A stretch of DNA of 64,000 bases from Halomonas huangheensis (GTDB lineage: Bacteria > Pseudomonadota > Gammaproteobacteria > Pseudomonadales > Halomonadaceae): NCBI RefSeq assembly GCF_001431725.1, contig NZ_CP013106.1:3410001-3474000 (forward strand). The letters are read 5' to 3'. A program made the translations under genes and the position numbers. The notes beneath the pieces were generated by a model. It had not been told where the DNA came from. It made no database searches and worked only from the letters and a program-made list of their open reading frames with translations. Shown here one piece after another: positions 1 through 64,000 of this stretch. The number at the start of each line of letters is the position of its first letter. The stretch's first letter is position 1.

Positions 1-423
1 ACGTGCAACTGACTCATGAAGCTCAAATAACGCATGCCCTTGAGCTAGCTTGGTCAGCACTGCCTTCACCCGATCATGTTCTGGCTCAAAGATTATGTTG
101 CCTTCGATCACAGTTATCGAGGATTCAAGTTTTGATCGGAGCGCATGTTTTCTGCGAAGAATCTTTGCGACTTTCTCGCGGCCAACTCTATCTGGATCTG
201 TCGTGCCAGCCAAAACGCATGAAATTAGGCACGCCAAATACTCTTCGTCTTTGGAAAAGCTACTATTGCACTCTACGCAAGCGGGCACCACCGGCAAATT
301 TTCTGGAAAAGGCTGATCAAGGAAAACGCGCGATGGGCAGTGATCCCTCGTTCCAGTTTCGCCGCCACAAAAGGCGCAGTATTTCAGTGTTCGCAGGTCT
401 CCGAAGTTTGATATCTGATCCAT
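1..423 (-). CDS. HNH-like zinc-finger protein, partial (runs off window)
   Basis: Reading the minus strand from the ATG at 423 gives 141 codons without a stop up to the window edge, so the C-terminus is missing. Near the N-terminus is a Cys-x2-Cys pair (CAFCGG, residues 16-21), then a DHCPSRVF segment and a second Cys-x2-Cys (ACVECN, about residues 48-53) followed by FSKDEEY. This paired-cysteine layout with Asp-His between is typical of HNH-type nuclease or zinc-binding domains found in mobile elements. An AAGG ribosome site sits about 6 nt before the ATG. It lies downstream of the integrase on the same strand, and base composition here is more AT-rich than the main chromosome. The function (nuclease, defence or cargo) cannot be decided from the fragment. 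Confidence 0.6.
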   Translation of the reverse strand, partial: MDQISNFGDLRTLKYCAFCGGETGTRDHCPSRVFLDQPFPENLPVVPACVECNSSFSKDEEYLACLISCVLAGTTDPDRVGREKVAKILRRKHALRSKLESSITVIEGNIIFEPEHDRVKAVLTKLAQGHALFELHESVAR

Positions 424-444
424 GCTGACCTTGCCTAACAGGTA

Positions 445-639
445 TTAGATAGCCTGCTCATTTATTGACTTGAACGAGCGGGCGCGTTCAACATTCTTAT
501 GCCTCCACATCAAACCATTGTTTTTTCGATATTTTTCCACTGACGTGGCTATATAATACCAATACACGCACCTGCTGCCTTTGCTGCCACGTCCGCTAAG
601 GGTCGGAATCCGCCTGATCGTTCTACCTAGTTTTCTCAA
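445..639 (-). CDS. small basic hypothetical protein (doubtful)
   Basis: A 64-codon frame lies between the integrase stop (652) and the HNH-like gene (423) on the same strand. It would start with TTG and has no clear ribosome site. The product is basic and tyrosine-rich (YWYY near the middle), with no recognised domain. Its only support is its place in a same-strand run of island genes. It may be a remnant or not a gene at all. Confidence 0.25.
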   Translation of the reverse strand: MRKLGRTIRRIPTLSGRGSKGSRCVYWYYIATSVEKYRKNNGLMWRHKNVERARSFKSINEQAI

Positions 640-651
640 GCTATTAATGTA

Positions 652-1713
652 TTAGATCTCCCTTAGTCTATCCAGCTTCTCCACCAAGTCCTCTGCCCTC
701 AAATGTGTATATCGCCTCAGCATCTGCATGGACTTGTGACCACTGATTGCCGCTACCTCTTGGTCAGATAGCCCTGCTTCTACTAATCGGCTGACTGCCT
801 CATGTCTTAAGTCGTGGAAGCGAAAGTCATCGAGTCCGGCCTTCTTCTTCGCTTGGTTCCAGAGCTTGGTGTAGGCGTAGGGGCCACGCTTTCCATCCCT
901 GCCGGGCTCACCGAAGAACACCAGGTCGCAGTCGAGCGGTCGCACCGGATTGTTCAGCGCCTGCTTGAAAACCTCGGTGGCGGCCTGAGTCAGCGGTACC
1001 AGGCGGGCTTCGTTGTTCTTGGTGTCGGTGAGTCGCACCACGCGGCGTTTCACGTCGACCTGGGAGCGAGTGAGGGTCAGGATCTCTGAGGAGCGCATGC
1101 CCGTCTCCAGGGCGATTCTGGCGATCCAGGCCAACATGGGATTGCTGTGCTGCCGTAGCACGGCGAACAGGCGCTTCTCCTCGTCGGCGCTCAGGCGCCG
1201 GTCGCGCCCTTCTCCAGGGCTGGGTTTGCGGATGTTCTGAACGGGATTGTAAGTCAAACCGAGGCCCCATTCCTGGATGGCCACAGTATAGAGATGGCCA
1301 AGCAAGGCGAGCTCCAGGCGCACGGTATTGGCGCTGATCGGCTGGCCACGATGACCAATGCTGTTCAGGCGGGTGTCACGGAAATTGGCGATCAACTCCG
1401 GCGTCAGGGCCGCGAGGGAGTACTTGCCCAGGTGCTCGGTCAGCATGCTGGCCTTGTGGCGCTCGCTCTTTTGGGTGCTGGGCTTCTTGGTGGGTGTGAC
1501 GTCGGCCAGGTAGCGCTTGAGCGCGGCTTCGAGCGTCATGCGCTCCGAAGCGCTGCGCTGGATATAGACACCACGCACCATTTCGTCTTCGGTGCGGCGT
1601 GCCCAGTCTTGGGCGTCTCGTTTGGTGCGGAAGGTCTTGGCGGTGGTGGGCCAGCCGGTCTTGCGGATAACGGCTTTCCAGCTACCGGCAGGGGTCTTGA
1701 CGATGGTGGCCAT
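652..1713 (-). CDS. tyrosine recombinase / integrase of a genomic island
   Basis: A 353-residue site-specific recombinase. The N-terminal about 55 residues resemble the AP2-like arm-binding domain, followed by a SAM-like core-binding domain (about 60-160) and the catalytic domain. Visible catalytic elements are the first Arg in TGMRSSEIL (about residue 206), HDLRHEAVSRL (the H-x-x-R box), GHKSMQMLRRYTH (His/Trp position plus the Tyr nucleophile) and a beta-strand Lys in LTDTKNNEAR. Length is normal for prophage or island integrases. The start codon lies 97 bp from the 3' end of a tRNA gene, the usual place for an integrase relative to its attachment site. The element therefore extends leftward beyond the window. 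Function is confident; the identity of the island is not visible. Confidence 0.93.
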   Translation of the reverse strand: MATIVKTPAGSWKAVIRKTGWPTTAKTFRTKRDAQDWARRTEDEMVRGVYIQRSASERMTLEAALKRYLADVTPTKKPSTQKSERHKASMLTEHLGKYSLAALTPELIANFRDTRLNSIGHRGQPISANTVRLELALLGHLYTVAIQEWGLGLTYNPVQNIRKPSPGEGRDRRLSADEEKRLFAVLRQHSNPMLAWIARIALETGMRSSEILTLTRSQVDVKRRVVRLTDTKNNEARLVPLTQAATEVFKQALNNPVRPLDCDLVFFGEPGRDGKRGPYAYTKLWNQAKKKAGLDDFRFHDLRHEAVSRLVEAGLSDQEVAAISGHKSMQMLRRYTHLRAEDLVEKLDRLREI

Positions 1714-1810
1714 GAAAGTCTCCAGGGGGCTGAAGGATCGGCACTGTACCGAAACTGTACCCTTGGACTATGGGACTCACCAGAGAGAATTCGTAAGATA
1801 CTGATTTTAA

Positions 1811-1887
<77 letters not shown>

Positions 1888-2043
1888 GTCTTGCGAGGAA
1901 GGTGGCGATAGTTGCCAGGCTGTTGATCAGCCCAGCAAATCTACGCGGGCAGTATCATACCCAAAGCTGCCTGGCGCTTCCAGTGCGCAAGGCCATGATC
2001 CGACAACTTTTCTCGCGCCAGCAGGCTCTGTCTTTTGCCCACA

Positions 2044-3087
2044 TCAGGTTCGGGCGAGGCCGAGGATGGTGTACAGCGCTTCGCAGGAGTGGCGCTCGTC
2101 TCGCTCGTCGACGCTGCCGAGCTGGTGGTTGCGGTCGTTGTCATAGGCGACGAACAGTCGCTCTCGGTCGAGCACTGCGAGGCCTTCTGCCTTGTGTTCG
2201 AACTCCAGCGGGGTGCCATCTTCCAGCGTGACTAGCGTCGGTTCCTTGCCGTCGTGGAAGTCTTCCAGCGACATCACCCACAGGTAGCCACCAATCAACT
2301 CTTCGCCGTCGATCTCGGTCTCGAAGCTGGTCAGTAGATACATCTGACCGTGATACGGGTCGTACTCGAGGCTCGACAAGGCACACTCGTAACGCACGCC
2401 TTCATGTTCGCTGGGATCGAAGCTGTACACGTCGTGCAGTTCGTCGATGAATTCCAGGTTGTGGTCATCATTGATGATGAAGTGGGCACCGATGACGCGG
2501 CGCTGATAGGTGAAGTCGTCGTGTGCGTTACCCTGCTCGCGAATGCCGAACAGCAACAGTCCATCGCCCTTGTCGCTGGGGATCGCGGCGAGGCCTTCGA
2601 TCTTGTAGTAGGGCTCGCCGACGGCGGCGGTCATCTTGCGGCGCAGCTCCAGCGATCCTTCCACACCATCACGCGGGTCGGGATCCACCACCTGGACTTT
2701 CTGCGGCTCGCCAACCGGCCAGATCAACAGATGGTTATAGTCGTTCAGGTCATGCGTATGGTCGTCGATACGGTCGAAACCGGTGGTGGCGATCATGTAG
2801 CGGCCGTTGGTGGTCAGTGCGAAGTCCTCGTACTTGACCGCCTGCTTGATGCGCTCCTGAGTCAGGTATTCCAGCCTGGTGTCGTCCGGCCCACTGCTGT
2901 CGAGCGGTAGCTTGAACACCGCAGACCGCCCGTCTCCGGGAATCGGCTTGTCACTGGCCAGCATCAGGCTCTTTCCGTCGTACGCCACTGCCGACACTTC
3001 GACGTTGACGAGCTTGCCGTCACTGTCCTTCAGCCCGGCGGGAAAGCAGTGAATCGTGCCCTGTTGCAGTATGCGCACATTGGTCAT
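2044..3087 (-). CDS. beta-propeller-like hypothetical protein (DUF3616/phytase-esterase-like)
   Basis: A 347-residue protein without signal peptide, so probably cytosolic. The ATG at 3087 is preferred to the one at 3099 because GGAG lies at the right distance upstream of it. Short repeated beta-strand patterns (VSAVAYDGKSLMLASDK, YEDFALTTNGRYMIATTG, YYKIEGLAAIP with LLLFGIR, LSSLEYDPYHGQMYLLTS, EHKAEGLAVLDRERLFVAYD) suggest blades of a propeller, and the two EGLA motifs recall DUF3616 or the esterase-like phytase family. It is rich in acidic residues, as expected in a salt-adapted organism. It is a single gene between the tRNA and the IutA-like receptor. Substrate and role are unknown. Confidence 0.65.
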   Translation of the reverse strand: MTNVRILQQGTIHCFPAGLKDSDGKLVNVEVSAVAYDGKSLMLASDKPIPGDGRSAVFKLPLDSSGPDDTRLEYLTQERIKQAVKYEDFALTTNGRYMIATTGFDRIDDHTHDLNDYNHLLIWPVGEPQKVQVVDPDPRDGVEGSLELRRKMTAAVGEPYYKIEGLAAIPSDKGDGLLLFGIREQGNAHDDFTYQRRVIGAHFIINDDHNLEFIDELHDVYSFDPSEHEGVRYECALSSLEYDPYHGQMYLLTSFETEIDGEELIGGYLWVMSLEDFHDGKEPTLVTLEDGTPLEFEHKAEGLAVLDRERLFVAYDNDRNHQLGSVDERDERHSCEALYTILGLART

Positions 3088-3368
3088 GAGCTTCTCCATC
3101 TGATGAACGACAGGTACTCAGACCCAAGTATCCGGGAGAAGTTTGCAGTTTTAAACACCAGGGGATTCCAGGCATATTGCCGCCTGCCCTTGCTCCCATG
3201 GGATCGTTGCCAGGGAATGTCATCCGCGACCCTAAATGCTAAAACTTCTCATTATATTCTCAATTCGGTATATTCCCCGCCAGCATCCCTTCCCGTACTC
3301 GAGATGCATGAGTGCCCCAGGCACCCTCGATAACAACACAATTTATCCCTGATCCTTCAAGGCAAACC

Positions 3369-5603
3369 ATGAACACATCCCGGATGACTCCTCTGGTACT
3401 GGTGGCTGCCACCACCGTGCCCGGCCTGGCTTTTGCCCAGTCCTCTACCGTTGTCAGCAGCCCCGATGCCGCCAGCTCTCAAGCCGTCGGTGCTGAAGCC
3501 GTCAGTTCTCAAGCCACGAGCTCCAGCAACACCACCGCTGTCGGTGCGACGTCTGCCGCTGCCTCGGAAACTCTGACCCAGGACACCATGGTGGTGGTCG
3601 GTTCGCGCACTCCACGCGCAATCAGTGAAATCCCCGGCGCGGTCTGGGTGATCGATCGCGAGCAGCTGGATACCCAGATGCAGACTGGTGCGGATCTGAA
3701 GACGGCCCTTGGCCGCCTGGTACCGAGCCTCGATCTCGCTCCTGAAGGTCGCACCAACTACGGCCAGAATATGCGTGGCCGTACCGCGCAGGTGTTGATC
3801 GACGGCGTGTCCATGAACAGTTCGCGTGGGCTTTCGCGTCAGTTCGATTCCATCGATCCGTTCAATATCGAGCGCATCGAGGTGCTGTCCGGTGCCACCA
3901 GTCTGTATGGCGGCGGGGCCACTGGTGGCCTGATCAATATCATCACTCGCAAGGGCGATGGCGCGGAGCGTCACTTCTCCACCGAGGCGGGTGTCACCAC
4001 TGGCTTCAACAACTCCAATGATGCCCAGTACCGTCTTGCGCAGTCGGTCAGCGGCGGCAGCGAGCAGGTCAATGGACGCCTGGCGGTCGCCTATCAGGAC
4101 AACGGCCGTTTCTATGATGGCCAGGGCGAGGAGATATTCCCGGATATCTCGCAGACCGACCTCCAGGACAACCGCACCATCGACATCATGGGCAGCCTCA
4201 ATGTCCAGTTGGCCGAAGACCAAACGCTGACGCTGGGCGCACAGCTGTATCGTTCGGGCTTTGAGGGCGAGCGTGATGTCTACTTCCCCAACCTCGACGC
4301 TACCGTGCCAGACCTGAACGATGCCGAGATCCGCGATGGCTATCGCTCCGACCAGGTGCCGGAAACCAACCGACGCATGGTCAACCTGCAGTATCACCAT
4401 GCGGATCTGCTCGGTCAGAACTTCTATCTGCAGGCCTATTACCGCCAGGAAGAAGCCAGCTTCCACTCCTTCCCCTATGCGGCGGCAGGTGGTTACCAGT
4501 TCTTCGCCTCAAAGCAGGACACCAATCTCGGTGGCCTCAAGACGCTGTTCGAAGCGGAACTGGGTGACAGTGTGACGTTGAACTACGGCCTGGATATGGA
4601 TCGTGAATCTTTCGATGCCGACCAGACCGGCTTTGATATGGCGGCCAGCAATTCCAGTGGCGGCCTGGTGCAGGAAAAGACCAGTGTCGACCCGCGCTAC
4701 CCGAGTTATCAGGTCGATACCTATGCCGCCTTTGTGCAGAGCGAGTGGAATGTCACCAATGCGCTGACCCTGACCGGCGGCGTGCGCCAGCAACATACCG
4801 ATGTTGAAGTCGAGGACTTCAAGACTGTGCCGGGTGGCGAGAACGACTACAACGCCACACTGCTCAATGCCGGCGCGCTCTATGACTGGGGCAATGGCAA
4901 CCAGAATTGGTTGCAGTTCAGCCAGGGCTTCGAACTGCCCGATCCTGCCAAGTATTACGGCAAGAGCCCGGATGTCAGTGTCGACGAGAACCCGTTGGAT
5001 GCGATCAAGACCAACCAGGTCGAGCTGGGCTGGCGATTCAACAACGCCGACTGGATGACCCAGGCGGCGCTGTATTACGCCTGGTCGGACAAGGTGATCG
5101 AGAACGCCGAAGACCTGAGTGTCAGCCTGGTTGATGAGAAGACGCGCGATTACGGCCTGGAAGCGGCTGTGACCCGTTACTTCGACCATGGCATCGAGGT
5201 CGGCGGCACGCTCAACCTGGTACGCTCGGAGCAGGAGATCGATGGGGACTGGGAGAAGCGTGATGCCCGCTATGCGTCGCTGTCCTCTGCCACGGCCTTC
5301 GTCGGCTGGAAGGACTTCGAGAATGGCCGCAACGCTCGCCTGCAGCTCAACCATGCCCATAACCTCGAGGACGACGAGCAGCATCAGATCGATGGCTACA
5401 CCACCTTCGATATGGCAGTGAGTCAGGACTTCGAGATCGGCACCCTGAGTCTGGGCATCGCCAACCTGCTCGACGAAGAGTACTCCACCGTCTGGGGCCA
5501 GCGCGCGGCGATGTTCTATGCGCCCTACTACGGTCCCGAGTATCTGTATGACTTCCAAGGTCGAGGCCGGACTTATACATTGACCTGGGCGATGGATTTC
5601 TAG
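3369..5603 (+). CDS. TonB-dependent receptor, IutA-like (hydroxamate/carboxylate siderophore)
   Basis: A 744-residue outer-membrane receptor. The ATG at 3369 is chosen because it starts a signal peptide ending at AFAQ. After a Ser/Ala-rich linker with short repeats comes the TonB box region (DTMVVVGSR), the plug (GRTNYGQNMRGR, LIDGVSMNSSRG, DSIDPFNIERIEVLSGATSLYGGGATGGLINIITRKG) and a C-terminal barrel ending in aromatic F. The plug is very like that of E. coli IutA, the aerobactin receptor, including RTNYG, SRQ-DSIDPFNI and ATSLYGGG-TGGLINI. No aerobactin synthesis genes (iucABCD) sit beside it, so it may take a foreign siderophore or the citrate-based one encoded downstream. It is followed by a hairpin and by the Fur-controlled MFS gene, which seems to be a separate transcript. 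Confidence 0.9.
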   Translation: MNTSRMTPLVLVAATTVPGLAFAQSSTVVSSPDAASSQAVGAEAVSSQATSSSNTTAVGATSAAASETLTQDTMVVVGSRTPRAISEIPGAVWVIDREQLDTQMQTGADLKTALGRLVPSLDLAPEGRTNYGQNMRGRTAQVLIDGVSMNSSRGLSRQFDSIDPFNIERIEVLSGATSLYGGGATGGLINIITRKGDGAERHFSTEAGVTTGFNNSNDAQYRLAQSVSGGSEQVNGRLAVAYQDNGRFYDGQGEEIFPDISQTDLQDNRTIDIMGSLNVQLAEDQTLTLGAQLYRSGFEGERDVYFPNLDATVPDLNDAEIRDGYRSDQVPETNRRMVNLQYHHADLLGQNFYLQAYYRQEEASFHSFPYAAAGGYQFFASKQDTNLGGLKTLFEAELGDSVTLNYGLDMDRESFDADQTGFDMAASNSSGGLVQEKTSVDPRYPSYQVDTYAAFVQSEWNVTNALTLTGGVRQQHTDVEVEDFKTVPGGENDYNATLLNAGALYDWGNGNQNWLQFSQGFELPDPAKYYGKSPDVSVDENPLDAIKTNQVELGWRFNNADWMTQAALYYAWSDKVIENAEDLSVSLVDEKTRDYGLEAAVTRYFDHGIEVGGTLNLVRSEQEIDGDWEKRDARYASLSSATAFVGWKDFENGRNARLQLNHAHNLEDDEQHQIDGYTTFDMAVSQDFEIGTLSLGIANLLDEEYSTVWGQRAAMFYAPYYGPEYLYDFQGRGRTYTLTWAMDF

Positions 5604-5693
5604 GTCTTGTACGAAAAGAGCCTGCGCTTGAATACGCTCGGCGATTTCTTCAGTGCTTCCGGGATTGCCTGAACTACCTCGCCTGCTCATCAA

Positions 5694-5724
5694 ACACCGG
5701 CTGCCGCGCTGCGGCAGTCGGTGT
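5694..5724 (+). terminator. hairpin downstream of IutA-like gene
   Basis: A 14-bp stem (acaccggctgccgc against gcggcagtcggtgt, one G-U pair) with a 3-nt loop lies about 90 bp after the receptor stop. No T-run follows, so termination is plausible but not certain. Confidence 0.45.
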
Positions 5725-5753
5725 GAACCCTGCACTTGCGACTTCACTCAATT

Positions 5754-5772
5754 GATAATGCTTTGCATTATC
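5754..5772. promoter_or_regulatory. Fur box upstream of the siderophore export/import operon
   Basis: GATAATGCTTTGCATTATC is a perfect inverted repeat of the Fur half-site (GATAAT/ATTATC) around a 7-bp centre and matches both ends of the classical 19-bp Fur box. It lies about 100 bp before the MFS start at 5872, which implies iron repression of the whole 5.9-11.1 kb transcript. Confidence 0.8.
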
Positions 5773-5871
5773 TTTTGCTCTATGCGATGCTTTCGCGCCT
5801 GATTGATCTTCCACGGGTGTCGATCTGCCGCTCGTATCGCCCTTTCATTTGTCCGAGTTTCTGCAACGCTC

Positions 5872-7308
5872 ATGCCGATAGAATCGCAGCACGGCAGTAA
5901 GGTCCTGATCAGCGTTCTGCTGGGTACCTTCACCGTGAGCCTCAACAACAGTGCCTTGAATCTGGCCATCGCTGAACTGATGAATGTCTTCGATGCCAGT
6001 GCCATTCAGGTCAGTTGGGTGGTGACGCTGTTTCTGATCAGCATGGGCATGACCATGCCGCTGACCGGCTATCTCGCCGACCGCTTCAGTCGTCGGCGCA
6101 TCTATCTACTCGGCCTGTGGCTGTTTCTCTCTGGCTCGTTATTGGGTGCCATGGCTCAGCAACTCACTGGAGTGCTGCTCGCCAGAGGCATTCAGGGCAT
6201 TGCCGCGGGGCTGATGATTCCGCTGTCGCTATCGCTGATCTTCGCCAGCTATCCCTCCGAGCAACGCGGCAGGATCAGCGGCATCTGGGGTTTTGCGGTG
6301 ATGATTGCGCCAGCCATCGGCCCCAGTGTCGGCGGGCTGCTGCTCGAAGTCAGCCATTGGCGCATGCTGTTCGTGATGAACCTGCCCTTCGCGCTCGCCG
6401 CACTGATCTGTGGTCACCTCTACCTCCAGCCCGGCGGCGCCAATCGTCAGCGGCACTTCGATCTACCGGGCTTTGTGCTGGTCACATTGGGGATGGGAGC
6501 GGTGCTGTTCAGCCTCGGCACCACCTCGTCGTTGGACGACCTGCGCAGTCTCGATCATGCCGTTCCGCTGCTGCTGGGAATCGGACTATTGATTGCCTTT
6601 GTCAGTGTCGAGCGCCGCGTCGAGCAGCCGCTGCTTGATCTGTCGTTGTTCGCCGTTTCCGGCTATCGCACCAGTGTGATCATCGCCTGTGTGCAGGCTG
6701 TGGTGACCTTTGGCTGCATTCTGCTGATACCGCTGTGGATGCAGCATGCACTCGGCTTCAGCGCCTTGACCACCGGGATGATCTTCCTGCCCACCGCGAT
6801 TGCCGCGGCCTGCTGTTCTCCACTGGCAGGCAGCATGATCGATCGTAAACCGCCACGCTGGGTGGTAGCCGCTGGCCTGGTGGTCACAGCGGGCAGCCTG
6901 TTCGGCATGGGCCTGCAGAGCCAGTTGGCACCGCTGTGGGTGGTGGCCATCCTGATGGGCTTGCGCGGTATCGGTCAGGGATTCGCCTATCTGCCATCGA
7001 CCACGGTGGGCCTCAATGCCCTGCCGGATGGCAGCATCGCCCAGGGCTCGGCGATGAATAATATTGCGCGGCGGCTGGTGTCGTCGCTGGGCGTGGTCGC
7101 GTTGTCACTGTTCTACGATTTTCGGGTCAGCCAGGCACTCGCAGGCGGCGCTTCCATGCCACAGGCCAGCTCACTGGCATCCAGTGAGGCGTTCATCGCG
7201 CTGGCGCTGCTGACCTGCTGCATGATTCCATTGGCATTGACGCTGCGCCGTGAGTCTCCAAAGGAGGCCGCCGCGCCATCAACTGCTCCCTGCCGGACCC
7301 GTTCATGA
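5872..7308 (+). CDS. MFS (DHA2/EmrB-type) exporter, probable siderophore efflux pump
   Basis: A 478-residue integral membrane protein with about 14 hydrophobic helices, characteristic of the drug:H+ antiporter-2 family. MFS signatures visible are LADRFSRRRIYLLGLWLF after helix 2 and the helix-4/5 region with RGIQGIAAGLMIPLSLSLI and WRMLFVMNLPFAL. The ATG at 5872 begins a hydrophilic leader before helix 1; the frame is open 23 codons further upstream but that stretch reads like non-coding DNA. It is the first gene after a strong Fur box and overlaps the binding-protein gene by 4 nt. MFS pumps of this type sit in achromobactin (yhcA) and staphyloferrin B (sbnD) loci and secrete the siderophore. 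That role here is inferred from context. Confidence 0.85.
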   Translation: MPIESQHGSKVLISVLLGTFTVSLNNSALNLAIAELMNVFDASAIQVSWVVTLFLISMGMTMPLTGYLADRFSRRRIYLLGLWLFLSGSLLGAMAQQLTGVLLARGIQGIAAGLMIPLSLSLIFASYPSEQRGRISGIWGFAVMIAPAIGPSVGGLLLEVSHWRMLFVMNLPFALAALICGHLYLQPGGANRQRHFDLPGFVLVTLGMGAVLFSLGTTSSLDDLRSLDHAVPLLLGIGLLIAFVSVERRVEQPLLDLSLFAVSGYRTSVIIACVQAVVTFGCILLIPLWMQHALGFSALTTGMIFLPTAIAAACCSPLAGSMIDRKPPRWVVAAGLVVTAGSLFGMGLQSQLAPLWVVAILMGLRGIGQGFAYLPSTTVGLNALPDGSIAQGSAMNNIARRLVSSLGVVALSLFYDFRVSQALAGGASMPQASSLASSEAFIALALLTCCMIPLALTLRRESPKEAAAPSTAPCRTRS

Positions 7309-8441
7309 TCCAGATACCGCGACTGGCGTGTCGCCCGCTGTTGCTCACCTTACTGGCGCTCATCTTGCTGGTACTCATCTTGCCGGCATCAGGCCAGACC
7401 AGCACCGCCACCCCAACCAGTGATCGATCCAGTACCAGCGACCAGCGCACCATTACCAACGCTTTTGGCGAGACTGCGATTGATGGCACGCCACAGCGTA
7501 TCGTCACGCTCTATCAGGGAGCCACCGATACCGCTGTGGCGCTGGGTATCACCCCGGTTGGTGTGGTGGATTCATGGCTCGAGAAGCCCATGTATCGTTA
7601 CCTGCGCGACGCGCTGCAGGACGTTAATCATGTTGGTCTCGAGACCCAGCCCAACCTGGAGCAGATCGCCTGGCTCAAACCGGATCTGATCATCGCCACT
7701 CACTTTCGCCATGAGCGGGTTCGTCCGCTGTTGGAACGCATCGCGCCAACCGTGGCCCAGCGCCAGGTGTTCGACTTCAAGGACACGCTGTTGATGATGG
7801 GCGAGGCGACCGGTCGGGAGGAACGCGCCCATCAACTGCTGACCGACTGGCAGGCACGCATCGCCGACTTCCGCAGCAGGATCGCCGACCAACTAGGCGA
7901 TGATTGGCCACAGAAAGCCGCCGTGGTGCGCTTCAAGAGTGACCACGTGCGCATCTACAGCACCGGTTTCGCGGGCTCGATTCTCGATGAGATTGGCTTT
8001 ACGCAACCGGAATCGATCCAGGATGAAGGCTGGGGCATGAAGCTCTCCAGCGAGGAGAACATCCCGGTGCTGAATGCCGATGTGCTGTTCCTGCTGCTCG
8101 ACCCGAATGATCCAGCGATCATGGAGAACTATCGCCACTGGTCATCGCATCCATTGTGGCAACAGCTCGATGCAGTGCAGGCCGGTCGCGTCTACGAGGT
8201 CAACGCCGTCAACTGGATCATGGGTGGCGGTATCCTCGCCGCCAACAATATGCTCGACGATCTCTATGCTCACTACCATTTACAAGAACCTGATCTTCAC
8301 GGGTCCGGTCTTCAAGAACCCGATATTCAAGAGCAGGGTCTTAAAGAACAGGGTCTCCAGCAGACTGGCCTTGAAGTGAGTGCCCGGCAGATGCCGCTAC
8401 GCGGTGCGGCAGAAGGTGGAGAAGTGGAAAGCAATGACTAA
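7305..8441 (+). CDS. cbrA: iron-siderophore periplasmic binding protein, CbrA-like
   Basis: A 378-residue class III (BtuF/FecB-type) solute-binding protein. It has an N-terminal signal peptide (hydrophobic core LLLTLLALILLVLIL, cleavage near ASG). The mature part begins with ITNAFGETAIDGTPQRIV, followed by the usual ALGITPVGVVD, NLEQIAWLKPDLII and ERIAPTV motifs. The start overlaps the MFS stop (ATGA). The last about 35 residues form an unusual hydrophilic tail of pentapeptide repeats (DLHGS-GLQEP-DIQEQ-GLKEQ-GLQQT) absent from ordinary family members. It is similar to the binding protein at 50449. Together with the two permeases that follow it resembles CbrABC of the achromobactin uptake system; the substrate is inferred from the neighbouring synthesis genes. 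Confidence 0.85.
   Translation: MIQIPRLACRPLLLTLLALILLVLILPASGQTSTATPTSDRSSTSDQRTITNAFGETAIDGTPQRIVTLYQGATDTAVALGITPVGVVDSWLEKPMYRYLRDALQDVNHVGLETQPNLEQIAWLKPDLIIATHFRHERVRPLLERIAPTVAQRQVFDFKDTLLMMGEATGREERAHQLLTDWQARIADFRSRIADQLGDDWPQKAAVVRFKSDHVRIYSTGFAGSILDEIGFTQPESIQDEGWGMKLSSEENIPVLNADVLFLLLDPNDPAIMENYRHWSSHPLWQQLDAVQAGRVYEVNAVNWIMGGGILAANNMLDDLYAHYHLQEPDLHGSGLQEPDIQEQGLKEQGLQQTGLEVSARQMPLRGAAEGGEVESND
8277..8366 (+). repeat. 15-bp coding repeat, six degenerate units
   Basis: Six consecutive 15-bp units (for example ggtcttcaagaaccc, gatattcaagagcag, ggtcttaaagaacag) encode pentapeptides at the C-terminus of the binding protein. Units differ mostly at wobble positions. Confidence 0.7.
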
Positions 8442-9447
8442 CGGACTAAACCACCGCTCATGGAAGATCCTCGGGCTACTGCTGGGCGCGCTGCTGACGC
8501 TGAGTGCTTTCATTGCCAGCGTGGCACTGGGCACCACGCCAATACCGTTTTCGACGCTTGGCACAGCGCTGTGGCATTACGACCCGACGTCGGTTGATCA
8601 CATCATCCTGCTCTCCGAGCGTCTGCCGCGTGCGGTGGTGGCCAGCCTGGTGGGCGCCAGCCTCGCCATTGCCGGGGCGCTGATGCAGACCATGACCCGC
8701 AACCCGCTGGCCTCGCCCGGCATTCTGGGCATCAACGCCGGGGCGATGTTTCTGGTCGTGGTCTCGGTGTCGATCCTGCATCTGCGCTCCCCCGCCGAGT
8801 ATGTGTGGGCGGCGCTCGCCGGTGCCTGCCTGGCGGCGTTGCTGGTGTTCCTGCTCAGCCGTGGGCGCCATGGTGAGCTGTCGCCGTTGCGCGTGGTGTT
8901 GGCGGGTGTCGCGGTAACCGCGCTGTTCGTGTCCTTCAGTCAGGGGCTGTTGATTGCCGACCAACAGGGCTTCGAGAGCGTACTCTACTGGCTGGCCGGT
9001 TCGGTGGCGGGCCGTGATCTCGCCTCCCTCGAGCCGTTACTGCCACTGTTTGCCATTGCGCTGGTGCTGTGTGCTTGCCTGGTGCGCCACGCCAATGCAC
9101 TGATGCTCGGCGATGAGATGGTGACCGGGCTCGGTATCAATGTCGGCACCATCAAGTTACTGCTCGGCGCGGTGGTCATCCTGCTCGCCGGCAGCTCGGT
9201 GGCCATCGCCGGTATGATCGGCTTCGTCGGCCTGATCGTGCCGCATATGGCCCGCGGCATCTTCGGGCTCGACCATCGCTGGATGCTGCCCGGCTGCGCC
9301 CTGCTCGGCGCCAGTCTGCTGCTGCTTGCTGATCTGACGGGGCGCTTCCTGATGCCGCCCCAGGAAGTCCCGGTAGGCATCATGACGGCGCTACTCGGCA
9401 CGCCGCTGTTCATCCACCTCGCTCGACGGGGGGCCAGCGGATCATGA
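8434..9447 (+). CDS. cbrB: FecCD-family iron-siderophore permease, CbrB-like
   Basis: A 337-residue inner-membrane permease with about ten transmembrane helices. The ATG at 8434 (MTNGLNHR) overlaps the end of the binding-protein gene and has a purine-rich ribosome site (GGAGAAGTGGAAAG). Family marks are LPRAVVASLVGASLAIAGALMQTMTRNPLASPGILGINAGA and the coupling-helix stretch GFVGLIVPHMAR that contacts the ATPase. It overlaps the next permease by 4 nt (ATGA). It pairs with that permease as a heterodimeric channel. The local operon has no ATPase; the nearest iron-type ATPase is at 21909. Confidence 0.92.
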   Translation: MTNGLNHRSWKILGLLLGALLTLSAFIASVALGTTPIPFSTLGTALWHYDPTSVDHIILLSERLPRAVVASLVGASLAIAGALMQTMTRNPLASPGILGINAGAMFLVVVSVSILHLRSPAEYVWAALAGACLAALLVFLLSRGRHGELSPLRVVLAGVAVTALFVSFSQGLLIADQQGFESVLYWLAGSVAGRDLASLEPLLPLFAIALVLCACLVRHANALMLGDEMVTGLGINVGTIKLLLGAVVILLAGSSVAIAGMIGFVGLIVPHMARGIFGLDHRWMLPGCALLGASLLLLADLTGRFLMPPQEVPVGIMTALLGTPLFIHLARRGASGS

Positions 9448-10475
9448 GTCAGTCTCTCGCCCTATCCGACCATCACCAACAGACCTCGGATCGCCGCCGA
9501 GTCATCGGCATTACCCTGGCTCTGTCGCTGGTACTGCTGGCCAGTGTCCTTGTCTCGTTGTGTCTGGGCAGTTATCCAACTTCACTCTCGACGGTGCTGA
9601 AGGCATTGGCGCAGCCCTCGCAGAGCGATATCGCCTTTATCGTCTGGGAGCTGCGTCTGCCACGCATCCTGTTGGCGGTGTTGGTCGGCGCGGCGCTCGC
9701 TGTCGCCGGAGCCATCCTCCAGGGCATTGTGCGCAACCCTCTGGCCTCACCGGATGTGATCGGTATCACCAGCGGCGCATCGCTGCTGGCGGTACTATTC
9801 CTCGCGCTGTTGAGCGGCACGCTGAGTATCGTCTGGCTGCCTGCTGCCGCTATGCTCGGTGCCGCGGCGGCGATGCTGCTGGTGTTCTCGCTGGCATGGA
9901 AGAAGGGGGTCACGCCGGGGCGCATGGTGCTGGTCGGTATCGGCCTTTCCGCCGCCATGGGTGCGGTGACTACGCTGCTGATCGTCATCAGCGACGATGC
10001 CGCGGCGATGCATGCCTATGTGTGGCTGACCGGCAGTATCTATGCCGCCCAGTGGCGCGATGTGCTAGGCATGCTGCCGTGGCTGCTGCTGTGCATTCCG
10101 CTGGCTCTGAGTCATGCCCGGCACATGGATGCGTTGCGTCTCGGTGATCTGGTCGCGATAGGGCTGGGGGTCAATGTCGCCCGCAGTCGCCTGGTTTTGA
10201 TCGGCTGTAGCGTAGCGTTGGCCGGTGCGGCGGTGGCCTACGCCGGTGGGCTGAGTTTTGTCGGTCTGATTGCGCCGCATATCGCCAGTCGTCTGGTTGG
10301 GCGTAGCTTTGCGCGTCTGGTGCCGGTTGCCGCCCTCACCGGAGCACTGATTCTGTTGTATGCGGATCTACTGGGCCGCGTCGCCTTCCTGCCGCGCGAC
10401 TTGCCAGCAGGCATCTTTGTCTCCGGCATCGGTGCGCCCTTCTTCGTCTACCTGCTCTACAGGACCCGTGACTGA
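9444..10475 (+). CDS. cbrC: FecCD-family iron-siderophore permease, CbrC-like
   Basis: A 343-residue permease, partner of the preceding one. It shows the same hallmarks: LPRILLAVLVGAALAVAGAILQGIVRNPLASPDVIGITSGA, about ten hydrophobic helices and GGLSFVGLIAPHIASRLVG as the ATPase-coupling region. It is translationally coupled at both ends: ATGA overlap with the upstream permease and a TGATG overlap with the RraA-like gene. The assignment to cbrC over cbrB rests only on gene order. Function as a membrane subunit is secure; substrate is inferred. Confidence 0.92.
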   Translation: MSQSLALSDHHQQTSDRRRVIGITLALSLVLLASVLVSLCLGSYPTSLSTVLKALAQPSQSDIAFIVWELRLPRILLAVLVGAALAVAGAILQGIVRNPLASPDVIGITSGASLLAVLFLALLSGTLSIVWLPAAAMLGAAAAMLLVFSLAWKKGVTPGRMVLVGIGLSAAMGAVTTLLIVISDDAAAMHAYVWLTGSIYAAQWRDVLGMLPWLLLCIPLALSHARHMDALRLGDLVAIGLGVNVARSRLVLIGCSVALAGAAVAYAGGLSFVGLIAPHIASRLVGRSFARLVPVAALTGALILLYADLLGRVAFLPRDLPAGIFVSGIGAPFFVYLLYRTRD

Positions 10476-11098
10476 TGTTTCATATCCAGCCGCGCGCCAC
10501 CACCTTCAGTGCGGAAGATCTGGCGCGCTTCGCCGAGATCGATACCTCTACTCTCGGCCACTTCAGCGATTTCGGCGCGATCAGCTCGCTGACGCCAGTG
10601 CGCCGCCCGGTACGCATGCTCGGCACAGCGCTGACGGTACGTATCCCGCATATCGACGGCAGCATCATTCGCGAGGCGCTGAAGATGGCCTGTCCCGGCG
10701 ATGTGCTGGTGATCGATATGTCCGGTGACGAGCGCCGTGCCTGCTGGGGGGAGCTGCGTGCCTACGCGGCGCTGCGCAAGCAACTGGCAGGCGTGGTGAC
10801 ATCAGGGTCGATCACCGACTGGAAGCACCTCTCCCAGCTCGACCTGCCGGTATTCAGCCGCGGCACCAGCCCACTGACCACTCGTGCGCTACAGCTGGAA
10901 GGCGAGATCAACACACCAGTCGCCATCGATGGCGTCACCATCAACCCCGGCGACCTTATCCTCGGCGACGACGATGGGCTATTCGTCATTCCGCCCCACC
11001 GAGCCACTGAACTGGCGGACAAGGCGCTGGAGAAACAGCAGCAGGAAGACAGCCGCCGTCAGGAGCTGATGGCGGAGTTTCCGCAATGGTTTAAATAA
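10475..11098 (+). CDS. RraA-fold protein (HMG/CHA aldolase or oxaloacetate decarboxylase-like)
   Basis: A 207-residue member of the RraA family, which includes class II 4-hydroxy-4-methyl-2-oxoglutarate aldolases, oxaloacetate decarboxylases and the RNase E inhibitor RraA. Visible are the LGTALTVRIPHIDGSIIREAL region, PGDVLVIDMSG, GELRAYAALRK, AGVVTSG, and the C-terminal VTINPGDLILGDDDGLFVIP. Aldolases of the family carry an Arg-Asp pair that binds substrate and metal; here the pair reads Thr114-Asp115, so the substrate Arg is missing while the metal-binding Asp remains. It overlaps the second permease, so it belongs to the iron-regulated operon. A role in adjusting 2-oxoacid pools (oxaloacetate, 2-oxoglutarate) for siderophore building is a guess. 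Confidence 0.8.
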   Translation: MFHIQPRATTFSAEDLARFAEIDTSTLGHFSDFGAISSLTPVRRPVRMLGTALTVRIPHIDGSIIREALKMACPGDVLVIDMSGDERRACWGELRAYAALRKQLAGVVTSGSITDWKHLSQLDLPVFSRGTSPLTTRALQLEGEINTPVAIDGVTINPGDLILGDDDGLFVIPPHRATELADKALEKQQQEDSRRQELMAEFPQWFK

Positions 11099-11170
11099 CG
11101 GTGGTTTAGGCGGGAAGCGCTCACCGCTGCATTAGTCGTCCCAAGACAACGGCAACCATCCAGCCTGAAA

Positions 11171-11205
11171 CAGCAGAACCCCGCATTTTCAGCGGGGTTC
11201 TGCTG
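11171..11205. terminator. bidirectional hairpin between convergent operons
   Basis: A 14-bp perfect stem (cagcagaaccccgc / gcggggttctgctg) with a 7-nt loop (attttca) lies between the RraA-like gene (+) and the AcsA-like gene (-). It is well placed to end both transcripts, though long T-runs are lacking. Confidence 0.6.
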
Positions 11206-11241
11206 GCCATCTGCAAGCCCTCAGCGAGGGCCGCCTTCACA

Positions 11242-13323
11242 TCAGGCCGTTGCGGTATCCACGGCATCCGCCGTCGCTTGTGGCGTAACACTCGGAGTGG
11301 CCATCGGCGTAGTCGCCGCTACACGCTGGAACGGGTTGGTGGTACGCCCGGTACCGAACGGCATGCTGCCGGGGCCGCCGGCACGCTCGATGATCGGTGC
11401 GATCAGCAGCTTGTAAGGCCAGTCCTCGGCTTCCAACAGCTGACTGCGCAGTAGCTGACGATCCTCGGCAGAGAATGGAATCTGCTCGATCTGGCTATCG
11501 ATCACCTGGGCCATGGTCGCCCACAATGTCGTCACAGGGATCGCATAGTGGCCAGCCACGGTGTCGATGATCGCGCGTAGATTGACCTGAATCGCCAGCG
11601 TCTGCATCCAGAACAGCAACGCTTCGGGGTCGTCGTGATACAGGGTATTGGAGTGCCCTGGCTTGATGCAGTAACAAGGATCTTGCATACCATGCTCCTC
11701 AAGACGCGGCACGGTGATACGCAGCGAATCGTGATCGCGCAGCAGCAGGCCATCGCACTGGCCATCCTTCCACACCAGCACGGCATTCTGGCCATGGACT
11801 TCGGCCAGCATACCGAGCCGGAACATGCGCAGATTGAGCTCGAAGAAACACTGACAGAGTTCTGCGAACAGGCCGGTGACCGTCTCGAAGGAAGCTTCCA
11901 GGCCACGGTGCGCCAACCAGTCATCGAAGAAATGATGACCGCCCTCAGGCAGCGGTGTGCCCAGCGCCGCCATGGGAATCAGGCGGTAGGTCGAATCCGT
12001 CAGCAGTTGCTCGGGATAACTACGCACCATCGCCGACAGGTGGCGTGGTGCCTCATCAAATAACGTCGCCTCCTGCGGCATGAACGCCCACCACTTGCCT
12101 TCATCACACAGATACAGCGACTCCGCCAGGCGCTCATCCTTCTCCCGCGCCTGATGCAGCAGACTCGCACTGAGGTCGCCGTTGAGCATCTTCACTGCCG
12201 GCAGGTAACGCGAGGCCCCCAGTGAGTGGATCGCCATCGGCAGCTTGAGGAAGTGTGCCGAGCTGTCCATCGGAGCCATCGAACGCAGCGATGACGTTGC
12301 CAGCCATGGCGATGACTCAACCTCCAGTGTCACACACTGCCCGGCCTTGAATGCCTCGTCCAACCACTTCGGCAGTGCATGCTGATGCTGCCAGGGGTGC
12401 ACGGGAATGGCGATATGACTATCCGCCAGCCCCTGCTGCTCCAGCGCGGCTTTCAGGGCACCTTGCGTCGTTGCATCGGCCATCCAGGCCGCGGGGCCCA
12501 TATCGCTATCATCGACCCCTGCTCCCGTGGTCATCTGCCCACGGGGAATCGCCACCCAACGCAACGCGATCGGTTGGGCGAATTCGGCCATGTAGGCGTG
12601 ATACTCGTCATTGCTCAGGCCCTGCTTGGCCTTGGCGGTGGGGTGATAGGGGCGATCCAGCAGCGAGGCCCACTGCTCCATGATGGTGAAGAATTCCGCC
12701 GATGAGCGTTCCAGCAACCTACGCGTATCGACACGATGATCCACCGACAGCGCGGTCTGCTCTTCACTGACCCTCAGTGCCTCGAGAAATACTTGTTCTC
12801 CCAAGCCCAGTTCTCCTGCTTCCAGCGTCTCCTCACTGGGGACGTTCTGGCCCTTGAAGATCTCCAGCATCAACTGCCTGGGCGCCAGCGCGCACCATGA
12901 CGGCTCACCGCTGCTCTGCTGGTGGAATACCTGACTGCCGGGCACCTTCTCCCAGGCCTGAGTAATCCCCGGCTGCATCAACATGACCAGCGCGTGCCCT
13001 TCATCATGCTGCCAGCGCCACAAGCGGCTCTGCGGCTGCTCGGTCAGTAGCCAGCGCTCAGACAAATCCCTGGGCAAGCTGCCGAGCAGCGACTGCGCCT
13101 GCTCAAGCGCCAGCCACTCTCCATCGGTGCCATCGAAGAAGCCTTCCACCCACAGACCATCGACCAACGCCTGCAACAACTGATTCTCGGCATACTGCTG
13201 CGCGCTGCGTGTCTGCATGGATTCTGCTGCGTCTATCGTGGTGCTGGTCATATTGGTGGTGCTTGTCATATCAGTGGCTGTATTCATCTGCTCTGCATTC
13301 GTCGGTTCAGTTATTGAGTTCAT
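11242..13323 (-). CDS. acsA: NIS siderophore synthetase (IucA/IucC family), AcsA position
   Basis: A 693-residue ATP-dependent NRPS-independent siderophore synthetase. Family motifs are RPYHPTAKAKQGLS (ATP-binding loop), HPWQHQHALPKWL, LATSSLRSMAP, HFLKLPMAIHSLGASRYLP and, in the C-terminal FhuF-like half, EVHGQNAVLVWKDGQCDGLLLRDHDSLRI. It is longer than the usual about 600-630 residues because of a Thr/Asn/Met-rich N-terminal extension (about 35 residues) and a Pro/Thr/Ala-rich tail. Its ATG overlaps the aldolase stop, so it is the last gene of the synthesis operon. In the achromobactin locus the gene at this place is acsA, which joins a second building block to the citrate scaffold. The exact substrate cannot be read from sequence. 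Confidence 0.88.
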   Translation of the reverse strand: MNSITEPTNAEQMNTATDMTSTTNMTSTTIDAAESMQTRSAQQYAENQLLQALVDGLWVEGFFDGTDGEWLALEQAQSLLGSLPRDLSERWLLTEQPQSRLWRWQHDEGHALVMLMQPGITQAWEKVPGSQVFHQQSSGEPSWCALAPRQLMLEIFKGQNVPSEETLEAGELGLGEQVFLEALRVSEEQTALSVDHRVDTRRLLERSSAEFFTIMEQWASLLDRPYHPTAKAKQGLSNDEYHAYMAEFAQPIALRWVAIPRGQMTTGAGVDDSDMGPAAWMADATTQGALKAALEQQGLADSHIAIPVHPWQHQHALPKWLDEAFKAGQCVTLEVESSPWLATSSLRSMAPMDSSAHFLKLPMAIHSLGASRYLPAVKMLNGDLSASLLHQAREKDERLAESLYLCDEGKWWAFMPQEATLFDEAPRHLSAMVRSYPEQLLTDSTYRLIPMAALGTPLPEGGHHFFDDWLAHRGLEASFETVTGLFAELCQCFFELNLRMFRLGMLAEVHGQNAVLVWKDGQCDGLLLRDHDSLRITVPRLEEHGMQDPCYCIKPGHSNTLYHDDPEALLFWMQTLAIQVNLRAIIDTVAGHYAIPVTTLWATMAQVIDSQIEQIPFSAEDRQLLRSQLLEAEDWPYKLLIAPIIERAGGPGSMPFGTGRTTNPFQRVAATTPMATPSVTPQATADAVDTATA

Positions 13324-14129
13324 GACTCATTGGCTCCTGAAGCTGTTCTGGCGCTGGCAAGGGCGCTGCTCAATGCACGGAAGGCGATGCCACGCTCGTC
13401 GCCAAGCATGAAGGTATGTACCCCCCTGGCACGCCAATCAGCCTGGGCTTGAGACTGGGTCTGAGATTCGCGAAGGAAGGCGCAGTAGGCGACACTATGA
13501 CGCTGGGCGCAGTCGGCGACGTACTGCAGGGACTCGATAACCTCAGGATGTCCGGTCTGCCAGCTGACACCGAGCGACTGGGACAGATCCGCCGCTCCCT
13601 CGAGGATCAGGTCAAGCCCCGGAACAGCAGCAATGGCCTCGATATTGTCGACGCCTGCGCGACTCTCGATCATCGCTACCACCATGATCTGCTGATTGGC
13701 GCGAGCCACGTAATCCTTCAGCGGATACTTGCCAAAGGAGCCGGGCCGTCCGGCATTGAGACTACGATTGCCCTCCGGTGCATAGCGGCAGGCGGCCACT
13801 GCTCGTTCCAGCGTCTCGGCATCCTCGACATTGGGCAGCACGATGCCCTGGGCACCGGCATCGAGCAGTCTCAATATGGCTTTGGGATCGCTGTCGGCGA
13901 CACGTACCAGTGGCGTAAGATCGTAGCTTTCCGCAGTACGAATCATGTGCTCGATGGTCTCGGGGTTGATCAGCACATGCTCGGTGTCGATCACCACGAA
14001 ATCGAAGCCGGCCTCAGCGATCAACTCGATGGAAGCGGCGGCCGGTATCGACGCCATTACGCCGTAGCTGAGGATAGGAACCTCACCGTTCTCGGCCAGC
14101 GCTTGCTTGAGCTTATTGGCTCTCAGCAT
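13320..14129 (-). CDS. acsB: HpcH/HpaI-type aldolase, AcsB/SbnG-like citrate-forming enzyme
   Basis: A 269-residue TIM-barrel protein of the HpcH/HpaI aldolase family. Visible are FDFVVIDTEHVLINPE (catalytic His loop), PLVRVADSDP (substrate Arg), GAQGIVLPNVED, a metal-binding Glu in VAMIESRAGVDN and the Asp in EGAADLSQSLG. SbnG, the homologue in the staphyloferrin B cluster, is an unusual citrate synthase that makes citrate from oxaloacetate and acetyl-CoA; achromobactin loci carry acsB at the same position between two NIS synthetases, as here. It overlaps both neighbours (7 nt with AcsC, 4 nt with AcsA), so expression is coupled. It would give the pathway its own citrate supply when iron-dependent TCA enzymes slow down. 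Confidence 0.85.
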   Translation of the reverse strand: MLRANKLKQALAENGEVPILSYGVMASIPAAASIELIAEAGFDFVVIDTEHVLINPETIEHMIRTAESYDLTPLVRVADSDPKAILRLLDAGAQGIVLPNVEDAETLERAVAACRYAPEGNRSLNAGRPGSFGKYPLKDYVARANQQIMVVAMIESRAGVDNIEAIAAVPGLDLILEGAADLSQSLGVSWQTGHPEVIESLQYVADCAQRHSVAYCAFLRESQTQSQAQADWRARGVHTFMLGDERGIAFRALSSALASARTASGANES

Positions 14130-16054
14130 ATGGCCTCCGCGGACTCGCTGGTCGCCTGTTTGGTGCGATCGGCAGCAGGCTTGAACGGTGCCAGCGGATT
14201 GGGCACCACGCGTGCCTGCAACTCGGCATCACCGAACAAGCGGCGCTTGGTCAGGGCTTCCACGTCATAGGTTGGCGCAAATACATCGAACAGCTCGAAG
14301 CGCTCATGATGCTGAGGATGCGACTGCTGATAGGCGACAACGACATCGGCAGTCATCGCCCAGAAATCGCCCTCCTCCAGCGCGAAATAGCGACGCAGGA
14401 AGATTGCCATCTCGGCGAGAGCGATAAAGAAGAACGCATCACAAGAGAAATCGCGCACCGCATTGACATCGTCGGTGATGATGAAGGAGTTGCGGTTGAG
14501 TGCTGCGTGGCTGGCCGGTAACGGCTCCAACTCAGGAGCCAACTCGGGGCGCGCCAGATGTTGCGGGCTGTAGCGTACGCCATCATGGAAGTCCTTGATG
14601 GCGATGCGCAATGGCCAGCCGTCGCGGTGGATCACCACGATATTCTGCCCATGTGACTCCATGCCCAACCCTTCGGCATACAGCATATGAATGATCGGCA
14701 GCACACTGACCTGCACCAACTGACGTGTCCAGGCCTTGAGCCCATAGCGCTCGATCCAGGGCTGGATGAAGGGGCTCAGCGAGCCGTCAGCATGGCGCTG
14801 CTGCTGGCTCAATCCGTTCAGTGGCACCGCCTGCTCTCCGGCACGCAGGTAACCGCTGACGTTCTCACGCCAGATCGCGCCGAGCGTGCCGTAGACACCG
14901 GCATAGCGCGAGGTATCGAAGGCTCGCTCATCCAGCGCCGCTCCAGCAATTTCGCCGAGAATAGCGAAACCCAGCCCGCGGGCGGTGTCATCGGTGGCGA
15001 CAAGTTGCTGCAGCCACTGGGTAATGATCGGACCATTGGTGATGGTATGTCGGGCCAGAATCCGTGTGCTGGAGGTGTTGGTGATGCTCAGCGACAACTT
15101 GACGTAGGGCCGCTGCCGCTCGCGTGGTGCCAGGGTACGAATCGACTGTTGAGCGGTATAGATTGCCTCGCCCTGCCCCAGGCAGTAGATCTCTTCACTA
15201 GCCAGCTCTGGATACAGAGTACTCACAGTAATGTGGGACCACTGCCAGGGATGGACCGGAATCAGCACCACCTCATCGCGAGTCAGCTGGCGGCGATCCA
15301 GCCAGGTCGTGAGCCGTGCCAGCACTTCGGGACCGGCTTCTGCATCAACAAACTCCCGAGTGGCAATGCGGTCGACACTGGAGCAATGTGCCAACTGCTT
15401 CGGCACTGCCAACCACAACAGGCGAATCGGCAGCGCGAACTCCGGGCCATAGCGACGGTTGTCCTGCAGAGAAAAACCCAGCCGCGACTTGTAGCAGGGA
15501 TGGTAGCTGTGGGCATCGGTGAAGTAGTGCTCAAGCGCATCGGCATCCAGTTGCTGCGGATTCTCGGTGCCCTGCAACTGCCAGGCGGCGGACTGCACGT
15601 CCTTGACCAGCGTCTGCTCCAGCTCATTGATGAAGCCGGGCTGCATGGCGTCGCTGCCGAGCTGTGCTTTCAGATCAATGACCAGACGCTGGAAGCTCGG
15701 TGCCTGCTCCGCGCCATCAGGTGTGACGATGCATATCGACGCATAGTCGAGGCGGATCAGCTCGAAGCTGTCGCATAGCCAACCGTCGATCTGATAGAGA
15801 CTGTCAGCAATCTCGATCAGGAAGCGGCGATTGCCGTCACTCCCCTGGCCTTGTGGATCGTTACGGGGAAATATCGACGACTCACTGTAGCTGAGCACCT
15901 GCTCGTAGAGCAGTGTCTGCAGCAACTGGCCGATGACGCGCTGCTCGACACGGGCATGGTGGCGCCACTGCGCACTAGCGGTAAATGGAACTTCAATACT
16001 TGTCTCACGCGGATCGGCAGGATCACGCGCTGGCTGCATGTTCTCGAAAGACAT
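14123..16054 (-). CDS. acsC: NIS siderophore synthetase (IucA/IucC family), AcsC position
   Basis: A 643-residue NIS synthetase. Motifs include DAHSYHPCYKSRLGFS (ATP-binding His and Lys/Arg loop), HPWQWSHITV, RTLAPRERQRPYVKLSLSITNTSSTRILAR and MESHGQNIVVIHRDGWPLRIAIKDFHDGVRY in the C-terminal half. The SYHPCYKSR form differs from the HPTPKAR form of the AcsD-like paralogue, so the two probably use different carboxylate or amine partners. A GAGGTG ribosome site precedes the ATG. It lies 55 bp after the decarboxylase and overlaps the aldolase. In the achromobactin locus the synthetase at this place (AcsC) acts on a partly assembled citrate conjugate; that role is inferred from order. Confidence 0.88.
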   Translation of the reverse strand: MSFENMQPARDPADPRETSIEVPFTASAQWRHHARVEQRVIGQLLQTLLYEQVLSYSESSIFPRNDPQGQGSDGNRRFLIEIADSLYQIDGWLCDSFELIRLDYASICIVTPDGAEQAPSFQRLVIDLKAQLGSDAMQPGFINELEQTLVKDVQSAAWQLQGTENPQQLDADALEHYFTDAHSYHPCYKSRLGFSLQDNRRYGPEFALPIRLLWLAVPKQLAHCSSVDRIATREFVDAEAGPEVLARLTTWLDRRQLTRDEVVLIPVHPWQWSHITVSTLYPELASEEIYCLGQGEAIYTAQQSIRTLAPRERQRPYVKLSLSITNTSSTRILARHTITNGPIITQWLQQLVATDDTARGLGFAILGEIAGAALDERAFDTSRYAGVYGTLGAIWRENVSGYLRAGEQAVPLNGLSQQQRHADGSLSPFIQPWIERYGLKAWTRQLVQVSVLPIIHMLYAEGLGMESHGQNIVVIHRDGWPLRIAIKDFHDGVRYSPQHLARPELAPELEPLPASHAALNRNSFIITDDVNAVRDFSCDAFFFIALAEMAIFLRRYFALEEGDFWAMTADVVVAYQQSHPQHHERFELFDVFAPTYDVEALTKRRLFGDAELQARVVPNPLAPFKPAADRTKQATSESAEAIC

Positions 16055-16109
16055 GAATCACCTCGATAACTGGTGTGTGTCTGCTGCTGACACCCTGGAT
16101 CGTTCAGGA

Positions 16110-17477
16110 TCAGGCTGTAGTCGCAGATTCGCCGATACTGGTTGCGCGCTGGGTATCGCTCGGTTCGTTCCGTTCATCCGGCTCGCTCACCGCCTTCCGC
16201 TCCTGGGAACCAGCCTCCGGGGAACCAGTTTCCGGAGAACAAGCCCCCTGAATAAAATGCTGCTCCGGGCGTGGATGACACAGAAAATCGGCGTGGGAAA
16301 TGTTGTAGCCATAGGCTCCCGCCAGCGGCAGCACCAACAGGTCACCGACCGCCACATCCCACAACTGCTGGTCACGGCTGAGCACATCCTTGGGCGTGCA
16401 TAGCTGACCAACGATCGTCCAGCTTTCTGGCTCACCGGCATTGCCAGCTGTCTCATCGACAGCCTGCGGCAGATGAATCAGCGGATGATCATGGGACTGC
16501 GCGGCCGGCAGTCGGAACTGGTGGGTGCCACCACGGCAGACCAGGAAGCCCTCGCCATGGCTGAACTTGCGATCCAGCACTTCGATCACGTAATAGCCAC
16601 AGAAGGCAGAGATGAAGCGCCCGATCTCGAAGCGCAACCGGGGCGGGTTATGCATCGCGCGCAGTTGTCCATCCAGCCAACTGCACAACGCCGACCAATC
16701 GAATTGCTGTCGGCAGCTGTAATCAACGCCAATACCGCCGCCAACGTTAAGCTGCACCAGAGCGTCGGGTTCGCGAGCCAAGGCACGCCACTCTGGCCAG
16801 CGCGACAGGTAGTAGCCGATCAACTGCTGATGACGGGCAACCTCCTTCTGATGCGACATGGCGTGGATATGAAAGCCCACCAGCTGCAGGTGGCTGGCGT
16901 TGTCCACGGCCTCGACTGCCTCGGCCAGGTCGGTCTCGTCGATACCGAAGGGTGTCGGCGCCCCGGCCATCTGCAGTCGGCTGGACAACGTATCGGGCAA
17001 TGAGGGATTGATACGCAGCAATACCGCCTGTTGCCGCCCCCTGTCGCGGGCGATCTCCTGCAACCGCGCAATCTCGCCGAGGCTTTCGATATGGAAAGCC
17101 TCAATGCCGTTGTCGATGGCCTGACGCATATCCGAATCCAGCTTGCCGGGGCCGGACAACACCCAGGGGCGTGGATGCGAGCAACCACAGGCACGCGCGA
17201 TCTCGCCGCCGGAAGACAGCTCGAAGCCGTCAACGATCGGTGCCAGCGTCTCGAGGATTGGCGCTTCGCTGTTGGCCTTGATCGCGTAGTACAGCTCGAC
17301 ACCTTCCGGCAGCCCGTGCTTGAGCCTGCGCGCATGATCCGACAATGCACTCAAGTCATAGAAGAACGCCGCCATCGGGTCGGACAACTGCTGACGCTGC
17401 ACTTCGATCGCATCAAGCAGGCGGCTCGGTAGCGTATCGGCACTCATCGGCGTATCGATCACGGATGACTCAGGCAT
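16110..17477 (-). CDS. acsE: PLP-dependent decarboxylase (LysA/ODC fold), AcsE/SbnH-like
   Basis: A 455-residue fold-type III PLP decarboxylase. The ATG at 17477 is used; the open frame runs upstream but that part is antisense-like noise inside the previous gene. Lys67 in ELYYAIKANSEAP is the PLP Schiff-base lysine. Further marks are GFELSSGGEIARA, GFHIHAMSHQ, LNVGGGIGVDY, CTPKDVLSRD (catalytic Cys of the partner subunit) and AGAYGYN. In staphyloferrin B (SbnH) and achromobactin (AcsE) loci such enzymes decarboxylate an amino acid after or before its attachment to citrate. The start overlaps the AcsD-like stop by 8 nt. The C-terminal about 45 residues are low complexity and include a 15-bp repeat. 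Confidence 0.9.
   Translation of the reverse strand: MPESSVIDTPMSADTLPSRLLDAIEVQRQQLSDPMAAFFYDLSALSDHARRLKHGLPEGVELYYAIKANSEAPILETLAPIVDGFELSSGGEIARACGCSHPRPWVLSGPGKLDSDMRQAIDNGIEAFHIESLGEIARLQEIARDRGRQQAVLLRINPSLPDTLSSRLQMAGAPTPFGIDETDLAEAVEAVDNASHLQLVGFHIHAMSHQKEVARHQQLIGYYLSRWPEWRALAREPDALVQLNVGGGIGVDYSCRQQFDWSALCSWLDGQLRAMHNPPRLRFEIGRFISAFCGYYVIEVLDRKFSHGEGFLVCRGGTHQFRLPAAQSHDHPLIHLPQAVDETAGNAGEPESWTIVGQLCTPKDVLSRDQQLWDVAVGDLLVLPLAGAYGYNISHADFLCHPRPEQHFIQGACSPETGSPEAGSQERKAVSEPDERNEPSDTQRATSIGESATTA
16206..16250 (-). repeat. 15-bp coding repeat in decarboxylase tail
   Basis: Two close 15-bp units (ggaaccagcctccgg, ggaaccagtttccgg on the + strand) and a third degenerate one encode the Pro/Glu/Gly/Ser-rich C-terminal tail. 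Confidence 0.6.
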
Positions 17478-19269
17478 GTGCCACCTCCCGACACCAGGGA
17501 TTGGGCAATTGCACGTACTGGGCCCTGCGATCGGCCTCAGCGAGCAGGCGCAGTTTGAAATTGGTCTTGCAGGGAATCGGCTGTCCATCGAGCAGTTGAT
17601 CAAGCTCGGGGGTAGCAATGTCCAGCCGCTCACGAACCGCCAGTAGTTCCTCGCGCACCAATTCCCAGAGGCCATCGGCGAGCTCCGGTCGCTGCCAGCT
17701 GAGCGCCAGAATCGCTTCCGAGAGATGGTTGATGAACAGGCAATAGGCGATGCGGTTCCAGCCTTGCTCACGACTGTAGGTCAACGACTGCCGGACCCGT
17801 GGATGCAGATTGCTCTCTCCAGCCAGCCAGTCGATGCCCTTGTCCTCGGTGAGTTTGACGCCTTCGAAGTCACGCAACAGGACATGATGCGGCTGGCCTT
17901 GATCATGAATCAGCACACAGTTCTGAAGGTGCGGCTCCATGACGATGCCATGACGGAAGAACAACGCCAGTACCGGCTGCATCAACACCGCCAGGTAGTC
18001 TCGGAACCAGCTGAGGATATGTAGTCCACTGGGGAGCTTGTTCCCTTCGCCATCTCCTGCAAGGAAGGCCATCGCCAGCGGTACCAGCCGCGTATCACGG
18101 GCAAATAATGTGGCTGTCATCAGGCAACGAGAGGCGCCTTGCTCGCGGCAGAAGTTCTCGCGCAGGATGATGCCTGTCTGTTCGCGGAACCAGCTGCGCG
18201 TCTCCTCGTCCTCGCCCTCTGGAGACCAGTACAGCGTGGCCGGTTCACGAGCGACACATAAGCGCGCCAATGCCGGATCCTCGCGCTGCACCAGGTGATG
18301 CATGATGCGATCCACCACCAGAGTACTCTCCAGCTCATACCAGGCGTTCTTGCGCACACAGTTGGTGATGCGCACGTTGAGCGAGCCCTTGATGAAATAG
18401 CCATGGTCCTCGATATACCAGGTACGCATCGATGCCGTGGGCCTCGCCACCAGCCCCGTCGCGCCAAGGTCACGAATCACGCCATCCTGCAGCAGCGAGG
18501 CAGTACGCGGGTCGCGGCGGAACAGCTCGGCCTGTACCGGATGCATACTGATCACGGCTCGATCGTCGCCAGAACTGCAACTCTGGCTCGCTACCTCGGC
18601 CAGCGCCTGAGACTCCGTGATGCGGTTGGTCTCGACACACAGCCCATCACGCGGCACCTCGAACTGATGCAAGGCCGTCTCGCCACCGAACTCGGGCGCC
18701 TGACGATGAGCATTCGCCAGATTTGGCCATTGTCTGGCCTTGGGTGTGGGATGGTTGGGATGACCGAACAACAAGCCCTGCTCGCTGCGGGCATAGTCAT
18801 CAAGGGGCCGGTATTTCTGATGGTTATCAGCATGCTGCAGAATATCGTGCATTACTTGCTGACTTTGAATGATTTGCCCGACAAGTTCTGTATTAAGCGA
18901 GTTACCCGGCAAAGGACAGGTTTCCAATAGCGTGGCCACCAGAGCCTCAAACTCCGGAACTCTCCACTCATCATCAAAAAATGACTTTATATATAACTCA
19001 GAGCAATAATACTGACTACCAATAGTTGACTTACGGTCAACCAGAACAAATAGTGAAAGTTTTTCTGACCAATGGATATGTAACGGAAAATTAACATGTA
19101 ACGAAAAGTATCTATCGTTTGATGGAAGACCCTGAGTATTCTCCGGCCATTGGTACTCCAGTAGCCGATCGGGAATGGCCAGTTCCTTGATGATGCAATT
19201 CAGCAAGGCATGCACCGACGCATGCCTGCTCGCCTCACTCGGTGAGCAAAGGCCAGGGGTGGTGTCCAT
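17470..19269 (-). CDS. acsD: NIS siderophore synthetase, AcsD-like (first enzyme of operon)
   Basis: A 599-residue NIS synthetase. Its key residues fall within one position of the numbering I recall for the crystallised AcsD: His170 in GLLFGHPNHPTPKAR, then Ser280, Arg282 and Thr283 in TASMRTW, Lys294, Thr302 and Arg306 in KGSLNVRITNCVR. The C-terminal half has MEPHLQNCVLIHDQGQPHHVLLRDFEGVKL. AcsD activates citrate enantioselectively as an adenylate and joins it to an L-serine-type nucleophile. GGAG precedes the ATG at 19269. It follows the receptor gene on the same strand after 278 bp containing a strong hairpin. A stretch encoding about residues 45-105 is strikingly AT-rich compared with the rest, a possible sign of foreign origin. 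Confidence 0.9.
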   Translation of the reverse strand: MDTTPGLCSPSEASRHASVHALLNCIIKELAIPDRLLEYQWPENTQGLPSNDRYFSLHVNFPLHIHWSEKLSLFVLVDRKSTIGSQYYCSELYIKSFFDDEWRVPEFEALVATLLETCPLPGNSLNTELVGQIIQSQQVMHDILQHADNHQKYRPLDDYARSEQGLLFGHPNHPTPKARQWPNLANAHRQAPEFGGETALHQFEVPRDGLCVETNRITESQALAEVASQSCSSGDDRAVISMHPVQAELFRRDPRTASLLQDGVIRDLGATGLVARPTASMRTWYIEDHGYFIKGSLNVRITNCVRKNAWYELESTLVVDRIMHHLVQREDPALARLCVAREPATLYWSPEGEDEETRSWFREQTGIILRENFCREQGASRCLMTATLFARDTRLVPLAMAFLAGDGEGNKLPSGLHILSWFRDYLAVLMQPVLALFFRHGIVMEPHLQNCVLIHDQGQPHHVLLRDFEGVKLTEDKGIDWLAGESNLHPRVRQSLTYSREQGWNRIAYCLFINHLSEAILALSWQRPELADGLWELVREELLAVRERLDIATPELDQLLDGQPIPCKTNFKLRLLAEADRRAQYVQLPNPWCREVAHA

Positions 19270-19502
19270 AATGACTCCGCAATGACGACTTGGCGTATGA
19301 CTCGATCAACCCTTGATTCAGGATGACCACATGAGCCCTGCGTTACCTTCCTTGTCCTGTATATCGCTGGCGAAGTGAGTGTCACACCACGACACCAGCG
19401 TCTCCATTGCTAGTCACACTGCAGAGTTGTTGGAATAATATTATTATGGGTGGTTCTTATAGATGGTTCAGAAAAGCGATTCTTGAAGATTTTTATTGAG
19501 GG

Positions 19503-19539
19503 CTTGATGCTGGTCATTTCCGTCATGACCAGCATCAAG
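19503..19539 (-). terminator. perfect 15-bp hairpin between receptor and synthetase genes
   Basis: cttgatgctggtcat and its exact reverse complement flank a 7-nt loop just 8 bp after the receptor stop. There is no following T-run on the minus strand, so it may attenuate transcription or protect the receptor mRNA end, and not fully stop readthrough into the synthesis genes. Confidence 0.5.
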
Positions 19540-19547
19540 TTCAACCT

Positions 19548-21668
19548 TTAGAAGTCGATGCTATACCCCAGAGTTACCGTACGCCCACGCCCAGCAAAGT
19601 AGCGGTCTTCGTTGACCAGAGCACTTTGCGAGTAGTAGGTGATGTACTGCTCATCAAGCAGGTTGGCAACAGCGACATTGACCTGGCCGACCGGCAGCTT
19701 ATAGCCCACGGCGGCATCGACCAGCAGATAGCCGTCGAACTCACGATTTTCTTCATCGAAGCTCTTGTCGAAAGCGTAATTGGCCTGCACAAAGGAGGTG
19801 ATTTCCGGAGTCCAGCGCGACGACCAACTGGCGATCAGGCGATCCGGCGCCACATTCAGGCCATTGAGCTTGGCATCGAGGGTGCCGTTATCGTTGCTGT
19901 CGTAGCGCCCATCCATGTGCGAGTACGCCAGCCGCCCCTTGTGATTGTCGGTAAACTGATAATCGACGGAGGCTTCCACCCCTTTGATCTCGGTTTCCTC
20001 ACGCTTGAGCACGAACGCATCGTTGACTTCCTCGACCCGGTCACCGAAGTCAGAAGATGAAACGTAATAGCTGAGCTCTGCGCCCAACCGGTCGCCTTGA
20101 TAACGCACCCCGGTTTCAATGTTATCGGTAACGATCGGACGCAGATTCTCGAAGTTGTCGACCGAGCGTCCCGGCTCGTTGATACCACGCAGCGCGCGTC
20201 CCACATCAGGCACCGAGAAGCCTTCGGAATAGTTGGCGAACAGGCTCCAGTCTTCCACCGGATTCCATACCGCACCGAAGTTATACAGCGTCTCGTCGAA
20301 GCTCGGTGAGCCGCCTTCAACCTCAACGCCGCCGTTGGCAGCAACCGACTGGTAGCTGTCGATATCCAGTCTGGCATATTCGTAACGTACTCCTGCCGAG
20401 AGCAGCAGCGACTCAATCGGTCGCAGCTCGAATTGCAGGAAGGGCGAGATGTCGGTGTACTCAATCGGCGGTACGTAGGTACGATCGGTCAGCCACAGGT
20501 ACTGTTCGGTGTTGTCGACCGTGGTATCCAGACCACCGGTAATCTTGAGGCGCTCATCCCACAGCTGATCATTGGTCAATGACAGCTTGGTGCCCCACTT
20601 CTGGGTCTCGGCCATACTCTGGTCATAGAGCGTACCCACCGGTGCAATCGACGGATCCTGGAAGTTCTTGGAGTCAGTGGCGCCGAACAGTGACTGGTAG
20701 TCCTGGTAGAACGCCAGTGCGCTGAGGTGCATGCCTGCCAGGTCGTAGTTGTCGTAACTCAGACCGGTCGTCCACACCTCATTGAAGGGCGCATCACCCT
20801 CTGGCGTACCGCGCTCGGAGGTGGTTGGCACACCATTGTCGCGATCACCGGTGACACTGAGGTAATCGCCGTTGCCTTCGATGTCGTAATGATTGACCGT
20901 GAACTGCAGACGCTGATTATCGTCGATCCAATAGGCCAGCTTGCCGAGGATGTCGTAACTGCGCGAATCCATCAGGTCGCCCTGGGTGTTGTCGACGCCG
21001 ATGTAGTCGCCATCGCCATCGAGGAACATCCCCTGATCCTCGTACCCGACAGAAAACAGGTAATCGAAGTCACCGGAGTTGCCGCTCACGCCATAGTTGA
21101 CCTTGTAGCTGTTGGTCTCGGACTTGAGCTGGCTGGTCGGAGTGGTCATCTGCACATCGACGTGCTGGTTGAGCGAACCCGGCTCCGGACGGCGGGTAAT
21201 GATGTTGATCACGCCCCCCGCAGCACCGATGCCGTTGGTAGCGTTGGCGCCCTGGATCACCTCAATATGATCGACCATCGAGTAATCGATGGTATGCGCT
21301 TCGCGGCCAGTGGGTCGCAGCGGGTTGGACTGCGGAATGCCATCGATCAGGATCAGCGGCCGACGACCACGCAATGTCTCACCGCTACCACTCATCTTCT
21401 GGCGACTCGGCGAATAGGACGGCAACAGGTTGCTGAGTATCTGAGAAGAGTCAGAGGTAATCTGGCGCTGCTGCTCTATCTCTTCTTTGGTGATGATACG
21501 CACGGTCTGTGGCGAATCCTCGGCCGTTGTTCCCGTACGCGAGGCCGTTACCACCATGACATCTGTCGGTTCTGTGCGTGCACTGTTGCTGGTTTCCTGT
21601 GCCAGGCCCGGCGTGGAGACCGCCAGCCCAAGAATCGACACTGTCGGCCAGAGTGAATGGCGTTTCAT
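19548..21668 (-). CDS. TonB-dependent receptor of the NIS siderophore locus (Acr/AleB-like)
   Basis: A 706-residue outer-membrane receptor with signal peptide (cleavage near GLAQ), a TonB box region DVMVVTASR, plug motifs (LRGRRPLILIDGIPQSNPLR, IEVIQGANATNGIGAAGGVINIITRRP) and a 22-strand-type barrel ending in YSIDF. It is the first gene of the minus-strand run leading into the siderophore synthetases, the position of the achromobactin receptor gene acr. A Fur-box-like site lies about 50 bp upstream of its start, shared with the divergent ATPase gene. By context it should take up the ferric form of the locally made siderophore. Assignment as a siderophore receptor is secure; the ligand is inferred. 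Confidence 0.9.
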   Translation of the reverse strand: MKRHSLWPTVSILGLAVSTPGLAQETSNSARTEPTDVMVVTASRTGTTAEDSPQTVRIITKEEIEQQRQITSDSSQILSNLLPSYSPSRQKMSGSGETLRGRRPLILIDGIPQSNPLRPTGREAHTIDYSMVDHIEVIQGANATNGIGAAGGVINIITRRPEPGSLNQHVDVQMTTPTSQLKSETNSYKVNYGVSGNSGDFDYLFSVGYEDQGMFLDGDGDYIGVDNTQGDLMDSRSYDILGKLAYWIDDNQRLQFTVNHYDIEGNGDYLSVTGDRDNGVPTTSERGTPEGDAPFNEVWTTGLSYDNYDLAGMHLSALAFYQDYQSLFGATDSKNFQDPSIAPVGTLYDQSMAETQKWGTKLSLTNDQLWDERLKITGGLDTTVDNTEQYLWLTDRTYVPPIEYTDISPFLQFELRPIESLLLSAGVRYEYARLDIDSYQSVAANGGVEVEGGSPSFDETLYNFGAVWNPVEDWSLFANYSEGFSVPDVGRALRGINEPGRSVDNFENLRPIVTDNIETGVRYQGDRLGAELSYYVSSSDFGDRVEEVNDAFVLKREETEIKGVEASVDYQFTDNHKGRLAYSHMDGRYDSNDNGTLDAKLNGLNVAPDRLIASWSSRWTPEITSFVQANYAFDKSFDEENREFDGYLLVDAAVGYKLPVGQVNVAVANLLDEQYITYYSQSALVNEDRYFAGRGRTVTLGYSIDF

Positions 21669-21712
21669 TGAATGCTGTATCCCTTGATGGAGCTCAAAAT
21701 GTTGGAGATTAT

Positions 21713-21731
21713 CGTAATGAGAATGATTATC
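21713..21731. promoter_or_regulatory. Fur box in divergent promoter region
   Basis: CGTAATGAGAATGATTATC matches 15 of 19 positions of the classical Fur box GATAATGATAATCATTATC by hand count. It sits between the minus-strand receptor/synthetase operon (start 21668) and the plus-strand ATPase/reductase operon (start 21909), so it could control both. Confidence 0.7.
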
Positions 21732-21849
21732 TTAAACGTGTGGGCGAACGTATGTCTAGCTTTCCGGCATAGTTCTGTATCGGGCAGCCAACGCTACATC
21801 CACGCATCAATGCTCGTTCCCAGTGGCCTCTCCATTGGCCGCGCCGATT

Positions 21850-21868
21850 GAAAATGAGAATGTTTTGT
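21850..21868. promoter_or_regulatory. weaker second Fur-like site before ATPase gene
   Basis: GAAAATGAGAATGTTTTGT matches about 12 of 19 Fur-box positions. It lies about 40 bp before the ATPase ATG and 119 bp after the first site, so it may serve the plus-strand operon specifically. Confidence 0.35.
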
Positions 21869-21908
21869 CATAGTGTGCAGCTGCTGCTGCCCAACGAGTT
21901 ACCTCCCT

Positions 21909-22859
21909 ATGCCCTCCTCTGAGTCTCGACAGCCCGGGGTCCATGCCCCCCGTTTGTATGGCGAAGGCCTGCATGCCGGCTATGAGTCGCGACACGTGCT
22001 GGACAACGTCGATCTGTCTATTGCGGAAGGCAAGGTGACGGTGTTGCTGGGCCCCAATGGCAGCGGCAAATCAACCCTGCTCAAGACACTGGCACGGACC
22101 CTCAAGCCCAGCAGCGGACGAGTAGTACTCGATGGCGAGGATATTCACCGCAGTTCGTCACGCGAGGTGGCGTGTCGCCTCGGCATCCTGCCTCAAGGCC
22201 CTACCGCACCTGAAGGACTGACCGTACGCCAGTTGGTGACCATGGGTCGCTTTCCCCATCAGCGCCTGTGGCGTCGAGACTCCGTCGAAGACGAGCGTGC
22301 CATCGCTGATGCCATGGCCTATACCGATGTCACCGATTTTGCGGAGCGTGGCGTCGATGCCCTCTCCGGCGGCCAGCGCCAGCGTTGCTGGATCGCCATG
22401 GTGCTGGCCCAGAACACCGACCTGATTCTGCTCGACGAGCCCACTACCTTTCTTGATCTCAAAGTCCAGGTTGACCTCCTCGAGCTGTTGACGCGGCTGG
22501 CCCATGAGCATGGCCGCACCTTGCTGGTCGTCCTGCATGACCTCAACCTGGCCGCGGCCTATGCCGACCAGTTGGTGATGATGCGTGAAGGGCGTATCGT
22601 CGAAAGCGGGACACCCGATGAGGTGTTTACCGCAGCTAACCTGAAGCGGGTATTTGATCTGAATGCAGAGGTGATCCGCGATCCGCATAGTGGCAGCCTG
22701 ATCTGCGTGCCGCAGAGGTTCCGTCCAAGCACAGCCCCGGCTGCCGGCGAGAAACCTGCAAATGCTGCCAGGCCTGCAATGGATGACCAACCTGCCACCG
22801 ACAACAGTGCTGATAGTGCTGCGGATAATGAAACAGGAAAGGAGCGTCGTACCTCATGA
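21909..22859 (+). CDS. cbrD: iron-siderophore ABC transporter ATPase (FecE/CbrD-like)
   Basis: A 316-residue ATP-binding subunit of an iron(III)-siderophore importer. The ATG at 21909 is chosen; a GTG 12 codons upstream is in frame but poorer. Walker A is GPNGSGKST, the signature is LSGGQRQRCWIAM, Walker B is LILLDEPTTFLD, and the His switch is in VVLHDLN. The last about 45 residues are an Ala/Pro/Asp-rich extension not needed for the fold. No permease or binding-protein gene is adjacent, while the CbrABC-like operon at 7.3-10.5 kb lacks an ATPase, so the two probably form one transporter. It overlaps the next gene by 4 nt. Confidence 0.9.
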   Translation: MPSSESRQPGVHAPRLYGEGLHAGYESRHVLDNVDLSIAEGKVTVLLGPNGSGKSTLLKTLARTLKPSSGRVVLDGEDIHRSSSREVACRLGILPQGPTAPEGLTVRQLVTMGRFPHQRLWRRDSVEDERAIADAMAYTDVTDFAERGVDALSGGQRQRCWIAMVLAQNTDLILLDEPTTFLDLKVQVDLLELLTRLAHEHGRTLLVVLHDLNLAAAYADQLVMMREGRIVESGTPDEVFTAANLKRVFDLNAEVIRDPHSGSLICVPQRFRPSTAPAAGEKPANAARPAMDDQPATDNSADSAADNETGKERRTS

Positions 22860-23863
22860 GCCACCGCTTCTGTACTGAGCTCAGCCGAGAGCAAGGTGAC
22901 CCGTTGGCCGGCAGCGCCGCCCATATCGAGCGCAATCTGCTGCTCAGTTGGCCTCGCGCCAAGTGGAAGCGCAGCCTGCGCCACGCCAGCGACATGCCAG
23001 AAGCATTGATCGAGCAACTGGATGCCATTGCGGCCAGTGGCCGACGCATCAACCTGATCCAGCGTCGCGATCACCCCGAGGATCTGCATCGTATCTACCT
23101 GATGCCCGAGCGACTGGCCTTCGACGTGCAACGGGAAGAATTACAGGATTTTCTGAGCGCCTGGCAGCGTGGAGCCTCCCTGGATGCCTGGCAACCCACC
23201 CCAGTAACACGCGACCTGGTGTTGTGCTGCACCCATGGCAAGAAGGATAAATGTTGCGCCAAGTTCGGTTATGCCGCCTTTCAGGCACTGGACAGAACCG
23301 TGCGCGAACACCAGTTGCCGTTCGATGTCTGGGAAAGCTCACACCTTGGTGGCTGCCGACTGGCCGCCAGCGTTATTCTGTTGTCACCGGTACGCAAGTA
23401 CGGGCGTATCGCCCCCGATCAAGCGTATTCCCTGCTGGCCAGTGAAGCCGATGGCCAACGCTACCTCCCCTGCTACCGTGGTGACTCAAGCCTGACCCCG
23501 CCACAGCAATGCGCGCAGCTTGCCATACTCAACCACTTCGCTGCGCAAGCAGTTCAATCACAGCCACCTCAATCACAAGCACCTCAATATCAAGCACCTC
23601 AACCCCAACTGACCCTTGAGGAAGAGTTGATCCTCGGGGACGAAGCGGGCAACGACGAGCAACGCCAACTGACATGGCGCTGTCGGCACGGAGATGGACG
23701 CACCCAACGCCTGAAGGTCAGCTGCCGAGCCATCAGCATCATGCGTGTCGACACCTGCAACGACCTCGATGAAGGGCCAACACCCAGCCTGGTGTGGCAG
23801 GCCGGCGCTGTGGAAGAGCTCCAGCCAACCACTCCCCTCCACAGCGCGCAGCCCTGTTGCTGA
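22856..23863 (+). CDS. Suc/Fer-like (sucrase/ferredoxin-like) protein, candidate iron-siderophore reductase
   Basis: A 335-residue protein of the sucrase/ferredoxin-like family, whose members have a thioredoxin-like fold able to bind a [2Fe-2S] cluster. Characteristic motifs are LVLCCTHGKKDKCCAKFG (clustered cysteines), WESSHLGGCRLAASVILL and the downstream GRIAPDQAYSLL. No signal peptide is seen, so it is cytosolic. A Gln/Pro/Ser-rich 15-bp repeat (QSQPP-QSQAP-QYQAP) links the main domain to a C-terminal about 80-residue part that ends in CysCys. It is coupled to the importer ATPase and followed by a FhuF-type reductase. A redox role in releasing iron from the imported siderophore is suggested by context only. 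Confidence 0.75.
   Translation: MSHRFCTELSREQGDPLAGSAAHIERNLLLSWPRAKWKRSLRHASDMPEALIEQLDAIAASGRRINLIQRRDHPEDLHRIYLMPERLAFDVQREELQDFLSAWQRGASLDAWQPTPVTRDLVLCCTHGKKDKCCAKFGYAAFQALDRTVREHQLPFDVWESSHLGGCRLAASVILLSPVRKYGRIAPDQAYSLLASEADGQRYLPCYRGDSSLTPPQQCAQLAILNHFAAQAVQSQPPQSQAPQYQAPQPQLTLEEELILGDEAGNDEQRQLTWRCRHGDGRTQRLKVSCRAISIMRVDTCNDLDEGPTPSLVWQAGAVEELQPTTPLHSAQPCC
23555..23599 (+). repeat. 15-bp coding repeat, three units
   Basis: caatcacagccacct, caatcacaagcacct and caatatcaagcacct are consecutive 15-bp units forming a Gln/Pro linker in the Suc/Fer-like protein. Confidence 0.8.
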
Positions 23864-23903
23864 ACGGCTGACGTCAATCTGCTTCATCAGACAATCCATG
23901 TTT

Positions 23904-23922
23904 GATAACAATTCGCATTCAA
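23904..23922. promoter_or_regulatory. Fur-like site before fhuF-type gene
   Basis: GATAACAATTCGCATTCAA keeps GATAA at one end and the CATT half at the other; about 11 of 19 positions match the classical box. It shares the core ATTCGCAT with sites at 26059 and 46545. It lies about 55 bp before the reductase start in a 114-bp intergenic gap, pointing to a secondary iron-regulated promoter. Confidence 0.45.
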
Positions 23923-23977
23923 TGCATACTGTGGGCTGGCACCTCCAGACTGCTCCGGCAGTTTCCAAGGAAGCACC

Positions 23978-24853
23978 ATGACCTCCGCCCTCTCTCGCCT
24001 CTACTGCGGCCCCCTCGAGCAACTGACGCCTCCCCTGGTCAGTACTGCTCTACCAGAGGATGCATTGCCCGCTGAGCAACTGCTCGATGCCAACGTCCTC
24101 GAGGAGCGGCTTGAGCGCCTCGCCGCAAAGCATCAGGGCAACGACATCAAGGCCATCGCCTCGATCTGGTCGCAATGGCATTTCGCCGCTGTCGTTGTGC
24201 CATCGCTGGCCGCCAACCTGCTGCTTGAGCGCGACCTGCCGGTCAGCCTCGACGAGATGGCCATCCAGAGTGACGAACATGGCTGCACCCGACGCCTGGT
24301 TCTACCGCATGAAGGCACACCGCTGCCGTCTCTGGACGCCTTCCAGCGCTTCGAGACACTCTTTCAAGGGCATGTTTCACCGCTGATCGAGATGCTTGGC
24401 TGTATCAGCGGTGCCGCACCGCGTCTGTTCTGGAACAATTTCGGTAATTATTTCGAGTACTTCGCCAACAACGCCGAACTGCATCCCATGGCGCTGCCAG
24501 GTGTGGCTGACGAAGCCATGCGCCTGGTGGACCATCGCGTGTACCCGGATGGACGCCGTAACCCGCTGTTCATGCCGGTACGCTACCTGGAGAACAGCGC
24601 AGGAGAACGCCACCGCACGCGGCGCTTATGCTGCCTGCGTTACCGGCTGGATGATTGCGAGTACTGTGGCAACTGCCCGCTGGAAGGCGAAGCGGCAGCG
24701 GCCGCCCGGGACAGTGCCGCCAGGCAACGCGCCAGCACTCGCCTGCGCAGGAATGCTGCTGCCGAGACCAACGCTGACGTGCAGACGTATACCCCGCGCC
24801 GCAAGGTGCCGACCTCCTCCGAAACCTGCCAGGTCGCATCCGGCGGCCATTGA
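23978..24853 (+). CDS. fhuF: FhuF-type ferric-siderophore reductase with [2Fe-2S] motif
   Basis: A 291-residue cytosolic protein. The decisive mark is Cys-Cys-x10-Cys-x2-Cys (CCLRYRLDDCEYCGNC, residues about 211-226), the unusual [2Fe-2S] ligand set of FhuF, which reduces iron in cytoplasmic ferric hydroxamates. The N-terminal half (WSQWHFAAVVVPSLAANLL, RLFWNNFGNYFEYF) fits the IucA/IucC-FhuF-like domain of such reductases. After the cluster motif there is a Ser/Arg/Ala-rich extension of about 60 residues longer than in FhuF. AAGGAAG provides the ribosome site. It follows the ATPase and Suc/Fer-like genes and is 17 bp before the AraC regulator. Confidence 0.85.
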   Translation: MTSALSRLYCGPLEQLTPPLVSTALPEDALPAEQLLDANVLEERLERLAAKHQGNDIKAIASIWSQWHFAAVVVPSLAANLLLERDLPVSLDEMAIQSDEHGCTRRLVLPHEGTPLPSLDAFQRFETLFQGHVSPLIEMLGCISGAAPRLFWNNFGNYFEYFANNAELHPMALPGVADEAMRLVDHRVYPDGRRNPLFMPVRYLENSAGERHRTRRLCCLRYRLDDCEYCGNCPLEGEAAAAARDSAARQRASTRLRRNAAAETNADVQTYTPRRKVPTSSETCQVASGGH

Positions 24854-24870
24854 TCCATGAGTGCTGATTT

Positions 24871-25914
24871 GTGAGTGCAGCCAATTCTCGCCCCCTCGCC
24901 GGAGGATCACCTGAGCTGGCGTCCGACGCCCCTCACCTGATCACGGTCGCGGACTTCCTGCGCTACGGCGAGCGTCACGGTATCGATTATCGATTCGCCG
25001 GCGGTGACATGCCCTGCCACTCACACTGCAGTCAGGCAGTCCTCAAGGGACGTGTCTTCGAGGAGCAACTGCGCCCGGGCTGGTACCTGACTTTCTCCGA
25101 TGTCGAAGTGCTGCACCCCTACGATTCCTGCTCGACCATGGCCTCGCCGCTGTTCGTATGCGTGGTGCTCGAGGGACGGATACAGATCGATATCGGCGGT
25201 CGAACCCAGCATATGGAAGCCGGCAATGCCTTGAGTGCTCGCCTGGCTCAGGAAGCGGCGCTGCGCGTTCACCAGCCTGCCGGTCAGCGATTGCGCACCC
25301 TGAATCTCGCGCTGGATGACGGCGCCATTGACCGCCTGGCAAAGAGCCATGGCATGGGCGAGCTGCTGAACGTCGACCGTCCCCAGCTGCATATCTGGCC
25401 ACTACCGGGATTTCTGGCTCCTGCCATCGAGCAGGCGCTGAAACCGATGCCCTCTCATGCCCAACGCCAGATGATGCTCGAAGCCCTGGGACTGCAGATG
25501 CTGGCCCTCGGATTGCCTAACGTGAGCACCATTACACGCACCGCTGGTCTCTCTCCGGACGAACAGCGTCGCCTCGAACAAGTGCGCCAACATCTACACG
25601 ATGCTCCATCCCAGCCCTACCAGCTCAAGCAATTGGCCGACATGGCCTCGATGAGTCAGAGCAGCCTGCGTGCCAAGTTCCAGCGCTGCTTCGGCGTCTC
25701 GCTGTTCGATTATCTGCGCGAGATCCGCCTGCAACTGGCCCATGAGCTATTGCGCAACGGTCAGAGCGTGCAACAGGCCGCCTGGCAAAGCGGTTACTCC
25801 CACACCAGTAACTTCTCCACCGCCTTTCGCCGACGCTTCGGCCTGTGCCCCAGCAAGATCATTCCTCATTCGAGCCTCGGTTCCGGCTCAAGACCCGATA
25901 CAAGGCGCGCTTGA
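24871..25914 (+). CDS. AraC-family regulator, PchR-like
   Basis: A 347-residue transcription regulator starting with GTG. The N-terminal about 220 residues form a ligand-sensing domain; the C-terminal about 100 residues contain two helix-turn-helix units (QLKQLADMASMSQSSLRAKFQRCFG and VQQAAWQSGYSHTSNFSTAFRRRFGLCPSKI). The second unit is close to that of PchR, the AraC activator that senses ferric pyochelin and turns on its own siderophore genes. Its place 17 bp after the FhuF-type reductase, and just before another receptor gene, suggests it senses a cytoplasmic ferric siderophore and activates receptor or synthesis genes. The target and ligand are inferred. Confidence 0.88.
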   Translation: MSAANSRPLAGGSPELASDAPHLITVADFLRYGERHGIDYRFAGGDMPCHSHCSQAVLKGRVFEEQLRPGWYLTFSDVEVLHPYDSCSTMASPLFVCVVLEGRIQIDIGGRTQHMEAGNALSARLAQEAALRVHQPAGQRLRTLNLALDDGAIDRLAKSHGMGELLNVDRPQLHIWPLPGFLAPAIEQALKPMPSHAQRQMMLEALGLQMLALGLPNVSTITRTAGLSPDEQRRLEQVRQHLHDAPSQPYQLKQLADMASMSQSSLRAKFQRCFGVSLFDYLREIRLQLAHELLRNGQSVQQAAWQSGYSHTSNFSTAFRRRFGLCPSKIIPHSSLGSGSRPDTRRA

Positions 25915-25958
25915 ACACCGCCAACTATCGCGGGCGCTATACCCGACAACGCACCGGG

Positions 25959-26025
25959 CATAGCTCCTGACATAGCTCCTGACACAGCACCAGACATAAC
26001 ACCTGGCACGACGCATAACACCTTT
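25959..26025. repeat. imperfect 12-bp direct repeats in intergenic region
   Basis: catagctcctga occurs twice in tandem and is followed by degenerate copies (cacagcaccaga, cataacacctgg). They lie between the AraC gene and the Fur-like site of the next receptor. Confidence 0.5.
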
Positions 26026-26058
26026 GTCATCGTGCATAAACGAAACGCGGAAACAAAA

Positions 26059-26077
26059 TGTAATAATTCGCATTACC
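26059..26077. promoter_or_regulatory. Fur-like site before receptor gene
   Basis: TGTAATAATTCGCATTACC contains the inverted repeat gtaat/attac and the ATTCGCAT core shared with the sites at 23904 and 46545. About 12 of 19 positions match the classical Fur box. It lies about 60 bp before the receptor start. Confidence 0.5.
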
Positions 26078-26134
26078 AAAAAATAGCTGTGCCTTTACGC
26101 AGGCTCCATAAAACTGACTGGTAACGCGAAGCTC

Positions 26135-28297
26135 ATGTTCGACTATCCACCTTTCCCGCTCAAGCCAATGCATTCAAGAAGCCGCGCGACACTGCCGCTA
26201 GCGATCATCATTGCGCTGGCCACCGCTGCGGCATCCAGCGCCACCATGGCCCAGAACCAGGCCCAGAATCAGCAAGCTGACGTGGCTCAGGACACCAGCC
26301 TATCGACCATGAAAGTGGTCGGTGAAGCCGCCACCAAGACCGCAACGCCCTTCAACGAGACACCTCAGGCCACCTCGACGGTCACCTTTGAGGAGTACGA
26401 CCAGCGTGGTGCTCGCACTGTACAGCGTGCACTGAATTACACGCCGGGTACCTACACCAATCAGGTCGGTGCCTCCAACCGCTATGATTACATCGTGCTG
26501 CGTGGCTTCTCCGATGGCAGCGTCAACAATACCTTCCTCGATGGTCTCAAGGTCATGGGTGACGGGGCTGCCTACAGCTCGTTGACGATTGACCCCTGGT
26601 TCCTCGAGTCGATTGAAGTGGTCAAGGGCCCGGCCTCGGTGCTCTATGGTCGCGCCTCTCCCGGCGGTGTGGTGGCTCTGACCAGTCGACGCCCGGAGTT
26701 CGAGGACAGTGGCGAGGTTCGTCTTGGTATCGGCACCAACAACCAGCGTGAAGCGGCCTTTGACATCACCGGTGCACTGGGCGAGCAGAAGCGAGTTGCC
26801 TACCGCTTGACCGGTCGTGGCAGCGCCGCAGACACCCAGTTCGATCACGTCGAAGATGAGAGCTACTTCTTCGCTCCTCAGCTGACATGGGATATCACCG
26901 ACGCCACCAGCCTGAACCTCTATGCCTATCTCTCCCACCAGCCGGAGGGCGGCTACCATGCGGGCCTACCCTACGAGGGCACGGTAGCCAGTCATAACGG
27001 CAAGCACATCGACAACACCTTCTTTGAAGGTGAGGACGATTACGACAAGTTCGAGCGTGATCAGACGCTGTTGGGCTACGAGTTCGAGCACCGCTTCGGT
27101 GGTGGCATGACGGCTCGCCAGAAATTGCGCTATCTGGAAGCCGACGTTGAGATGGACCAGGTGTATGCCTATGGCTGGGCCAACGACAACGAGTTGATCC
27201 GCTACTTCTCCGGTGCCGATGAACACCTCACCGCGCTGACCCTCGACAACCAGTTCGAGTGGGATGTGTCGAGCGGGGATCTCGATCATCTGTTGCTGGT
27301 CGGTGTCGATTACCAGACCCGCGACAATGACGTGGACTGGCCTTCAGGTGGCTTTCCGAACATCGATGCCTTCAACCCCAGTTATGGGGCCGACCCCACT
27401 GCCATGTATGCGTCGACACGCGAGCGCCATGAAATCGACCAGACGGGTATCTATCTTCAGGACCAGATGCAGTGGGATCGCTGGCACCTGACGCTGGGCG
27501 GACGTTACGACTGGGTCGATATCAAGAACACCAATCGCGACTCCGATACTGCCAGTAGCCTTGATGACACTCAGTTCAGTGGCCGCGTTGGCTTGCTGTA
27601 TGCATTCGATAACGGCATATCGCCCTACATCAGCTACAACACAGCCTTTACACCGACCAGTTTTGTCGATGCCAACGGCGATCTATTGAAGCCAATGGAA
27701 GGTGAGCAGTATGAGGCTGGACTGAAATATCAGCCCAACGGCACCAATGACCGCTACTCCATCGCCCTGTTCCATATCACTCAGGAGAACGTGGCCACCA
27801 AGGAACAACCGACCGATGATTATCGCGCCATCGGTGAGATCGAGTCGCAAGGGGTAGAGCTGGAGGCACATACGCAGTTGACCGACGCTTTCAGCCTGCA
27901 GGCTGGCTATACCTTCACCGATGCCACCTACAGCAAGAGTGACGATCCCACTGAGCAAGGAAATGAGGCCATCTATTCACCACGCCACATGGCCAGCGTG
28001 TGGGGCTACTATGATTTCCAGCGGGGGCCCATTGCCGGCCTGAATGCAGGTCTTGGCGTGCGCTATAACGCCGATATCCAGGCGGATCGCGCCAACACCG
28101 AGAAGGTCCCCGACTACACCCTGGTCGATGCCACCCTCGGCTACGACTTCAGCAATGTCGGCTTGCAAGGCGTCTCAGCGCGTCTCAACGTCAACAATCT
28201 GCTCGACAAGGACTACGTAGCCTCGTGCAACTCACTGGAATTCTGCTACTTCGGTGCCGAACGCAGTGTCGAGGCGACGGTCAGCTACAGTTTCTGA
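26135..28297 (+). CDS. TonB-dependent receptor, FhuA/FoxA-type
   Basis: A 720-residue receptor of the ferric-hydroxamate type. A signal peptide follows either the ATG at 26135 or a second one at 26168; the hydrophobic core LPLAIIIALATAA with cleavage near TMAQ fits both. Plug motifs are ATSTVTFEEYDQRGARTVQRALNYTPG, LRGFSDG, FLDGLKVMGDGAAYSSLTIDPWFLESIEVVKGPASVLYGRASPGGVVALTSRRP. The C-terminal part has CNSLEFCYFGAERSVEATVSYSF, with the Cys pair of FhuA-type final strands. It lies downstream of the PchR-like regulator and a Fur-like site. A xenosiderophore such as a hydroxamate is the likely ligand, but it could also serve the local siderophore. Confidence 0.9.
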   Translation: MFDYPPFPLKPMHSRSRATLPLAIIIALATAAASSATMAQNQAQNQQADVAQDTSLSTMKVVGEAATKTATPFNETPQATSTVTFEEYDQRGARTVQRALNYTPGTYTNQVGASNRYDYIVLRGFSDGSVNNTFLDGLKVMGDGAAYSSLTIDPWFLESIEVVKGPASVLYGRASPGGVVALTSRRPEFEDSGEVRLGIGTNNQREAAFDITGALGEQKRVAYRLTGRGSAADTQFDHVEDESYFFAPQLTWDITDATSLNLYAYLSHQPEGGYHAGLPYEGTVASHNGKHIDNTFFEGEDDYDKFERDQTLLGYEFEHRFGGGMTARQKLRYLEADVEMDQVYAYGWANDNELIRYFSGADEHLTALTLDNQFEWDVSSGDLDHLLLVGVDYQTRDNDVDWPSGGFPNIDAFNPSYGADPTAMYASTRERHEIDQTGIYLQDQMQWDRWHLTLGGRYDWVDIKNTNRDSDTASSLDDTQFSGRVGLLYAFDNGISPYISYNTAFTPTSFVDANGDLLKPMEGEQYEAGLKYQPNGTNDRYSIALFHITQENVATKEQPTDDYRAIGEIESQGVELEAHTQLTDAFSLQAGYTFTDATYSKSDDPTEQGNEAIYSPRHMASVWGYYDFQRGPIAGLNAGLGVRYNADIQADRANTEKVPDYTLVDATLGYDFSNVGLQGVSARLNVNNLLDKDYVASCNSLEFCYFGAERSVEATVSYSF

Positions 28298-28315
28298 CCC
28301 TGATCGATCCTTCTC

Positions 28316-28346
28316 CAGCGCCTCCCGATGACCTCGGGAGGCGCTG
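28316..28346. terminator. hairpin between receptor and pxpC (convergent)
   Basis: A perfect 13-bp stem (cagcgcctcccga / tcgggaggcgctg) with a 5-nt loop lies 19 bp after the receptor stop and 37 bp from the convergent pxpC stop. Confidence 0.6.
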
Positions 28347-28382
28347 TGGTGTTGGAGTTCCCATCAGCTGTGTGCAGGACCA

Positions 28383-29303
28383 TCATCGCTGCCACATGGC
28401 CAGTTGCTGCAGATAATCACGTCGCGCGCGCTCGGGAGTTGTCGGCGTAAAACGTACGGTGGCACCGGGCAGGCATTGCGCCAGCCGAGCGCAGGCCAGT
28501 GGCGTCAGGGCGCCGAGTCGCGGATAGCCACCGATGGTCTGGCGGTCGTTCATCAGAATGATCGGTTGGCCGTCCGGTGGCACCTGCACCGCTCCCCACG
28601 GAATGCCTTCGGAGACCATGCCCTTCAACGAGCATTCCAGCGCAGTCCCGGTCAGCCGGATACCCATGCGGTCGGCGCGCTGATCCACCTGCCACTTCTG
28701 ATGAAAGGCGCGGAACAGGCTACTGCCAGTGAAGCCATGCGACTGTGCGCCCAGCACTAGGCCGAGACGCACTTCGCCAGATGCAGAGGTCTGCTGAATG
28801 TCGTCCGGCAATTGACGCTGCGATGCCTGGCTTCCCGCCGCGACCAGCGTATCGCCCTCGCGCAGAGGTTGACCATGGCCATCGAGGCCGCCGAGTCCTT
28901 CACGCACCGTGCTACTCACACTGCCCATCACCGCTTCCGCCTGAATGCCGCCCGGTATGGCGAGATAGGCGCGCAGCCCCTGCTGTGGGCCTTGGAAGGC
29001 CAGCCTCTGGCCAGGCTGCATGCTCAGCGCCTGCCCCGGCGCGACGCGTTCGCCATCCACAGTGGCCGCTAGGTCGGCGCCTGCCAGCGCGACCGGTGTC
29101 GGCGCCTCGGCGATCAATGTTAGCCCGCCGACCATGATCTCGATGCCGGCGGTATCGGGCGCATTACCCAACAGCCAATTGGCCCATCCCAGCGCGACCC
29201 AATCCATGGCTCCGCCCTGAGTGACACCAAGATGGCGCACACCGCTTCGCCCACCATCCACCACCAACGCCAGAGGCCCGGCACGTTCAACTCGCAGTGT
29301 CAT
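28383..29303 (-). CDS. pxpC: 5-oxoprolinase subunit C (biotin-dependent carboxyltransferase / KipA family)
   Basis: A 306-residue protein of the KipA/allophanate hydrolase subunit 2 family, with VDGGRSGVRHLGVTQGGAMD at the start, GSVSSTVREGLGG in the middle, and DRMGIRLTG and GQPIILMNDRQTIGGYPRLG near the end. With PxpA and PxpB it forms the ATP-dependent 5-oxoprolinase that converts pyroglutamate to glutamate. It overlaps pxpB by 4 nt and is the last gene of the pxpA-pxpB-pxpC operon. Salt-adapted cells use glutamate as a compatible solute, so pyroglutamate recycling fits the lifestyle. Confidence 0.92.
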   Translation of the reverse strand: MTLRVERAGPLALVVDGGRSGVRHLGVTQGGAMDWVALGWANWLLGNAPDTAGIEIMVGGLTLIAEAPTPVALAGADLAATVDGERVAPGQALSMQPGQRLAFQGPQQGLRAYLAIPGGIQAEAVMGSVSSTVREGLGGLDGHGQPLREGDTLVAAGSQASQRQLPDDIQQTSASGEVRLGLVLGAQSHGFTGSSLFRAFHQKWQVDQRADRMGIRLTGTALECSLKGMVSEGIPWGAVQVPPDGQPIILMNDRQTIGGYPRLGALTPLACARLAQCLPGATVRFTPTTPERARRDYLQQLAMWQR

Positions 29304-30013
29304 GCGCTGCCCTCCGCGGCGGGTTGTGGTGTTGTATCGCCGCCCTGGGCGACGAAGGTGTCGCGATCGATAGCGACAAAGCGCACTCGATCTCCGGGCC
29401 GAAACAGTGTGTAGCCATCGCGCTGACGGTCAAACAGTCTAGTCGCGGTGCGCCCCAACAGATTCCAGCCACCCGGAGACGGAGCCGGATAGATCGCCGT
29501 CTGACGATCGGCGATCCCGACACTACCTGCTGCGACCTTCTGGCGTGGCGTTTTCAGGCGCGGTGTGGCCATGGCCTCTTCGATCAGGCCCATGAAGCCG
29601 TAACCCGGCGCGAACCCCAGCGCGAAAACACTATAGTCCCGCGCGGTGTGGCGCTTGATAACGTCATCAGTACTGGTCCCGAGCCGCTCGGCAACCAGCG
29701 TTAACTCGGGGCCAACGGAAGTGTCATACCAGACAGGAATCTCGTGCAGTGTGCCAGCCTCAGCGTCACGGGGCGCCAGCCCGGATAGCGCCTGCTGCAG
29801 GTAGCGGCGCGCTTCGCTCAGCGACAGTCGCGTGATATCGACCTGTACCAGCACGGTGGTATACGACGGCACCACTTCCAACGCCAACTCGCCCAGTGTC
29901 TGCCGAATACTGTCCACCGCGGCCAACACCCAAGGCATATGGGCCTCGTCGATCTGCTCGAACAGGCGCACGATCAGCGAGTCAAAAGCGACCGTCTCCA
30001 GTTTCGGTGTCAT
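29300..30013 (-). CDS. pxpB: 5-oxoprolinase subunit B (KipI family)
   Basis: A 237-residue protein of the KipI/allophanate hydrolase subunit 1 family. Family marks are [55 protein letters not shown] and [14 protein letters not shown]. It forms a complex with PxpC and acts with PxpA in 5-oxoproline hydrolysis. It overlaps both flanking genes by 4 nt. Confidence 0.92.
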
Positions 30014-30762
30014 GCGTCCTCCAGCGCATCGAAAGCCTCGCGAATGGCGCGCACCGCGGCCACCGAGCTTTCGTTGTCACCATGCACACAGAGCGTATCG
30101 GCAGCCAGCGACAGCGATCGACCATCTCGCGCCGTCAATGCCTCACCACGCGCCAGGCTAACGGCCTGGGCCACAATGGTCGCCTCGTCATGGTGCACAG
30201 CATCCGGTTCGCGCCGTGACACCAGGCGGCCTTCCCCGTCATAGGCGCGATCAGCGAACACCTCGAACCACAGCGTCACGCCCTCCTCCTGCGCCAGAGC
30301 GCGAATCGCCGCAGTGTCCGCGGTCGACATCACCAGCAGCGGCAGCGTCTTATCCCAGGCCTTGACCGCGCGCATGGTGGCACGCAGCAACTCCAGGTCG
30401 CGCGCCATGTCGTTGTATAGGGCACCATGCGGCTTGACGTAACTGACTCGGGCGCCTTCGGCGCGACAGACGGCCTCCAGCGCACCGATCTGGTAAAGCA
30501 CCAGGTTCTCGGCTTCCTGTGGCGATACCGCGAGGCTACGACGGCCGAACCCCACCAGATCAGGATAGGCTGGATGAGCCCCAATACGCACATTGTTGGC
30601 AACCGCATATCCTACGGTGCGCCGCATGACATCCGGGTCACCGGCGTGAAAGCCGCAGGCGATATTGGCGCAGTCGACAAAGGCCATGACATCGGCATCA
30701 CGGCCCATCTGCCAGGCGCCGAAGCTCTCGCCGACATCACAGTTCAACAGGGGGATCGGCAT
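30010..30762 (-). CDS. pxpA: 5-oxoprolinase subunit A (LamB/YcsF family)
   Basis: A 250-residue LamB/YcsF protein. The ATG at 30762 is preferred because GAGG lies just upstream and the protein then begins [15 protein letters not shown], the conserved family start (LNxDxGE). Other motifs are [46 protein letters not shown] and [17 protein letters not shown]. It is the catalytic-type subunit of the PxpABC 5-oxoprolinase. It is the first gene of the operon and is divergent from the VOC-family gene. Confidence 0.93.
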
Positions 30763-30951
30763 GCTATTGTCCTCATTGTTGTTAAACGCGCATACGCGCA
30801 ATGTTATTACGCCCAGCTTACCGCCTGTGTCACTTCGCTCGCACCTCTCGACATATCAATCATGGACGACAGGCGCAGTAAAAGAGATTGACGTACGCTG
30901 ACGCTGGTGCAAAGAATCATCGCATATCCCAGATAACAAGGAGCGCTACCC

Positions 30952-31389
30952 ATGGCCGTGAAAGACCCCTTCCATCTCGCCATCCAGGTCCGTGACATAG
31001 AGGAGGCGCGCCAGTTCTACGGCGAGTTTCTCGGCTGCCCCGAAGGCCGCTCATCCAACGCCTGGGTCGATTTCGATCTCTATGGCCATCAGTTTGTCTG
31101 TCACCTCAATGCAGCCCTCAAGGATGCTGCGGCCAGTGCGCACAAGAACCCTGTCGATGGGCATGGCGTCCCGGTACCTCACTTCGGCGTAGTGCTGGAG
31201 ATGGATGCCTGGCAGGCACTTGCCGACAAGCTCAAGGCCCACGGCGTCGAGTTCGAGATTGAGCCCTATATCCGCTTCAAGGGCGAGCCCGGCGAACAGG
31301 CCACGATGTTCTTCAAGGATCCGTCAGGCAATGCGCTGGAATTCAAGGCATTCAAGGATCGCGAGACACAGTTGTTCAAGAAGGCGTGA
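30952..31389 (+). CDS. VOC-family (glyoxalase/bleomycin-resistance/dioxygenase) protein
   Basis: A 145-residue single VOC module pair. It starts [32 protein letters not shown], with a metal-ligand His in the first strand, and ends with [20 protein letters not shown], with the usual Glu ligand. AAGGAG precedes the ATG. Such proteins range from glyoxalase I to extradiol dioxygenases; FHLAIQVxDIxxARxFY and [10 protein letters not shown] place it with small dioxygenase-like members. It is divergent from pxpA. No substrate can be assigned. Confidence 0.82.
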
Positions 31390-31628
31390 TACGGACTGCT
31401 CCAGGCGCGACCGTACCAGAAACGACTGCTCCAGAAACGACAGTCTGCTGACCAGCACCGCCATCCAACGCTGTGGGGAGTTGCTATTCAACTGTCTGTT
31501 GAACCAGGCTGAAGTTGATTTTGCCCACCCGGCCCGAGGCTCTATTCCCCTATTGGCCTCGGGGCATGCTGATATGCCGCATGGGCCTGGTGAAGATCAT
31601 CAAACAACGATAAAAAGGTATCCAGACG

Positions 31629-32645
31629 ATGACGATTCCAACGCATACGGCACGTTCCCTACGTACCCGTTCCTTGCGCACCCGCCTGGCGGCCGCCATC
31701 GCCCTTGCCCTGCTGGCCGGCTCCGCTGGCGCAGCAGACTGGAACCTCGCCACGCCCTATGGCGACGCCAGTTTCCATACGGTCAATACCAGGCAGTTTG
31801 CCGCGGATGTCGCGGAAGCCACTGGCGGCGAACTCAATATCAATGTGCACTCCGGCGGCTCGCTGATCAGCCACGGTGAAATCAAACCATCGGTACGCCG
31901 AGCCACGGTGGAAGCCGGCGAAGTGTTCCTGTCGATCCTGTCCAACGAATCCACGGTCTTCGAGCTGGATACTCTGCCTGGCCTGGCAGGCAGCTATGAC
32001 GAAGCGTGGCAGCTGTGGCAGGCGAGCAAGCCCGCCATCGAACAGCTCTTTGCTGACCAGGGTTTGATGCCTCTGTATGCGGTCCCCTGGCCATCCCAGG
32101 GCATCTACACCGACTTCGAGCTCAATGACCCGAGCCAATTCAAGGGCCTGCGCATGCGCGCACCCAACATCAATACTCAGCGCCTGGCCGAGAACCTCGG
32201 CAGCCTGCCCACCGAGACCGAAGAGTCGGATATTCCCACGGCCTTCTCCACGGGACGCGTTGACGCCATGGTGACCTCGGTTTCCACGGGTGAGTCGATG
32301 GCCGCCTGGGATTATGTCTCCCACTACAGTGACGCCAATCTGTGGATTCCCAAGAATATCGTGTTCGTCAATCGTCAGGCCTTCGAGCGACTGGATGCCG
32401 ACGTTCAACAGGCGGTGCTTGATGCCGCGGCCGAAGCCGAGCAGCGCGGCTGGGAAGCCAGCAAGGCCGATGCAGCGGGTAGTGCTGCAGCGCTGACGGA
32501 ACATGGCGTGACCATTTCCGAACCCAATGAAGCCGTGGCTGCAGCGCTCCAGGCAGCGGGAGACAAGCTGTTCGAGGACTGGGAAAGCCGAGCTGATGCA
32601 GGTGCCAGGCAGTTGGTGGAAGGCTACCGCGAATCCATCAAGTGA
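31629..32645 (+). CDS. dctP: TRAP transporter substrate-binding protein (DctP family)
   Basis: A 338-residue periplasmic binding protein of the tripartite ATP-independent transporter class. Its signal peptide has a duplicated Arg-rich n-region (SLRTR-SLRTR, from two 15-bp units at 31653-31682), a core ALALLAG and cleavage near GAA. DctP motifs include FKGLRMRAPNINTQRLAENLGSLPT (with the carboxylate-binding Arg) and PTAFSTGRVDAMVTS. AAGG lies 10 nt before the ATG. It is followed, after a 7-bp tandem array, by DctQ and DctM. The ligand is probably an organic acid but cannot be named. Confidence 0.92.
   Translation: MTIPTHTARSLRTRSLRTRLAAAIALALLAGSAGAADWNLATPYGDASFHTVNTRQFAADVAEATGGELNINVHSGGSLISHGEIKPSVRRATVEAGEVFLSILSNESTVFELDTLPGLAGSYDEAWQLWQASKPAIEQLFADQGLMPLYAVPWPSQGIYTDFELNDPSQFKGLRMRAPNINTQRLAENLGSLPTETEESDIPTAFSTGRVDAMVTSVSTGESMAAWDYVSHYSDANLWIPKNIVFVNRQAFERLDADVQQAVLDAAAEAEQRGWEASKADAAGSAAALTEHGVTISEPNEAVAAALQAAGDKLFEDWESRADAGARQLVEGYRESIK
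31653..31682 (+). repeat. 15-bp duplication in dctP signal peptide
   Basis: cgttccctacgtacc and cgttccttgcgcacc are adjacent 15-bp units encoding a repeated Arg-Ser-Leu-Arg-Thr in the signal n-region. Confidence 0.6.
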
Positions 32646-32661
32646 CCGGAAGCGGAATCGT

Positions 32662-32747
32662 GCTCGTAGCTCGTAGCTCGTAGCTCGTAGCTCGTAGCTC
32701 GTAGCTCGTAGCTCGTAGCTCGTAGCTCGTAGCTCGTAGCTCGTAGC
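32662..32747. repeat. 7-bp tandem repeat array (gctcgta), about 12 copies
   Basis: The unit gctcgta repeats without error for 86 bp between the dctP stop (32645) and the dctQ ribosome site (about 32769). It is non-coding on the plus strand. Because 7 is not a multiple of three it opens minus-strand frames with a 7-residue repeat, which are taken as artefacts. Copy number would alter only the dctP-dctQ spacing and the mRNA leader of dctQ. Confidence 0.95.
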
Positions 32748-32780
32748 CAATCATCCGACACTGCCTTGTGGAGGCCTGCG

Positions 32781-33341
32781 ATGCCCTTCCGTCTCATGCC
32801 GTTATATCGACTCGGCGGCGCAGGTGCCGCCCTGTCGATGGTGATGATCTGTGGCCTGGTCTCACTGCAGGTCGTGTTTCGCCTCGTCGATGCGATTCTG
32901 GTGCTGTTCGGTGCCTCACGTCTGGGCATCGAAATCACTGGTGTCTCCGAACTGGCCTCGTTTCTGTTGGTCGGGGCGACCTTCCTCGGTATGGCCTACA
33001 CCTTCACCCATCACGCACATATCCGCATGTCGTTGATTATTCAGCGACTGCCAGCGGCGGTGCGGGTATTCACTGAACTGTTCTGTCTGTTGGTCGCGGT
33101 CGCCCTGAATCTGCTGCTGTGCGTCTCGCTATGGACGTTACTGCAGGAAAGCACCGAGTTCAGCGACGTATCCTCCGGCCTGCTGGCGATTCCGCTGTGG
33201 ATTCCCCAGCTGGTGTTGCTGATCGGAATGTCGTTGATGAGCCTCGCGCTGCTGGAAGCGTTATGGGTGACCGCAAAAACTGCCTTTACCTCACCTGCCA
33301 GCTATCGGCCGGCGGATGACGACTCCTCGACGGAGCATTGA
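32781..33341 (+). CDS. dctQ: TRAP transporter small permease (DctQ family)
   Basis: A 186-residue membrane protein with four transmembrane helices (about residues 12-35, 55-75, 95-120 and 135-160), typical of DctQ. GGAGG ends 7 nt before the ATG at 32781, which is therefore preferred to the GTG at 32766. Motifs include GVSELASFLLVGATFLGMAYTFTHHAHIRM. It joins DctP and DctM in one transport system, lies 33 bp after the 7-bp tandem array and is followed 56 bp later by DctM. Confidence 0.9.
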   Translation: MPFRLMPLYRLGGAGAALSMVMICGLVSLQVVFRLVDAILVLFGASRLGIEITGVSELASFLLVGATFLGMAYTFTHHAHIRMSLIIQRLPAAVRVFTELFCLLVAVALNLLLCVSLWTLLQESTEFSDVSSGLLAIPLWIPQLVLLIGMSLMSLALLEALWVTAKTAFTSPASYRPADDDSSTEH

Positions 33342-33397
33342 TGACTCATGGATAGATCTCAGCCGCAGAAACCGGCTCAACAGGGAGGTTGTCCGCA

Positions 33398-34699
33398 ATG
33401 CTCATGATCAGCCTTGCCACCCTTGTCGCACTGGCGGTACTGCTCGGTAGCGGGGTGTGGATCGCCTACGCCCTGCTGGGCACCGGCTGGCTGGTGCTGA
33501 CACTGTTCTTTCCGCTGGCACCCGGACCAATTCTCGCTTCAGATTTCTGGGGCGCCAGCTACGGCTGGGACCTCACAGCCCTGCCGATGTTTGTGTGGAT
33601 GGGCGAAATCCTGTTCCGCTCGGGGCTGGCCAACAACATGTTCCGGGCACTATCACCGTGGCTGGGCCGCCTGCCTGGCCGTCTGCTGCATTCCAACATC
33701 ATCGGTAGTGGCCTGTTCGCGGCGGTATGCGGGTCCTCGGCAGCGACCTGCGCCACCGTCGGCAAGATGACCCTGCCCGAACTCAAGAGCCGTGGCTACG
33801 ATGAGAAGCTGGCCATCGGTACCCTCGCCAGCGCGTCAACCCTCGGGCTGCTGATTCCGCCTTCGATCATGATGATCGTCTATGGCGTAGTCACCGAGCA
33901 GTCGATCTCACGGCTGTTCATCGCCGGCGTCGGCCCCGGCCTGATGCTGCTCGGCCTGTTCATGGCCTATGTCATCGGCTGGTCATTGCTGGTCGGCGAG
34001 CGCAATGGTGTTGCCGGTCGCCATGAAGGGCATATCCCGTTGGGTGCCAAGCTGCGTGGCAGCCTGGAGCTGTTGCCGCTGCTGGCGCTGATCGGCGGCA
34101 TCCTCGGCAGTATCTATGGAGGGCTGGCCTCGCCCACCGAGGCGGCGGCATCCGGCGTAGTGCTGTCGATGCTGATCGCGCGTGCCAATGGCCATTTCGA
34201 CTGGCCGATCTTCAAGGATGCGCTGTTCGCTGCGGTGCGCACGTCGTGCATGATCGCCTTCATCATCGCTGGCGCATCCTTCCTGTCCTCGGCAATGAGT
34301 TTTACCCAGTTGCCGATGGACCTTGCCGAGCAGATTGGTGCCATGGGGCTATCGCCTGCGGCACTGTTGATCGTGCTGACACTGTTCCTGCTGGTTCTCG
34401 GCTGCTTCCTGGATGGCATCTCGCTGATACTACTGGTGACCTCGATCATCATGCCGGTCATTCAAACTGCGGGGTTCGACCTGATCTGGTTCGGCATCTA
34501 TCTGGTAATCGTGGTCGAGATGTCGCAGATCACGCCACCGGTGGGCTTCAACCTGTTCGTTATCCAGAGCCTCACCGGACGCGACATCATGGCCATCACC
34601 CGGGCCACCATTCCTTTCTTCCTGCTGATGCTGGTGGCCATCGCATTGATGTACGCCTTCCCCGGAATCGCCACCTGGCTGCCTCAAGCGATGAATTGA
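33398..34699 (+). CDS. dctM: TRAP transporter large permease (DctM family)
   Basis: A 433-residue membrane protein with about twelve helices. The ATG at 33398 is chosen because GGGAGG lies 9 nt upstream. DctM marks are GSSAATCATVGKMTLPELKSRGYDEKLAIGTLASASTLGLLIPPSIMMIVYG, GGLASPTEAAASGV and ITPPVGFNLFVIQSLTG. It is the ion-coupled translocation subunit working with DctQ and the DctP binding protein, and it ends the operon at a hairpin. Confidence 0.94.
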   Translation: MLMISLATLVALAVLLGSGVWIAYALLGTGWLVLTLFFPLAPGPILASDFWGASYGWDLTALPMFVWMGEILFRSGLANNMFRALSPWLGRLPGRLLHSNIIGSGLFAAVCGSSAATCATVGKMTLPELKSRGYDEKLAIGTLASASTLGLLIPPSIMMIVYGVVTEQSISRLFIAGVGPGLMLLGLFMAYVIGWSLLVGERNGVAGRHEGHIPLGAKLRGSLELLPLLALIGGILGSIYGGLASPTEAAASGVVLSMLIARANGHFDWPIFKDALFAAVRTSCMIAFIIAGASFLSSAMSFTQLPMDLAEQIGAMGLSPAALLIVLTLFLLVLGCFLDGISLILLVTSIIMPVIQTAGFDLIWFGIYLVIVVEMSQITPPVGFNLFVIQSLTGRDIMAITRATIPFFLLMLVAIALMYAFPGIATWLPQAMN

Positions 34700-34756
34700 C
34701 AGCCTTGCATCTAAACAGGCTTACGTATCGATACACGCCCCCTGGGCAAGACAAGA

Positions 34757-34783
34757 CCGCCCCACCCTCACGGGCTGGGGCGG
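34757..34783. terminator. bidirectional terminator between dctM and ABC exporter
   Basis: ccgcccca pairs with tggggcgg, with an inner ccc/ggg stem and a tcac loop (one bulged C). It lies between convergent genes. Confidence 0.6.
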
Positions 34784-34789
34784 CGTACT

Positions 34790-34816
34790 CTCAGTTTCAG
34801 TTTCAGTCTCAGTTTC
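34790..34816. repeat. short cagttt repeats at end of ABC exporter gene
   Basis: ctcagtttcagtttcagtctcagtttcagg holds four 6-bp units just at and beyond the ABC exporter stop codon. Confidence 0.6.
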
Positions 34817-36608
34817 AGGCTGTCGTTGGCATCACCAGATCGCCGGTCTGCACTCGCCACTGCGCCGCATAGCGGCCATTCACCGCCAGCAGTTGCTCAT
34901 GGTTGCCTTGCTCCACCACGCGGCCATGCTCCATCACCAGGATGTCGTCGGCATGCACAATGGTCGATAGCCGGTGAGCAATCATGATCACCGTGCGCTC
35001 GCTGCCGATACGTGCCAGCGAGCGCTGAATCGCCGCCTCGGTCTCGTTGTCGACGGCACTGGTGGCTTCGTCCAGTACCAGTACCGGCGGGTCCTTGAGC
35101 AGCGCTCGAGCCAGCGACAGGCGCTGACGCTGACCGCCCGAGAGCCGAACGCCACGCTCACCCACCAGGGTATCCAGTCCTTCAGGAAGTCGTTCGATAA
35201 AGTCCCAGGCCTCTGCGGTACGCGCCGCAGCGATCACCTCATCGTCACCGGCATCGGGACGTGCATAGGCAATGTTGTCGCGAATGCTTCCTTCGAACAG
35301 ATAGACATCCTGGCTGACCAGGCCAATCGCCTGACGCAACTCGCTCTGGCGCAACTGTTTGACTGCCATGCCATCAAGATACACCTCGCCACTATCTGGG
35401 TCATGGAAGCGCAGCAGCAGCTTGATCAGCGTCGATTTACCGGAGCCTGTCGCGCCAACCAGCGCCAGCGTGCGTCCCGCTTCCACCTGTAGCGAGACTT
35501 GATCGATCCCTGCTCCGGTGCCCGGATAATGGAAGCTGACATCATTGAAATTCACCGCACCACGTACCGGCTGCGGCAACGACTGGTCGCCATCGTCCGC
35601 CACTCGAATCGGTGTCGCTATCAGGTCAAGGATGCGTCGCGTACTGGCCATGGCACGCTCGAACAGGTCGATGACCTGCGCCAGCCCGGTCAATGGCCAC
35701 AATAGCCGCTGGGTAAGGAATACCAATACACCATAGGCACCAACATTGAGATCGCCACGAATTGCCATCATGCCGCCGACGGTAAAGGTGGCGAGGAAGC
35801 CAGTCAGGATCGCCATGCGAATCACCGGAATGAATGCCGAGCTGATGCGAATGGCCTGACGGTTGGCCTCGACATAGGCTTCACTGTCCGCACTCAGACG
35901 CGCCGCCTCACGGCTCTCGGCGGTGAAGCTCTTGATCGTGGCGATGCCTTGCAGGTTGTTCGATAGGCGACTGGAAAGCACCCCGACTTTTTCACGCACA
36001 TTGGCGTACAGCGGTGCCGCCTTGCGCTGGAACACGAAGGCACCCCAAAGAATCAGTGGGATCGGCGTAAAGGCCAGCAAGGCGATAAGTGGCGACAACA
36101 CGACGAACACCGCACCGACGGCAACGACGGTCACCGCGACCTGAACCATGGAGTTGGCACCGCCATCGAGGAAACGCTCGAGCTGGTTGACGTCGTCGTT
36201 CATGGTCGCCACCAGCCCACCAGTGGAGTGGCTTTCGAAGAAGCCCATGTCGAGACGCTGCACATGCTCGTAGGCATCCTGACGCAGGTCGGCCTGCAGG
36301 CGCTGCGCCAGGTTACGCCACAGAATCTGGTAGAGATACTCGAACACCGACTCGCCGGCCCAGATCAGGAAGGTCAGAATGCCGAGCATGACGATCTGAG
36401 AGTGCGCCGACTCAAAACCGAGCCGTGCCACAAAACTGCGCTCCTGATTGACCACCACGTCGATGGCGACACCGATCAATATCTCCGGTGCGATATCGAA
36501 CAGCTTGTTGATCACTGAACAGCCAGTCGCAGCGATGATGGTGCGGCGATAACCACGGGCATAACGCAGCAGGCGTCCCAGCGCCTGAAGACTCCCTGAA
36601 TTGGACAT
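34815..36608 (-). CDS. ABC exporter, MsbA/multidrug-type half-transporter
   Basis: A 597-residue fused membrane-ATPase half-transporter. Six transmembrane helices occupy about residues 20-320, with NMDDVNQLERFLDGG and LSNNLQGIATIKSFTAE in the coupling loops. The C-terminal ATPase has Walker A GATGSGKST, Q-loop LVSQDVYLFEGSI, signature RLSGGQRQRLSLARA, Walker B VLVLDEATSAVD and His-switch AHRLSTI. It would act as a homodimer. It sits alone between the TRAP operon and sodA, and its substrate (lipid, drug or peptide) cannot be inferred. Confidence 0.9.
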   Translation of the reverse strand: MSNSGSLQALGRLLRYARGYRRTIIAATGCSVINKLFDIAPEILIGVAIDVVVNQERSFVARLGFESAHSQIVMLGILTFLIWAGESVFEYLYQILWRNLAQRLQADLRQDAYEHVQRLDMGFFESHSTGGLVATMNDDVNQLERFLDGGANSMVQVAVTVVAVGAVFVVLSPLIALLAFTPIPLILWGAFVFQRKAAPLYANVREKVGVLSSRLSNNLQGIATIKSFTAESREAARLSADSEAYVEANRQAIRISSAFIPVIRMAILTGFLATFTVGGMMAIRGDLNVGAYGVLVFLTQRLLWPLTGLAQVIDLFERAMASTRRILDLIATPIRVADDGDQSLPQPVRGAVNFNDVSFHYPGTGAGIDQVSLQVEAGRTLALVGATGSGKSTLIKLLLRFHDPDSGEVYLDGMAVKQLRQSELRQAIGLVSQDVYLFEGSIRDNIAYARPDAGDDEVIAAARTAEAWDFIERLPEGLDTLVGERGVRLSGGQRQRLSLARALLKDPPVLVLDEATSAVDNETEAAIQRSLARIGSERTVIMIAHRLSTIVHADDILVMEHGRVVEQGNHEQLLAVNGRYAAQWRVQTGDLVMPTTA

Positions 36609-36735
36609 GAGACGGTGCTTCCCTGAGCAGGCTCAATAACGAACCGCGGCCCCATGAAAGGGGCCGCGGTCAGTGCAGTGATCAACGACCACTGGCAACG
36701 AGTGACGCCACTTCAGTGGCATCAGTCAGCATCGA

Positions 36736-37347
<612 letters not shown>

Positions 37348-37727
37348 GGTGATACCTCCTTCCATGTCGGATATTGTTCTGGTGTCAGGGTCACGGGGCC
37401 AGCCCAGACACCAGCTGGCTTGATACCGGGAGACATACTATCTACAGAGAAGACAAGACACTATAGGAAAGACAAGACATTCTCGCTATAGCAACCATCC
37501 CTTGTTCGACACTTCTCCGTGGTCATCTCTCTACTCTGTCACCCTTGGCCGGTGCTTTTCAACCGAATGTTGCAGCGCGGTCGCTGTCATACCGCCAAGT
37601 GCCGCATCGGATGCCGCGGATTGACAAACAGAGCAAAATTGATAACCATTCCTATCTAATTTTTACCTTTCCTCACCCTGGTTACCGGCACTCGCCGGCA
37701 GGCTCAGGCGCCATGATGGAGCCCAGA
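37348..37727. promoter_or_regulatory. divergent promoter region sodA / fhuC
   Basis: This 380-bp gap has no convincing gene. It carries two copies of agacaagaca (starting 37451 and 37470), 19 bp apart, near the sodA side, and an AT-rich stretch with gataaccattcctatc around 37641 that weakly resembles a Fur box on the fhuC side. Both would be control elements if real. Confidence 0.35.
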
Positions 37728-38495
37728 ATGTTCGAACTTCAGGCCGCGACCTTCGAGGTACAGGGTAGAACCTTGCTGCACCCTACCAGCCTGAGCTTCG
37801 AGGCCGGCAAGGTCCATGGCCTTATCGGCCACAACGGGTCCGGCAAGTCGACGCTACTGAAACTCCTCGCTCAGCAGCAGCCTGCCAGCGGCGGCCAGAT
37901 CTGCTTCGCTGGCCGTCCGATCAAGGACTGGGGACGCCGGGCCTTTGCTCGCGAAGTCGCCTACCTCCCCCAGCACCTGCCAAGCGCCGAGAGCCTGACC
38001 TGCCGTGAGCTGATCGGCTTCGGACGCTACCCGTGGAAAGGACTGTTGGGCCGCTCCAGCCGCGATGACGCCGAACATATCGATCGCGCCATGGCGCTGA
38101 CCCATACCGAGCCATTTGCTGAACGCCTGGTCGATACGCTATCCGGCGGCGAACGTACTCGAGTCTGGCTGGCCATGCTGCTGGCTCAGGGCAGCCGCCT
38201 GTTGCTGCTCGATGAGCCCTTGGCCGCGCTGGATATCGCCCACCAGGTGGAAGTCATGTCACTGGTACGCACCCTCACCCACGAGCTGGGACTCGGGGTC
38301 GTCATCGTGCTGCACGATATCAACATGGCATCACGCTACTGCGATCACCTGGTCGCGCTGCACAGCGGCAAGGTCATTGCTGAAGGTAGCCCGGCTCAGC
38401 TGATGCACAGTGACTTGCTCGAAGATATCTACGGCATCCCGATGCAGGTCATGCCCCACCCCGGTGGCCAGCATCACGTTGCTCTCGTTCACTGA
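37728..38495 (+). CDS. fhuC: iron-hydroxamate ABC transporter ATPase
   Basis: A 255-residue ATPase. The ATG at 37728 (MFELQAATFEVQGRTLL) is chosen because GGAG ends 6 nt upstream; the long open frame before it is not protein-like. Walker A is GHNGSGKST, the signature is LSGGERTRVWLAM, Walker B is LLLLDEPLAALD, and VIVLHDINMASRYC carries the switch His. It is followed by fhuD and a double-length fhuB in the fhuCDB order of ferric hydroxamate importers. It energises that importer at the inner membrane. Confidence 0.92.
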   Translation: MFELQAATFEVQGRTLLHPTSLSFEAGKVHGLIGHNGSGKSTLLKLLAQQQPASGGQICFAGRPIKDWGRRAFAREVAYLPQHLPSAESLTCRELIGFGRYPWKGLLGRSSRDDAEHIDRAMALTHTEPFAERLVDTLSGGERTRVWLAMLLAQGSRLLLLDEPLAALDIAHQVEVMSLVRTLTHELGLGVVIVLHDINMASRYCDHLVALHSGKVIAEGSPAQLMHSDLLEDIYGIPMQVMPHPGGQHHVALVH

Positions 38496-38519
38496 CCACT
38501 GGCGGCCTGCACTATTTCA

Positions 38520-39581
38520 ATGTCTCGCGTCCTTTCCGCTTCGGTAAGCCACCCCATGCCCCCTGCTTCTCTACGCGCTGGTTTTCATGATGGCTTGCGC
38601 CTGCTTGGCAGTAGCCTGCGCTGGCTGCTGCTGGGCATGGTCCTGTACAGCACCAACGTCATATCGGCACCCCGCATTGCCAGCCTCGACTGGACGCTTG
38701 CCGAAACCCTGGTGGCGATCGATGCCCCGCCGGTGGCACTGGCCCAGACCAATGATTACACCAGTTGGGTCGGCAACCATGTTCCTGCCGACATTGAAGA
38801 CCTGGGTCTTCGCGGTCAGCCCAACATGGAACTGCTGGCCTCGCTGCAACCGGATGAGATCATCATCTCTTCGATGTTCAGCAATCTGGAGCCGATGCTG
38901 TCGGAGATCGCCCCAGTAAGGACTTACTCACTTTATACCCCCGGAACCCCCGTATGGCCGGAATTGGAGAGCTTGACTCGTCAACTCGGTGAACTGAGTG
39001 ATCACGAGCAGGAGGCCGAACGGTTGATCGCAGACAGCAATGCCCGGATGAAACAATTGGCCGAGCGGATCCCAGCGGATACCCGCCCCTTGATTGCCCT
39101 GCAGTTCATGGATGCGCGCCACGTTCGCGTGTTCGGCGCAGATTCGCTGTTCGAAGCCGTCATGGAGCGGCTTGGGCTGCGCAACGGTTGGCAGGAACCG
39201 ACCAACGCCTGGGGATTTACGCTGGTGGGTATCGAACAGTTGGTATCTCTGGAGGAGGCGCGGCTGGTGGTGGTTGAGCCCTACCCCGCAGGCGTCGCCG
39301 AAGCGTTGGAAACCAGCGGTCTGTGGCAACACCTGGCGAGCGTACAACGCGATGATGTCATTATCCTTCCGCCGGTATGGAGCTTCGGTAGCCTGCCCTC
39401 GGCAATTCGCTTCGCTGACACTCTCGTCGCCGCGCTCGATACTGAAACCCCTGACGCTGAAACGCTAGACGCTGAAGCTGAAGCTGTTGAGGCTGAAGTT
39501 GTGGAGGCTGAAGTTGTGGAGGCTGAAGTTGTGGAGGCTGAAGCTGTTGACACCGGAGAGGTCACCGATGCAGGTCGCTGA
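38520..39581 (+). CDS. fhuD: iron-hydroxamate periplasmic binding protein (FhuD-like)
   Basis: A 353-residue class III binding protein. The hydrophobic segment [17 protein letters not shown] about 33 residues in is a signal sequence with a long n-region. The mature start [33 protein letters not shown] and the segment [24 protein letters not shown] are typical of FhuD. The tail carries five 15-bp repeats ([10 protein letters not shown]), giving a very acidic C-terminus. The fhuB start lies inside its last codons. Confidence 0.9.
39474..39548 (+). repeat. five 15-bp coding repeats in fhuD tail
   Basis: gaagctgaagctgtt, then gaggctgaagttgtg three times identically, then gaggctgaagctgtt. The array encodes an acidic pentapeptide repeat and ends 20 bp before the fhuB start codon. 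Confidence 0.95.
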
Positions 39582-41556
39582 ACGCAGGCTGACTCCCGCC
39601 CGAGCTACGCTGGTGCTGTTGCTGCTGTGCGTTGCCATTGGCTGGATGTCGTTGTCATCACTCGGCGGCGTCAGTGGCGCGCTGAGCAACCTGCTGTCAC
39701 TCCATACCACTGGTGCCGAATCGCTGATTCTGCACTACAGCTGGTGGCCACGCCTGGTCATGTCGTTGCTGGCGGGTGGCGGCCTGGGGCTGGCTGGCGT
39801 CCTGATGCAGCAGGTGCTGCGCAACCCGCTGGCTTCGCCGACCACGCTAGGCGTTGCCAGCGGCGCCAACCTGGGCTTGATGCTGGCGACTCTACTGGCG
39901 CCGGGACTGCTGGTACTGGGTCGCGAGTGGGTAGCGTTGGCTGGCGGGGCCGCCGCCATGGCTCTGGTCTTCGCTCTCAGTTGGAGACGCCTGACACCGG
40001 GTGTGGTGGTGCTCGCCGGGCTGGTGGTCAACCTCTACTTCGGCGCGCTGGGCGTGGTGATGCTGCTGTTCCACCAGGAGGAGCTCAAGGGCCTGCTGGT
40101 CTGGGGCGCCGGCTCCATGGCCCAGAACGGCTGGGACAACGTCTTCTATCTATTACCGAGGCTAGTGATAGCCGGCGCTGCGGCGATCTGGCTGACTCGG
40201 CCTCTGGCGTTGCTGGAACTGGACGATGCCAGCGCTCGCAGCCTGGGAGTATCGCTGCGTTTTCTACGCCTGTCAGGACTCGGCGTAGCCGTTTTTCTGA
40301 CCGGATGTGTGGTCAGCAGTGTTGGAGTTATCGGCTTCATCGGCCTTGCCGCCCCCAACATCGCGCGCATGGCAGGAGCCCGCAAACTGACTCAGCGTCT
40401 GTGGTGGTCGATTGCCATCGGCGCCCTTCTGCTGGCCACGGCCGATCTGATGCTGCAGAAGCTGGCAGGACAGATGACAGCCCTTATCCCTACCGGTGCT
40501 ACCACGGCGATTCTCGGCGCTCCATTGCTGCTGTGGCTGATCCCGAAGCTGCGGCTGACACAAGGTCGCCCACCGGCGCCAGCGCAATCACTGGGGCCGC
40601 GTCACCCCATGCCATGGCGGCGACTGGCCGGCTTTGGTTTGGCGATGATCGCCATCATGCTGCTGTCACTGCTGGCCGGACATAGTGCCGAGCACCACGA
40701 CAGTAGCCAATGGACCCTGACCCTGATGCCGGAAATACTCGACTGGCGTTGGCCGCGCATTCTGGCGGCAGCGGGCAGCGGCATTCTGTTGGCTATCGCC
40801 GGCACCCTGATCCAGAGGATCACCGCCAACCCCATGGCCAGTCCCGAGCTGCTGGGGATCAGTGGTGGTGCCGCCATCGCCTTGATGCTCACGGTCTTTG
40901 TGGTGCCCGGCCCCAGCAACCTGCTGTTGGTAAGTGCTGGCACACTCGGAGCGCTCGCGACACTGGTGGTACTGGTATTGCTCAATCGTCGCAGCGGCTT
41001 CCAGCCCGAGCGTCTATTGTTGTGCGGTGTCGCCATCACCGCCATCTTCGATGGCGTGCGCTCGATTGTGCTGGCCGGAGGCGACCCACGTGGTCAGCAA
41101 GTGATCGCCTGGCTGTCCGGTTCCACCTACTATGTCGATTCCGGCGCCTCACTGGTGGTCATCGGCCTCGCCCTTGTCGCCGGCATTGTCGCCCTGCCGT
41201 TGACACGCTGGCTGGATATCCTGCCTCTCGGGGCCGCCACCTCTCAGGCCCTCGGTATCGATGTTGAACGGGCGCGGCTTGGGCTGTTGGCATTGGTCGC
41301 GCTGCTGACAGCCTGCGCCACTCTGGTGGTGGGGCCGCTGTCCTTCGTTGGCCTGCTCGCGCCACATATGGCACGAATCCTGGGGCTGTCTCGCGCCCGC
41401 TTCCACCTACTGGGCGCGGCGCTGTTGGGAGCACTGCTGATGGTGCTCGCCGATTGGCTGGGCCGTCAGTTGATGTTCCCTCAGGAAATCCCCGCCGGGC
41501 TGATGGCTTCGCTGATTGGTGGTACCTATTTCATGTGGGGGCTATCGAGGCGCTGA
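39568..41556 (+). CDS. fhuB: iron-hydroxamate permease, two fused FecCD domains
   Basis: A 662-residue permease made of two FecCD units in one chain, as in E. coli FhuB. The ATG at 39568 has GGAGAGG upstream and overlaps fhuD. Domain 1 has [33 protein letters not shown] and [17 protein letters not shown]; domain 2 has [33 protein letters not shown] and [17 protein letters not shown]. About 20 helices are expected. It forms the whole membrane channel for the FhuC/FhuD system. Confidence 0.94.
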
Positions 41557-41713
41557 CGCTCAGCGTGGGACACAAGGCCCTGCACGGTTCGGGTTGTAAG
41601 CTGGCGAATGAATCTGCGACCAAGCAGGCATAAGGGCGCGATGCATCATCCCCATGCCGCTCGCGAACCCATGATTCCCGCGCCACCCCATCGAACCCGG
41701 AGCAGGAGTGCCC

Positions 41714-42271
41714 ATGACCGACCGCTTTTCTCCTGCCGAGCGCATTGCGCTGGGCGGCAGTTGCTACTGGTGTCTGGAAGCAGTGTTCCAGTCACTGATC
41801 GGTGTCGAGCGCGTCGAACAGGGGTTCGTCGCTGCCACTGATGAAAACCATGATGAAACGGACTTTTGCGAGGCAGTGATCGTTCACTTCGATCCGCAGG
41901 CTATACCACTGTCCGTGCTGATCGAGATCCACCTGCACACACACCACTGCACCGCCGATCACTCGATGCGTGAGCGCTATCGCTCCGCCGTCTATGTGTT
42001 CGACGAACAACAGGCACACGCGGTGGAAGAAATTCTGGCCACCCTGCAATCCGACTTCATGGCACCACTGGTAACCAGAGTACTGCCCTTTGCCAGCTTC
42101 AAACCCTCGCAACAGCAGTATCATGACTACTTCTATACCAATCCTCAGCGACCCTTCTGCGAGCGCTGGATAGCACCCAAGTTGCGTATCCTGCTGGAAC
42201 GCTTTTCCGACTCCACCGACCAGCAGAAGCTACGCAATGCAGGGCTGACGGACCGCTCATCCACGGGCTGA
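41714..42271 (+). CDS. msrA: peptide methionine sulfoxide reductase, divergent MsrA
   Basis: A 185-residue MsrA-family protein, starting at the ATG after AGGAG. The catalytic motif reads GGSCYWCLEAVF in place of the usual GGCFWCxE: the catalytic Cys and Glu remain. Later parts match the fold (GVERVEQGF, ERYRSAVYVFDEQQ, LPFASFKPSQQQYHDYF), but the usual HDPT segment is replaced by THHCTADHSM. It repairs oxidised methionine using thioredoxin. It lies between fhuB and the next receptor on a separate short transcript. Confidence 0.78.
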   Translation: MTDRFSPAERIALGGSCYWCLEAVFQSLIGVERVEQGFVAATDENHDETDFCEAVIVHFDPQAIPLSVLIEIHLHTHHCTADHSMRERYRSAVYVFDEQQAHAVEEILATLQSDFMAPLVTRVLPFASFKPSQQQYHDYFYTNPQRPFCERWIAPKLRILLERFSDSTDQQKLRNAGLTDRSSTG

Positions 42272-42290
42272 TCATTACCCACCATAAACG

Positions 42291-42318
42291 ATATCGCCCG
42301 GCATAAGCCGGGCGATAT
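42291..42318. terminator. bidirectional hairpin between msrA and receptor gene
   Basis: atatcgcccggc / gccgggcgatat forms a perfect 12-bp stem with a 4-nt loop (ataa) between two convergent genes, followed by tct. Confidence 0.65.
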
Positions 42319-42346
42319 TCTGTAGCTATTCAGCGCATTACAAGGG

Positions 42347-44422
42347 TCAGAAGTTGTAGGTCAAACTACCGATCACGCTGCGTGACTCACCGTAATAGCA
42401 CCAGTAATCACAGCTGGCAACATATTCCTCATCTGTCACATTACTGACATTGACCTGGGCACGCCAGTGGCGATTGATATCATAGCTGGCCATCACATCA
42501 CCCACGGTGTAATCGTCGACAGTGGTATCACCATCAACGGTTTCACCCACGTAACGTAAACCAGCTCCCACCTTCAGGCCATGCAGTCCACCAGTGAAGG
42601 CATAGTCCAGCCAGGTTGATGCCATATGACGCGGAATCAATGGCGCTCGGTCACCATTCTCGAGCTCCGCATCGGCGTAGGTATAAGCCGCGGTGAGGCG
42701 CAAATTATCTGTAAGGTAGCCGACTGATTCGATTTCTACGCCCTGGGACTGACGCTCTCCTTCCTGCACCTGGATACCCTGTGGAGAGGTCACTAGAGTG
42801 TTGGATTCCTCAATATCGTAGAGGGCCAAAGTCACGTAACCATCCCAGCCGACAGGCGCATACTTGACACCCAATTCCCACTGTTTGCCTTCACGAGGCT
42901 CGTAAAGCGAACCGCCATCATCTACGGCAGTGATGGGTTCAAATGATTCTGTGTAGCTCAAGTAGGGATTGAGGCCGATATCACTGAGATACATGACGCC
43001 GCCGGACCAGGAAACCTGGTTGTCATCGGCACGTTCCTTGACCCCAGTGGTTTCGTTGACATTGTCCGTATCAGCCATGTCATAGCGAACCCCACCCAGG
43101 AAGACCCAATGGTCATCCAGTCGGAACTGATCCTGTACGTAGATCCCGGTCTGGTTCTTGTCGATCGCGCGATCGGTCATCTGATCATCAGTGATCGGCG
43201 TGTAATTACCATGCTGAGGATTGAACAGATCAATCGTGTCATAGGCAAAATCATCAAACTCCTTGCCTTCCAGTGACAGGTCCTGGTAATCGACCCCTAT
43301 CAACAAGGTATTTTCAGTACGATCCGTGTACCACTTGCCGATCACGCGGTTATCCACGGTATAGCTTTCGATTTCACCATTGCGCTGCAGATGACCACGT
43401 GGTCCGGTACGCCCTGATGTCACTGGTGGATAAGTCGTTATATAAGTACTGCGCAAATCCAGGTCGAGATCGCTGTAACGGAAATCCTGTTCAAAGGACC
43501 AGGTATCATTGAAGGCGTGACTGAACTCGTAGCCAATGGCCGCCTGAGTTCGTTGGTCGCGATCATAGCCCGGCTCACCGTAGTTGGTCTGCGGGTCAAC
43601 ATGACCAAACGGCGTGTCATCAACAGTGCCATAGGGCAGTTTGAAAGCGTTGGTCGGTACCCCATCGTCTTTCTGCAGGCTGGCCAGTACCGTCAGTTGG
43701 GTATCATCGGAGATGTCCCATTCCAGGCTCGGGGCAATGTAATAGCGGTCGTTGTGCGTATCGTTCAAGTCTCCGTCACGTTCCTTGTAGACCGTTACGA
43801 TGCGATAGCGCACGTCTTCACTGAGCGGCGCGGAGACATCCACTCCTACCTGGCGATGATCACGGTTACCCGCCTGCACTTGAATCTGGCCAAAAGGCTC
43901 ATCGGTCGGACGCTTGCTGATGGCATTGATCAGGCCTCCGGGAGGCGCCTCACCATAGAGAATCGATGAAGGACCCTTGAATACCTCAACTCGCTCCAGT
44001 CCATAAGGCTCCGGCAGCCACTGATAGTACCCCTCGCGATAGAGGCGCAACCCATCCTGGTAGGTGGACTGATCAAAACCACGAACCTTGAACCAGTCGG
44101 TGTTGTTGTCCGATCCGTACATGCCCGCCAACACTCCAGCGCGATAGCGGAAGGTCTCATCGAGCTGTTGGACATTGCGCTCCTCGAGTTCTTCCTGATC
44201 TACGACAGAAACAGGGCGCGGGGTCTCGGCCAACGGCGTCTCGACCTTGAGCGCAGTCGCGGAAACAACCATGGTGTCACTGCCGACATCGGTGACCTCT
44301 TCTGTCACCTCCTCGGTCTGAGCAACGGCGGCTGGTGCCAGACCAACCAGACAGAGACCAAAGCCACAGCGTACCGCAACGGCGAGCGGCGATAGTCTCA
44401 GGTGGGGAGCAGAGCAAGTCAT
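42347..44422 (-). CDS. TonB-dependent receptor, FhuA/FoxA-type (hydroxamate)
   Basis: A 691-residue receptor with a signal peptide (cleavage near AVAQ), then TEEVTEEVTDVGSDTMVVSATALK, plug motifs (VRGFDQSTYQDGLRLYREGYYQWLPEPYGLERVEVFKGPSSILYGEAPPGGLINAISKRP) and a barrel ending in SRSVIGSLTYNF with a late Cys pair (CDYWCYYG). It is similar in design to the receptor at 26135. It stands close to fhuCDB and faces it, so ferric hydroxamates are the likely cargo. A Fur-like site lies about 90 bp upstream. Confidence 0.9.
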   Translation of the reverse strand: MTCSAPHLRLSPLAVAVRCGFGLCLVGLAPAAVAQTEEVTEEVTDVGSDTMVVSATALKVETPLAETPRPVSVVDQEELEERNVQQLDETFRYRAGVLAGMYGSDNNTDWFKVRGFDQSTYQDGLRLYREGYYQWLPEPYGLERVEVFKGPSSILYGEAPPGGLINAISKRPTDEPFGQIQVQAGNRDHRQVGVDVSAPLSEDVRYRIVTVYKERDGDLNDTHNDRYYIAPSLEWDISDDTQLTVLASLQKDDGVPTNAFKLPYGTVDDTPFGHVDPQTNYGEPGYDRDQRTQAAIGYEFSHAFNDTWSFEQDFRYSDLDLDLRSTYITTYPPVTSGRTGPRGHLQRNGEIESYTVDNRVIGKWYTDRTENTLLIGVDYQDLSLEGKEFDDFAYDTIDLFNPQHGNYTPITDDQMTDRAIDKNQTGIYVQDQFRLDDHWVFLGGVRYDMADTDNVNETTGVKERADDNQVSWSGGVMYLSDIGLNPYLSYTESFEPITAVDDGGSLYEPREGKQWELGVKYAPVGWDGYVTLALYDIEESNTLVTSPQGIQVQEGERQSQGVEIESVGYLTDNLRLTAAYTYADAELENGDRAPLIPRHMASTWLDYAFTGGLHGLKVGAGLRYVGETVDGDTTVDDYTVGDVMASYDINRHWRAQVNVSNVTDEEYVASCDYWCYYGESRSVIGSLTYNF

Positions 44423-44771
44423 GTTTTTTATCTCGAATTGCGGCTGTTATTGGGGAGCTATCAACAGAAGAACGGATAGGAAGCGGGTTGCGTGATGAAA
44501 TCGTCAACCACATGCTAATCATTAACATTTGTAAACGCAATCAAGGTGCAATCTTACTGATACTCTCACCAGCCCGGCAGCATTCGCCAATTTCTGCGCC
44601 ATCTCGCTGATCTTATGCAGTACCTTTTACTAACTGCAGCCCTGACTGGCTCGAGCCGCCCCAGCAATGGCCGAGACAGAGGGCAGCCCCTTCGGCGGCT
44701 ACCAACCCCGCTGGCGGGACACAGCCATCCAGCTTGCGCGACTGTCCCCGGTTTTTTTGATCGCAGGCACC
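44423..44771. promoter_or_regulatory. 349-bp gap: receptor promoter region
   Basis: The gap separates the FhuA-type receptor (start 44422) from the upstream ABC exporter (stop 44772), both on the minus strand. Apart from the Fur-like site at 44508-44526 and AT-rich promoter-like DNA around it I see no gene or strong hairpin. Confidence 0.4.
44508..44526. promoter_or_regulatory. Fur-like site before FhuA-type receptor
   Basis: On the minus strand GTTAATGATTAGCATGTGG matches about 12 of 19 Fur-box positions, with the core TAATGAT intact. The same GTTAATGATTAGC string occurs again at 56078-56096 before another receptor/regulator pair. Confidence 0.5.
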
Positions 44772-46562
44772 TCAAACACCGTCGAGGTGCGCCACTGCAT
44801 CCTGGCTGACGGCATCGCGTTTAGCGCCGGTCAGTTCGCTGAGTTTCCCCTGACGCATTTCCAACAGCCGATCGGCATACTGAAAGTAATGGTCATCATG
44901 ACTGATGGCGATGATGGTCTTGCCCATCTGCTTCAGGCGCGGCAACAGATCGCGATAGAAGATACGGCGGAATTGCGGATCCTGATCTGCCGCCCACTCA
45001 TCGAGTAGCAGGATGTCACGCTGTTCAGCGACAGCCATCAACAGCGCCAGGCGCTTGCGCTGCCCCTGAGACAACTCTGGGTTGGAGATTCGCTGATCAT
45101 CGAAACGCAGCTTCTCGTGCATCACCAGCCAGTTCAGCCAATCATCAACCAACTGCGGGTCCGCTTGCTCTCCGCCGGGCCCCACCAACTGATCGAACTG
45201 ATGAAAGTCGGTAAATACTGCCGAGAAGCGCTGCCGATAGGCGGTGAGTTGATCAGCTGTCACCGGCTTACCATCAAGAAGAACCTCACCAGCGATCGGG
45301 CGATAGAGGCCCGTCAACAGCCTTGCCAATGTGGACTTACCGCTGCCGTTGCCGCCGATCAGGAACACCAGTTCACCACGTTGCAGAGTCAAATCAATGG
45401 GCCCCACAACAAAACCGTCACCAGCATCGCCAGACGAATACTGAAAGCTCACAGCGGACATCGACAATGTCTGCCAGTCATTCTGCGAGGCTTCCTGCAC
45501 ATGGAAGTCTTCGTCATCCTCGGCCAGCCGTAATTGGCGCAGTTTGTTGAAGGCAACCTGAGCGCTGAGCAAGGTTGGCAACGCGCCCACCGCCTGAAGC
45601 AGAGGCGTGCGCAGAAACAACAGCGTCAGCGAGTAGGTCGCGGCAACGCCGGTACTGGCCCAACCAAGGCCATTGGCGAGAAAGAACACGATACCGATGG
45701 CCCCCAGCATCATGATATTCGACCAGTTGACCGCACTCAGATGGTAAGTATCGGCACGCACGACCTGATCGCGATATTCGCGCGCGTTGACCGCAAAGGA
45801 GTCCTCAAACAGTCGGCGAGCGCGACCTCGGTTGAGCGTCAGCTCCTTGCGGCCATGAATCACCGATTCGAAGTCACGATAGAGTCGCTCCTCGGTCTCC
45901 CGCACCCTGGCCAGATGGCGATATACGCGTGCCACCAACAACGAACCACCGACGATGGTGACAGCCACCCACAGTGATGTAATCAGCAACAGTCCCGGTG
46001 ACAGCCAACCTAGATAAAGCGCTGAACCAATCGTCAGCACAATGCCTTGAACCAACTCCGGCAGACGTACGAAGGCAATCGTGATATTGCGTACATCACT
46101 CGACAGGCTGGCCAGAAGTTCAGCACTGCCCAGAGCTTCGAGACGCTCGATATCAGTGTCGAGAATGCGTTTCACCAGACGGCTACGCAGGCCATAGACA
46201 AAATGATGGCCAAGCAGCGTCAAGGCCAACTGTGACGCCAACGTCACCACCAACAACACGAGGATGATGCCGAGAAACTCAGGTAGCACTCCGATGGGAT
46301 CGCCAACATTTTCGATCAGACGCCGATTGATGAAGGCGATGGCACCTATGCCCAGCCCCGCACTGGCCAGACTGAGCACCATCACACCAATGAACGGCCA
46401 ACGATAATGGCGATAAACAACAGACAACAATTCCAAGAGCGTACCTCGTGAACCAGCACCACTATACAGGGGCGACTGGGCGTTTGATGTAATCCAGACC
46501 AACAGCTGATGCGGTGCGGCATTGTCTCGCAGCCCGTTGCTCGTGAAAAGCATTCGCATCAT
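44772..46562 (-). CDS. cyclic-peptide/siderophore ABC exporter, PvdE-type
   Basis: A fused membrane-ATPase exporter of the PvdE/SyrD/YojI type, up to 596 residues. Six helices precede an ATPase with Walker [11 protein letters not shown], the family-specific signature [15 protein letters not shown] and Walker [13 protein letters not shown]. In Pseudomonas PvdE exports the pyoverdine precursor to the periplasm. The listed start is the longest frame; a TTG at 46436 ([14 protein letters not shown]) with GAGG upstream is more likely, because the first 42 residues are atypical and the upstream ATGs overlap a Fur-like site. No NRPS gene is nearby. It lies upstream of, and on the same strand as, the FhuA-type receptor. 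Confidence 0.85.
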
Positions 46563-46563
46563 T
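46545..46563. promoter_or_regulatory. Fur-like site at the 5' end of the PvdE-type gene
   Basis: GAAAAGCATTCGCATCATT matches about 11 of 19 classical positions and carries the ATTCGCAT core shared with 23904 and 26059. It overlaps the first codons of the longest reading frame, supporting a translation start further downstream. Confidence 0.4.
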
Positions 46564-46708
46564 TGTCATCAGTATCGATATATCGACCTTCCGAACGGTT
46601 GAGCACAGTCAAGGATTGAACTCTGGTCACGGTGTATCATCTACTTGATACAAAGCCGTTTTCCCCTGCAGCGATGTTTCTGCTGGAGGGCACCAAGGAG
46701 CAATACCC

Positions 46709-47308
46709 ATGACTCAAGCTCGAATTCTCGTCAGAACTCTCACCAGTACCCTGCTGGTCGGCAGCCTGCTCACCACTGGTGCGGCACTTGCCACCGAAGA
46801 AGACAACCAGGGACAAAACAACCAGGAGCAAGACAACCAGGGGCTCTACTCCGCCAACGAACTGATTGGCGCCGATGTTTTTGCCGCTGACACGGTGTCC
46901 GAGGCGGTGGGTGAGGTCGAAGACGTACTATTCGACAACAACATGCAGCTGGCTGCGCTTGTCGTCGAGAGCGGCAGCGTACTCGATGCCGAACATCGTC
47001 AGTTTGTCGTTGAAACCGGCAAGTTCAGTGTCGAAACCCACAATGGCGACAACCTCGACAACATGGTGTACGAAGTGCACCTGACACTCGCCCAGGAAGC
47101 AGTCAGTGAGCAGCCGGAATACACCAACAACTGGTGGAACGACACCAAGGACAGCCTGAACCAGGCGTGGGAGAGCACTCAGGAAGGTGCCTCAAGTGCC
47201 TGGGACGCGACCAGGGAAGCGACCTCCAACATGTTGGATTCCGCAGGTAGCACCATTCAGGGTTGGGGCGACAAGATTCAGGAATCCGCCGACAAGGCGG
47301 AGAACTGA
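46709..47308 (+). CDS. exported PRC-barrel domain protein
   Basis: A 199-residue protein with a signal peptide (core LLVGSLLTTGAALA), a Gln/Asn/Asp-rich repeat linker (DNQGQNNQEQDNQG), a PRC-barrel-like domain (about 48-135: YSANELIGADVF, EAVGEVEDVLFDNNMQLAALVVESGSVL) and a C-terminal helical tail rich in Trp, Ser, Ala and Thr (about 140-199). AAGGAG precedes the ATG. PRC-barrel proteins of this kind are often stress-related or envelope-associated; nothing points to a specific role. It is monocistronic, ending at a strong terminator. Confidence 0.75.
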   Translation: MTQARILVRTLTSTLLVGSLLTTGAALATEEDNQGQNNQEQDNQGLYSANELIGADVFAADTVSEAVGEVEDVLFDNNMQLAALVVESGSVLDAEHRQFVVETGKFSVETHNGDNLDNMVYEVHLTLAQEAVSEQPEYTNNWWNDTKDSLNQAWESTQEGASSAWDATREATSNMLDSAGSTIQGWGDKIQESADKAEN

Positions 47309-47346
47309 GTTTTCAATAACCCAATCTCCCTGCTACTCCGCTGTAT

Positions 47347-47382
47347 CGCACTTCCCACATGATGTGGGAAGTGCGTTTCCTT
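47347..47382 (+). terminator. rho-independent terminator
   Basis: A 13-bp perfect stem (cgcacttcccaca / tgtgggaagtgcg) with a 3-nt loop followed by tttccttt. It lies 38 bp after the PRC-barrel gene and just beyond the convergent ATPase gene. Confidence 0.85.
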
Positions 47383-47389
47383 TAGTCCT

Positions 47390-48232
47390 TCAAGCCCTTG
47401 CCAAACCCGCCAACAGTGGCTTGCCGGTGACCGGATCCTCCACCAGCGTGCAATCAACATCATATAGCTTGCGCACCAGGCGCGGCGTCACAATCGCGGC
47501 AGGACATCCTTCGGCCACCACTTGCCCGTCACGCATGGCGATCAGGTGGTCCGCGTAGCGGCAGGCATTGGTCAGATCGTGAACCACCATGACCACGGTG
47601 CGTCCCTCGCGGACCAATTGGCGCAGCAACTCGAAGACTTCCAATTGATGGCCGAGGTCCAGTGCCGAGGTTGGCTCATCCAACAGGATGACCGGTGTCT
47701 GCTGGGCGATCGTCATGGCAATCCATGCCCGTTGCCGCTGTCCACCCGATAGCGTGTCCAGAGTGCGATCGGCCAGCTCTTCAAGCCCTGCCGCCGCCAG
47801 TGCCTCCCCCACCACCCGCTGATCCTCATCACTCCACTGCTGCCACCAGGCCTGATGCGGCTGGCGTCCGAAGCGAATCAAGTCGGTGACGGTCAATCCT
47901 TCCGGCGCCAGCGCCTCCTGAGGCAACAGGGCGACTCTTCTCGCCAGCTCCGCCGAGCTCAGGCCGCGAATATCATGACCATCGAGCAACACCCGTCCCG
48001 CCGCCGGCGCATGCAGTCGCGCCAGCCCCGCCAGCAAGGTCGACTTGCCACAGCCGTTGGGGCCCACGATGGCGGTCAGTTGGCCGCTGGGCAGTCCCAA
48101 CTCCAGCTCGTCGATCACCGTATAACGACCATGACGCAGCGTCAGAGCCTCGACCGCATAGGGCAGAAGGTGTTCCGGGAGCTGATCCGCTGCGTTGCTC
48201 AGAGGTTGAGTGGCTGTCGAAGGGTCATGCAT
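47390..48232 (-). CDS. iron-siderophore ABC transporter ATPase (FecE/FepC-like)
   Basis: A 280-residue ATPase. The ATG at 48232 is chosen (MHDPSTATQP) with AAGG upstream; the open frame extends into the permease gene but is not needed. Walker A is GPNGCGKST, the signature is LSGGQRQRAWIAM, Walker B is VILLDEPTSALD, and MVVHDLTNACRYADH carries the switch His. It is the last gene of the binding protein-permease-permease-ATPase operon (51.4-47.4 kb) and abuts the upstream permease. Confidence 0.92.
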   Translation of the reverse strand: MHDPSTATQPLSNAADQLPEHLLPYAVEALTLRHGRYTVIDELELGLPSGQLTAIVGPNGCGKSTLLAGLARLHAPAAGRVLLDGHDIRGLSSAELARRVALLPQEALAPEGLTVTDLIRFGRQPHQAWWQQWSDEDQRVVGEALAAAGLEELADRTLDTLSGGQRQRAWIAMTIAQQTPVILLDEPTSALDLGHQLEVFELLRQLVREGRTVVMVVHDLTNACRYADHLIAMRDGQVVAEGCPAAIVTPRLVRKLYDVDCTLVEDPVTGKPLLAGLARA

Positions 48233-48236
48233 GGAA

Positions 48237-49385
48237 TTACCTTGAAGGAGAAGAACGCAATAGAATCCACAGCAGCCAAGGGCCTCCGACCACCGCAGTA
48301 ACAATACCCACCGGCAGTTCCAGTGGAGCCAGCATCAGGCGCCCACAGAGATCCGCCAACACCATCACCAGAGCCCCTGCCAGCGCCGATGCCAGTATCG
48401 GCACCTGACGCGGAGAGCCCAGTGAACGGGCAATTTCCGGGCCGATCAGGCTGACCATGCCAATGGGCCCCGCGACAGCCACCGCAAGGCCAGTCAACAC
48501 CACCGACGTTACCAATACCTGCACGCGGCGGCGTTGTATGGGAACGCCCAGGCTGGTCGCCACCGCATCGGAAAAGCGCATCAAACCCAGAGAGCGCGCC
48601 AACCACACGGCGACCGGCATCCCGAGTAGCAAACCGATCAACAGCACCAGCGTGGCGTGCGGTGGTCGACTGTTGAGGCTACCCACCGTCCAGGGCCAGG
48701 CGGCATTGGCCAGGTCGATCGCCGAGCGCGCCAGCATCAGTTGTGTCAAGGCAGCGAAGACCGCACCGACACCAATACCAGCGACAATAAAGCGGTAACC
48801 ACGTGCGCCACCGCCCACCGACAGACCAAAGGTAATCACCGCCGCTGTCGCCGCTCCGGCCAACGCCATGGCCGAAGGAGCCAGGCTCAACCCTACTCCC
48901 ACCACCGAGGCCACGGCGAAGGCGGTCGCCCCATTATCGATACCGATGATGCCTGGTGTTGCCAGGCGGTTACGTGCCAGTGTCTGCATCAGACAGCCGG
49001 CCACCGCAAAGGCCGCGCCCGTTGCCAGCGCTGCCACCAGCCGCGGAAGTCTCAGTTGCTCAACCACGAAGCGAGGCATGGCCTCCCCTTCGCCGCGGAT
49101 GAGCTGCCACAGCGCAGCAGGAGTCACCGTGATATTCCCTAGACTCAGGTAGGCCATGCTTGCGACCAGCAGCACAACCGACAACGTCAGCAGTGCGGCA
49201 ACGTTGCGCTGATCGATCAAGAGGCTAAAGCGACCTCGACGCCACCACCAGTAGCCCTGTGGCCGCCCGGCAGAAAGGGTTGGACGTTGGTCCACAGGCG
49301 ATTGCCTTGCTGAAGAACGATGTGCCCTCAAGCCCCTCTGCTCCTTCACAACACTCTGTTCAGTCACTGGCTCCGGGCCCCTCAC
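48237..49385 (-). CDS. FecCD-family iron-siderophore permease (second subunit)
   Basis: Up to 382 residues; the start is unsure because the frame opens with GTG after an in-frame stop and the first about 55 residues are hydrophilic and Arg-rich (GYWWWRRGRFSLLIDQRN precedes helix 1). Family motifs: LRLPRLVAALATGAAFAVAGCLMQTLARNRLATPGIIGIDNGA and GPIGMVSLIGPEIARSLG. It pairs with the permease at 49434. A FepG-like role is likely given the FepA-type receptors on the other side of the operon. Confidence 0.88.
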   Translation of the reverse strand: MRGPEPVTEQSVVKEQRGLRAHRSSARQSPVDQRPTLSAGRPQGYWWWRRGRFSLLIDQRNVAALLTLSVVLLVASMAYLSLGNITVTPAALWQLIRGEGEAMPRFVVEQLRLPRLVAALATGAAFAVAGCLMQTLARNRLATPGIIGIDNGATAFAVASVVGVGLSLAPSAMALAGAATAAVITFGLSVGGGARGYRFIVAGIGVGAVFAALTQLMLARSAIDLANAAWPWTVGSLNSRPPHATLVLLIGLLLGMPVAVWLARSLGLMRFSDAVATSLGVPIQRRRVQVLVTSVVLTGLAVAVAGPIGMVSLIGPEIARSLGSPRQVPILASALAGALVMVLADLCGRLMLAPLELPVGIVTAVVGGPWLLWILLRSSPSR

Positions 49386-49433
49386 TGGTTCTGAGTTCCA
49401 TCATGATTGCTGACTCGGGTATCGGTGCCAACA

Positions 49434-50435
49434 TCATGAGAGCGTGGGTAGTCGCCGAGCACGCACCACTGCGATCAACACCGGTGCTCCGCAGATAGCA
49501 GTCAGGACCCCAAGGGGAAGCTCGGAAGGTGCCACCAGACGCCGTGACAGAATATCCGCCAGCAATACCAGCAACGGCCCCAGCGGCAAACATAACCACA
49601 GGGTACGGCGTAGATCCGGGCCACATAGCGAGCGGGCAAGAAACGGTACAACCAATCCGATAAAGGCGATTGGTCCGGCAATGGCAGTGGCGCCACCGAC
49701 CAGCAACGCCACAATGGCCACCGACAGCAGACGTAGTCGCCCCGGATGATGCCCTAGCCCTGCACTGGCACGCTCACCAAGTGCAAGACTCGACAGCGGG
49801 CGTACCAACACCAGCAATACCAGCCCAGCCAACGCCATGCTCGGCAATACCGCCAACAGATCGTCAAGGCGGCGGCCAGACAGACTTCCCACTACCCAGA
49901 AGCGGATTTCATCCGCCGCACGTTGATCCATCAGCAACAACAGCGACGTCAGAGCCGCCAGTAGACTGGAGAAAGCGACTCCCGCCAGTACCAGACGCAC
50001 CGGGTCATTTCCGACACCACGCAGTCGTGTCACGCTCAACACACAAGCACAACCCAGCAAGGCCCCCAACTGGGCGACACCGACGCGCAGCTCCATCATG
50101 CTGGCTCCCAGTGACAGCATCACTGCCACTGCCAATGCACTGCCGGCGCTGACGCCCAACAGCCCCGGTTCGGCGAGTGGATTACGCGAGATGACCTGCA
50201 ACAAGGCACCGGATACCGCCAGAGCAGCTCCCACGACAATCCCTACCAGAGTTCGCGGCAACCGCAAGTGCCATACGGTAAAGGCGGCATCGACATCTTC
50301 GGCACCAGACAGTGCACCAACAGAACGCCACACACCAACATCGCCAGCCCCTATCACAAGGCTAGCGACACAGACCATCAACAGTAATATCAGCGCCGCC
50401 CTCATCGGGCGGCGCAAGGGATCATCGATCATCAC
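49434..50435 (-). CDS. FecCD-family iron-siderophore permease (first subunit)
   Basis: A 333-residue permease of about ten helices. Marks: LRLPRTLVGIVVGAALAVSGALLQVISRNPLAEPGLLGVSAGSA and GPIAFIGLVVPFLARSLCG. It starts 13 bp after the binding-protein stop and is the FepD-like partner of the next permease. Substrate assignment follows context only. Confidence 0.92.
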   Translation of the reverse strand: MMIDDPLRRPMRAALILLLMVCVASLVIGAGDVGVWRSVGALSGAEDVDAAFTVWHLRLPRTLVGIVVGAALAVSGALLQVISRNPLAEPGLLGVSAGSALAVAVMLSLGASMMELRVGVAQLGALLGCACVLSVTRLRGVGNDPVRLVLAGVAFSSLLAALTSLLLLMDQRAADEIRFWVVGSLSGRRLDDLLAVLPSMALAGLVLLVLVRPLSSLALGERASAGLGHHPGRLRLLSVAIVALLVGGATAIAGPIAFIGLVVPFLARSLCGPDLRRTLWLCLPLGPLLVLLADILSRRLVAPSELPLGVLTAICGAPVLIAVVRARRLPTLS

Positions 50436-50448
50436 GATTCATCAGTTA

Positions 50449-51414
50449 TCACGGTGTCGTATTGCCGGTTACCGCTGACTCGATGTCATCGAGCACGGCC
50501 TGAGCGGCCAGCGGACCACTGGCGCTGGTCCAGAGTTGCCCGTCTACCGGTACCACGCGATCTCGAGAAACCACCGAGAGACGACGGAAGGCTTGCGTCT
50601 CCCGCGCCGTATTCAACGCCTCGAGTCCATCCTCATTGAGCGTGGCAAGGAACAACCAATCACCATCGATCTGGGGCAAGGCTTCCAGACTCAGCGGGTC
50701 GCTATGCGGTCGTCCTTCGCTAACCAGACCACTGTCATCAACCGTGAAACCTGCAGCACTCAACATACCGGTGGAAAACAGCTGCGTTGACATCACCAGC
50801 GGCCCCTGCGGCATCCAGCGCACCAGGTGAGTGTCTGGTGCAGTGCCTTCGGCATCGGTGTGGGCGTTCTCGAGCTGAGAGTTGGAAACGCTGGCCTTCA
50901 ACTGAGCGGCACGCGCTTCGATATCCGCCAGGGCGTCGTCGATCTGCTCCTCTCTACCCAGCGCGGCACCAAACAGACGGGATTCGCTCTGCCATGCATC
51001 GGGCGTAAATCCCGCCGACGGAGGTACCACTGTCGGCGCCACCTGCGAGAGCAACGCATACTGCTCCTCGGGAAGACGTGGCGAGGCCAGAATCAGATCC
51101 GGTGCCAATGCCACCACCGCCTCGAGATTGGTCTCTCCGGCCAGACCAACCATTTGAATATCGGGTACCTGGTCGCGCAGATAACCGGCTACCTGCTGGC
51201 CACCACGCGTGGCAATCGCTCCCACCGGGGTCACACCAACCGCCAGAGATGCATCCAGCGCCCCCTCGTACAACGTGACGACACGCTGCGGATCGTCATT
51301 GACTTCCACTGCGCCGAAAGCCGTGTCCAGCGTGCGAGCCATGGCCGGCGTCAGGCTGGTGCCGAGGACGGCGAGCGCAAGCATCCCACGCAGCAGGATC
51401 GTGGTGGTAGACAT
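50449..51414 (-). CDS. iron-siderophore periplasmic binding protein
   Basis: A 321-residue class III binding protein with signal peptide (core MLALAVLGTSLTPAMA). The mature start RTLDTAFGAVEVNDDPQRVVTLYEGALDASLAVGVTPVGAIA and the segment NLEAVVALAPDLILASPRLPEEQ are similar to the CbrA-like protein at 7305, so the two are paralogues. It is the first gene of its operon and is divergent from the FepA-type receptor at 51667, with Fur-like sequence between them. Confidence 0.9.
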   Translation of the reverse strand: MSTTTILLRGMLALAVLGTSLTPAMARTLDTAFGAVEVNDDPQRVVTLYEGALDASLAVGVTPVGAIATRGGQQVAGYLRDQVPDIQMVGLAGETNLEAVVALAPDLILASPRLPEEQYALLSQVAPTVVPPSAGFTPDAWQSESRLFGAALGREEQIDDALADIEARAAQLKASVSNSQLENAHTDAEGTAPDTHLVRWMPQGPLVMSTQLFSTGMLSAAGFTVDDSGLVSEGRPHSDPLSLEALPQIDGDWLFLATLNEDGLEALNTARETQAFRRLSVVSRDRVVPVDGQLWTSASGPLAAQAVLDDIESAVTGNTTP

Positions 51415-51605
51415 TGGTTCTTCCTTTTATTGGTCTTCCTTCGTACCGGAAAAGCTGTTGCCAGGTAGCAGGATGGAAGCGACAAGGTTCATGAATACAA
51501 ATCATTTACATTACATTATTCGCTAGATCACCCCTGCCTGTCACGGGACGCCCTGTTGCAGTTTACGCAACGCAACGATCCAGATTACAAATTGTAACTG
51601 TGTGT

Positions 51606-51646
51606 TAAATGATAATACAATGCAGAGGATATCAATAACCATTACC
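51606..51646. promoter_or_regulatory. Fur-like sites in divergent receptor/importer promoter
   Basis: GATATCAATAACCATTACC (51628-51646) matches about 13 of 19 Fur-box positions on the minus strand; the adjacent taaatgataatacaatg (from 51606) is a weaker overlapping site. The tandem lies about 20 bp before the receptor start and 190 bp from the binding-protein start. Confidence 0.5.
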
Positions 51647-51666
51647 ATTCAAGGGTAGTATCAGAT

Positions 51667-53823
51667 ATGAAAAGTACGACCCAGCTCCTCCCGGGATCAC
51701 ACCTGTTCCGCCAATTGGTGCTGACTACGGCAGCCCTGCCACTGACCGCTTTCGCTCAGGAGAACGTGGAAAACCTCGACACTGTCGTGGTGACAGCCTC
51801 CGGCTTCGAGCAGGCACTGGTAGAGGCGCCTGCCAGTATCTCGGTGATCACCCGGGAAGAACTCGAGAAAAAGAGCATCAACAGCATTGCTGACGCATTG
51901 CGTGATGCCGTGGGTGTCGATGTGGGAGGCCAGGTGGGCAAGACTGGTGGTCGTAATATCAGTATTCGCGGCATGCCCAGCGAATACACGCTGATCCTGA
52001 TCGATGGCCGTCGCCAGAACACGGCGGGCAGCGTTACTCCCAACGGCTTCGGGGAAACCTCGACCAGCTTCTTCCCGCCGGTAGCCAGCATCGAGCGTAT
52101 CGAAGTGATCCGGGGCCCGATGTCCACACTCTACGGCTCCGATGCCATGGGTGGAGTCATCAATATCATCACTCGCAAGATCGGCCGCGAATGGGCTGGG
52201 TCATTGGGAGCGGAAAGCACCTTCAATCAACATGACGAGTTCGGCGATAGCCGCGCCTTCAATGTCTACACCTCCGGACCGATCGTCAAAGATACCCTCG
52301 GCATCCAATTGCGTGGACGTTTCTACGATCGTTCCGCCTCGGAGCTGACCTATACCGATGGCGACGGCAACGAGCAGCTCGTCAGTCAGCGCGGCCCCAG
52401 TCCGGTAGAGGGTGATGTCTACGATGTCGGCGGAAAACTCACCCTGACTCCCAATGTCGATCATGATCTATGGCTGGATGGCAGTATCAGTCGCCAGCGC
52501 TACAACAACGACGAGTGTCAGTTGGGTACCCTGGATGGACGTACCCGCCGGGGTTGCCTACCAGATCCGGGCAAGGCCAATGGCTATTCCGATGAATTGC
52601 GCTTCGAGCGCGAACAATTGGCGATCGGCCACACCGGACGCTTCACGGCGGGCACGTTGGAATCCAGTTTGATGCGCAATACCACCGAAACCACTGGCAG
52701 AACGCTGCCGGGCGATGAAGGTGTTGCTTATGACAGTTTCCCGTCGCTGATTGGTGGTGATCCACGCCAGCTCGAGACCACCAACACCGTGCTGGACAGC
52801 AAGTTCGTCATGCCGCTGGACGAGCATATGGTCAGCATCGGTGGCCAATGGATGGACTCCGAACTGGATGACGGTCTGGCTCTGGATACCTTCGAGCAAA
52901 CCACCTGGGCGGTGTTCGCCGAAGATGAGTGGTGGCTGCTGGATGATCTGGCACTTACCGCGGGTCTACGCTACGACCACCACGATGCCTTCGGTAGCCA
53001 ACTGAGTCCGCGTGCGTACCTGGTATGGAATGCCAACGAAGAGTGGACGCTGAAGGGTGGCGTCAGCCGCGGCTACAAGACGCCGACGCTCAATGCTCTG
53101 CATGGTGGTATCAATGGCGTCACTGGACAGGGCACCATTCTGACCATCGGCAACCCGGACCTGAAGCCGGAAACCAGCACCAGTAGTGAGCTGGGCGTCA
53201 ACTATGACAACCACAGTGGCTTCATGGCCAGTGCCACGCTGTTCCATAACCGCTTCGACGACAAGATCGCCGATGGCCCGGACATCTTCGTCGACAACAA
53301 TCCTGTTATCCCGACCGGTGTCTACGGCCAGGATATCAATATCGACGAGGCCATCACCCAGGGGATCGAGCTGTCCACTCGCGTGGCGCTGACATCGGCA
53401 GTGGACCTCACCGCCAACTACACCTACACCGATAGCGAGCAGAAGAGTGGTGAACAGGCCGGTGAGCCGCTGACCGACACACCGGAGCATGCCGTCAATA
53501 CCACGCTGCGCTGGCAGGCCACGAGTCAGTTCAGCACCTGGTTGTCCGCCGAGTATCGGAGCGAGCGCTACCGCAACCGCGACCGAGTGCGTGGCAACCC
53601 CTCCTTTGATGACCTCGGTGACTTCAAGGCCTATACGCTGTTCCATCTCGGCGGCAGCTATGAGGTAACCGACAACATCATCCTCGACGCGACGATCTAC
53701 AACCTGTTCGACAAGGACTTCATCGATTACCGCGCCTATGACGACGGCACCAGCTACGGCAATGTCTACGCCAATAGCGAGGAAGGACGTCGGCTGTGGC
53801 TGTCGGCGCGCTACGAATTCTGA
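51667..53823 (+). CDS. TonB-dependent receptor, FepA/CirA-type
   Basis: A 718-residue receptor. Signal peptide cleavage is near AFAQ, followed by the TonB box region NLDTVVVTASG. The plug contains EAPASISVITREELEKK, RNISIRGMPSEYTLILIDGRRQNTAG, IERIEVIRGPMSTLYGSDAMGGVINIITRK, the FepA/CirA/IrgA pattern typical of catecholate receptors. The barrel has a Cys pair (CQLGTLDGRTRRGC) and ends in SARYEF. It is divergent from the importer operon and convergent with a clear paralogue at 53905. Catecholate or a linear derivative is the likely ligand class. Confidence 0.92.
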   Translation: MKSTTQLLPGSHLFRQLVLTTAALPLTAFAQENVENLDTVVVTASGFEQALVEAPASISVITREELEKKSINSIADALRDAVGVDVGGQVGKTGGRNISIRGMPSEYTLILIDGRRQNTAGSVTPNGFGETSTSFFPPVASIERIEVIRGPMSTLYGSDAMGGVINIITRKIGREWAGSLGAESTFNQHDEFGDSRAFNVYTSGPIVKDTLGIQLRGRFYDRSASELTYTDGDGNEQLVSQRGPSPVEGDVYDVGGKLTLTPNVDHDLWLDGSISRQRYNNDECQLGTLDGRTRRGCLPDPGKANGYSDELRFEREQLAIGHTGRFTAGTLESSLMRNTTETTGRTLPGDEGVAYDSFPSLIGGDPRQLETTNTVLDSKFVMPLDEHMVSIGGQWMDSELDDGLALDTFEQTTWAVFAEDEWWLLDDLALTAGLRYDHHDAFGSQLSPRAYLVWNANEEWTLKGGVSRGYKTPTLNALHGGINGVTGQGTILTIGNPDLKPETSTSSELGVNYDNHSGFMASATLFHNRFDDKIADGPDIFVDNNPVIPTGVYGQDINIDEAITQGIELSTRVALTSAVDLTANYTYTDSEQKSGEQAGEPLTDTPEHAVNTTLRWQATSQFSTWLSAEYRSERYRNRDRVRGNPSFDDLGDFKAYTLFHLGGSYEVTDNIILDATIYNLFDKDFIDYRAYDDGTSYGNVYANSEEGRRLWLSARYEF

Positions 53824-53840
53824 TCTCTCCCGGCATGAAA

Positions 53841-53877
53841 CACGCCAGCCCCAGCTCTTCTGTCCGGGGCTGGCGTG
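53841..53877. terminator. shared terminator hairpin of the two FepA-type genes
   Basis: cacgccagcccc / ggggctggcgtg forms a 12-bp stem with a 13-nt loop between the convergent receptor genes. Confidence 0.65.
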
Positions 53878-53904
53878 GCAACATGTAACGACAAGCGTCC
53901 GTCT

Positions 53905-55875
53905 CTAGAAATCGACGCTCAGTCCCAGCCAGAAGCGACGCCCATCCTCGACATAGCCGTACTCGTCGTAGGTGATGTCTTCGTCGAACAGGTTGTAGAT
54001 GCCAACATTGACCTTGGCGGCATCCGTCAGTTGATAGCCAAGGCCGGTGTCCACAAAGGTGTAGGACGGCGCCACAATGCTGCTGGATGAAGGCCCTGTT
54101 GTCGGCTGGCTCTCCTCGCCGCGATAGGTCACGCGAGTCCATTGATCGAGACGCTCATTGACGTCCCAGTCGAGCGTCGCAGAGACCTGGTGTTTGGGTA
54201 ACTGGGTCAAGGGATCGCCCTTGTACTCACCGCTCTTCTGCTCGCTATCGGTGTAGGTGTAGCTGGTGGCCAGCTCCAGTGATTCACCGATCGGTGTCGA
54301 GAGCGACAGTTCCACCCCCTGGGTCACCGCTTCATCGACGTTGATGCGATAAGTGGGATCGGAGCCGAAATCATTGGCCCCATCGGGGCACACATCCGCC
54401 GGGCAGGCCACGCGAGTGATCTTGTCGTCGAAATCGTTGTGGAACACAGTCGCGCTCGCCGCCAGGCCGCTGTCGGCGTTATAGAGCAGCGCCAGCTCCT
54501 TGTTGATGGAGGTTTCCGGCTCGAGGTCAGGATTGCCGTAGATATCTCCACCACGACTGGTCTGCCCCCAGTCAGGCGTGATCTCACGCAGACTAGGGGA
54601 GCGATAGCCAGTGGATACACCGCCCTTGAGCGTCCAGTGAGGGGCCATGTGCCATACGCTATAGATTCGCGGACTGACCTGACTGCCGTAGTTCTCGTCA
54701 TCGTCCACCCGTACTCCACCGGTCAGTGACCAGTCCTGGGTGAGCATCCACTCGTCCTCGACAAACAGCGCCCACTGGCTGTTGCGCACATTGGAGCGGT
54801 CGGAAATCTGATTGGAGCTCTGATCGTCGAGTTCTTCTTCCTCGAAGTTCGCCCCCAGAGTGAGCATATGAGCGCCCAACGGCATCACCAGACTGCTTCG
54901 GGCGGTGGTATTGGTGATTTCCATATCTCGCGAGCGATTGTCTGCCACCTCTCGCTGGACAAAGGTCTCGCTGGTACCAAAGTCCCAGCGTCCAGTGTGC
55001 GTCAGGGCAATATGTTCGTGAGTGAACTCATTGAAGCTGTCTTCACAACCACCGCGGCAACCCTCGCTGGGGGCCGATTTACCCATCAACGACTCTCGGT
55101 CTTCGGTACTTCTGCCGGCCTCGAGAGAAAAGTCATGATCGCGGCTGGGTGTCAGCGTCAGTCGTGCCGTCAGGCTCTGGAGGCTCTTGTCTTCATAGCC
55201 GTTGATGATCTCATCTTCGTCCCGATGGTAGCCCTGGCCATATACCTGCAGACCAAGCAGGTTCTCGACAAGCGGTCCTGACGCATAGAAGTTGGCCTGT
55301 CGGCTGTTGCCCGAGTCACTGTCGCCCTGGATGACAGTGTCGAGTTGCAGGTTGCCGTGCCACTCCTCGGCAACCTTGCGGGTGATTACGTTGATAACGC
55401 CACCGATAGCATCCGAGCCGTACAGCGTCGACATCGGCCCACGGACGACTTCGATACGTTCGATGGCCTGCAACGGTGGCAGCCAGTCCTGCTCGAAACC
55501 GGCGCTACCGTTGGGGCGTGTCTCGCGACTGTTCTGGGGACGGCCATCGACCAGAATCAACGTATATTGCGATGGCATGCCGCGAATGCTGATGTCGTAA
55601 CCGTTGTCTCCCGCCCCGCCACCCGTGACGATAACACCAGGCACATCACGCAGCGCATCCGTGGCATCTCGGTAATAGCGCTTCTCCAGATCCTCGCGAG
55701 TGATCACGCTGATGGATGCCGGAGCATCGACGACCTGCTGGTCAAAACCGGCAGCGGTAACCACAACATCATCCAGCTCGACAGCCTCCTGGGCCGATGC
55801 TGCAGTGGTGACAGTGACACTGGCCAGGCTCAACAGGGTGCCTGTAAACCAGGGCTGGTGGATCGAACGGGGCAT
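53905..55875 (-). CDS. TonB-dependent receptor, FepA/CirA-type (paralogue)
   Basis: A 656-residue receptor. The ATG at 55875 follows AAGGAGAGAG and gives a normal signal peptide (cleavage near ASAQ). Motifs: DDVVVTAAGFDQQVVDAPASISVITREDLEKR, DISIRGMPSQYTLILVDGRPQNSRE, IERIEVVRGPMSTLYGSDAIGGVINVITRK, with Cys pairs (CRGGC and CPADVC) in loops. It is closely similar in the plug to the receptor at 51667 but shorter and different in the barrel loops, so it probably recognises another ligand. It is convergent with its paralogue and divergent from the LysR gene. Confidence 0.92.
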   Translation of the reverse strand: MPRSIHQPWFTGTLLSLASVTVTTAASAQEAVELDDVVVTAAGFDQQVVDAPASISVITREDLEKRYYRDATDALRDVPGVIVTGGGAGDNGYDISIRGMPSQYTLILVDGRPQNSRETRPNGSAGFEQDWLPPLQAIERIEVVRGPMSTLYGSDAIGGVINVITRKVAEEWHGNLQLDTVIQGDSDSGNSRQANFYASGPLVENLLGLQVYGQGYHRDEDEIINGYEDKSLQSLTARLTLTPSRDHDFSLEAGRSTEDRESLMGKSAPSEGCRGGCEDSFNEFTHEHIALTHTGRWDFGTSETFVQREVADNRSRDMEITNTTARSSLVMPLGAHMLTLGANFEEEELDDQSSNQISDRSNVRNSQWALFVEDEWMLTQDWSLTGGVRVDDDENYGSQVSPRIYSVWHMAPHWTLKGGVSTGYRSPSLREITPDWGQTSRGGDIYGNPDLEPETSINKELALLYNADSGLAASATVFHNDFDDKITRVACPADVCPDGANDFGSDPTYRINVDEAVTQGVELSLSTPIGESLELATSYTYTDSEQKSGEYKGDPLTQLPKHQVSATLDWDVNERLDQWTRVTYRGEESQPTTGPSSSSIVAPSYTFVDTGLGYQLTDAAKVNVGIYNLFDEDITYDEYGYVEDGRRFWLGLSVDF

Positions 55876-56077
55876 GGGGCAACTCTCTCCTTCTCCAATA
55901 CTGCTGCCGAGCGGATAAATGCACAGCACAACCGCATCGACAAGTGCAGCTTCAACATCATTTATATATAATAAAAATCTTTCTCATTTAGATTCTTTCA
56001 TGTAAGTTCCCCCATGTCGCGGCACAGCACGTTGCACGTTACGCAACGAGGCTGTCCCTTTTCACCACGCCAGTCGT

Positions 56078-56096
56078 TTAAACGCTAATCATTAAC
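56078..56096. promoter_or_regulatory. Fur-like site between receptor and LysR gene
   Basis: On the minus strand GTTAATGATTAGCGTTTAA matches about 12 of 19 Fur-box positions and repeats the string seen at 44508. It is 62 bp before the LysR start and about 200 bp from the divergent receptor start. Confidence 0.4.
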
Positions 56097-56157
56097 ACTC
56101 GCAAAATGGTATGCTTGGCGATTACCGCTGTGTTCGCTCGCTGCATATGGAGGCCAG

Positions 56158-57135
56158 ATGCCCGATCTCGATGAACTGCTTGCCTTCAACCGTGTGATGG
56201 AATCCGGCAGCCTGACCCGCAGCGCCGCCGAATTGGGGTTGGCGAAATCGACGCTGAGCAGGCGTATCACCCAACTCGAGGCTCGACTCGGGCAGCCGTT
56301 GCTCAAGCGCCAGGCCAATCAATTGCTGCCCACCGAGGCAGGCCACCGTTATTACGAGATCAGCCAGAAGATTCTCGAGCTGGCTGGCGAGGGACAACGT
56401 GCCCTTGATTCGCTGCGTGAAGAAGTCAGCGGAGAACTGCTGGTCGAGGCTCACCGAACCCTGACCCGTAGTTGGCTCGGGCGCTCGGTGCGGGATTTTC
56501 TGAACAAGCACCCTGCGATCAACGTGGCCTTGCATACTCGACCCGTTCCTCCGCGAGACCCGGAGTTTCACGGCATCAGCGTCTGGCTGGGCGAGGTTGG
56601 AGAGGGAGGCTTACGGCAGGAACTCATCGGTCGCCTGGCGCGAGGTATCTATGCGCATCCCGAGTATCTCGAACATCACGGCTACCCCGATCATCCTCAG
56701 GCGCTGACGCGACATTCGTGGATCGATATGATTGGCGAAACCAATAGCGGGCTGGTACTCACTCATCCAGATGGCAGTGAATTCAACTTCCGCCCGCCTC
56801 CCTCTCGTTTGCGTGTCGACCAACCCATGCTGCATATCGATGCCATTGCTGGCGGTGGCGGTATCGGTGTGCTCCCCTGCTGGATCGCCGAATCCCGCGA
56901 GCGCGCTCATCCGGGAGAATTGGTGCGTTGTCTCGACGCCTGGCAACTCAAGCCGCTGGATGTGACGCTGCTGTATGGTTTCGGCCATCAACCCCGCAAG
57001 GTCACCGCCCTGCTGGAGCACTTGCGTCAATCTCGTCCCGTGGCCTGGCAGACACCACAAAAGACCAATACCGCCGTGAATACGCCCGCTTCCTGCACAC
57101 AACTCCACTCCCCAGCAACCGACATCAGTCACTGA
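56158..57135 (+). CDS. LysR-family transcription regulator
   Basis: A 325-residue LysR regulator. GGAGG precedes the ATG. The N-terminal helix-turn-helix is GSLTRSAAELGLAKSTLSRRITQLEARLGQPLLKR; the effector domain spans about residues 90-295. The C-terminal about 20 residues are Thr/Pro/Ser-rich. It stands 71 bp before the AaeX-AaeA-AaeB-like genes on the same strand, where the related AaeR of E. coli is divergent. It likely controls that efflux system in response to an aromatic acid. Confidence 0.9.
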   Translation: MPDLDELLAFNRVMESGSLTRSAAELGLAKSTLSRRITQLEARLGQPLLKRQANQLLPTEAGHRYYEISQKILELAGEGQRALDSLREEVSGELLVEAHRTLTRSWLGRSVRDFLNKHPAINVALHTRPVPPRDPEFHGISVWLGEVGEGGLRQELIGRLARGIYAHPEYLEHHGYPDHPQALTRHSWIDMIGETNSGLVLTHPDGSEFNFRPPPSRLRVDQPMLHIDAIAGGGGIGVLPCWIAESRERAHPGELVRCLDAWQLKPLDVTLLYGFGHQPRKVTALLEHLRQSRPVAWQTPQKTNTAVNTPASCTQLHSPATDISH

Positions 57136-57206
57136 GCACTCATGCGCGCATGGTCTACTCTCTGATAAGCTGAAAGGCATATCGATTATTGCGGTGGAGA
57201 GCACAG

Positions 57207-57419
57207 ATGGCGCTAAGGGAATACGCGCTCGGAGGCGTCTATTTCAGCCCCTTGCTGATGTATCTGATGGTGGGAATATTGGCGGCGCTGATTCTGCGCT
57301 TCGTTCTGTACCGCCTGCTGGGCTCATCGCGCTTGTGGTACGAAGCCTGGCTCGATACTTCACTGGTGGTGCTGTGTACCACAGTGGTTGCCTGGCTCGG
57401 CGCCAGGCCGGGGGTCTGA
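57207..57419 (+). CDS. aaeX: small inner-membrane protein, DUF1656 (AaeX-like)
   Basis: A 70-residue protein with two transmembrane helices (about 10-30 and 45-65), starting at the ATG after GGAG. The segment LGGVYFSPLLMYLMVG fits the DUF1656/AaeX family, which is always found before AaeA/AaeB-type efflux genes. It is 3 bp from the next gene. Its mechanism is unknown. Confidence 0.85.
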   Translation: MALREYALGGVYFSPLLMYLMVGILAALILRFVLYRLLGSSRLWYEAWLDTSLVVLCTTVVAWLGARPGV

Positions 57420-57422
57420 TCG

Positions 57423-58298
57423 ATGCGCCAGACCATCCGTATACTGATCACCGCGATCATCGCTGCCATCGCCATCGCTGCCGGAATGTGGCTGTGGAAA
57501 TACTATCTCTACACTCCCTGGACTCGTGATGCGCGAGTCGCTGCTGACATCATCACCATCGCCCCCGATGTCTCCGGCCGGGTGCTGGAACTGCCGATCA
57601 GCGACAACCAGCATGTCACTGCCGGAGAGGTGTTGTTTCGCATCGACCCGGCCCGCTACCAGGCCGCGCTGGATCATGCCAATGCGATCGTTGATCAACG
57701 TGAGGCCGAACTGCAGTTGCGTCAGCACGAAGCAGGGCGTCGTTCACGGCTGAGTAACCAGGCGATCAGTGCCGAAAGTCGCGAGTCGGCGAATATCGAT
57801 AGTCAGGTCGCCGCAGCAGCATTGGCTGAAGCCCGCAGTGACGTCGCCAGCGCAGAGCTGGACCTCGAGCGCACTGAAGTCGATGCCCCGGCTTCCGGGC
57901 ATATCCTCAATCTGCAACTGGTCCAAGGTAACTATGTCAATCGTGGCACCGCTGTCATGGCGTTGGTGCGTGACGACTCCTTCTATGTCACCGCTTATAT
58001 GGAGGAAACCAAGCGTCCGGCCTTCAAGGTCGGAGACTCCGCCAGGGTGACGTTGATGAGCGGCGATATCGAAATTGCCGGACATGTGGAGAGCATCGGC
58101 AGAGCCATTGCCAATGACAACGCCACTCCCAACAACCAGTTGCTGCCCCAGGTACAGCCGACCTTCAGTTGGGTGCGTCTTGCTCAGCGTATTCCGGTGC
58201 GTATCGCCCTGGATGAATATCCCGAGTCGATTGATCTGAGCGCAGGCATGACCGCCACGGTCCACATCAATGATCACATTGACCAGCAGGCAGAGTAG
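57423..58298 (+). CDS. aaeA: HlyD/EmrA-type membrane fusion protein (AaeA-like)
   Basis: A 291-residue periplasmic adaptor. One N-terminal membrane anchor (about 6-26) is followed by TRDARVAADIITIAPDVSGRVLELPISDNQHVTAGEVLFRID, the lipoyl half-motif, a coiled hairpin (about 75-150), the second lipoyl half (DAPASGHILNLQLVQGNYVNRGT) and a beta-barrel part. It links the FUSC inner-membrane pump to an outer-membrane channel. It is 3 bp from each neighbour, so the three genes are co-translated. Confidence 0.9.
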   Translation: MRQTIRILITAIIAAIAIAAGMWLWKYYLYTPWTRDARVAADIITIAPDVSGRVLELPISDNQHVTAGEVLFRIDPARYQAALDHANAIVDQREAELQLRQHEAGRRSRLSNQAISAESRESANIDSQVAAAALAEARSDVASAELDLERTEVDAPASGHILNLQLVQGNYVNRGTAVMALVRDDSFYVTAYMEETKRPAFKVGDSARVTLMSGDIEIAGHVESIGRAIANDNATPNNQLLPQVQPTFSWVRLAQRIPVRIALDEYPESIDLSAGMTATVHINDHIDQQAE

Positions 58299-58301
58299 GC
58301 C

Positions 58302-60398
58302 ATGTCGCTCTGGTGGCAAGCCTATCTCACGCCCTCCTCCAGCGCGGTCAAGTTCGCCATCAAGGCAACACTGGCCATGCTGCTGGCGTTGTATATCGCA
58401 CTCTGGTGCGACCTGGAGCGCCCCTATTGGGCGCTGATCTCGGCGGCCTTCCTGCAGATTCGCCCGATGAGTGGAATGGTCTTCGAGAAGGGACTGAGCC
58501 AGTTGCTGGGGACCGCGGTGGGTTGCCTGGTCGGAATCGCGATCATGGCCGCCTTTGTCCAGGCTCCCACCCTGGCGCTGGGCAGTCTGACGCTGTGGAT
58601 CATGCTGTGCACCTATGCGGCCTCGGTGACTCGCAACAATGCCTCCTATGGCTGCGTGATGGGGGCGGTCACGGCGATGCTGATCGTGATCATTACCGCC
58701 AGTGCCCCGGATGGACTGTTCTCGGTCGCCGTGGCTCGGCTGTCGGAGCTGTCACTCGGCGCGATCTGCGCCACTCTGGTCAGCTCACTGTTGTGGCCGA
58801 CCCAGGTTCGCGACCACCTTACCGGGCTGGCCGACGAGGTGGCCAGGAATGCCTTCCAGCACGCGGCACTGCGACTGAACAACACCACCGATGTCAGCGC
58901 CCTGCAGCAGACGCTGACCGATAGCCTCACGCCCCTGACACAACTCGAGACCGATAGCCAGGCAGCTCGCTATGAGGGCCCGGAAGGCCAGGGGCGCATC
59001 CGCGCCAGCCATGTTCTGACACGGCGCACTCTGCGCCTGATGGCAATTCTCTACGCCCTGCAGCAACTGCTGCGCTATCACGGTGACCGGCTGCCCGAAC
59101 ATATCCGCACCCTGACCGCAAACATTGCCGATGGCATGCAGCAATGTGCCGACGCCTCCAGCCTCCACGAGGCACGCGAGCGGCTCCATGACTTGCGCCA
59201 CCAGTCGCTGGCCTGCCTGGATGAGCAGTCCTGTGAACAGGAAGACAGCGTCAATCCAGATGTCGCATTGCGCTTCCGCCTATTGATTGGCCTACGCGAA
59301 GCGCTGGGCCATGCACTGGTGATCATCGATGCGCGTGAGGCAATGCATACCCCATCGCAGCGGCACCTGAAGGCCCCATCACTGGCCTGGCACCGCGACC
59401 ATCTCACCGCAGTGCTCAACGCTCTGCGCTCGGGGCTGATCTTTGCATTGCTGGCGAGCTTCTGGGTGTTGACCAGTTGGGATAACGGCCAGACCGCCAT
59501 GCTGCTGGGCACGTTATTCTCGGCGATGTTTGCCACACGCGAAAACCCGGCCATGGTGGCGGCAATGTTCGGTCGTGGCATGTTGTTTGCCATTCCCAGT
59601 GCATTCTTGTTCGGCCATATCCTGCTGTCACAGGCACATGGCTTCGGCATGCTGGTACTGGCGTTCTTCCCACCGCTGTTTCTCGGCCTGTTGGGCGCCG
59701 GCAATCCCAGGCTCGCCGGTTATTGTCTCGGCTTCACCATCGGCAACATCCTGTTGACCATGCCCGGGAATGCCATGGATTTCGACTTCGATGGCTTCGC
59801 CAATCGTGCCATCGCCGTGATGATTGGCCTGTCGGTCGTGGTCATGGCCTTCCGCATGATTCCCGGCCTGCCAACCAGGCTACGCAAGTATCGCCTGGTA
59901 GCAGCCACCGTTCAGGATCTGCGTGAACAGGAAAACTATCCGCTGCACGAAGTGGAAACGCGTTTCAGTGGTAAAATGGCCGATAGGTTGCTGCAGTTGG
60001 CGCACCACGACCACCTGGTACCGGAAGATCGTCGTTACCTGTTTACCCTCGGCCTGACCGGCCTCGACCTGGGCCATGCCAGTATGCACCTGCGCCGCCG
60101 GCTGCAGGATGTCGGCGGCAATGACGTCGCCGAGGCGCGTCGTCAGTTGAGCCAGGCGCTGGCGGATGACTACGCCGCCAGCGCACGTGGCCAATGCCCG
60201 GAACGGGTCGCGGCATGCGGTGCCGAGTTGGTCGAGGCACTGCGCAATGATGCCGATGTTACTGCGCACCAGCGCCTACTGGTTTCGGGGCTGGTTGAAC
60301 GCCTGTGGCTATCGCTACAACGCCAGGCAGAACGTTCGCGGACGGCCCGTAGCGACGCAGCCAATATCATCCAGCCGGATAACGCCACTACCGGGTAA
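58302..60398 (+). CDS. aaeB: FUSC-family aromatic acid exporter (AaeB-like)
   Basis: A 698-residue inner-membrane protein with two blocks of about five to six helices (about 12-170 and 375-525), each followed by a cytosolic domain, as in AaeB. Segments: KFAIKATLAMLLALYIALWCDLERPYWALISAAFLQ, RPMSGMVFEKGLSQLLGTAVGCLVG, and in the second block WDNGQTAMLLGTLFSAMFATRENPA. AaeB pumps hydroxylated aromatic carboxylic acids. The substrate here may be similar but is unproved. Confidence 0.9.
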   Translation: MSLWWQAYLTPSSSAVKFAIKATLAMLLALYIALWCDLERPYWALISAAFLQIRPMSGMVFEKGLSQLLGTAVGCLVGIAIMAAFVQAPTLALGSLTLWIMLCTYAASVTRNNASYGCVMGAVTAMLIVIITASAPDGLFSVAVARLSELSLGAICATLVSSLLWPTQVRDHLTGLADEVARNAFQHAALRLNNTTDVSALQQTLTDSLTPLTQLETDSQAARYEGPEGQGRIRASHVLTRRTLRLMAILYALQQLLRYHGDRLPEHIRTLTANIADGMQQCADASSLHEARERLHDLRHQSLACLDEQSCEQEDSVNPDVALRFRLLIGLREALGHALVIIDAREAMHTPSQRHLKAPSLAWHRDHLTAVLNALRSGLIFALLASFWVLTSWDNGQTAMLLGTLFSAMFATRENPAMVAAMFGRGMLFAIPSAFLFGHILLSQAHGFGMLVLAFFPPLFLGLLGAGNPRLAGYCLGFTIGNILLTMPGNAMDFDFDGFANRAIAVMIGLSVVVMAFRMIPGLPTRLRKYRLVAATVQDLREQENYPLHEVETRFSGKMADRLLQLAHHDHLVPEDRRYLFTLGLTGLDLGHASMHLRRRLQDVGGNDVAEARRQLSQALADDYAASARGQCPERVAACGAELVEALRNDADVTAHQRLLVSGLVERLWLSLQRQAERSRTARSDAANIIQPDNATTG

Positions 60399-60440
60399 CG
60401 CCCCTGCCCTCTCAGCTCTGCACAGGGAGAACACACATAT

Positions 60441-61328
60441 ATGATTGCTGAACTGATTGCCGTCATGGCGCCGGTGGTGGCCGGTGCGGGCCTCGGGTTC
60501 ATCTGGATTCGCCGTGGTATGGATTATCCGGTCGCCTTTGTGACACGGCTGGTCTTCAATATCGGTACCCCGGCATTGGTCATCGCCTCGCTCTCGGGCG
60601 CGGAAATCGATGCCTCCAGCTTCGGTCGTACCATGCTGGCCACCGCGCTGGTGCTGATAAGCATGGGGGCCGTATCCTTCGGCCTTGCCAAACTACTGCG
60701 CCGCGACTGGCGCGTGCTACTGGCCCCGACCATGTACCCCAATACCGGTAACATGGGCCTGCCGGTCGTGCTGTACGCCTTTGGCGAGGCCGGCTTCGCC
60801 TACGGTATCACCGTAATGGTCACGGTATCTCTGTTCCAGTTTACTCTTGGCACCATGCTGGCCAGCCGTGGCAATCCGCTGAAGTCGCTGATCAAGACCC
60901 CGACCGTCTACGCGATCCTGATCTCCATGGTGCTGCTGCTCACCGACACCGAATTGCCACTGTGGCTGGACAACAGTGTCGATCTGATCTCGGGCTTTAC
61001 CGTGCCGCTGATGCTGATCACCCTTGGCGTCTCGCTGGCCAGCATTCAGGTCAGGAACCTGCGCTCCGGGATCAGTTTCAGCCTGATCCGCATTCCGGTA
61101 GCAGTAGGTGTTGCCTGGCTGATCGGACATTGGCTTGAACTGCCTGCGATGGCGCTGGCGGTACTGATGCTGCAGATGAGCATGCCGGTGGCGGTGTTCA
61201 ACTACCTGTTCGCCCAGAAGGCACAGCGCGAACCGGCCTATGTCGCCAGTCTGGTATTCTGTTCGACTCTGCTGTCGCTTATCTACCTGCCCCTGCTGCT
61301 GGCATTCTTGATGAGCGGCAGAATCTGA
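60441..61328 (+). CDS. AEC-family (auxin efflux carrier-like) transporter
   Basis: A 295-residue membrane protein with about ten helices. Marks of the AEC family: LGFIWIRRGMDYPVAFVTRLVFNIGTPALVIASL near the start, TMYPNTGNMGLPVVLYAFGEAGFAYGI in the middle and MQMSMPVAVFNYLFAQKAQREPAYVASLVFCSTLLSL at the end. Bacterial members move malonate, malate or other organic acids. It is 42 bp after the FUSC gene and may share its transcript. Confidence 0.92.
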   Translation: MIAELIAVMAPVVAGAGLGFIWIRRGMDYPVAFVTRLVFNIGTPALVIASLSGAEIDASSFGRTMLATALVLISMGAVSFGLAKLLRRDWRVLLAPTMYPNTGNMGLPVVLYAFGEAGFAYGITVMVTVSLFQFTLGTMLASRGNPLKSLIKTPTVYAILISMVLLLTDTELPLWLDNSVDLISGFTVPLMLITLGVSLASIQVRNLRSGISFSLIRIPVAVGVAWLIGHWLELPAMALAVLMLQMSMPVAVFNYLFAQKAQREPAYVASLVFCSTLLSLIYLPLLLAFLMSGRI

Positions 61329-61349
61329 CGATACGCGAGGATCATGGCC

Positions 61350-62576
61350 ATGCGACTGGTGCTGTCTCTCCAGGTACGTTCTCTCCAGGTACGTTCTCTC
61401 CGCACAACAATGACCCTGATCGGCATCGTGACTCTGGGGCTGTCCAGCATGGCTTGTGCTGCCAACGAAGAGGCTGACAGCGAAGAAACGGTGCTCAGCG
61501 AAGACTATCGTCTATCCATAGAAACCATCGAAGATGGATTGTCCCATCCCTGGTCGCTGGCATTTCTGCCAGATGAGCGAATGCTGATCAGCGAGCGAGG
61601 AGGCAGGTTGTTGTTGCTGGATTCCGGACAACCCGACTCAGCACAGTCCGATTCACTCCAGCCCGATTCTGTCCAACTGCGCCCACTGGCGGGTATGCCC
61701 CAGGTGTCAGCCAGAGGCCAGGGCGGGCTCTTCGATATCGCCCTCCACCCGAACTTCGGTGACGGCGAGCACGACTGGTTGTATTTCAGTTGGGCACGTC
61801 CGGGCAGCGACTCGAACCGCGATGCTACCGCCCTCTCGCGCATCTGGTTTGACGGCCAACAACTGGGCCGCATCGAACATCTGTTCATCCACAATCGACC
61901 AGCAGACTCCAGCCGCCATTATGGCGGGCGTCTGCTATGGCTCAGTGACAGCACACTGCTGATGTCGATTGGCGAGCGCGGTGAGCGTGATCGCGCCCAG
62001 CATACCCAGGATCATGCCGGCAGCCTGGTACGCCTGGACGAAGACGGCAACCTTCTGCCCGCAGCTGTTACTGGTGCCGCTGACGGTATCCATTCCATGG
62101 GACATCGCAACCCACAGGGTTTGGCGATGGCTGCCGATGGCACGCTGTGGTCCACGGAACATGGCCCGCGCACTGGCGATGAGCTCAACCTGATAACTGC
62201 CGGAGCCAATTATGGCTGGCCGGAGGTGAGCCTGGGGAGAGAATACGTAAGCTTTCTGCCGGTGGGTGACTCCAGTGCTCCCGGCATGCAGGACCCAGCA
62301 CATGTCTTCGAGGGACGCTTCGCCCCCTCAGGTCTGGCCGTGGTTGCCAGCCCCCTATTCCCCGCATGGCAGGGCGATCTATTGGCTGGAGGCTTATCCA
62401 GCGAACAGCTGGTCCGCCTCGATATTGACGCTCAACGAGTCAAAGGCCAGGAAGTGTTGATTGATGGACAGGTCGGGCGCATTCGCGATGTTCGTCAGGG
62501 GCCGGATGGTGCTATTTATCTACTCACCGACGAGGATCCTGGCAAGCTGCTCCGCCTATTCCCCTCCGATATATGA
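61350..62576 (+). CDS. PQQ-dependent aldose/sorbosone dehydrogenase-like protein (YliI family)
   Basis: A 408-residue exported beta-propeller oxidoreductase. The ATG at 61350 is preferred (GAGG 9 nt upstream; another ATG is at 61344). The signal peptide has a duplicated SLQVR n-region, a core LIGIVTLGLSS and cleavage near ACA. Family motifs: ETIEDGLSHPWSLAFLPDERMLISERGGRL, GGLFDIALHPNF, NRPADSSRHYGGRLLW, HRNPQGLAMAADGTLWSTEHGPRTGDELNLI and NYGWPEVSLG. An inserted DSxQx pentapeptide repeat lies in blade 1. It probably oxidises sugars in the periplasm. Confidence 0.9.
   Translation: MRLVLSLQVRSLQVRSLRTTMTLIGIVTLGLSSMACAANEEADSEETVLSEDYRLSIETIEDGLSHPWSLAFLPDERMLISERGGRLLLLDSGQPDSAQSDSLQPDSVQLRPLAGMPQVSARGQGGLFDIALHPNFGDGEHDWLYFSWARPGSDSNRDATALSRIWFDGQQLGRIEHLFIHNRPADSSRHYGGRLLWLSDSTLLMSIGERGERDRAQHTQDHAGSLVRLDEDGNLLPAAVTGAADGIHSMGHRNPQGLAMAADGTLWSTEHGPRTGDELNLITAGANYGWPEVSLGREYVSFLPVGDSSAPGMQDPAHVFEGRFAPSGLAVVASPLFPAWQGDLLAGGLSSEQLVRLDIDAQRVKGQEVLIDGQVGRIRDVRQGPDGAIYLLTDEDPGKLLRLFPSDI
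61365..61401 (+). repeat. 15-bp duplication in signal peptide
   Basis: tctctccaggtacgt occurs twice in perfect tandem and starts a third time, duplicating the basic n-region of the sugar dehydrogenase signal peptide. Confidence 0.85.
61620..61679 (+). repeat. four degenerate 15-bp coding units
   Basis: Four 15-bp units encode DSGQP-DSAQS-DSLQP-DSVQL inside the first propeller blade. They differ widely at wobble positions, so the repeat is old or kept by selection on protein. Confidence 0.75.
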
Positions 62577-63076
62577 TGCGCGATGCCTGTCCTCGTCGCG
62601 ACCTTTGGCTGTCTTGCCACGCCATTGCGATATCGTTGATTTCCAATTGAGTTTGAAGGTTCAACGTTCACTCATTAAGGTATAGCAACGTCTCGAGATC
62701 CACAGGTGATGTGATTGACCGGCAGGCTGAGTCCGCAGAACTTTTGAAATTTCATACCCTTGAGAAGGAACCTGCGCGCTTCGGCCAAGCCCCCAACTCG
62801 GAACAGACCCCATCACCATGTACAATAATTGCCTGGAACAACAACAATCAGCATCTCTCGTGAGGCTGGCACACACAATCGTCGTTGATGCCACCACTGG
62901 AAAGTCAGCATCCAACTACCACAATAAAGGAGCCACTTACACCGAGTCGACCACGCAAGAATCTGTGGAAGTGCTGCTTGATGGCGGCCATCAATAACAG
63001 GGAACACCTGTCATCAATCAGATCTTCCCGGACGGACACTCAATCACGACCTAATCGAAACGCAAGGGAGATCTTC
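62577..63076. other. 500-bp region without convincing gene
   Basis: This stretch separates the sugar dehydrogenase from the BCCT gene. Only short frames exist; one plus-strand frame at 62818-62997 (59 codons) lacks a good ribosome site and known features. The region presumably holds the BCCT promoter; I see no strong hairpin or repeat. Confidence 0.4.
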
Positions 63077-64000
63077 ATGGATAAGAATGCGCCCCAGGAT
63101 AGTCCCTCCGCTTCGGAGGGTGTACCGGCTCCAGATGGGCCGGCCAATCTAATCGATACCGACTACGTCATCGGCCAGGACAATATTTCCGCCAAGCCGT
63201 TCGGCCTTGACGTTGACCTGCATGGCAAGGTTTTTGCGGTTTCCTCTCTAACCATTCTGGTCTTCGTGATTCTGACACTGGCCCTGCAGGACCAGGCTGA
63301 ACCCTTCTTCAACAGCATCTTCAGTTGGTTGACCGGTAACCTTTCCTGGGTATTCCTGCTGGGTGGGAATATCTTCGTACTGGTATGCCTGGGTATCGTT
63401 CTTTCACCGCTGGGCAAAGTGCGTATCGGCGGCGCTGAGGCCAACCCCGATTTCAGCTATGCCGGCTGGTTCGCGATGTTGTTCGCAGCAGGCATGGGTA
63501 TCGGCTTGATGTTCTACGGTGTGTCCGAGCCGATGACTCACTTCTCCACGGCGCTCGGCGGCACGACCATGGGCGAAGATGGCATTCGTACCGACTGGGC
63601 GCCACTGGGAGGTGCCGCTGGGGATGAGCAGGCAGCCATGTCTCTGGGTATGGCAGCAACCATCTTCCATTGGGGCCTACATCCCTGGGCAGCGTACGCC
63701 ATTGTTGGCCTGTCACTGGCAATCTTTGCCTACAACAAGGGGCTGCCGCTGACCATGCGCTCGGTGTTCTACCCGGTTCTGGGTGAACGTATCTGGGGCT
63801 GGCCGGGCCATGTCATCGACATCCTTGCGGTGTTCGCTACTCTTTTCGGTCTGTCCACCTCACTGGGGCTGGGTGCATCTCAGGCCGCAGCAGGTCTCAA
63901 CTACCTGTTCGATGTCCCCAACGACAACATGACCATGGTATTGCTGATCTGCGGTATCACCGCCATTGCACTGTGCTCAGTCGTCGCGGGTGTCGAGAAG
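63077..64000 (+). CDS. BCCT-family betaine/choline/carnitine transporter, partial (runs off window)
   Basis: The first 308 codons of a BCCT transporter, from an ATG with AAGGGAG upstream, open to the window end. A hydrophilic N-terminus of about 55 residues precedes helix 1 (VSSLTILVFVILTLAL). The family signature is clear: YAGWFAMLFAAGMGIGLMFYGVSEPMTHF and later ATIFHWGLHPWAAYAIVGLSLAIFAYNKGLPLTMRSVFYPVLG. BCCT proteins import glycine betaine, choline or ectoines with Na+ or H+ for osmoprotection, fitting a halophile. The C-terminal osmosensing part is not in the window, so the subtype is open. Confidence 0.95.
   Translation, partial: MDKNAPQDSPSASEGVPAPDGPANLIDTDYVIGQDNISAKPFGLDVDLHGKVFAVSSLTILVFVILTLALQDQAEPFFNSIFSWLTGNLSWVFLLGGNIFVLVCLGIVLSPLGKVRIGGAEANPDFSYAGWFAMLFAAGMGIGLMFYGVSEPMTHFSTALGGTTMGEDGIRTDWAPLGGAAGDEQAAMSLGMAATIFHWGLHPWAAYAIVGLSLAIFAYNKGLPLTMRSVFYPVLGERIWGWPGHVIDILAVFATLFGLSTSLGLGASQAAAGLNYLFDVPNDNMTMVLLICGITAIALCSVVAGVEK

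Follow-up and report, generated by a model that had tools for sequence, protein, structure and literature searches.

Does this locus of Halomonas huangheensis specify a working achromobactin-type pathway, and from where would such a pathway obtain its 2,4-diaminobutyrate (DABA) when no acsF lies within it? Within the window, by which we mean the entire 64,000-nucleotide stretch of DNA analyzed, we identified Acr and AcsD, E, C, B and A in the canonical order, along with CbrABC, CbrD, an MFS exporter and reductases (Table 1). The original prediction had placed three IucA/IucC synthetases, a decarboxylase, an aldolase, an exporter, an importer, an ATPase and reductases here; all these genes were found where it had put them, with strong family matches, and its core order of receptor-NIS-decarboxylase-NIS-aldolase-NIS was correct. 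The RraA-like gene, the RhtA-like receptor and the absence of acsF are additions to that account. Given that acsF, which belongs to an achromobactin locus, was not found, we file this locus as a variant rather than as a canonical locus. On balance, we consider it probable that the locus, though without acsF, is functional and of the achromobactin type, and that it would draw its DABA from the ectoine pathway, mainly through EctB.

Table 1. Features of the siderophore locus and its flank, with positions in the window
Feature	Position	Strand	Basis or remark
Achromobactin-type (acs/cbr/acr) siderophore locus	5754-25914		Halomonas huangheensis NZ_CP013106.1
RhtA-like TonB-dependent receptor	3312-5603	+	NF052649 RhtA 649 bits (cut-off 1100 not reached); adjoins exporter
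Fur-box-like palindrome	5754-5772		16/19 bases to Fur-box consensus; upstream of exporter/importer operon
EmrB/DHA2-type MFS exporter, YhcA counterpart	5803-7308	+	TIGR00711 273 bits (cut-off 230)
cbrA, siderophore-binding protein	7305-8441	+	PF01497; 47-52% to cbrA in Pseudomonas and Lonsdalea acs loci
cbrB, FecCD permease	8380-9447	+	PF01032 310 bits; start probably internal to ORF
cbrC, FecCD permease	9444-10475	+	PF01032 324 bits
RraA-like protein, 207 aa	10475-11098	+	PF03737; start overlaps cbrC end by one base
acsA, NIS synthetase, SbnC-like	11242-13323	-	PF04183; PDB 7cbb 279 bits; NF033583 SbnC 365 bits (cut-off 700 not reached)
acsB, HpcH/HpaI aldolase, SbnG-like	13320-14129	-	PDB 4tv5 240 bits
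acsC, NIS synthetase (IucA/IucC)	14123-16054	-	PDB AsbB 346 bits; NF033586 SbnF 520 bits (cut-off 900 not reached)
acsE, PLP decarboxylase (Orn/DAP-decarboxylase fold)	16110-17477	-	PDB 6knh 294 bits
acsD, NIS synthetase (IucA/IucC), putative first step	17470-19269	-	PDB 2w02 AcsD 675 bits
acr, achromobactin-type TonB receptor	19548-21668	-	65% over full length to Sodalis acs-locus receptor
Fur-box-like site	21713-21731		15/19 bases to Fur-box consensus; between divergent acr and cbrD
cbrD, ABC ATPase	21873-22859	+	FecE model 313 bits (cut-off 375 not reached); start maybe internal
Suc_Fer-like protein	22856-23863	+	PF06999
FhuF siderophore-iron reductase	23978-24853	+	TIGR03951 163 bits (cut-off 64)
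AraC-type regulator	24871-25914	+	PF12833

Among PDB sequences the window AcsD matched AcsD best, with IucA at 73 bits, and it scored 57 bits against the SbnF model (cut-off 900). All six residues checked in an alignment with the Dickeya AcsD structure (E442, H444, R501, K563, K293 and R305) are kept in the window protein. H444, K293 and R305 we take to be active-site residues, the last two belonging to the ATP site. K293 and R305 align with K294 and R306, and the predicted offset of one from AcsD numbering is thus right for the ATP site, while further along it becomes +3 to +5. The accessible part of PMC3323832 describes E442, R501 and K563 as serine-recognition residues of the active site. 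The acsE reading frame spans 553 aa, with the likeliest start at ATG 17477, which sits within the last codons of acsD with GGAGGTG upstream and yields a protein of 455 aa. Behind their best PDB matches, AcsC next matched DesD (198 bits) and AcsA next matched IucC (52 bits); the latter synthetase is 53% identical to Sodalis AcsA. In the synthetase tree, AcsD, AcsC and AcsA each fell in its own achromobactin group on one side of a branch with an SH-aLRT of 100. Eight other NIS enzymes stood apart from them, and rhizobactin-like and Cupriavidus/Rhodococcus synthetases lay outside the three groups; this covers part of the clustering check proposed in the original prediction, in a tree free of aerobactin, vibrioferrin, desferrioxamine and Staphylococcus SbnC/E/F sequences.

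The same gene set is present in the annotated loci of Sodalis pSG1, where it runs acsF-acr-acsD-acsE-MFS-acsC-acsB-acsA-cbrABCD-FhuF-like-RraA, and of Thalassospira marina; Dickeya also has an achromobactin locus. It is likewise found in the published gene table of Pseudomonas syringae B728a (Psyr_2580-2595). The window shares with the Sodalis and B728a loci the acsD, E, C, B, A order, Acr, CbrABCD, a YhcA-kind MFS protein and the RraA-like gene. Homology, synteny with the annotated loci and the B728a table, and the trees thus all point to the predicted citrate-based, achromobactin-like identity. The new variant that had been thought possible takes concrete form in the absence of acsF, in contrast to the achromobactin loci of Pseudomonas, Lonsdalea and Sodalis; in a split into opposed transcription units, with the importer genes and rraA convergent to acsA, the exporter beside cbrA and cbrD divergent from acr, unlike the canonical layout; and in a Suc_Fer-like gene beside cbrD, with the FhuF-like gene of the canonical type absent. 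Canonical loci also differ in FecI/FecR, neither of which is among the genes annotated in this locus.

Staphyloferrin B (sbn) synthesis employs the same enzyme types, namely three NIS synthetases, a decarboxylase and an aldolase, whose genes stand in a different order. A staphyloferrin-B-like product, or another citrate siderophore with a different diamine for which acsF would be unneeded, is suggested by the matches of AcsA, AcsB and AcsE to PDB entries 7cbb, 4tv5 and 6knh, which we take to be SbnC, SbnG (a citrate maker) and SbnH, respectively. Furthermore, Dickeya AcsD takes diaminopropionate in vitro, according to the accessible text of PMC3323832. However, staphyloferrin B is built on diaminopropionate from SbnA/SbnB (PMC3179956, in its accessible part), and neither protein was found above cut-off in the whole genome, where the best SbnA score was 204 bits against a cut-off of 350 and the best SbnB score 125 bits against one of 327. 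Given this, the resemblance of the receptor to that of the Sodalis acs locus and the achromobactin-type nearest relatives and synteny among what was searched, a product with another diamine appears unlikely.

We also considered that the achromobactin-type locus might be a silent or decaying relic. Its distribution is indeed patchy, with AcsD of at least 60% identity in 9 of the 117 genomes searched, its own counted. Against decay, the open reading frame list has full-length frames throughout the locus, the AcsD active-site residues are kept, and comparison of locus maps revealed an acs block conserved across halomonads. Fur-box-like sites also precede the exporter and separate acr from cbrD; scored against the Fur-box consensus, five sites matching at least 14 of 19 bases, two of them overlapping, were seen against 0.6 expected per 64 kb. 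A relic is thus extremely improbable. Membership of a genomic island at tRNA-Met (1811-1887) was likewise entertained and rejected: the integrase (652-1713) lies on the far side of the tRNA gene from acs, and the repeats in 1-3400 are two-copy only (73-77% identity), for which reason we do not assign acs to that element.

The transport genes fit the achromobactin type. The MFS protein, whose start may be internal (~5872), is 42-48% identical to the one encoded inside other acs loci, and CbrD is 45-55% identical to its counterparts in non-halomonad acs loci. The RhtA-like receptor probably serves another siderophore, since its identity to the Sodalis acs-locus receptor is merely 28%. The Suc_Fer-like gene adjoins cbrD in 19 of 21 halomonad-type loci, and its product is perhaps a reductase replacing the FhuF-like gene of canonical loci. 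Such a FhuF-like gene is itself not universal outside the halomonads, as none was found in the Lonsdalea, Marinomonas and Duganella stretches. The window FhuF, only 25% identical to the Sodalis FhuF-like protein, goes with the AraC-FoxA module and not with the canonical achromobactin gene.

None of the locus genes encodes a transaminase, and an AcsF query had no match in the window; in the whole genome its best match was EctB (40%). This EctB, encoded between ectA and ectC and scoring 655 bits against TIGR02407 (cut-off 552), is the one DABA transaminase of the genome above the TIGR00709 cut-off. Among the 80 loci compared, the best 80 of 201, an AcsF-type gene was found in the fetched stretches of 54 of 56 non-halomonad loci, both exceptions being Acinetobacter, and in none of the 24 halomonad loci, some of whose stretches end at contig ends. 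When acsF was mapped on a tree (49 rows, 2417 columns; a model without site mixture, with long-branch warnings), three changes were obtained (bootstrap 5-95% range 3-3), placed at the halomonad-type loci, at Halotalea (nested in Pseudomonas, 98/99) and at Acinetobacter, with loss and gain on the halomonad branch not distinguishable. EctB was above cut-off in all 14 halomonad acs genomes searched, Halotalea and Larsenimonas among them. In locus L002, the sister lineage of the window and H. cupida (98/97), a second EctB-type gene (636 bits) lies inside the acs locus, following acsA in the same orientation with a gap of 76 bp, its other neighbors being small ORFs (two antitoxin/ParE-like) and then rraA. 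This copy, from a single MAG contig, is nested within the halomonad EctBs (99/97), and its branch, at 0.31, exceeds in length the branches of the other Halomonas-type copies. That EctB always makes acsF dispensable is contradicted by Marinomonas and Hahella, which keep acsF alongside an EctB above cut-off; thus the presence of EctB does not force the loss of acsF.

From these genes we infer that the siderophore takes its DABA from ectoine metabolism. A possible second source within it is ectoine catabolism, as a doeA-doeB-dehydrogenase-transaminase-eutB-eutC cluster lies ~9.5-18 kb past the right end of the window, with DoeA (666 bits) and DoeB (487 bits) both above cut-off. That DABA comes from such breakdown instead of from EctB is a minor possibility, given that ectoine would first have to be made or taken up and that the extra gene inside the L002 locus is of the EctB type. 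Baumannoferrin provides a precedent in that it contains DABA (PMC10483418, accessible part). In a 26.5-kb stretch around a baumannoferrin-type locus, tblastn found no AcsF/EctB-type gene.

With EctB as the main source in place of the acsF product, a pathway may be drawn in which every enzyme role is carried over from homologues. AcsD couples citrate to L-serine, as demonstrated in vitro for Dickeya AcsD; here, AcsB would supply the citrate, AcsD would join it to L-serine and AcsE would then decarboxylate the product. By analogy with the staphyloferrin B enzymes, AcsC would add DABA and AcsA 2-oxoglutarate. The MFS protein would export the siderophore, Acr and CbrABCD would bring it back once loaded with iron, and the iron would then be freed by a ferredoxin-type reductase.

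All 17 genomes checked have the RraA-like gene in linkage with acs; its apparent restriction to some acs loci was due to 10-kb flanks, which were too short. It is probably the 'Menaquinone biosynthesis' entry Psyr_2595 of P. syringae B728a. Paenibacillus and Brevibacillus are among the database homologues. The acs-linked subfamily is typified by a GE(F/L)R motif and by T-D where the HMG/CHA aldolases of the same family carry R-D: the Asp is kept and the Arg replaced by Thr in the window protein and in 31 of 31 loci whose gene fell in the fetched stretch, so that the catalytic Arg-Asp pair is absent. The change R123K cripples the P. putida HMG/CHA aldolase (accessible part of PMC5065237), and, with Thr in place of Arg in all acs-linked copies examined, these proteins are unlikely to perform classic pyruvate-aldolase chemistry. 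The T-D pair is not unique to acs-linked copies, as it is shared by the four unlinked paralogues closest to them (L126-L129), though with CWGG; nine remoter unlinked paralogues have R-D. Among 120 listed homologues of 425, together with the window protein, T-D occurs in 114, S-D in six and A-D in one, and some of the 120 are without the Arg of GE(F/L)R. All NCBIfam RraA/aldolase models scored the window protein below their cut-offs, and its best model was PRK06201 (149 bits, cut-off 231). As the enterobacterial RraA model gave only 39 bits of 241, we rejected RNase E regulation as the likely role, without disproving it.

A similar gene occurs in the baumannoferrin (bfn) locus of Acinetobacter baumannii, where AcsC-like (46%), AcsA-like (38%), weakly FhuF-like (23%) and RraA (42%) genes are consecutive; in contrast to the window, the AcsD match there is only 25%, with no acsE or acsB match in the stretch searched. 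The accessible text of PMC10483418 gives baumannoferrin as citrate, DABA and 2-oxoglutarate plus 1,3-diaminopropane and decenoic acid, and classes the RraA counterpart bfnG under biosynthesis with its function unstated. We offer, tentatively and as a doubtful proposal, that halomonad ectoine and siderophore pathways share one DABA pool through EctB, which would tie iron acquisition to salt adaptation, and that RraA is an unrecognized enzyme acting on the DABA-2-oxoglutarate arm that achromobactin shares with baumannoferrin, finishing that arm or opening it at iron release. Speaking against the ectoine link, high salt lowers the expression of iron-uptake genes in Bacillus sp. N16-5, whereas bacilli induce their ectoine genes in response to salt (PMC4452262, accessible part).

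Our literature search returned nothing joining RraA with siderophore and IucA, or AcsF with EctB and siderophore, and for RraA with achromobactin PMC10483418 alone. Potashchelin is named as the siderophore of a Halomonas in the accessible part of its source. NIS clusters in Halomonas are already in print, as one is reported for Halomonas sp. H5 (PMC12388113), in whose accessible text an achromobactin assignment was not seen. The RraA-like gene, a constant neighbor in the genomes checked, presents an obvious target within a pathway whose usual depictions omit it. If EctB does feed the siderophore, the salt and iron stress responses of halophiles would be in competition for a single metabolite, and the yield of siderophore would be expected to track salinity and ectoine flux. 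A rule of thumb would then be that an achromobactin locus may work without acsF wherever another DABA transaminase is present.

Annotation of genes and families in the window delineated a complete-looking siderophore system, in which the synthetases, decarboxylase, aldolase, receptor, importer and exporter named in the original prediction are all present. The first base of rraA, encoding the RraA-like protein, is also the last base of cbrC. Five Fur-box-like sites with at least 14 matches were seen against 0.6 expected per 64 kb, the expectation being drawn from 10 simulated sequences and the scoring based on a Fur-box consensus.

Features of the window and of two related loci (L002, a halomonad locus from one MAG contig; L067, a Thalassospira locus)
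Stretch	Feature	Position	Strand	Remark
Window	Tyrosine recombinase	652-1713		On the tRNA side away from the acs locus
Window	tRNA-Met	1811-1887		Beside the recombinase
Window	TonB receptor, AcsD-type synthetase, PLP decarboxylase, AcsC-type synthetase, HpcH/HpaI aldolase, AcsA-type synthetase	From 21668 downwards	minus	In this order
Window	MFS exporter, binding protein, two permeases, RraA-like protein		plus	Convergent to the minus-strand acs genes
Window	ABC ATPase and Suc_Fer-like protein, then FhuF, AraC, FoxA-type receptor			Divergent from the TonB receptor
Window	Fur-box-like site	Before MFS exporter gene		16/19 bases
Window	Fur-box-like site	Between receptor and ABC ATPase		15/19 bases
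Window	FoxA-type ferrioxamine receptor	26135-28297		1130 bits, below cut-off of 1300; with FhuF and AraC
Window	Consecutive LamB/YcsF, CT_C_D and CT_A_B genes	28383-30801		Resembles a 5-oxoprolinase (PxpABC) set
Window	FecCD double permease and three more TonB receptors	39487-55929		Receptors at 42347, 51667, 53905
L002	Two small genes between extra EctB gene and rraA	11313-12009		One ParE-like; one with sub-threshold Phd/YefM (antitoxin-like) match
L067	AcsE fused to AcsF-type transaminase	11742-14366		One protein of 874 aa

The best PDB match of the window AcsC is AsbB (346 bits; next DesD, 198), while AcsA, the decarboxylase AcsE and the aldolase AcsB best match 7cbb (279 bits), 6knh (294 bits) and 4tv5 (240 bits), the structures of SbnC, SbnH and SbnG respectively. 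The window AcsD matches the solved Dickeya AcsD with 675 bits, and the alignment has the same residue at the active-site positions K293, R305, E442, H444, R501 and K563. Roles for E442, R501 and K563 are described in PMC3323832. In a tree of 59 synthetases, built by a quick method with long-branch warnings and without aerobactin, vibrioferrin, desferrioxamine or Staphylococcus enzymes, AcsD, AcsC and AcsA each form one group (SH-aLRT 100), and the eight Cupriavidus, Rhodococcus, Pararhizobium and Phaeobacter synthetases included fall outside these groups. Across its length, the receptor of the acs locus shares 65% identity with that of the Sodalis pSG1 locus. The predicted achromobactin kinship of the locus holds, the locus being a halomonad variant that lacks acsF, the 2,4-diaminobutyrate (DABA) transaminase gene.

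A scan of genome contigs recovered 201 AcsD relatives, of which the best 80 loci were analyzed; the nearest among these is from Halomonas cupida (AcsD 78%). The annotated plasmid Sodalis pSG1 bears the canonical set of acsF, receptor, acsD, acsE, MFS, acsC, acsB, acsA, cbrABCD, FhuF-like gene and RraA, as does that of Thalassospira marina, in which, however, the transaminase gene follows acsE and the receptor gene follows RraA. Among genomes related to that of the window the locus is patchily distributed, with AcsD of at least 60% identity in 9 of 117, its own included, and of 32–34% in two more. The halomonad Halotalea alkalilenta has a Pseudomonas-type locus nested in Pseudomonas (98/99), which suggests a separate transfer. 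Besides L067 with its fusion protein, L070 has an ORF of 874 aa. Three Hahella and Duganella loci (L066, L072, L074) have a gene upstream of acsD, the Hahella copy weakly matching ATP-grasp-containing models; an annotated ATP-grasp gene is paired with AcsD/AcsE/AcsB-like genes in Cupriavidus and Rhodococcus (L140, L167), possibly representing another citrate siderophore type. The integrase element at tRNA-Met would extend left of the window, which encodes at least six TonB receptors in its 64 kb.

The rraA gene adjoins acs or cbr genes in 17/17 genomes examined (seven halomonads, four Pseudomonas, Lonsdalea, Acinetobacter, Marinomonas, Hahella, Duganella and Thalassospira), lying in Hahella about 10 kb from acsA beside cbrD and a FhuF-like gene. 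The aldolase arginine is replaced by threonine in the window RraA and in all 31 loci with rraA inside the fetched stretch. Copies linked to acs display GE(F/L)R and T-D (19/19), whereas the four nearest unlinked paralogues combine T-D with CWGG and the nine more distant ones have R-D. In HMG/CHA aldolase, R123K cuts turnover without phosphate about 180-fold (0.086 vs 15.6; a section of PMC5065237). The baumannoferrin gene list excerpted from PMC10483418 has bfnG, an RraA family protein, after bfnF, a (2Fe-2S)-binding protein. One unannotated stretch, taken by gene order to be the baumannoferrin locus, encodes in a row AcsC-like (46%), AcsA-like (38%), weakly FhuF-like (23%) and RraA (42%) proteins, the last with GEQR and T-D. 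Four other NIS loci (stretches of 12.6–25.7 kb) gave RraA matches no better than E 0.4. As citrate, DABA and 2-oxoglutarate are components of both baumannoferrin and achromobactin, we propose as a lead that the RraA-like protein may act on the DABA/2-oxoglutarate-containing arm common to both. Staphyloferrin B also contains 2-oxoglutarate, but its locus is not known to include an RraA gene, and a role confined to 2-oxoglutarate handling is thus less likely.

A Suc_Fer-like gene adjoins cbrD in 19 of 21 halomonad-type loci; of the other two, L010 gave no match and the L002 stretch ends before that point. The Sodalis-type FhuF-like protein found at most a weak match (44 bits) in these 21 stretches, and its gene is present in Halotalea and Larsenimonas. 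No FhuF-like gene was found in the Lonsdalea, Marinomonas and Duganella stretches, and it is therefore not universal. The window FhuF is 25% identical to the Sodalis protein, and where it occurs in relatives it is mostly accompanied by AraC and/or FoxA genes. The Suc_Fer-like protein is a candidate reductase for ferric achromobactin. The FoxA-type receptor, FhuF and AraC genes make up a module for xenosiderophore uptake adjoining the acs locus, an arrangement that H. cupida and H. litopenaei share. The last entries of the P. syringae B728a table in section 27 of PMC3329529 are cbrD, Psyr_2594 (hypothetical) and Psyr_2595 (listed as 'Menaquinone biosynthesis'), the latter two being AcsS-dependent (2.2- to 2.7-fold). 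From position and matches in its relative P. cerasi, we infer that Psyr_2594 is the FhuF-like gene of that achromobactin cluster, and Psyr_2595 is probably its RraA-like gene.

Achromobactin contains DABA, and part of PMC3179956 proposes AcsF, not characterised, as its source. We surveyed the best 80 of the 201 loci by tblastn with one AcsF query and one of EctB, the DABA transaminase of the ectoine pathway. An AcsF-type gene was detected in 54 of the 80, an EctB-type gene in one (L002) and neither in 25. AcsF is present in 54/56 non-halomonad loci (one cut by a contig end), the two without it being from Acinetobacter, and in 0/24 halomonad loci. A tree was built from concatenated AcsD, E, C, B and A with 49 rows and 2417 columns, comprising the window, two plasmid loci, 24 loci from halomonads and 22 of the 56 from other lineages. 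On it, the distribution of acsF requires three changes (bootstrap 5–95% range 3–3), of which the one on the halomonad-type branch may be a loss or a gain. Halotalea is an independent case of absence, because its Pseudomonas-type locus is nested in Pseudomonas, yet is without acsF, in a genome with EctB. Acinetobacter clusters at 100/100 with Thalassospira, Hahella and Duganella, each of which has acsF; in Acinetobacter NIPH 2100 a Dat-type transaminase (829 bits) is encoded apart from the acs locus.

In the window genome one protein exceeds the DABA-transaminase cut-off, namely EctB (655 bits against the EctB cut-off of 552), encoded between EctA and an ectoine synthase; no SbnA or SbnB exceeded theirs. 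Among 20 genomes searched, EctB was over its cut-off in all 14 halomonads, with a single protein over the DABA-transaminase cut-off in each except G002, the genome with two. The L002 lineage, which is sister to that of the window and H. cupida (98/97), has two EctB copies, one outside the acs locus and one 76 bp after acsA. The latter branches within the halomonad EctBs (99/97), its own branch being rather long (0.31). Against EctB making acsF dispensable, Marinomonas and Hahella have both acsF and EctB over the cut-off. A second supply of DABA, from ectoine degradation, is possible: an ectoine-degradation cluster of the same genome encodes, about 15.6–18 kb past the window's right end, DoeA (666 bits) and DoeB (487 bits), each scoring above its cut-off. 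The proposed ectoine link of the halomonad acs locus is well supported by sequence comparison. EctB catalyzes the first step of ectoine synthesis, making DABA, and the halomonad enzyme would supply this DABA for the siderophore, so that a separate AcsF would be dispensable.
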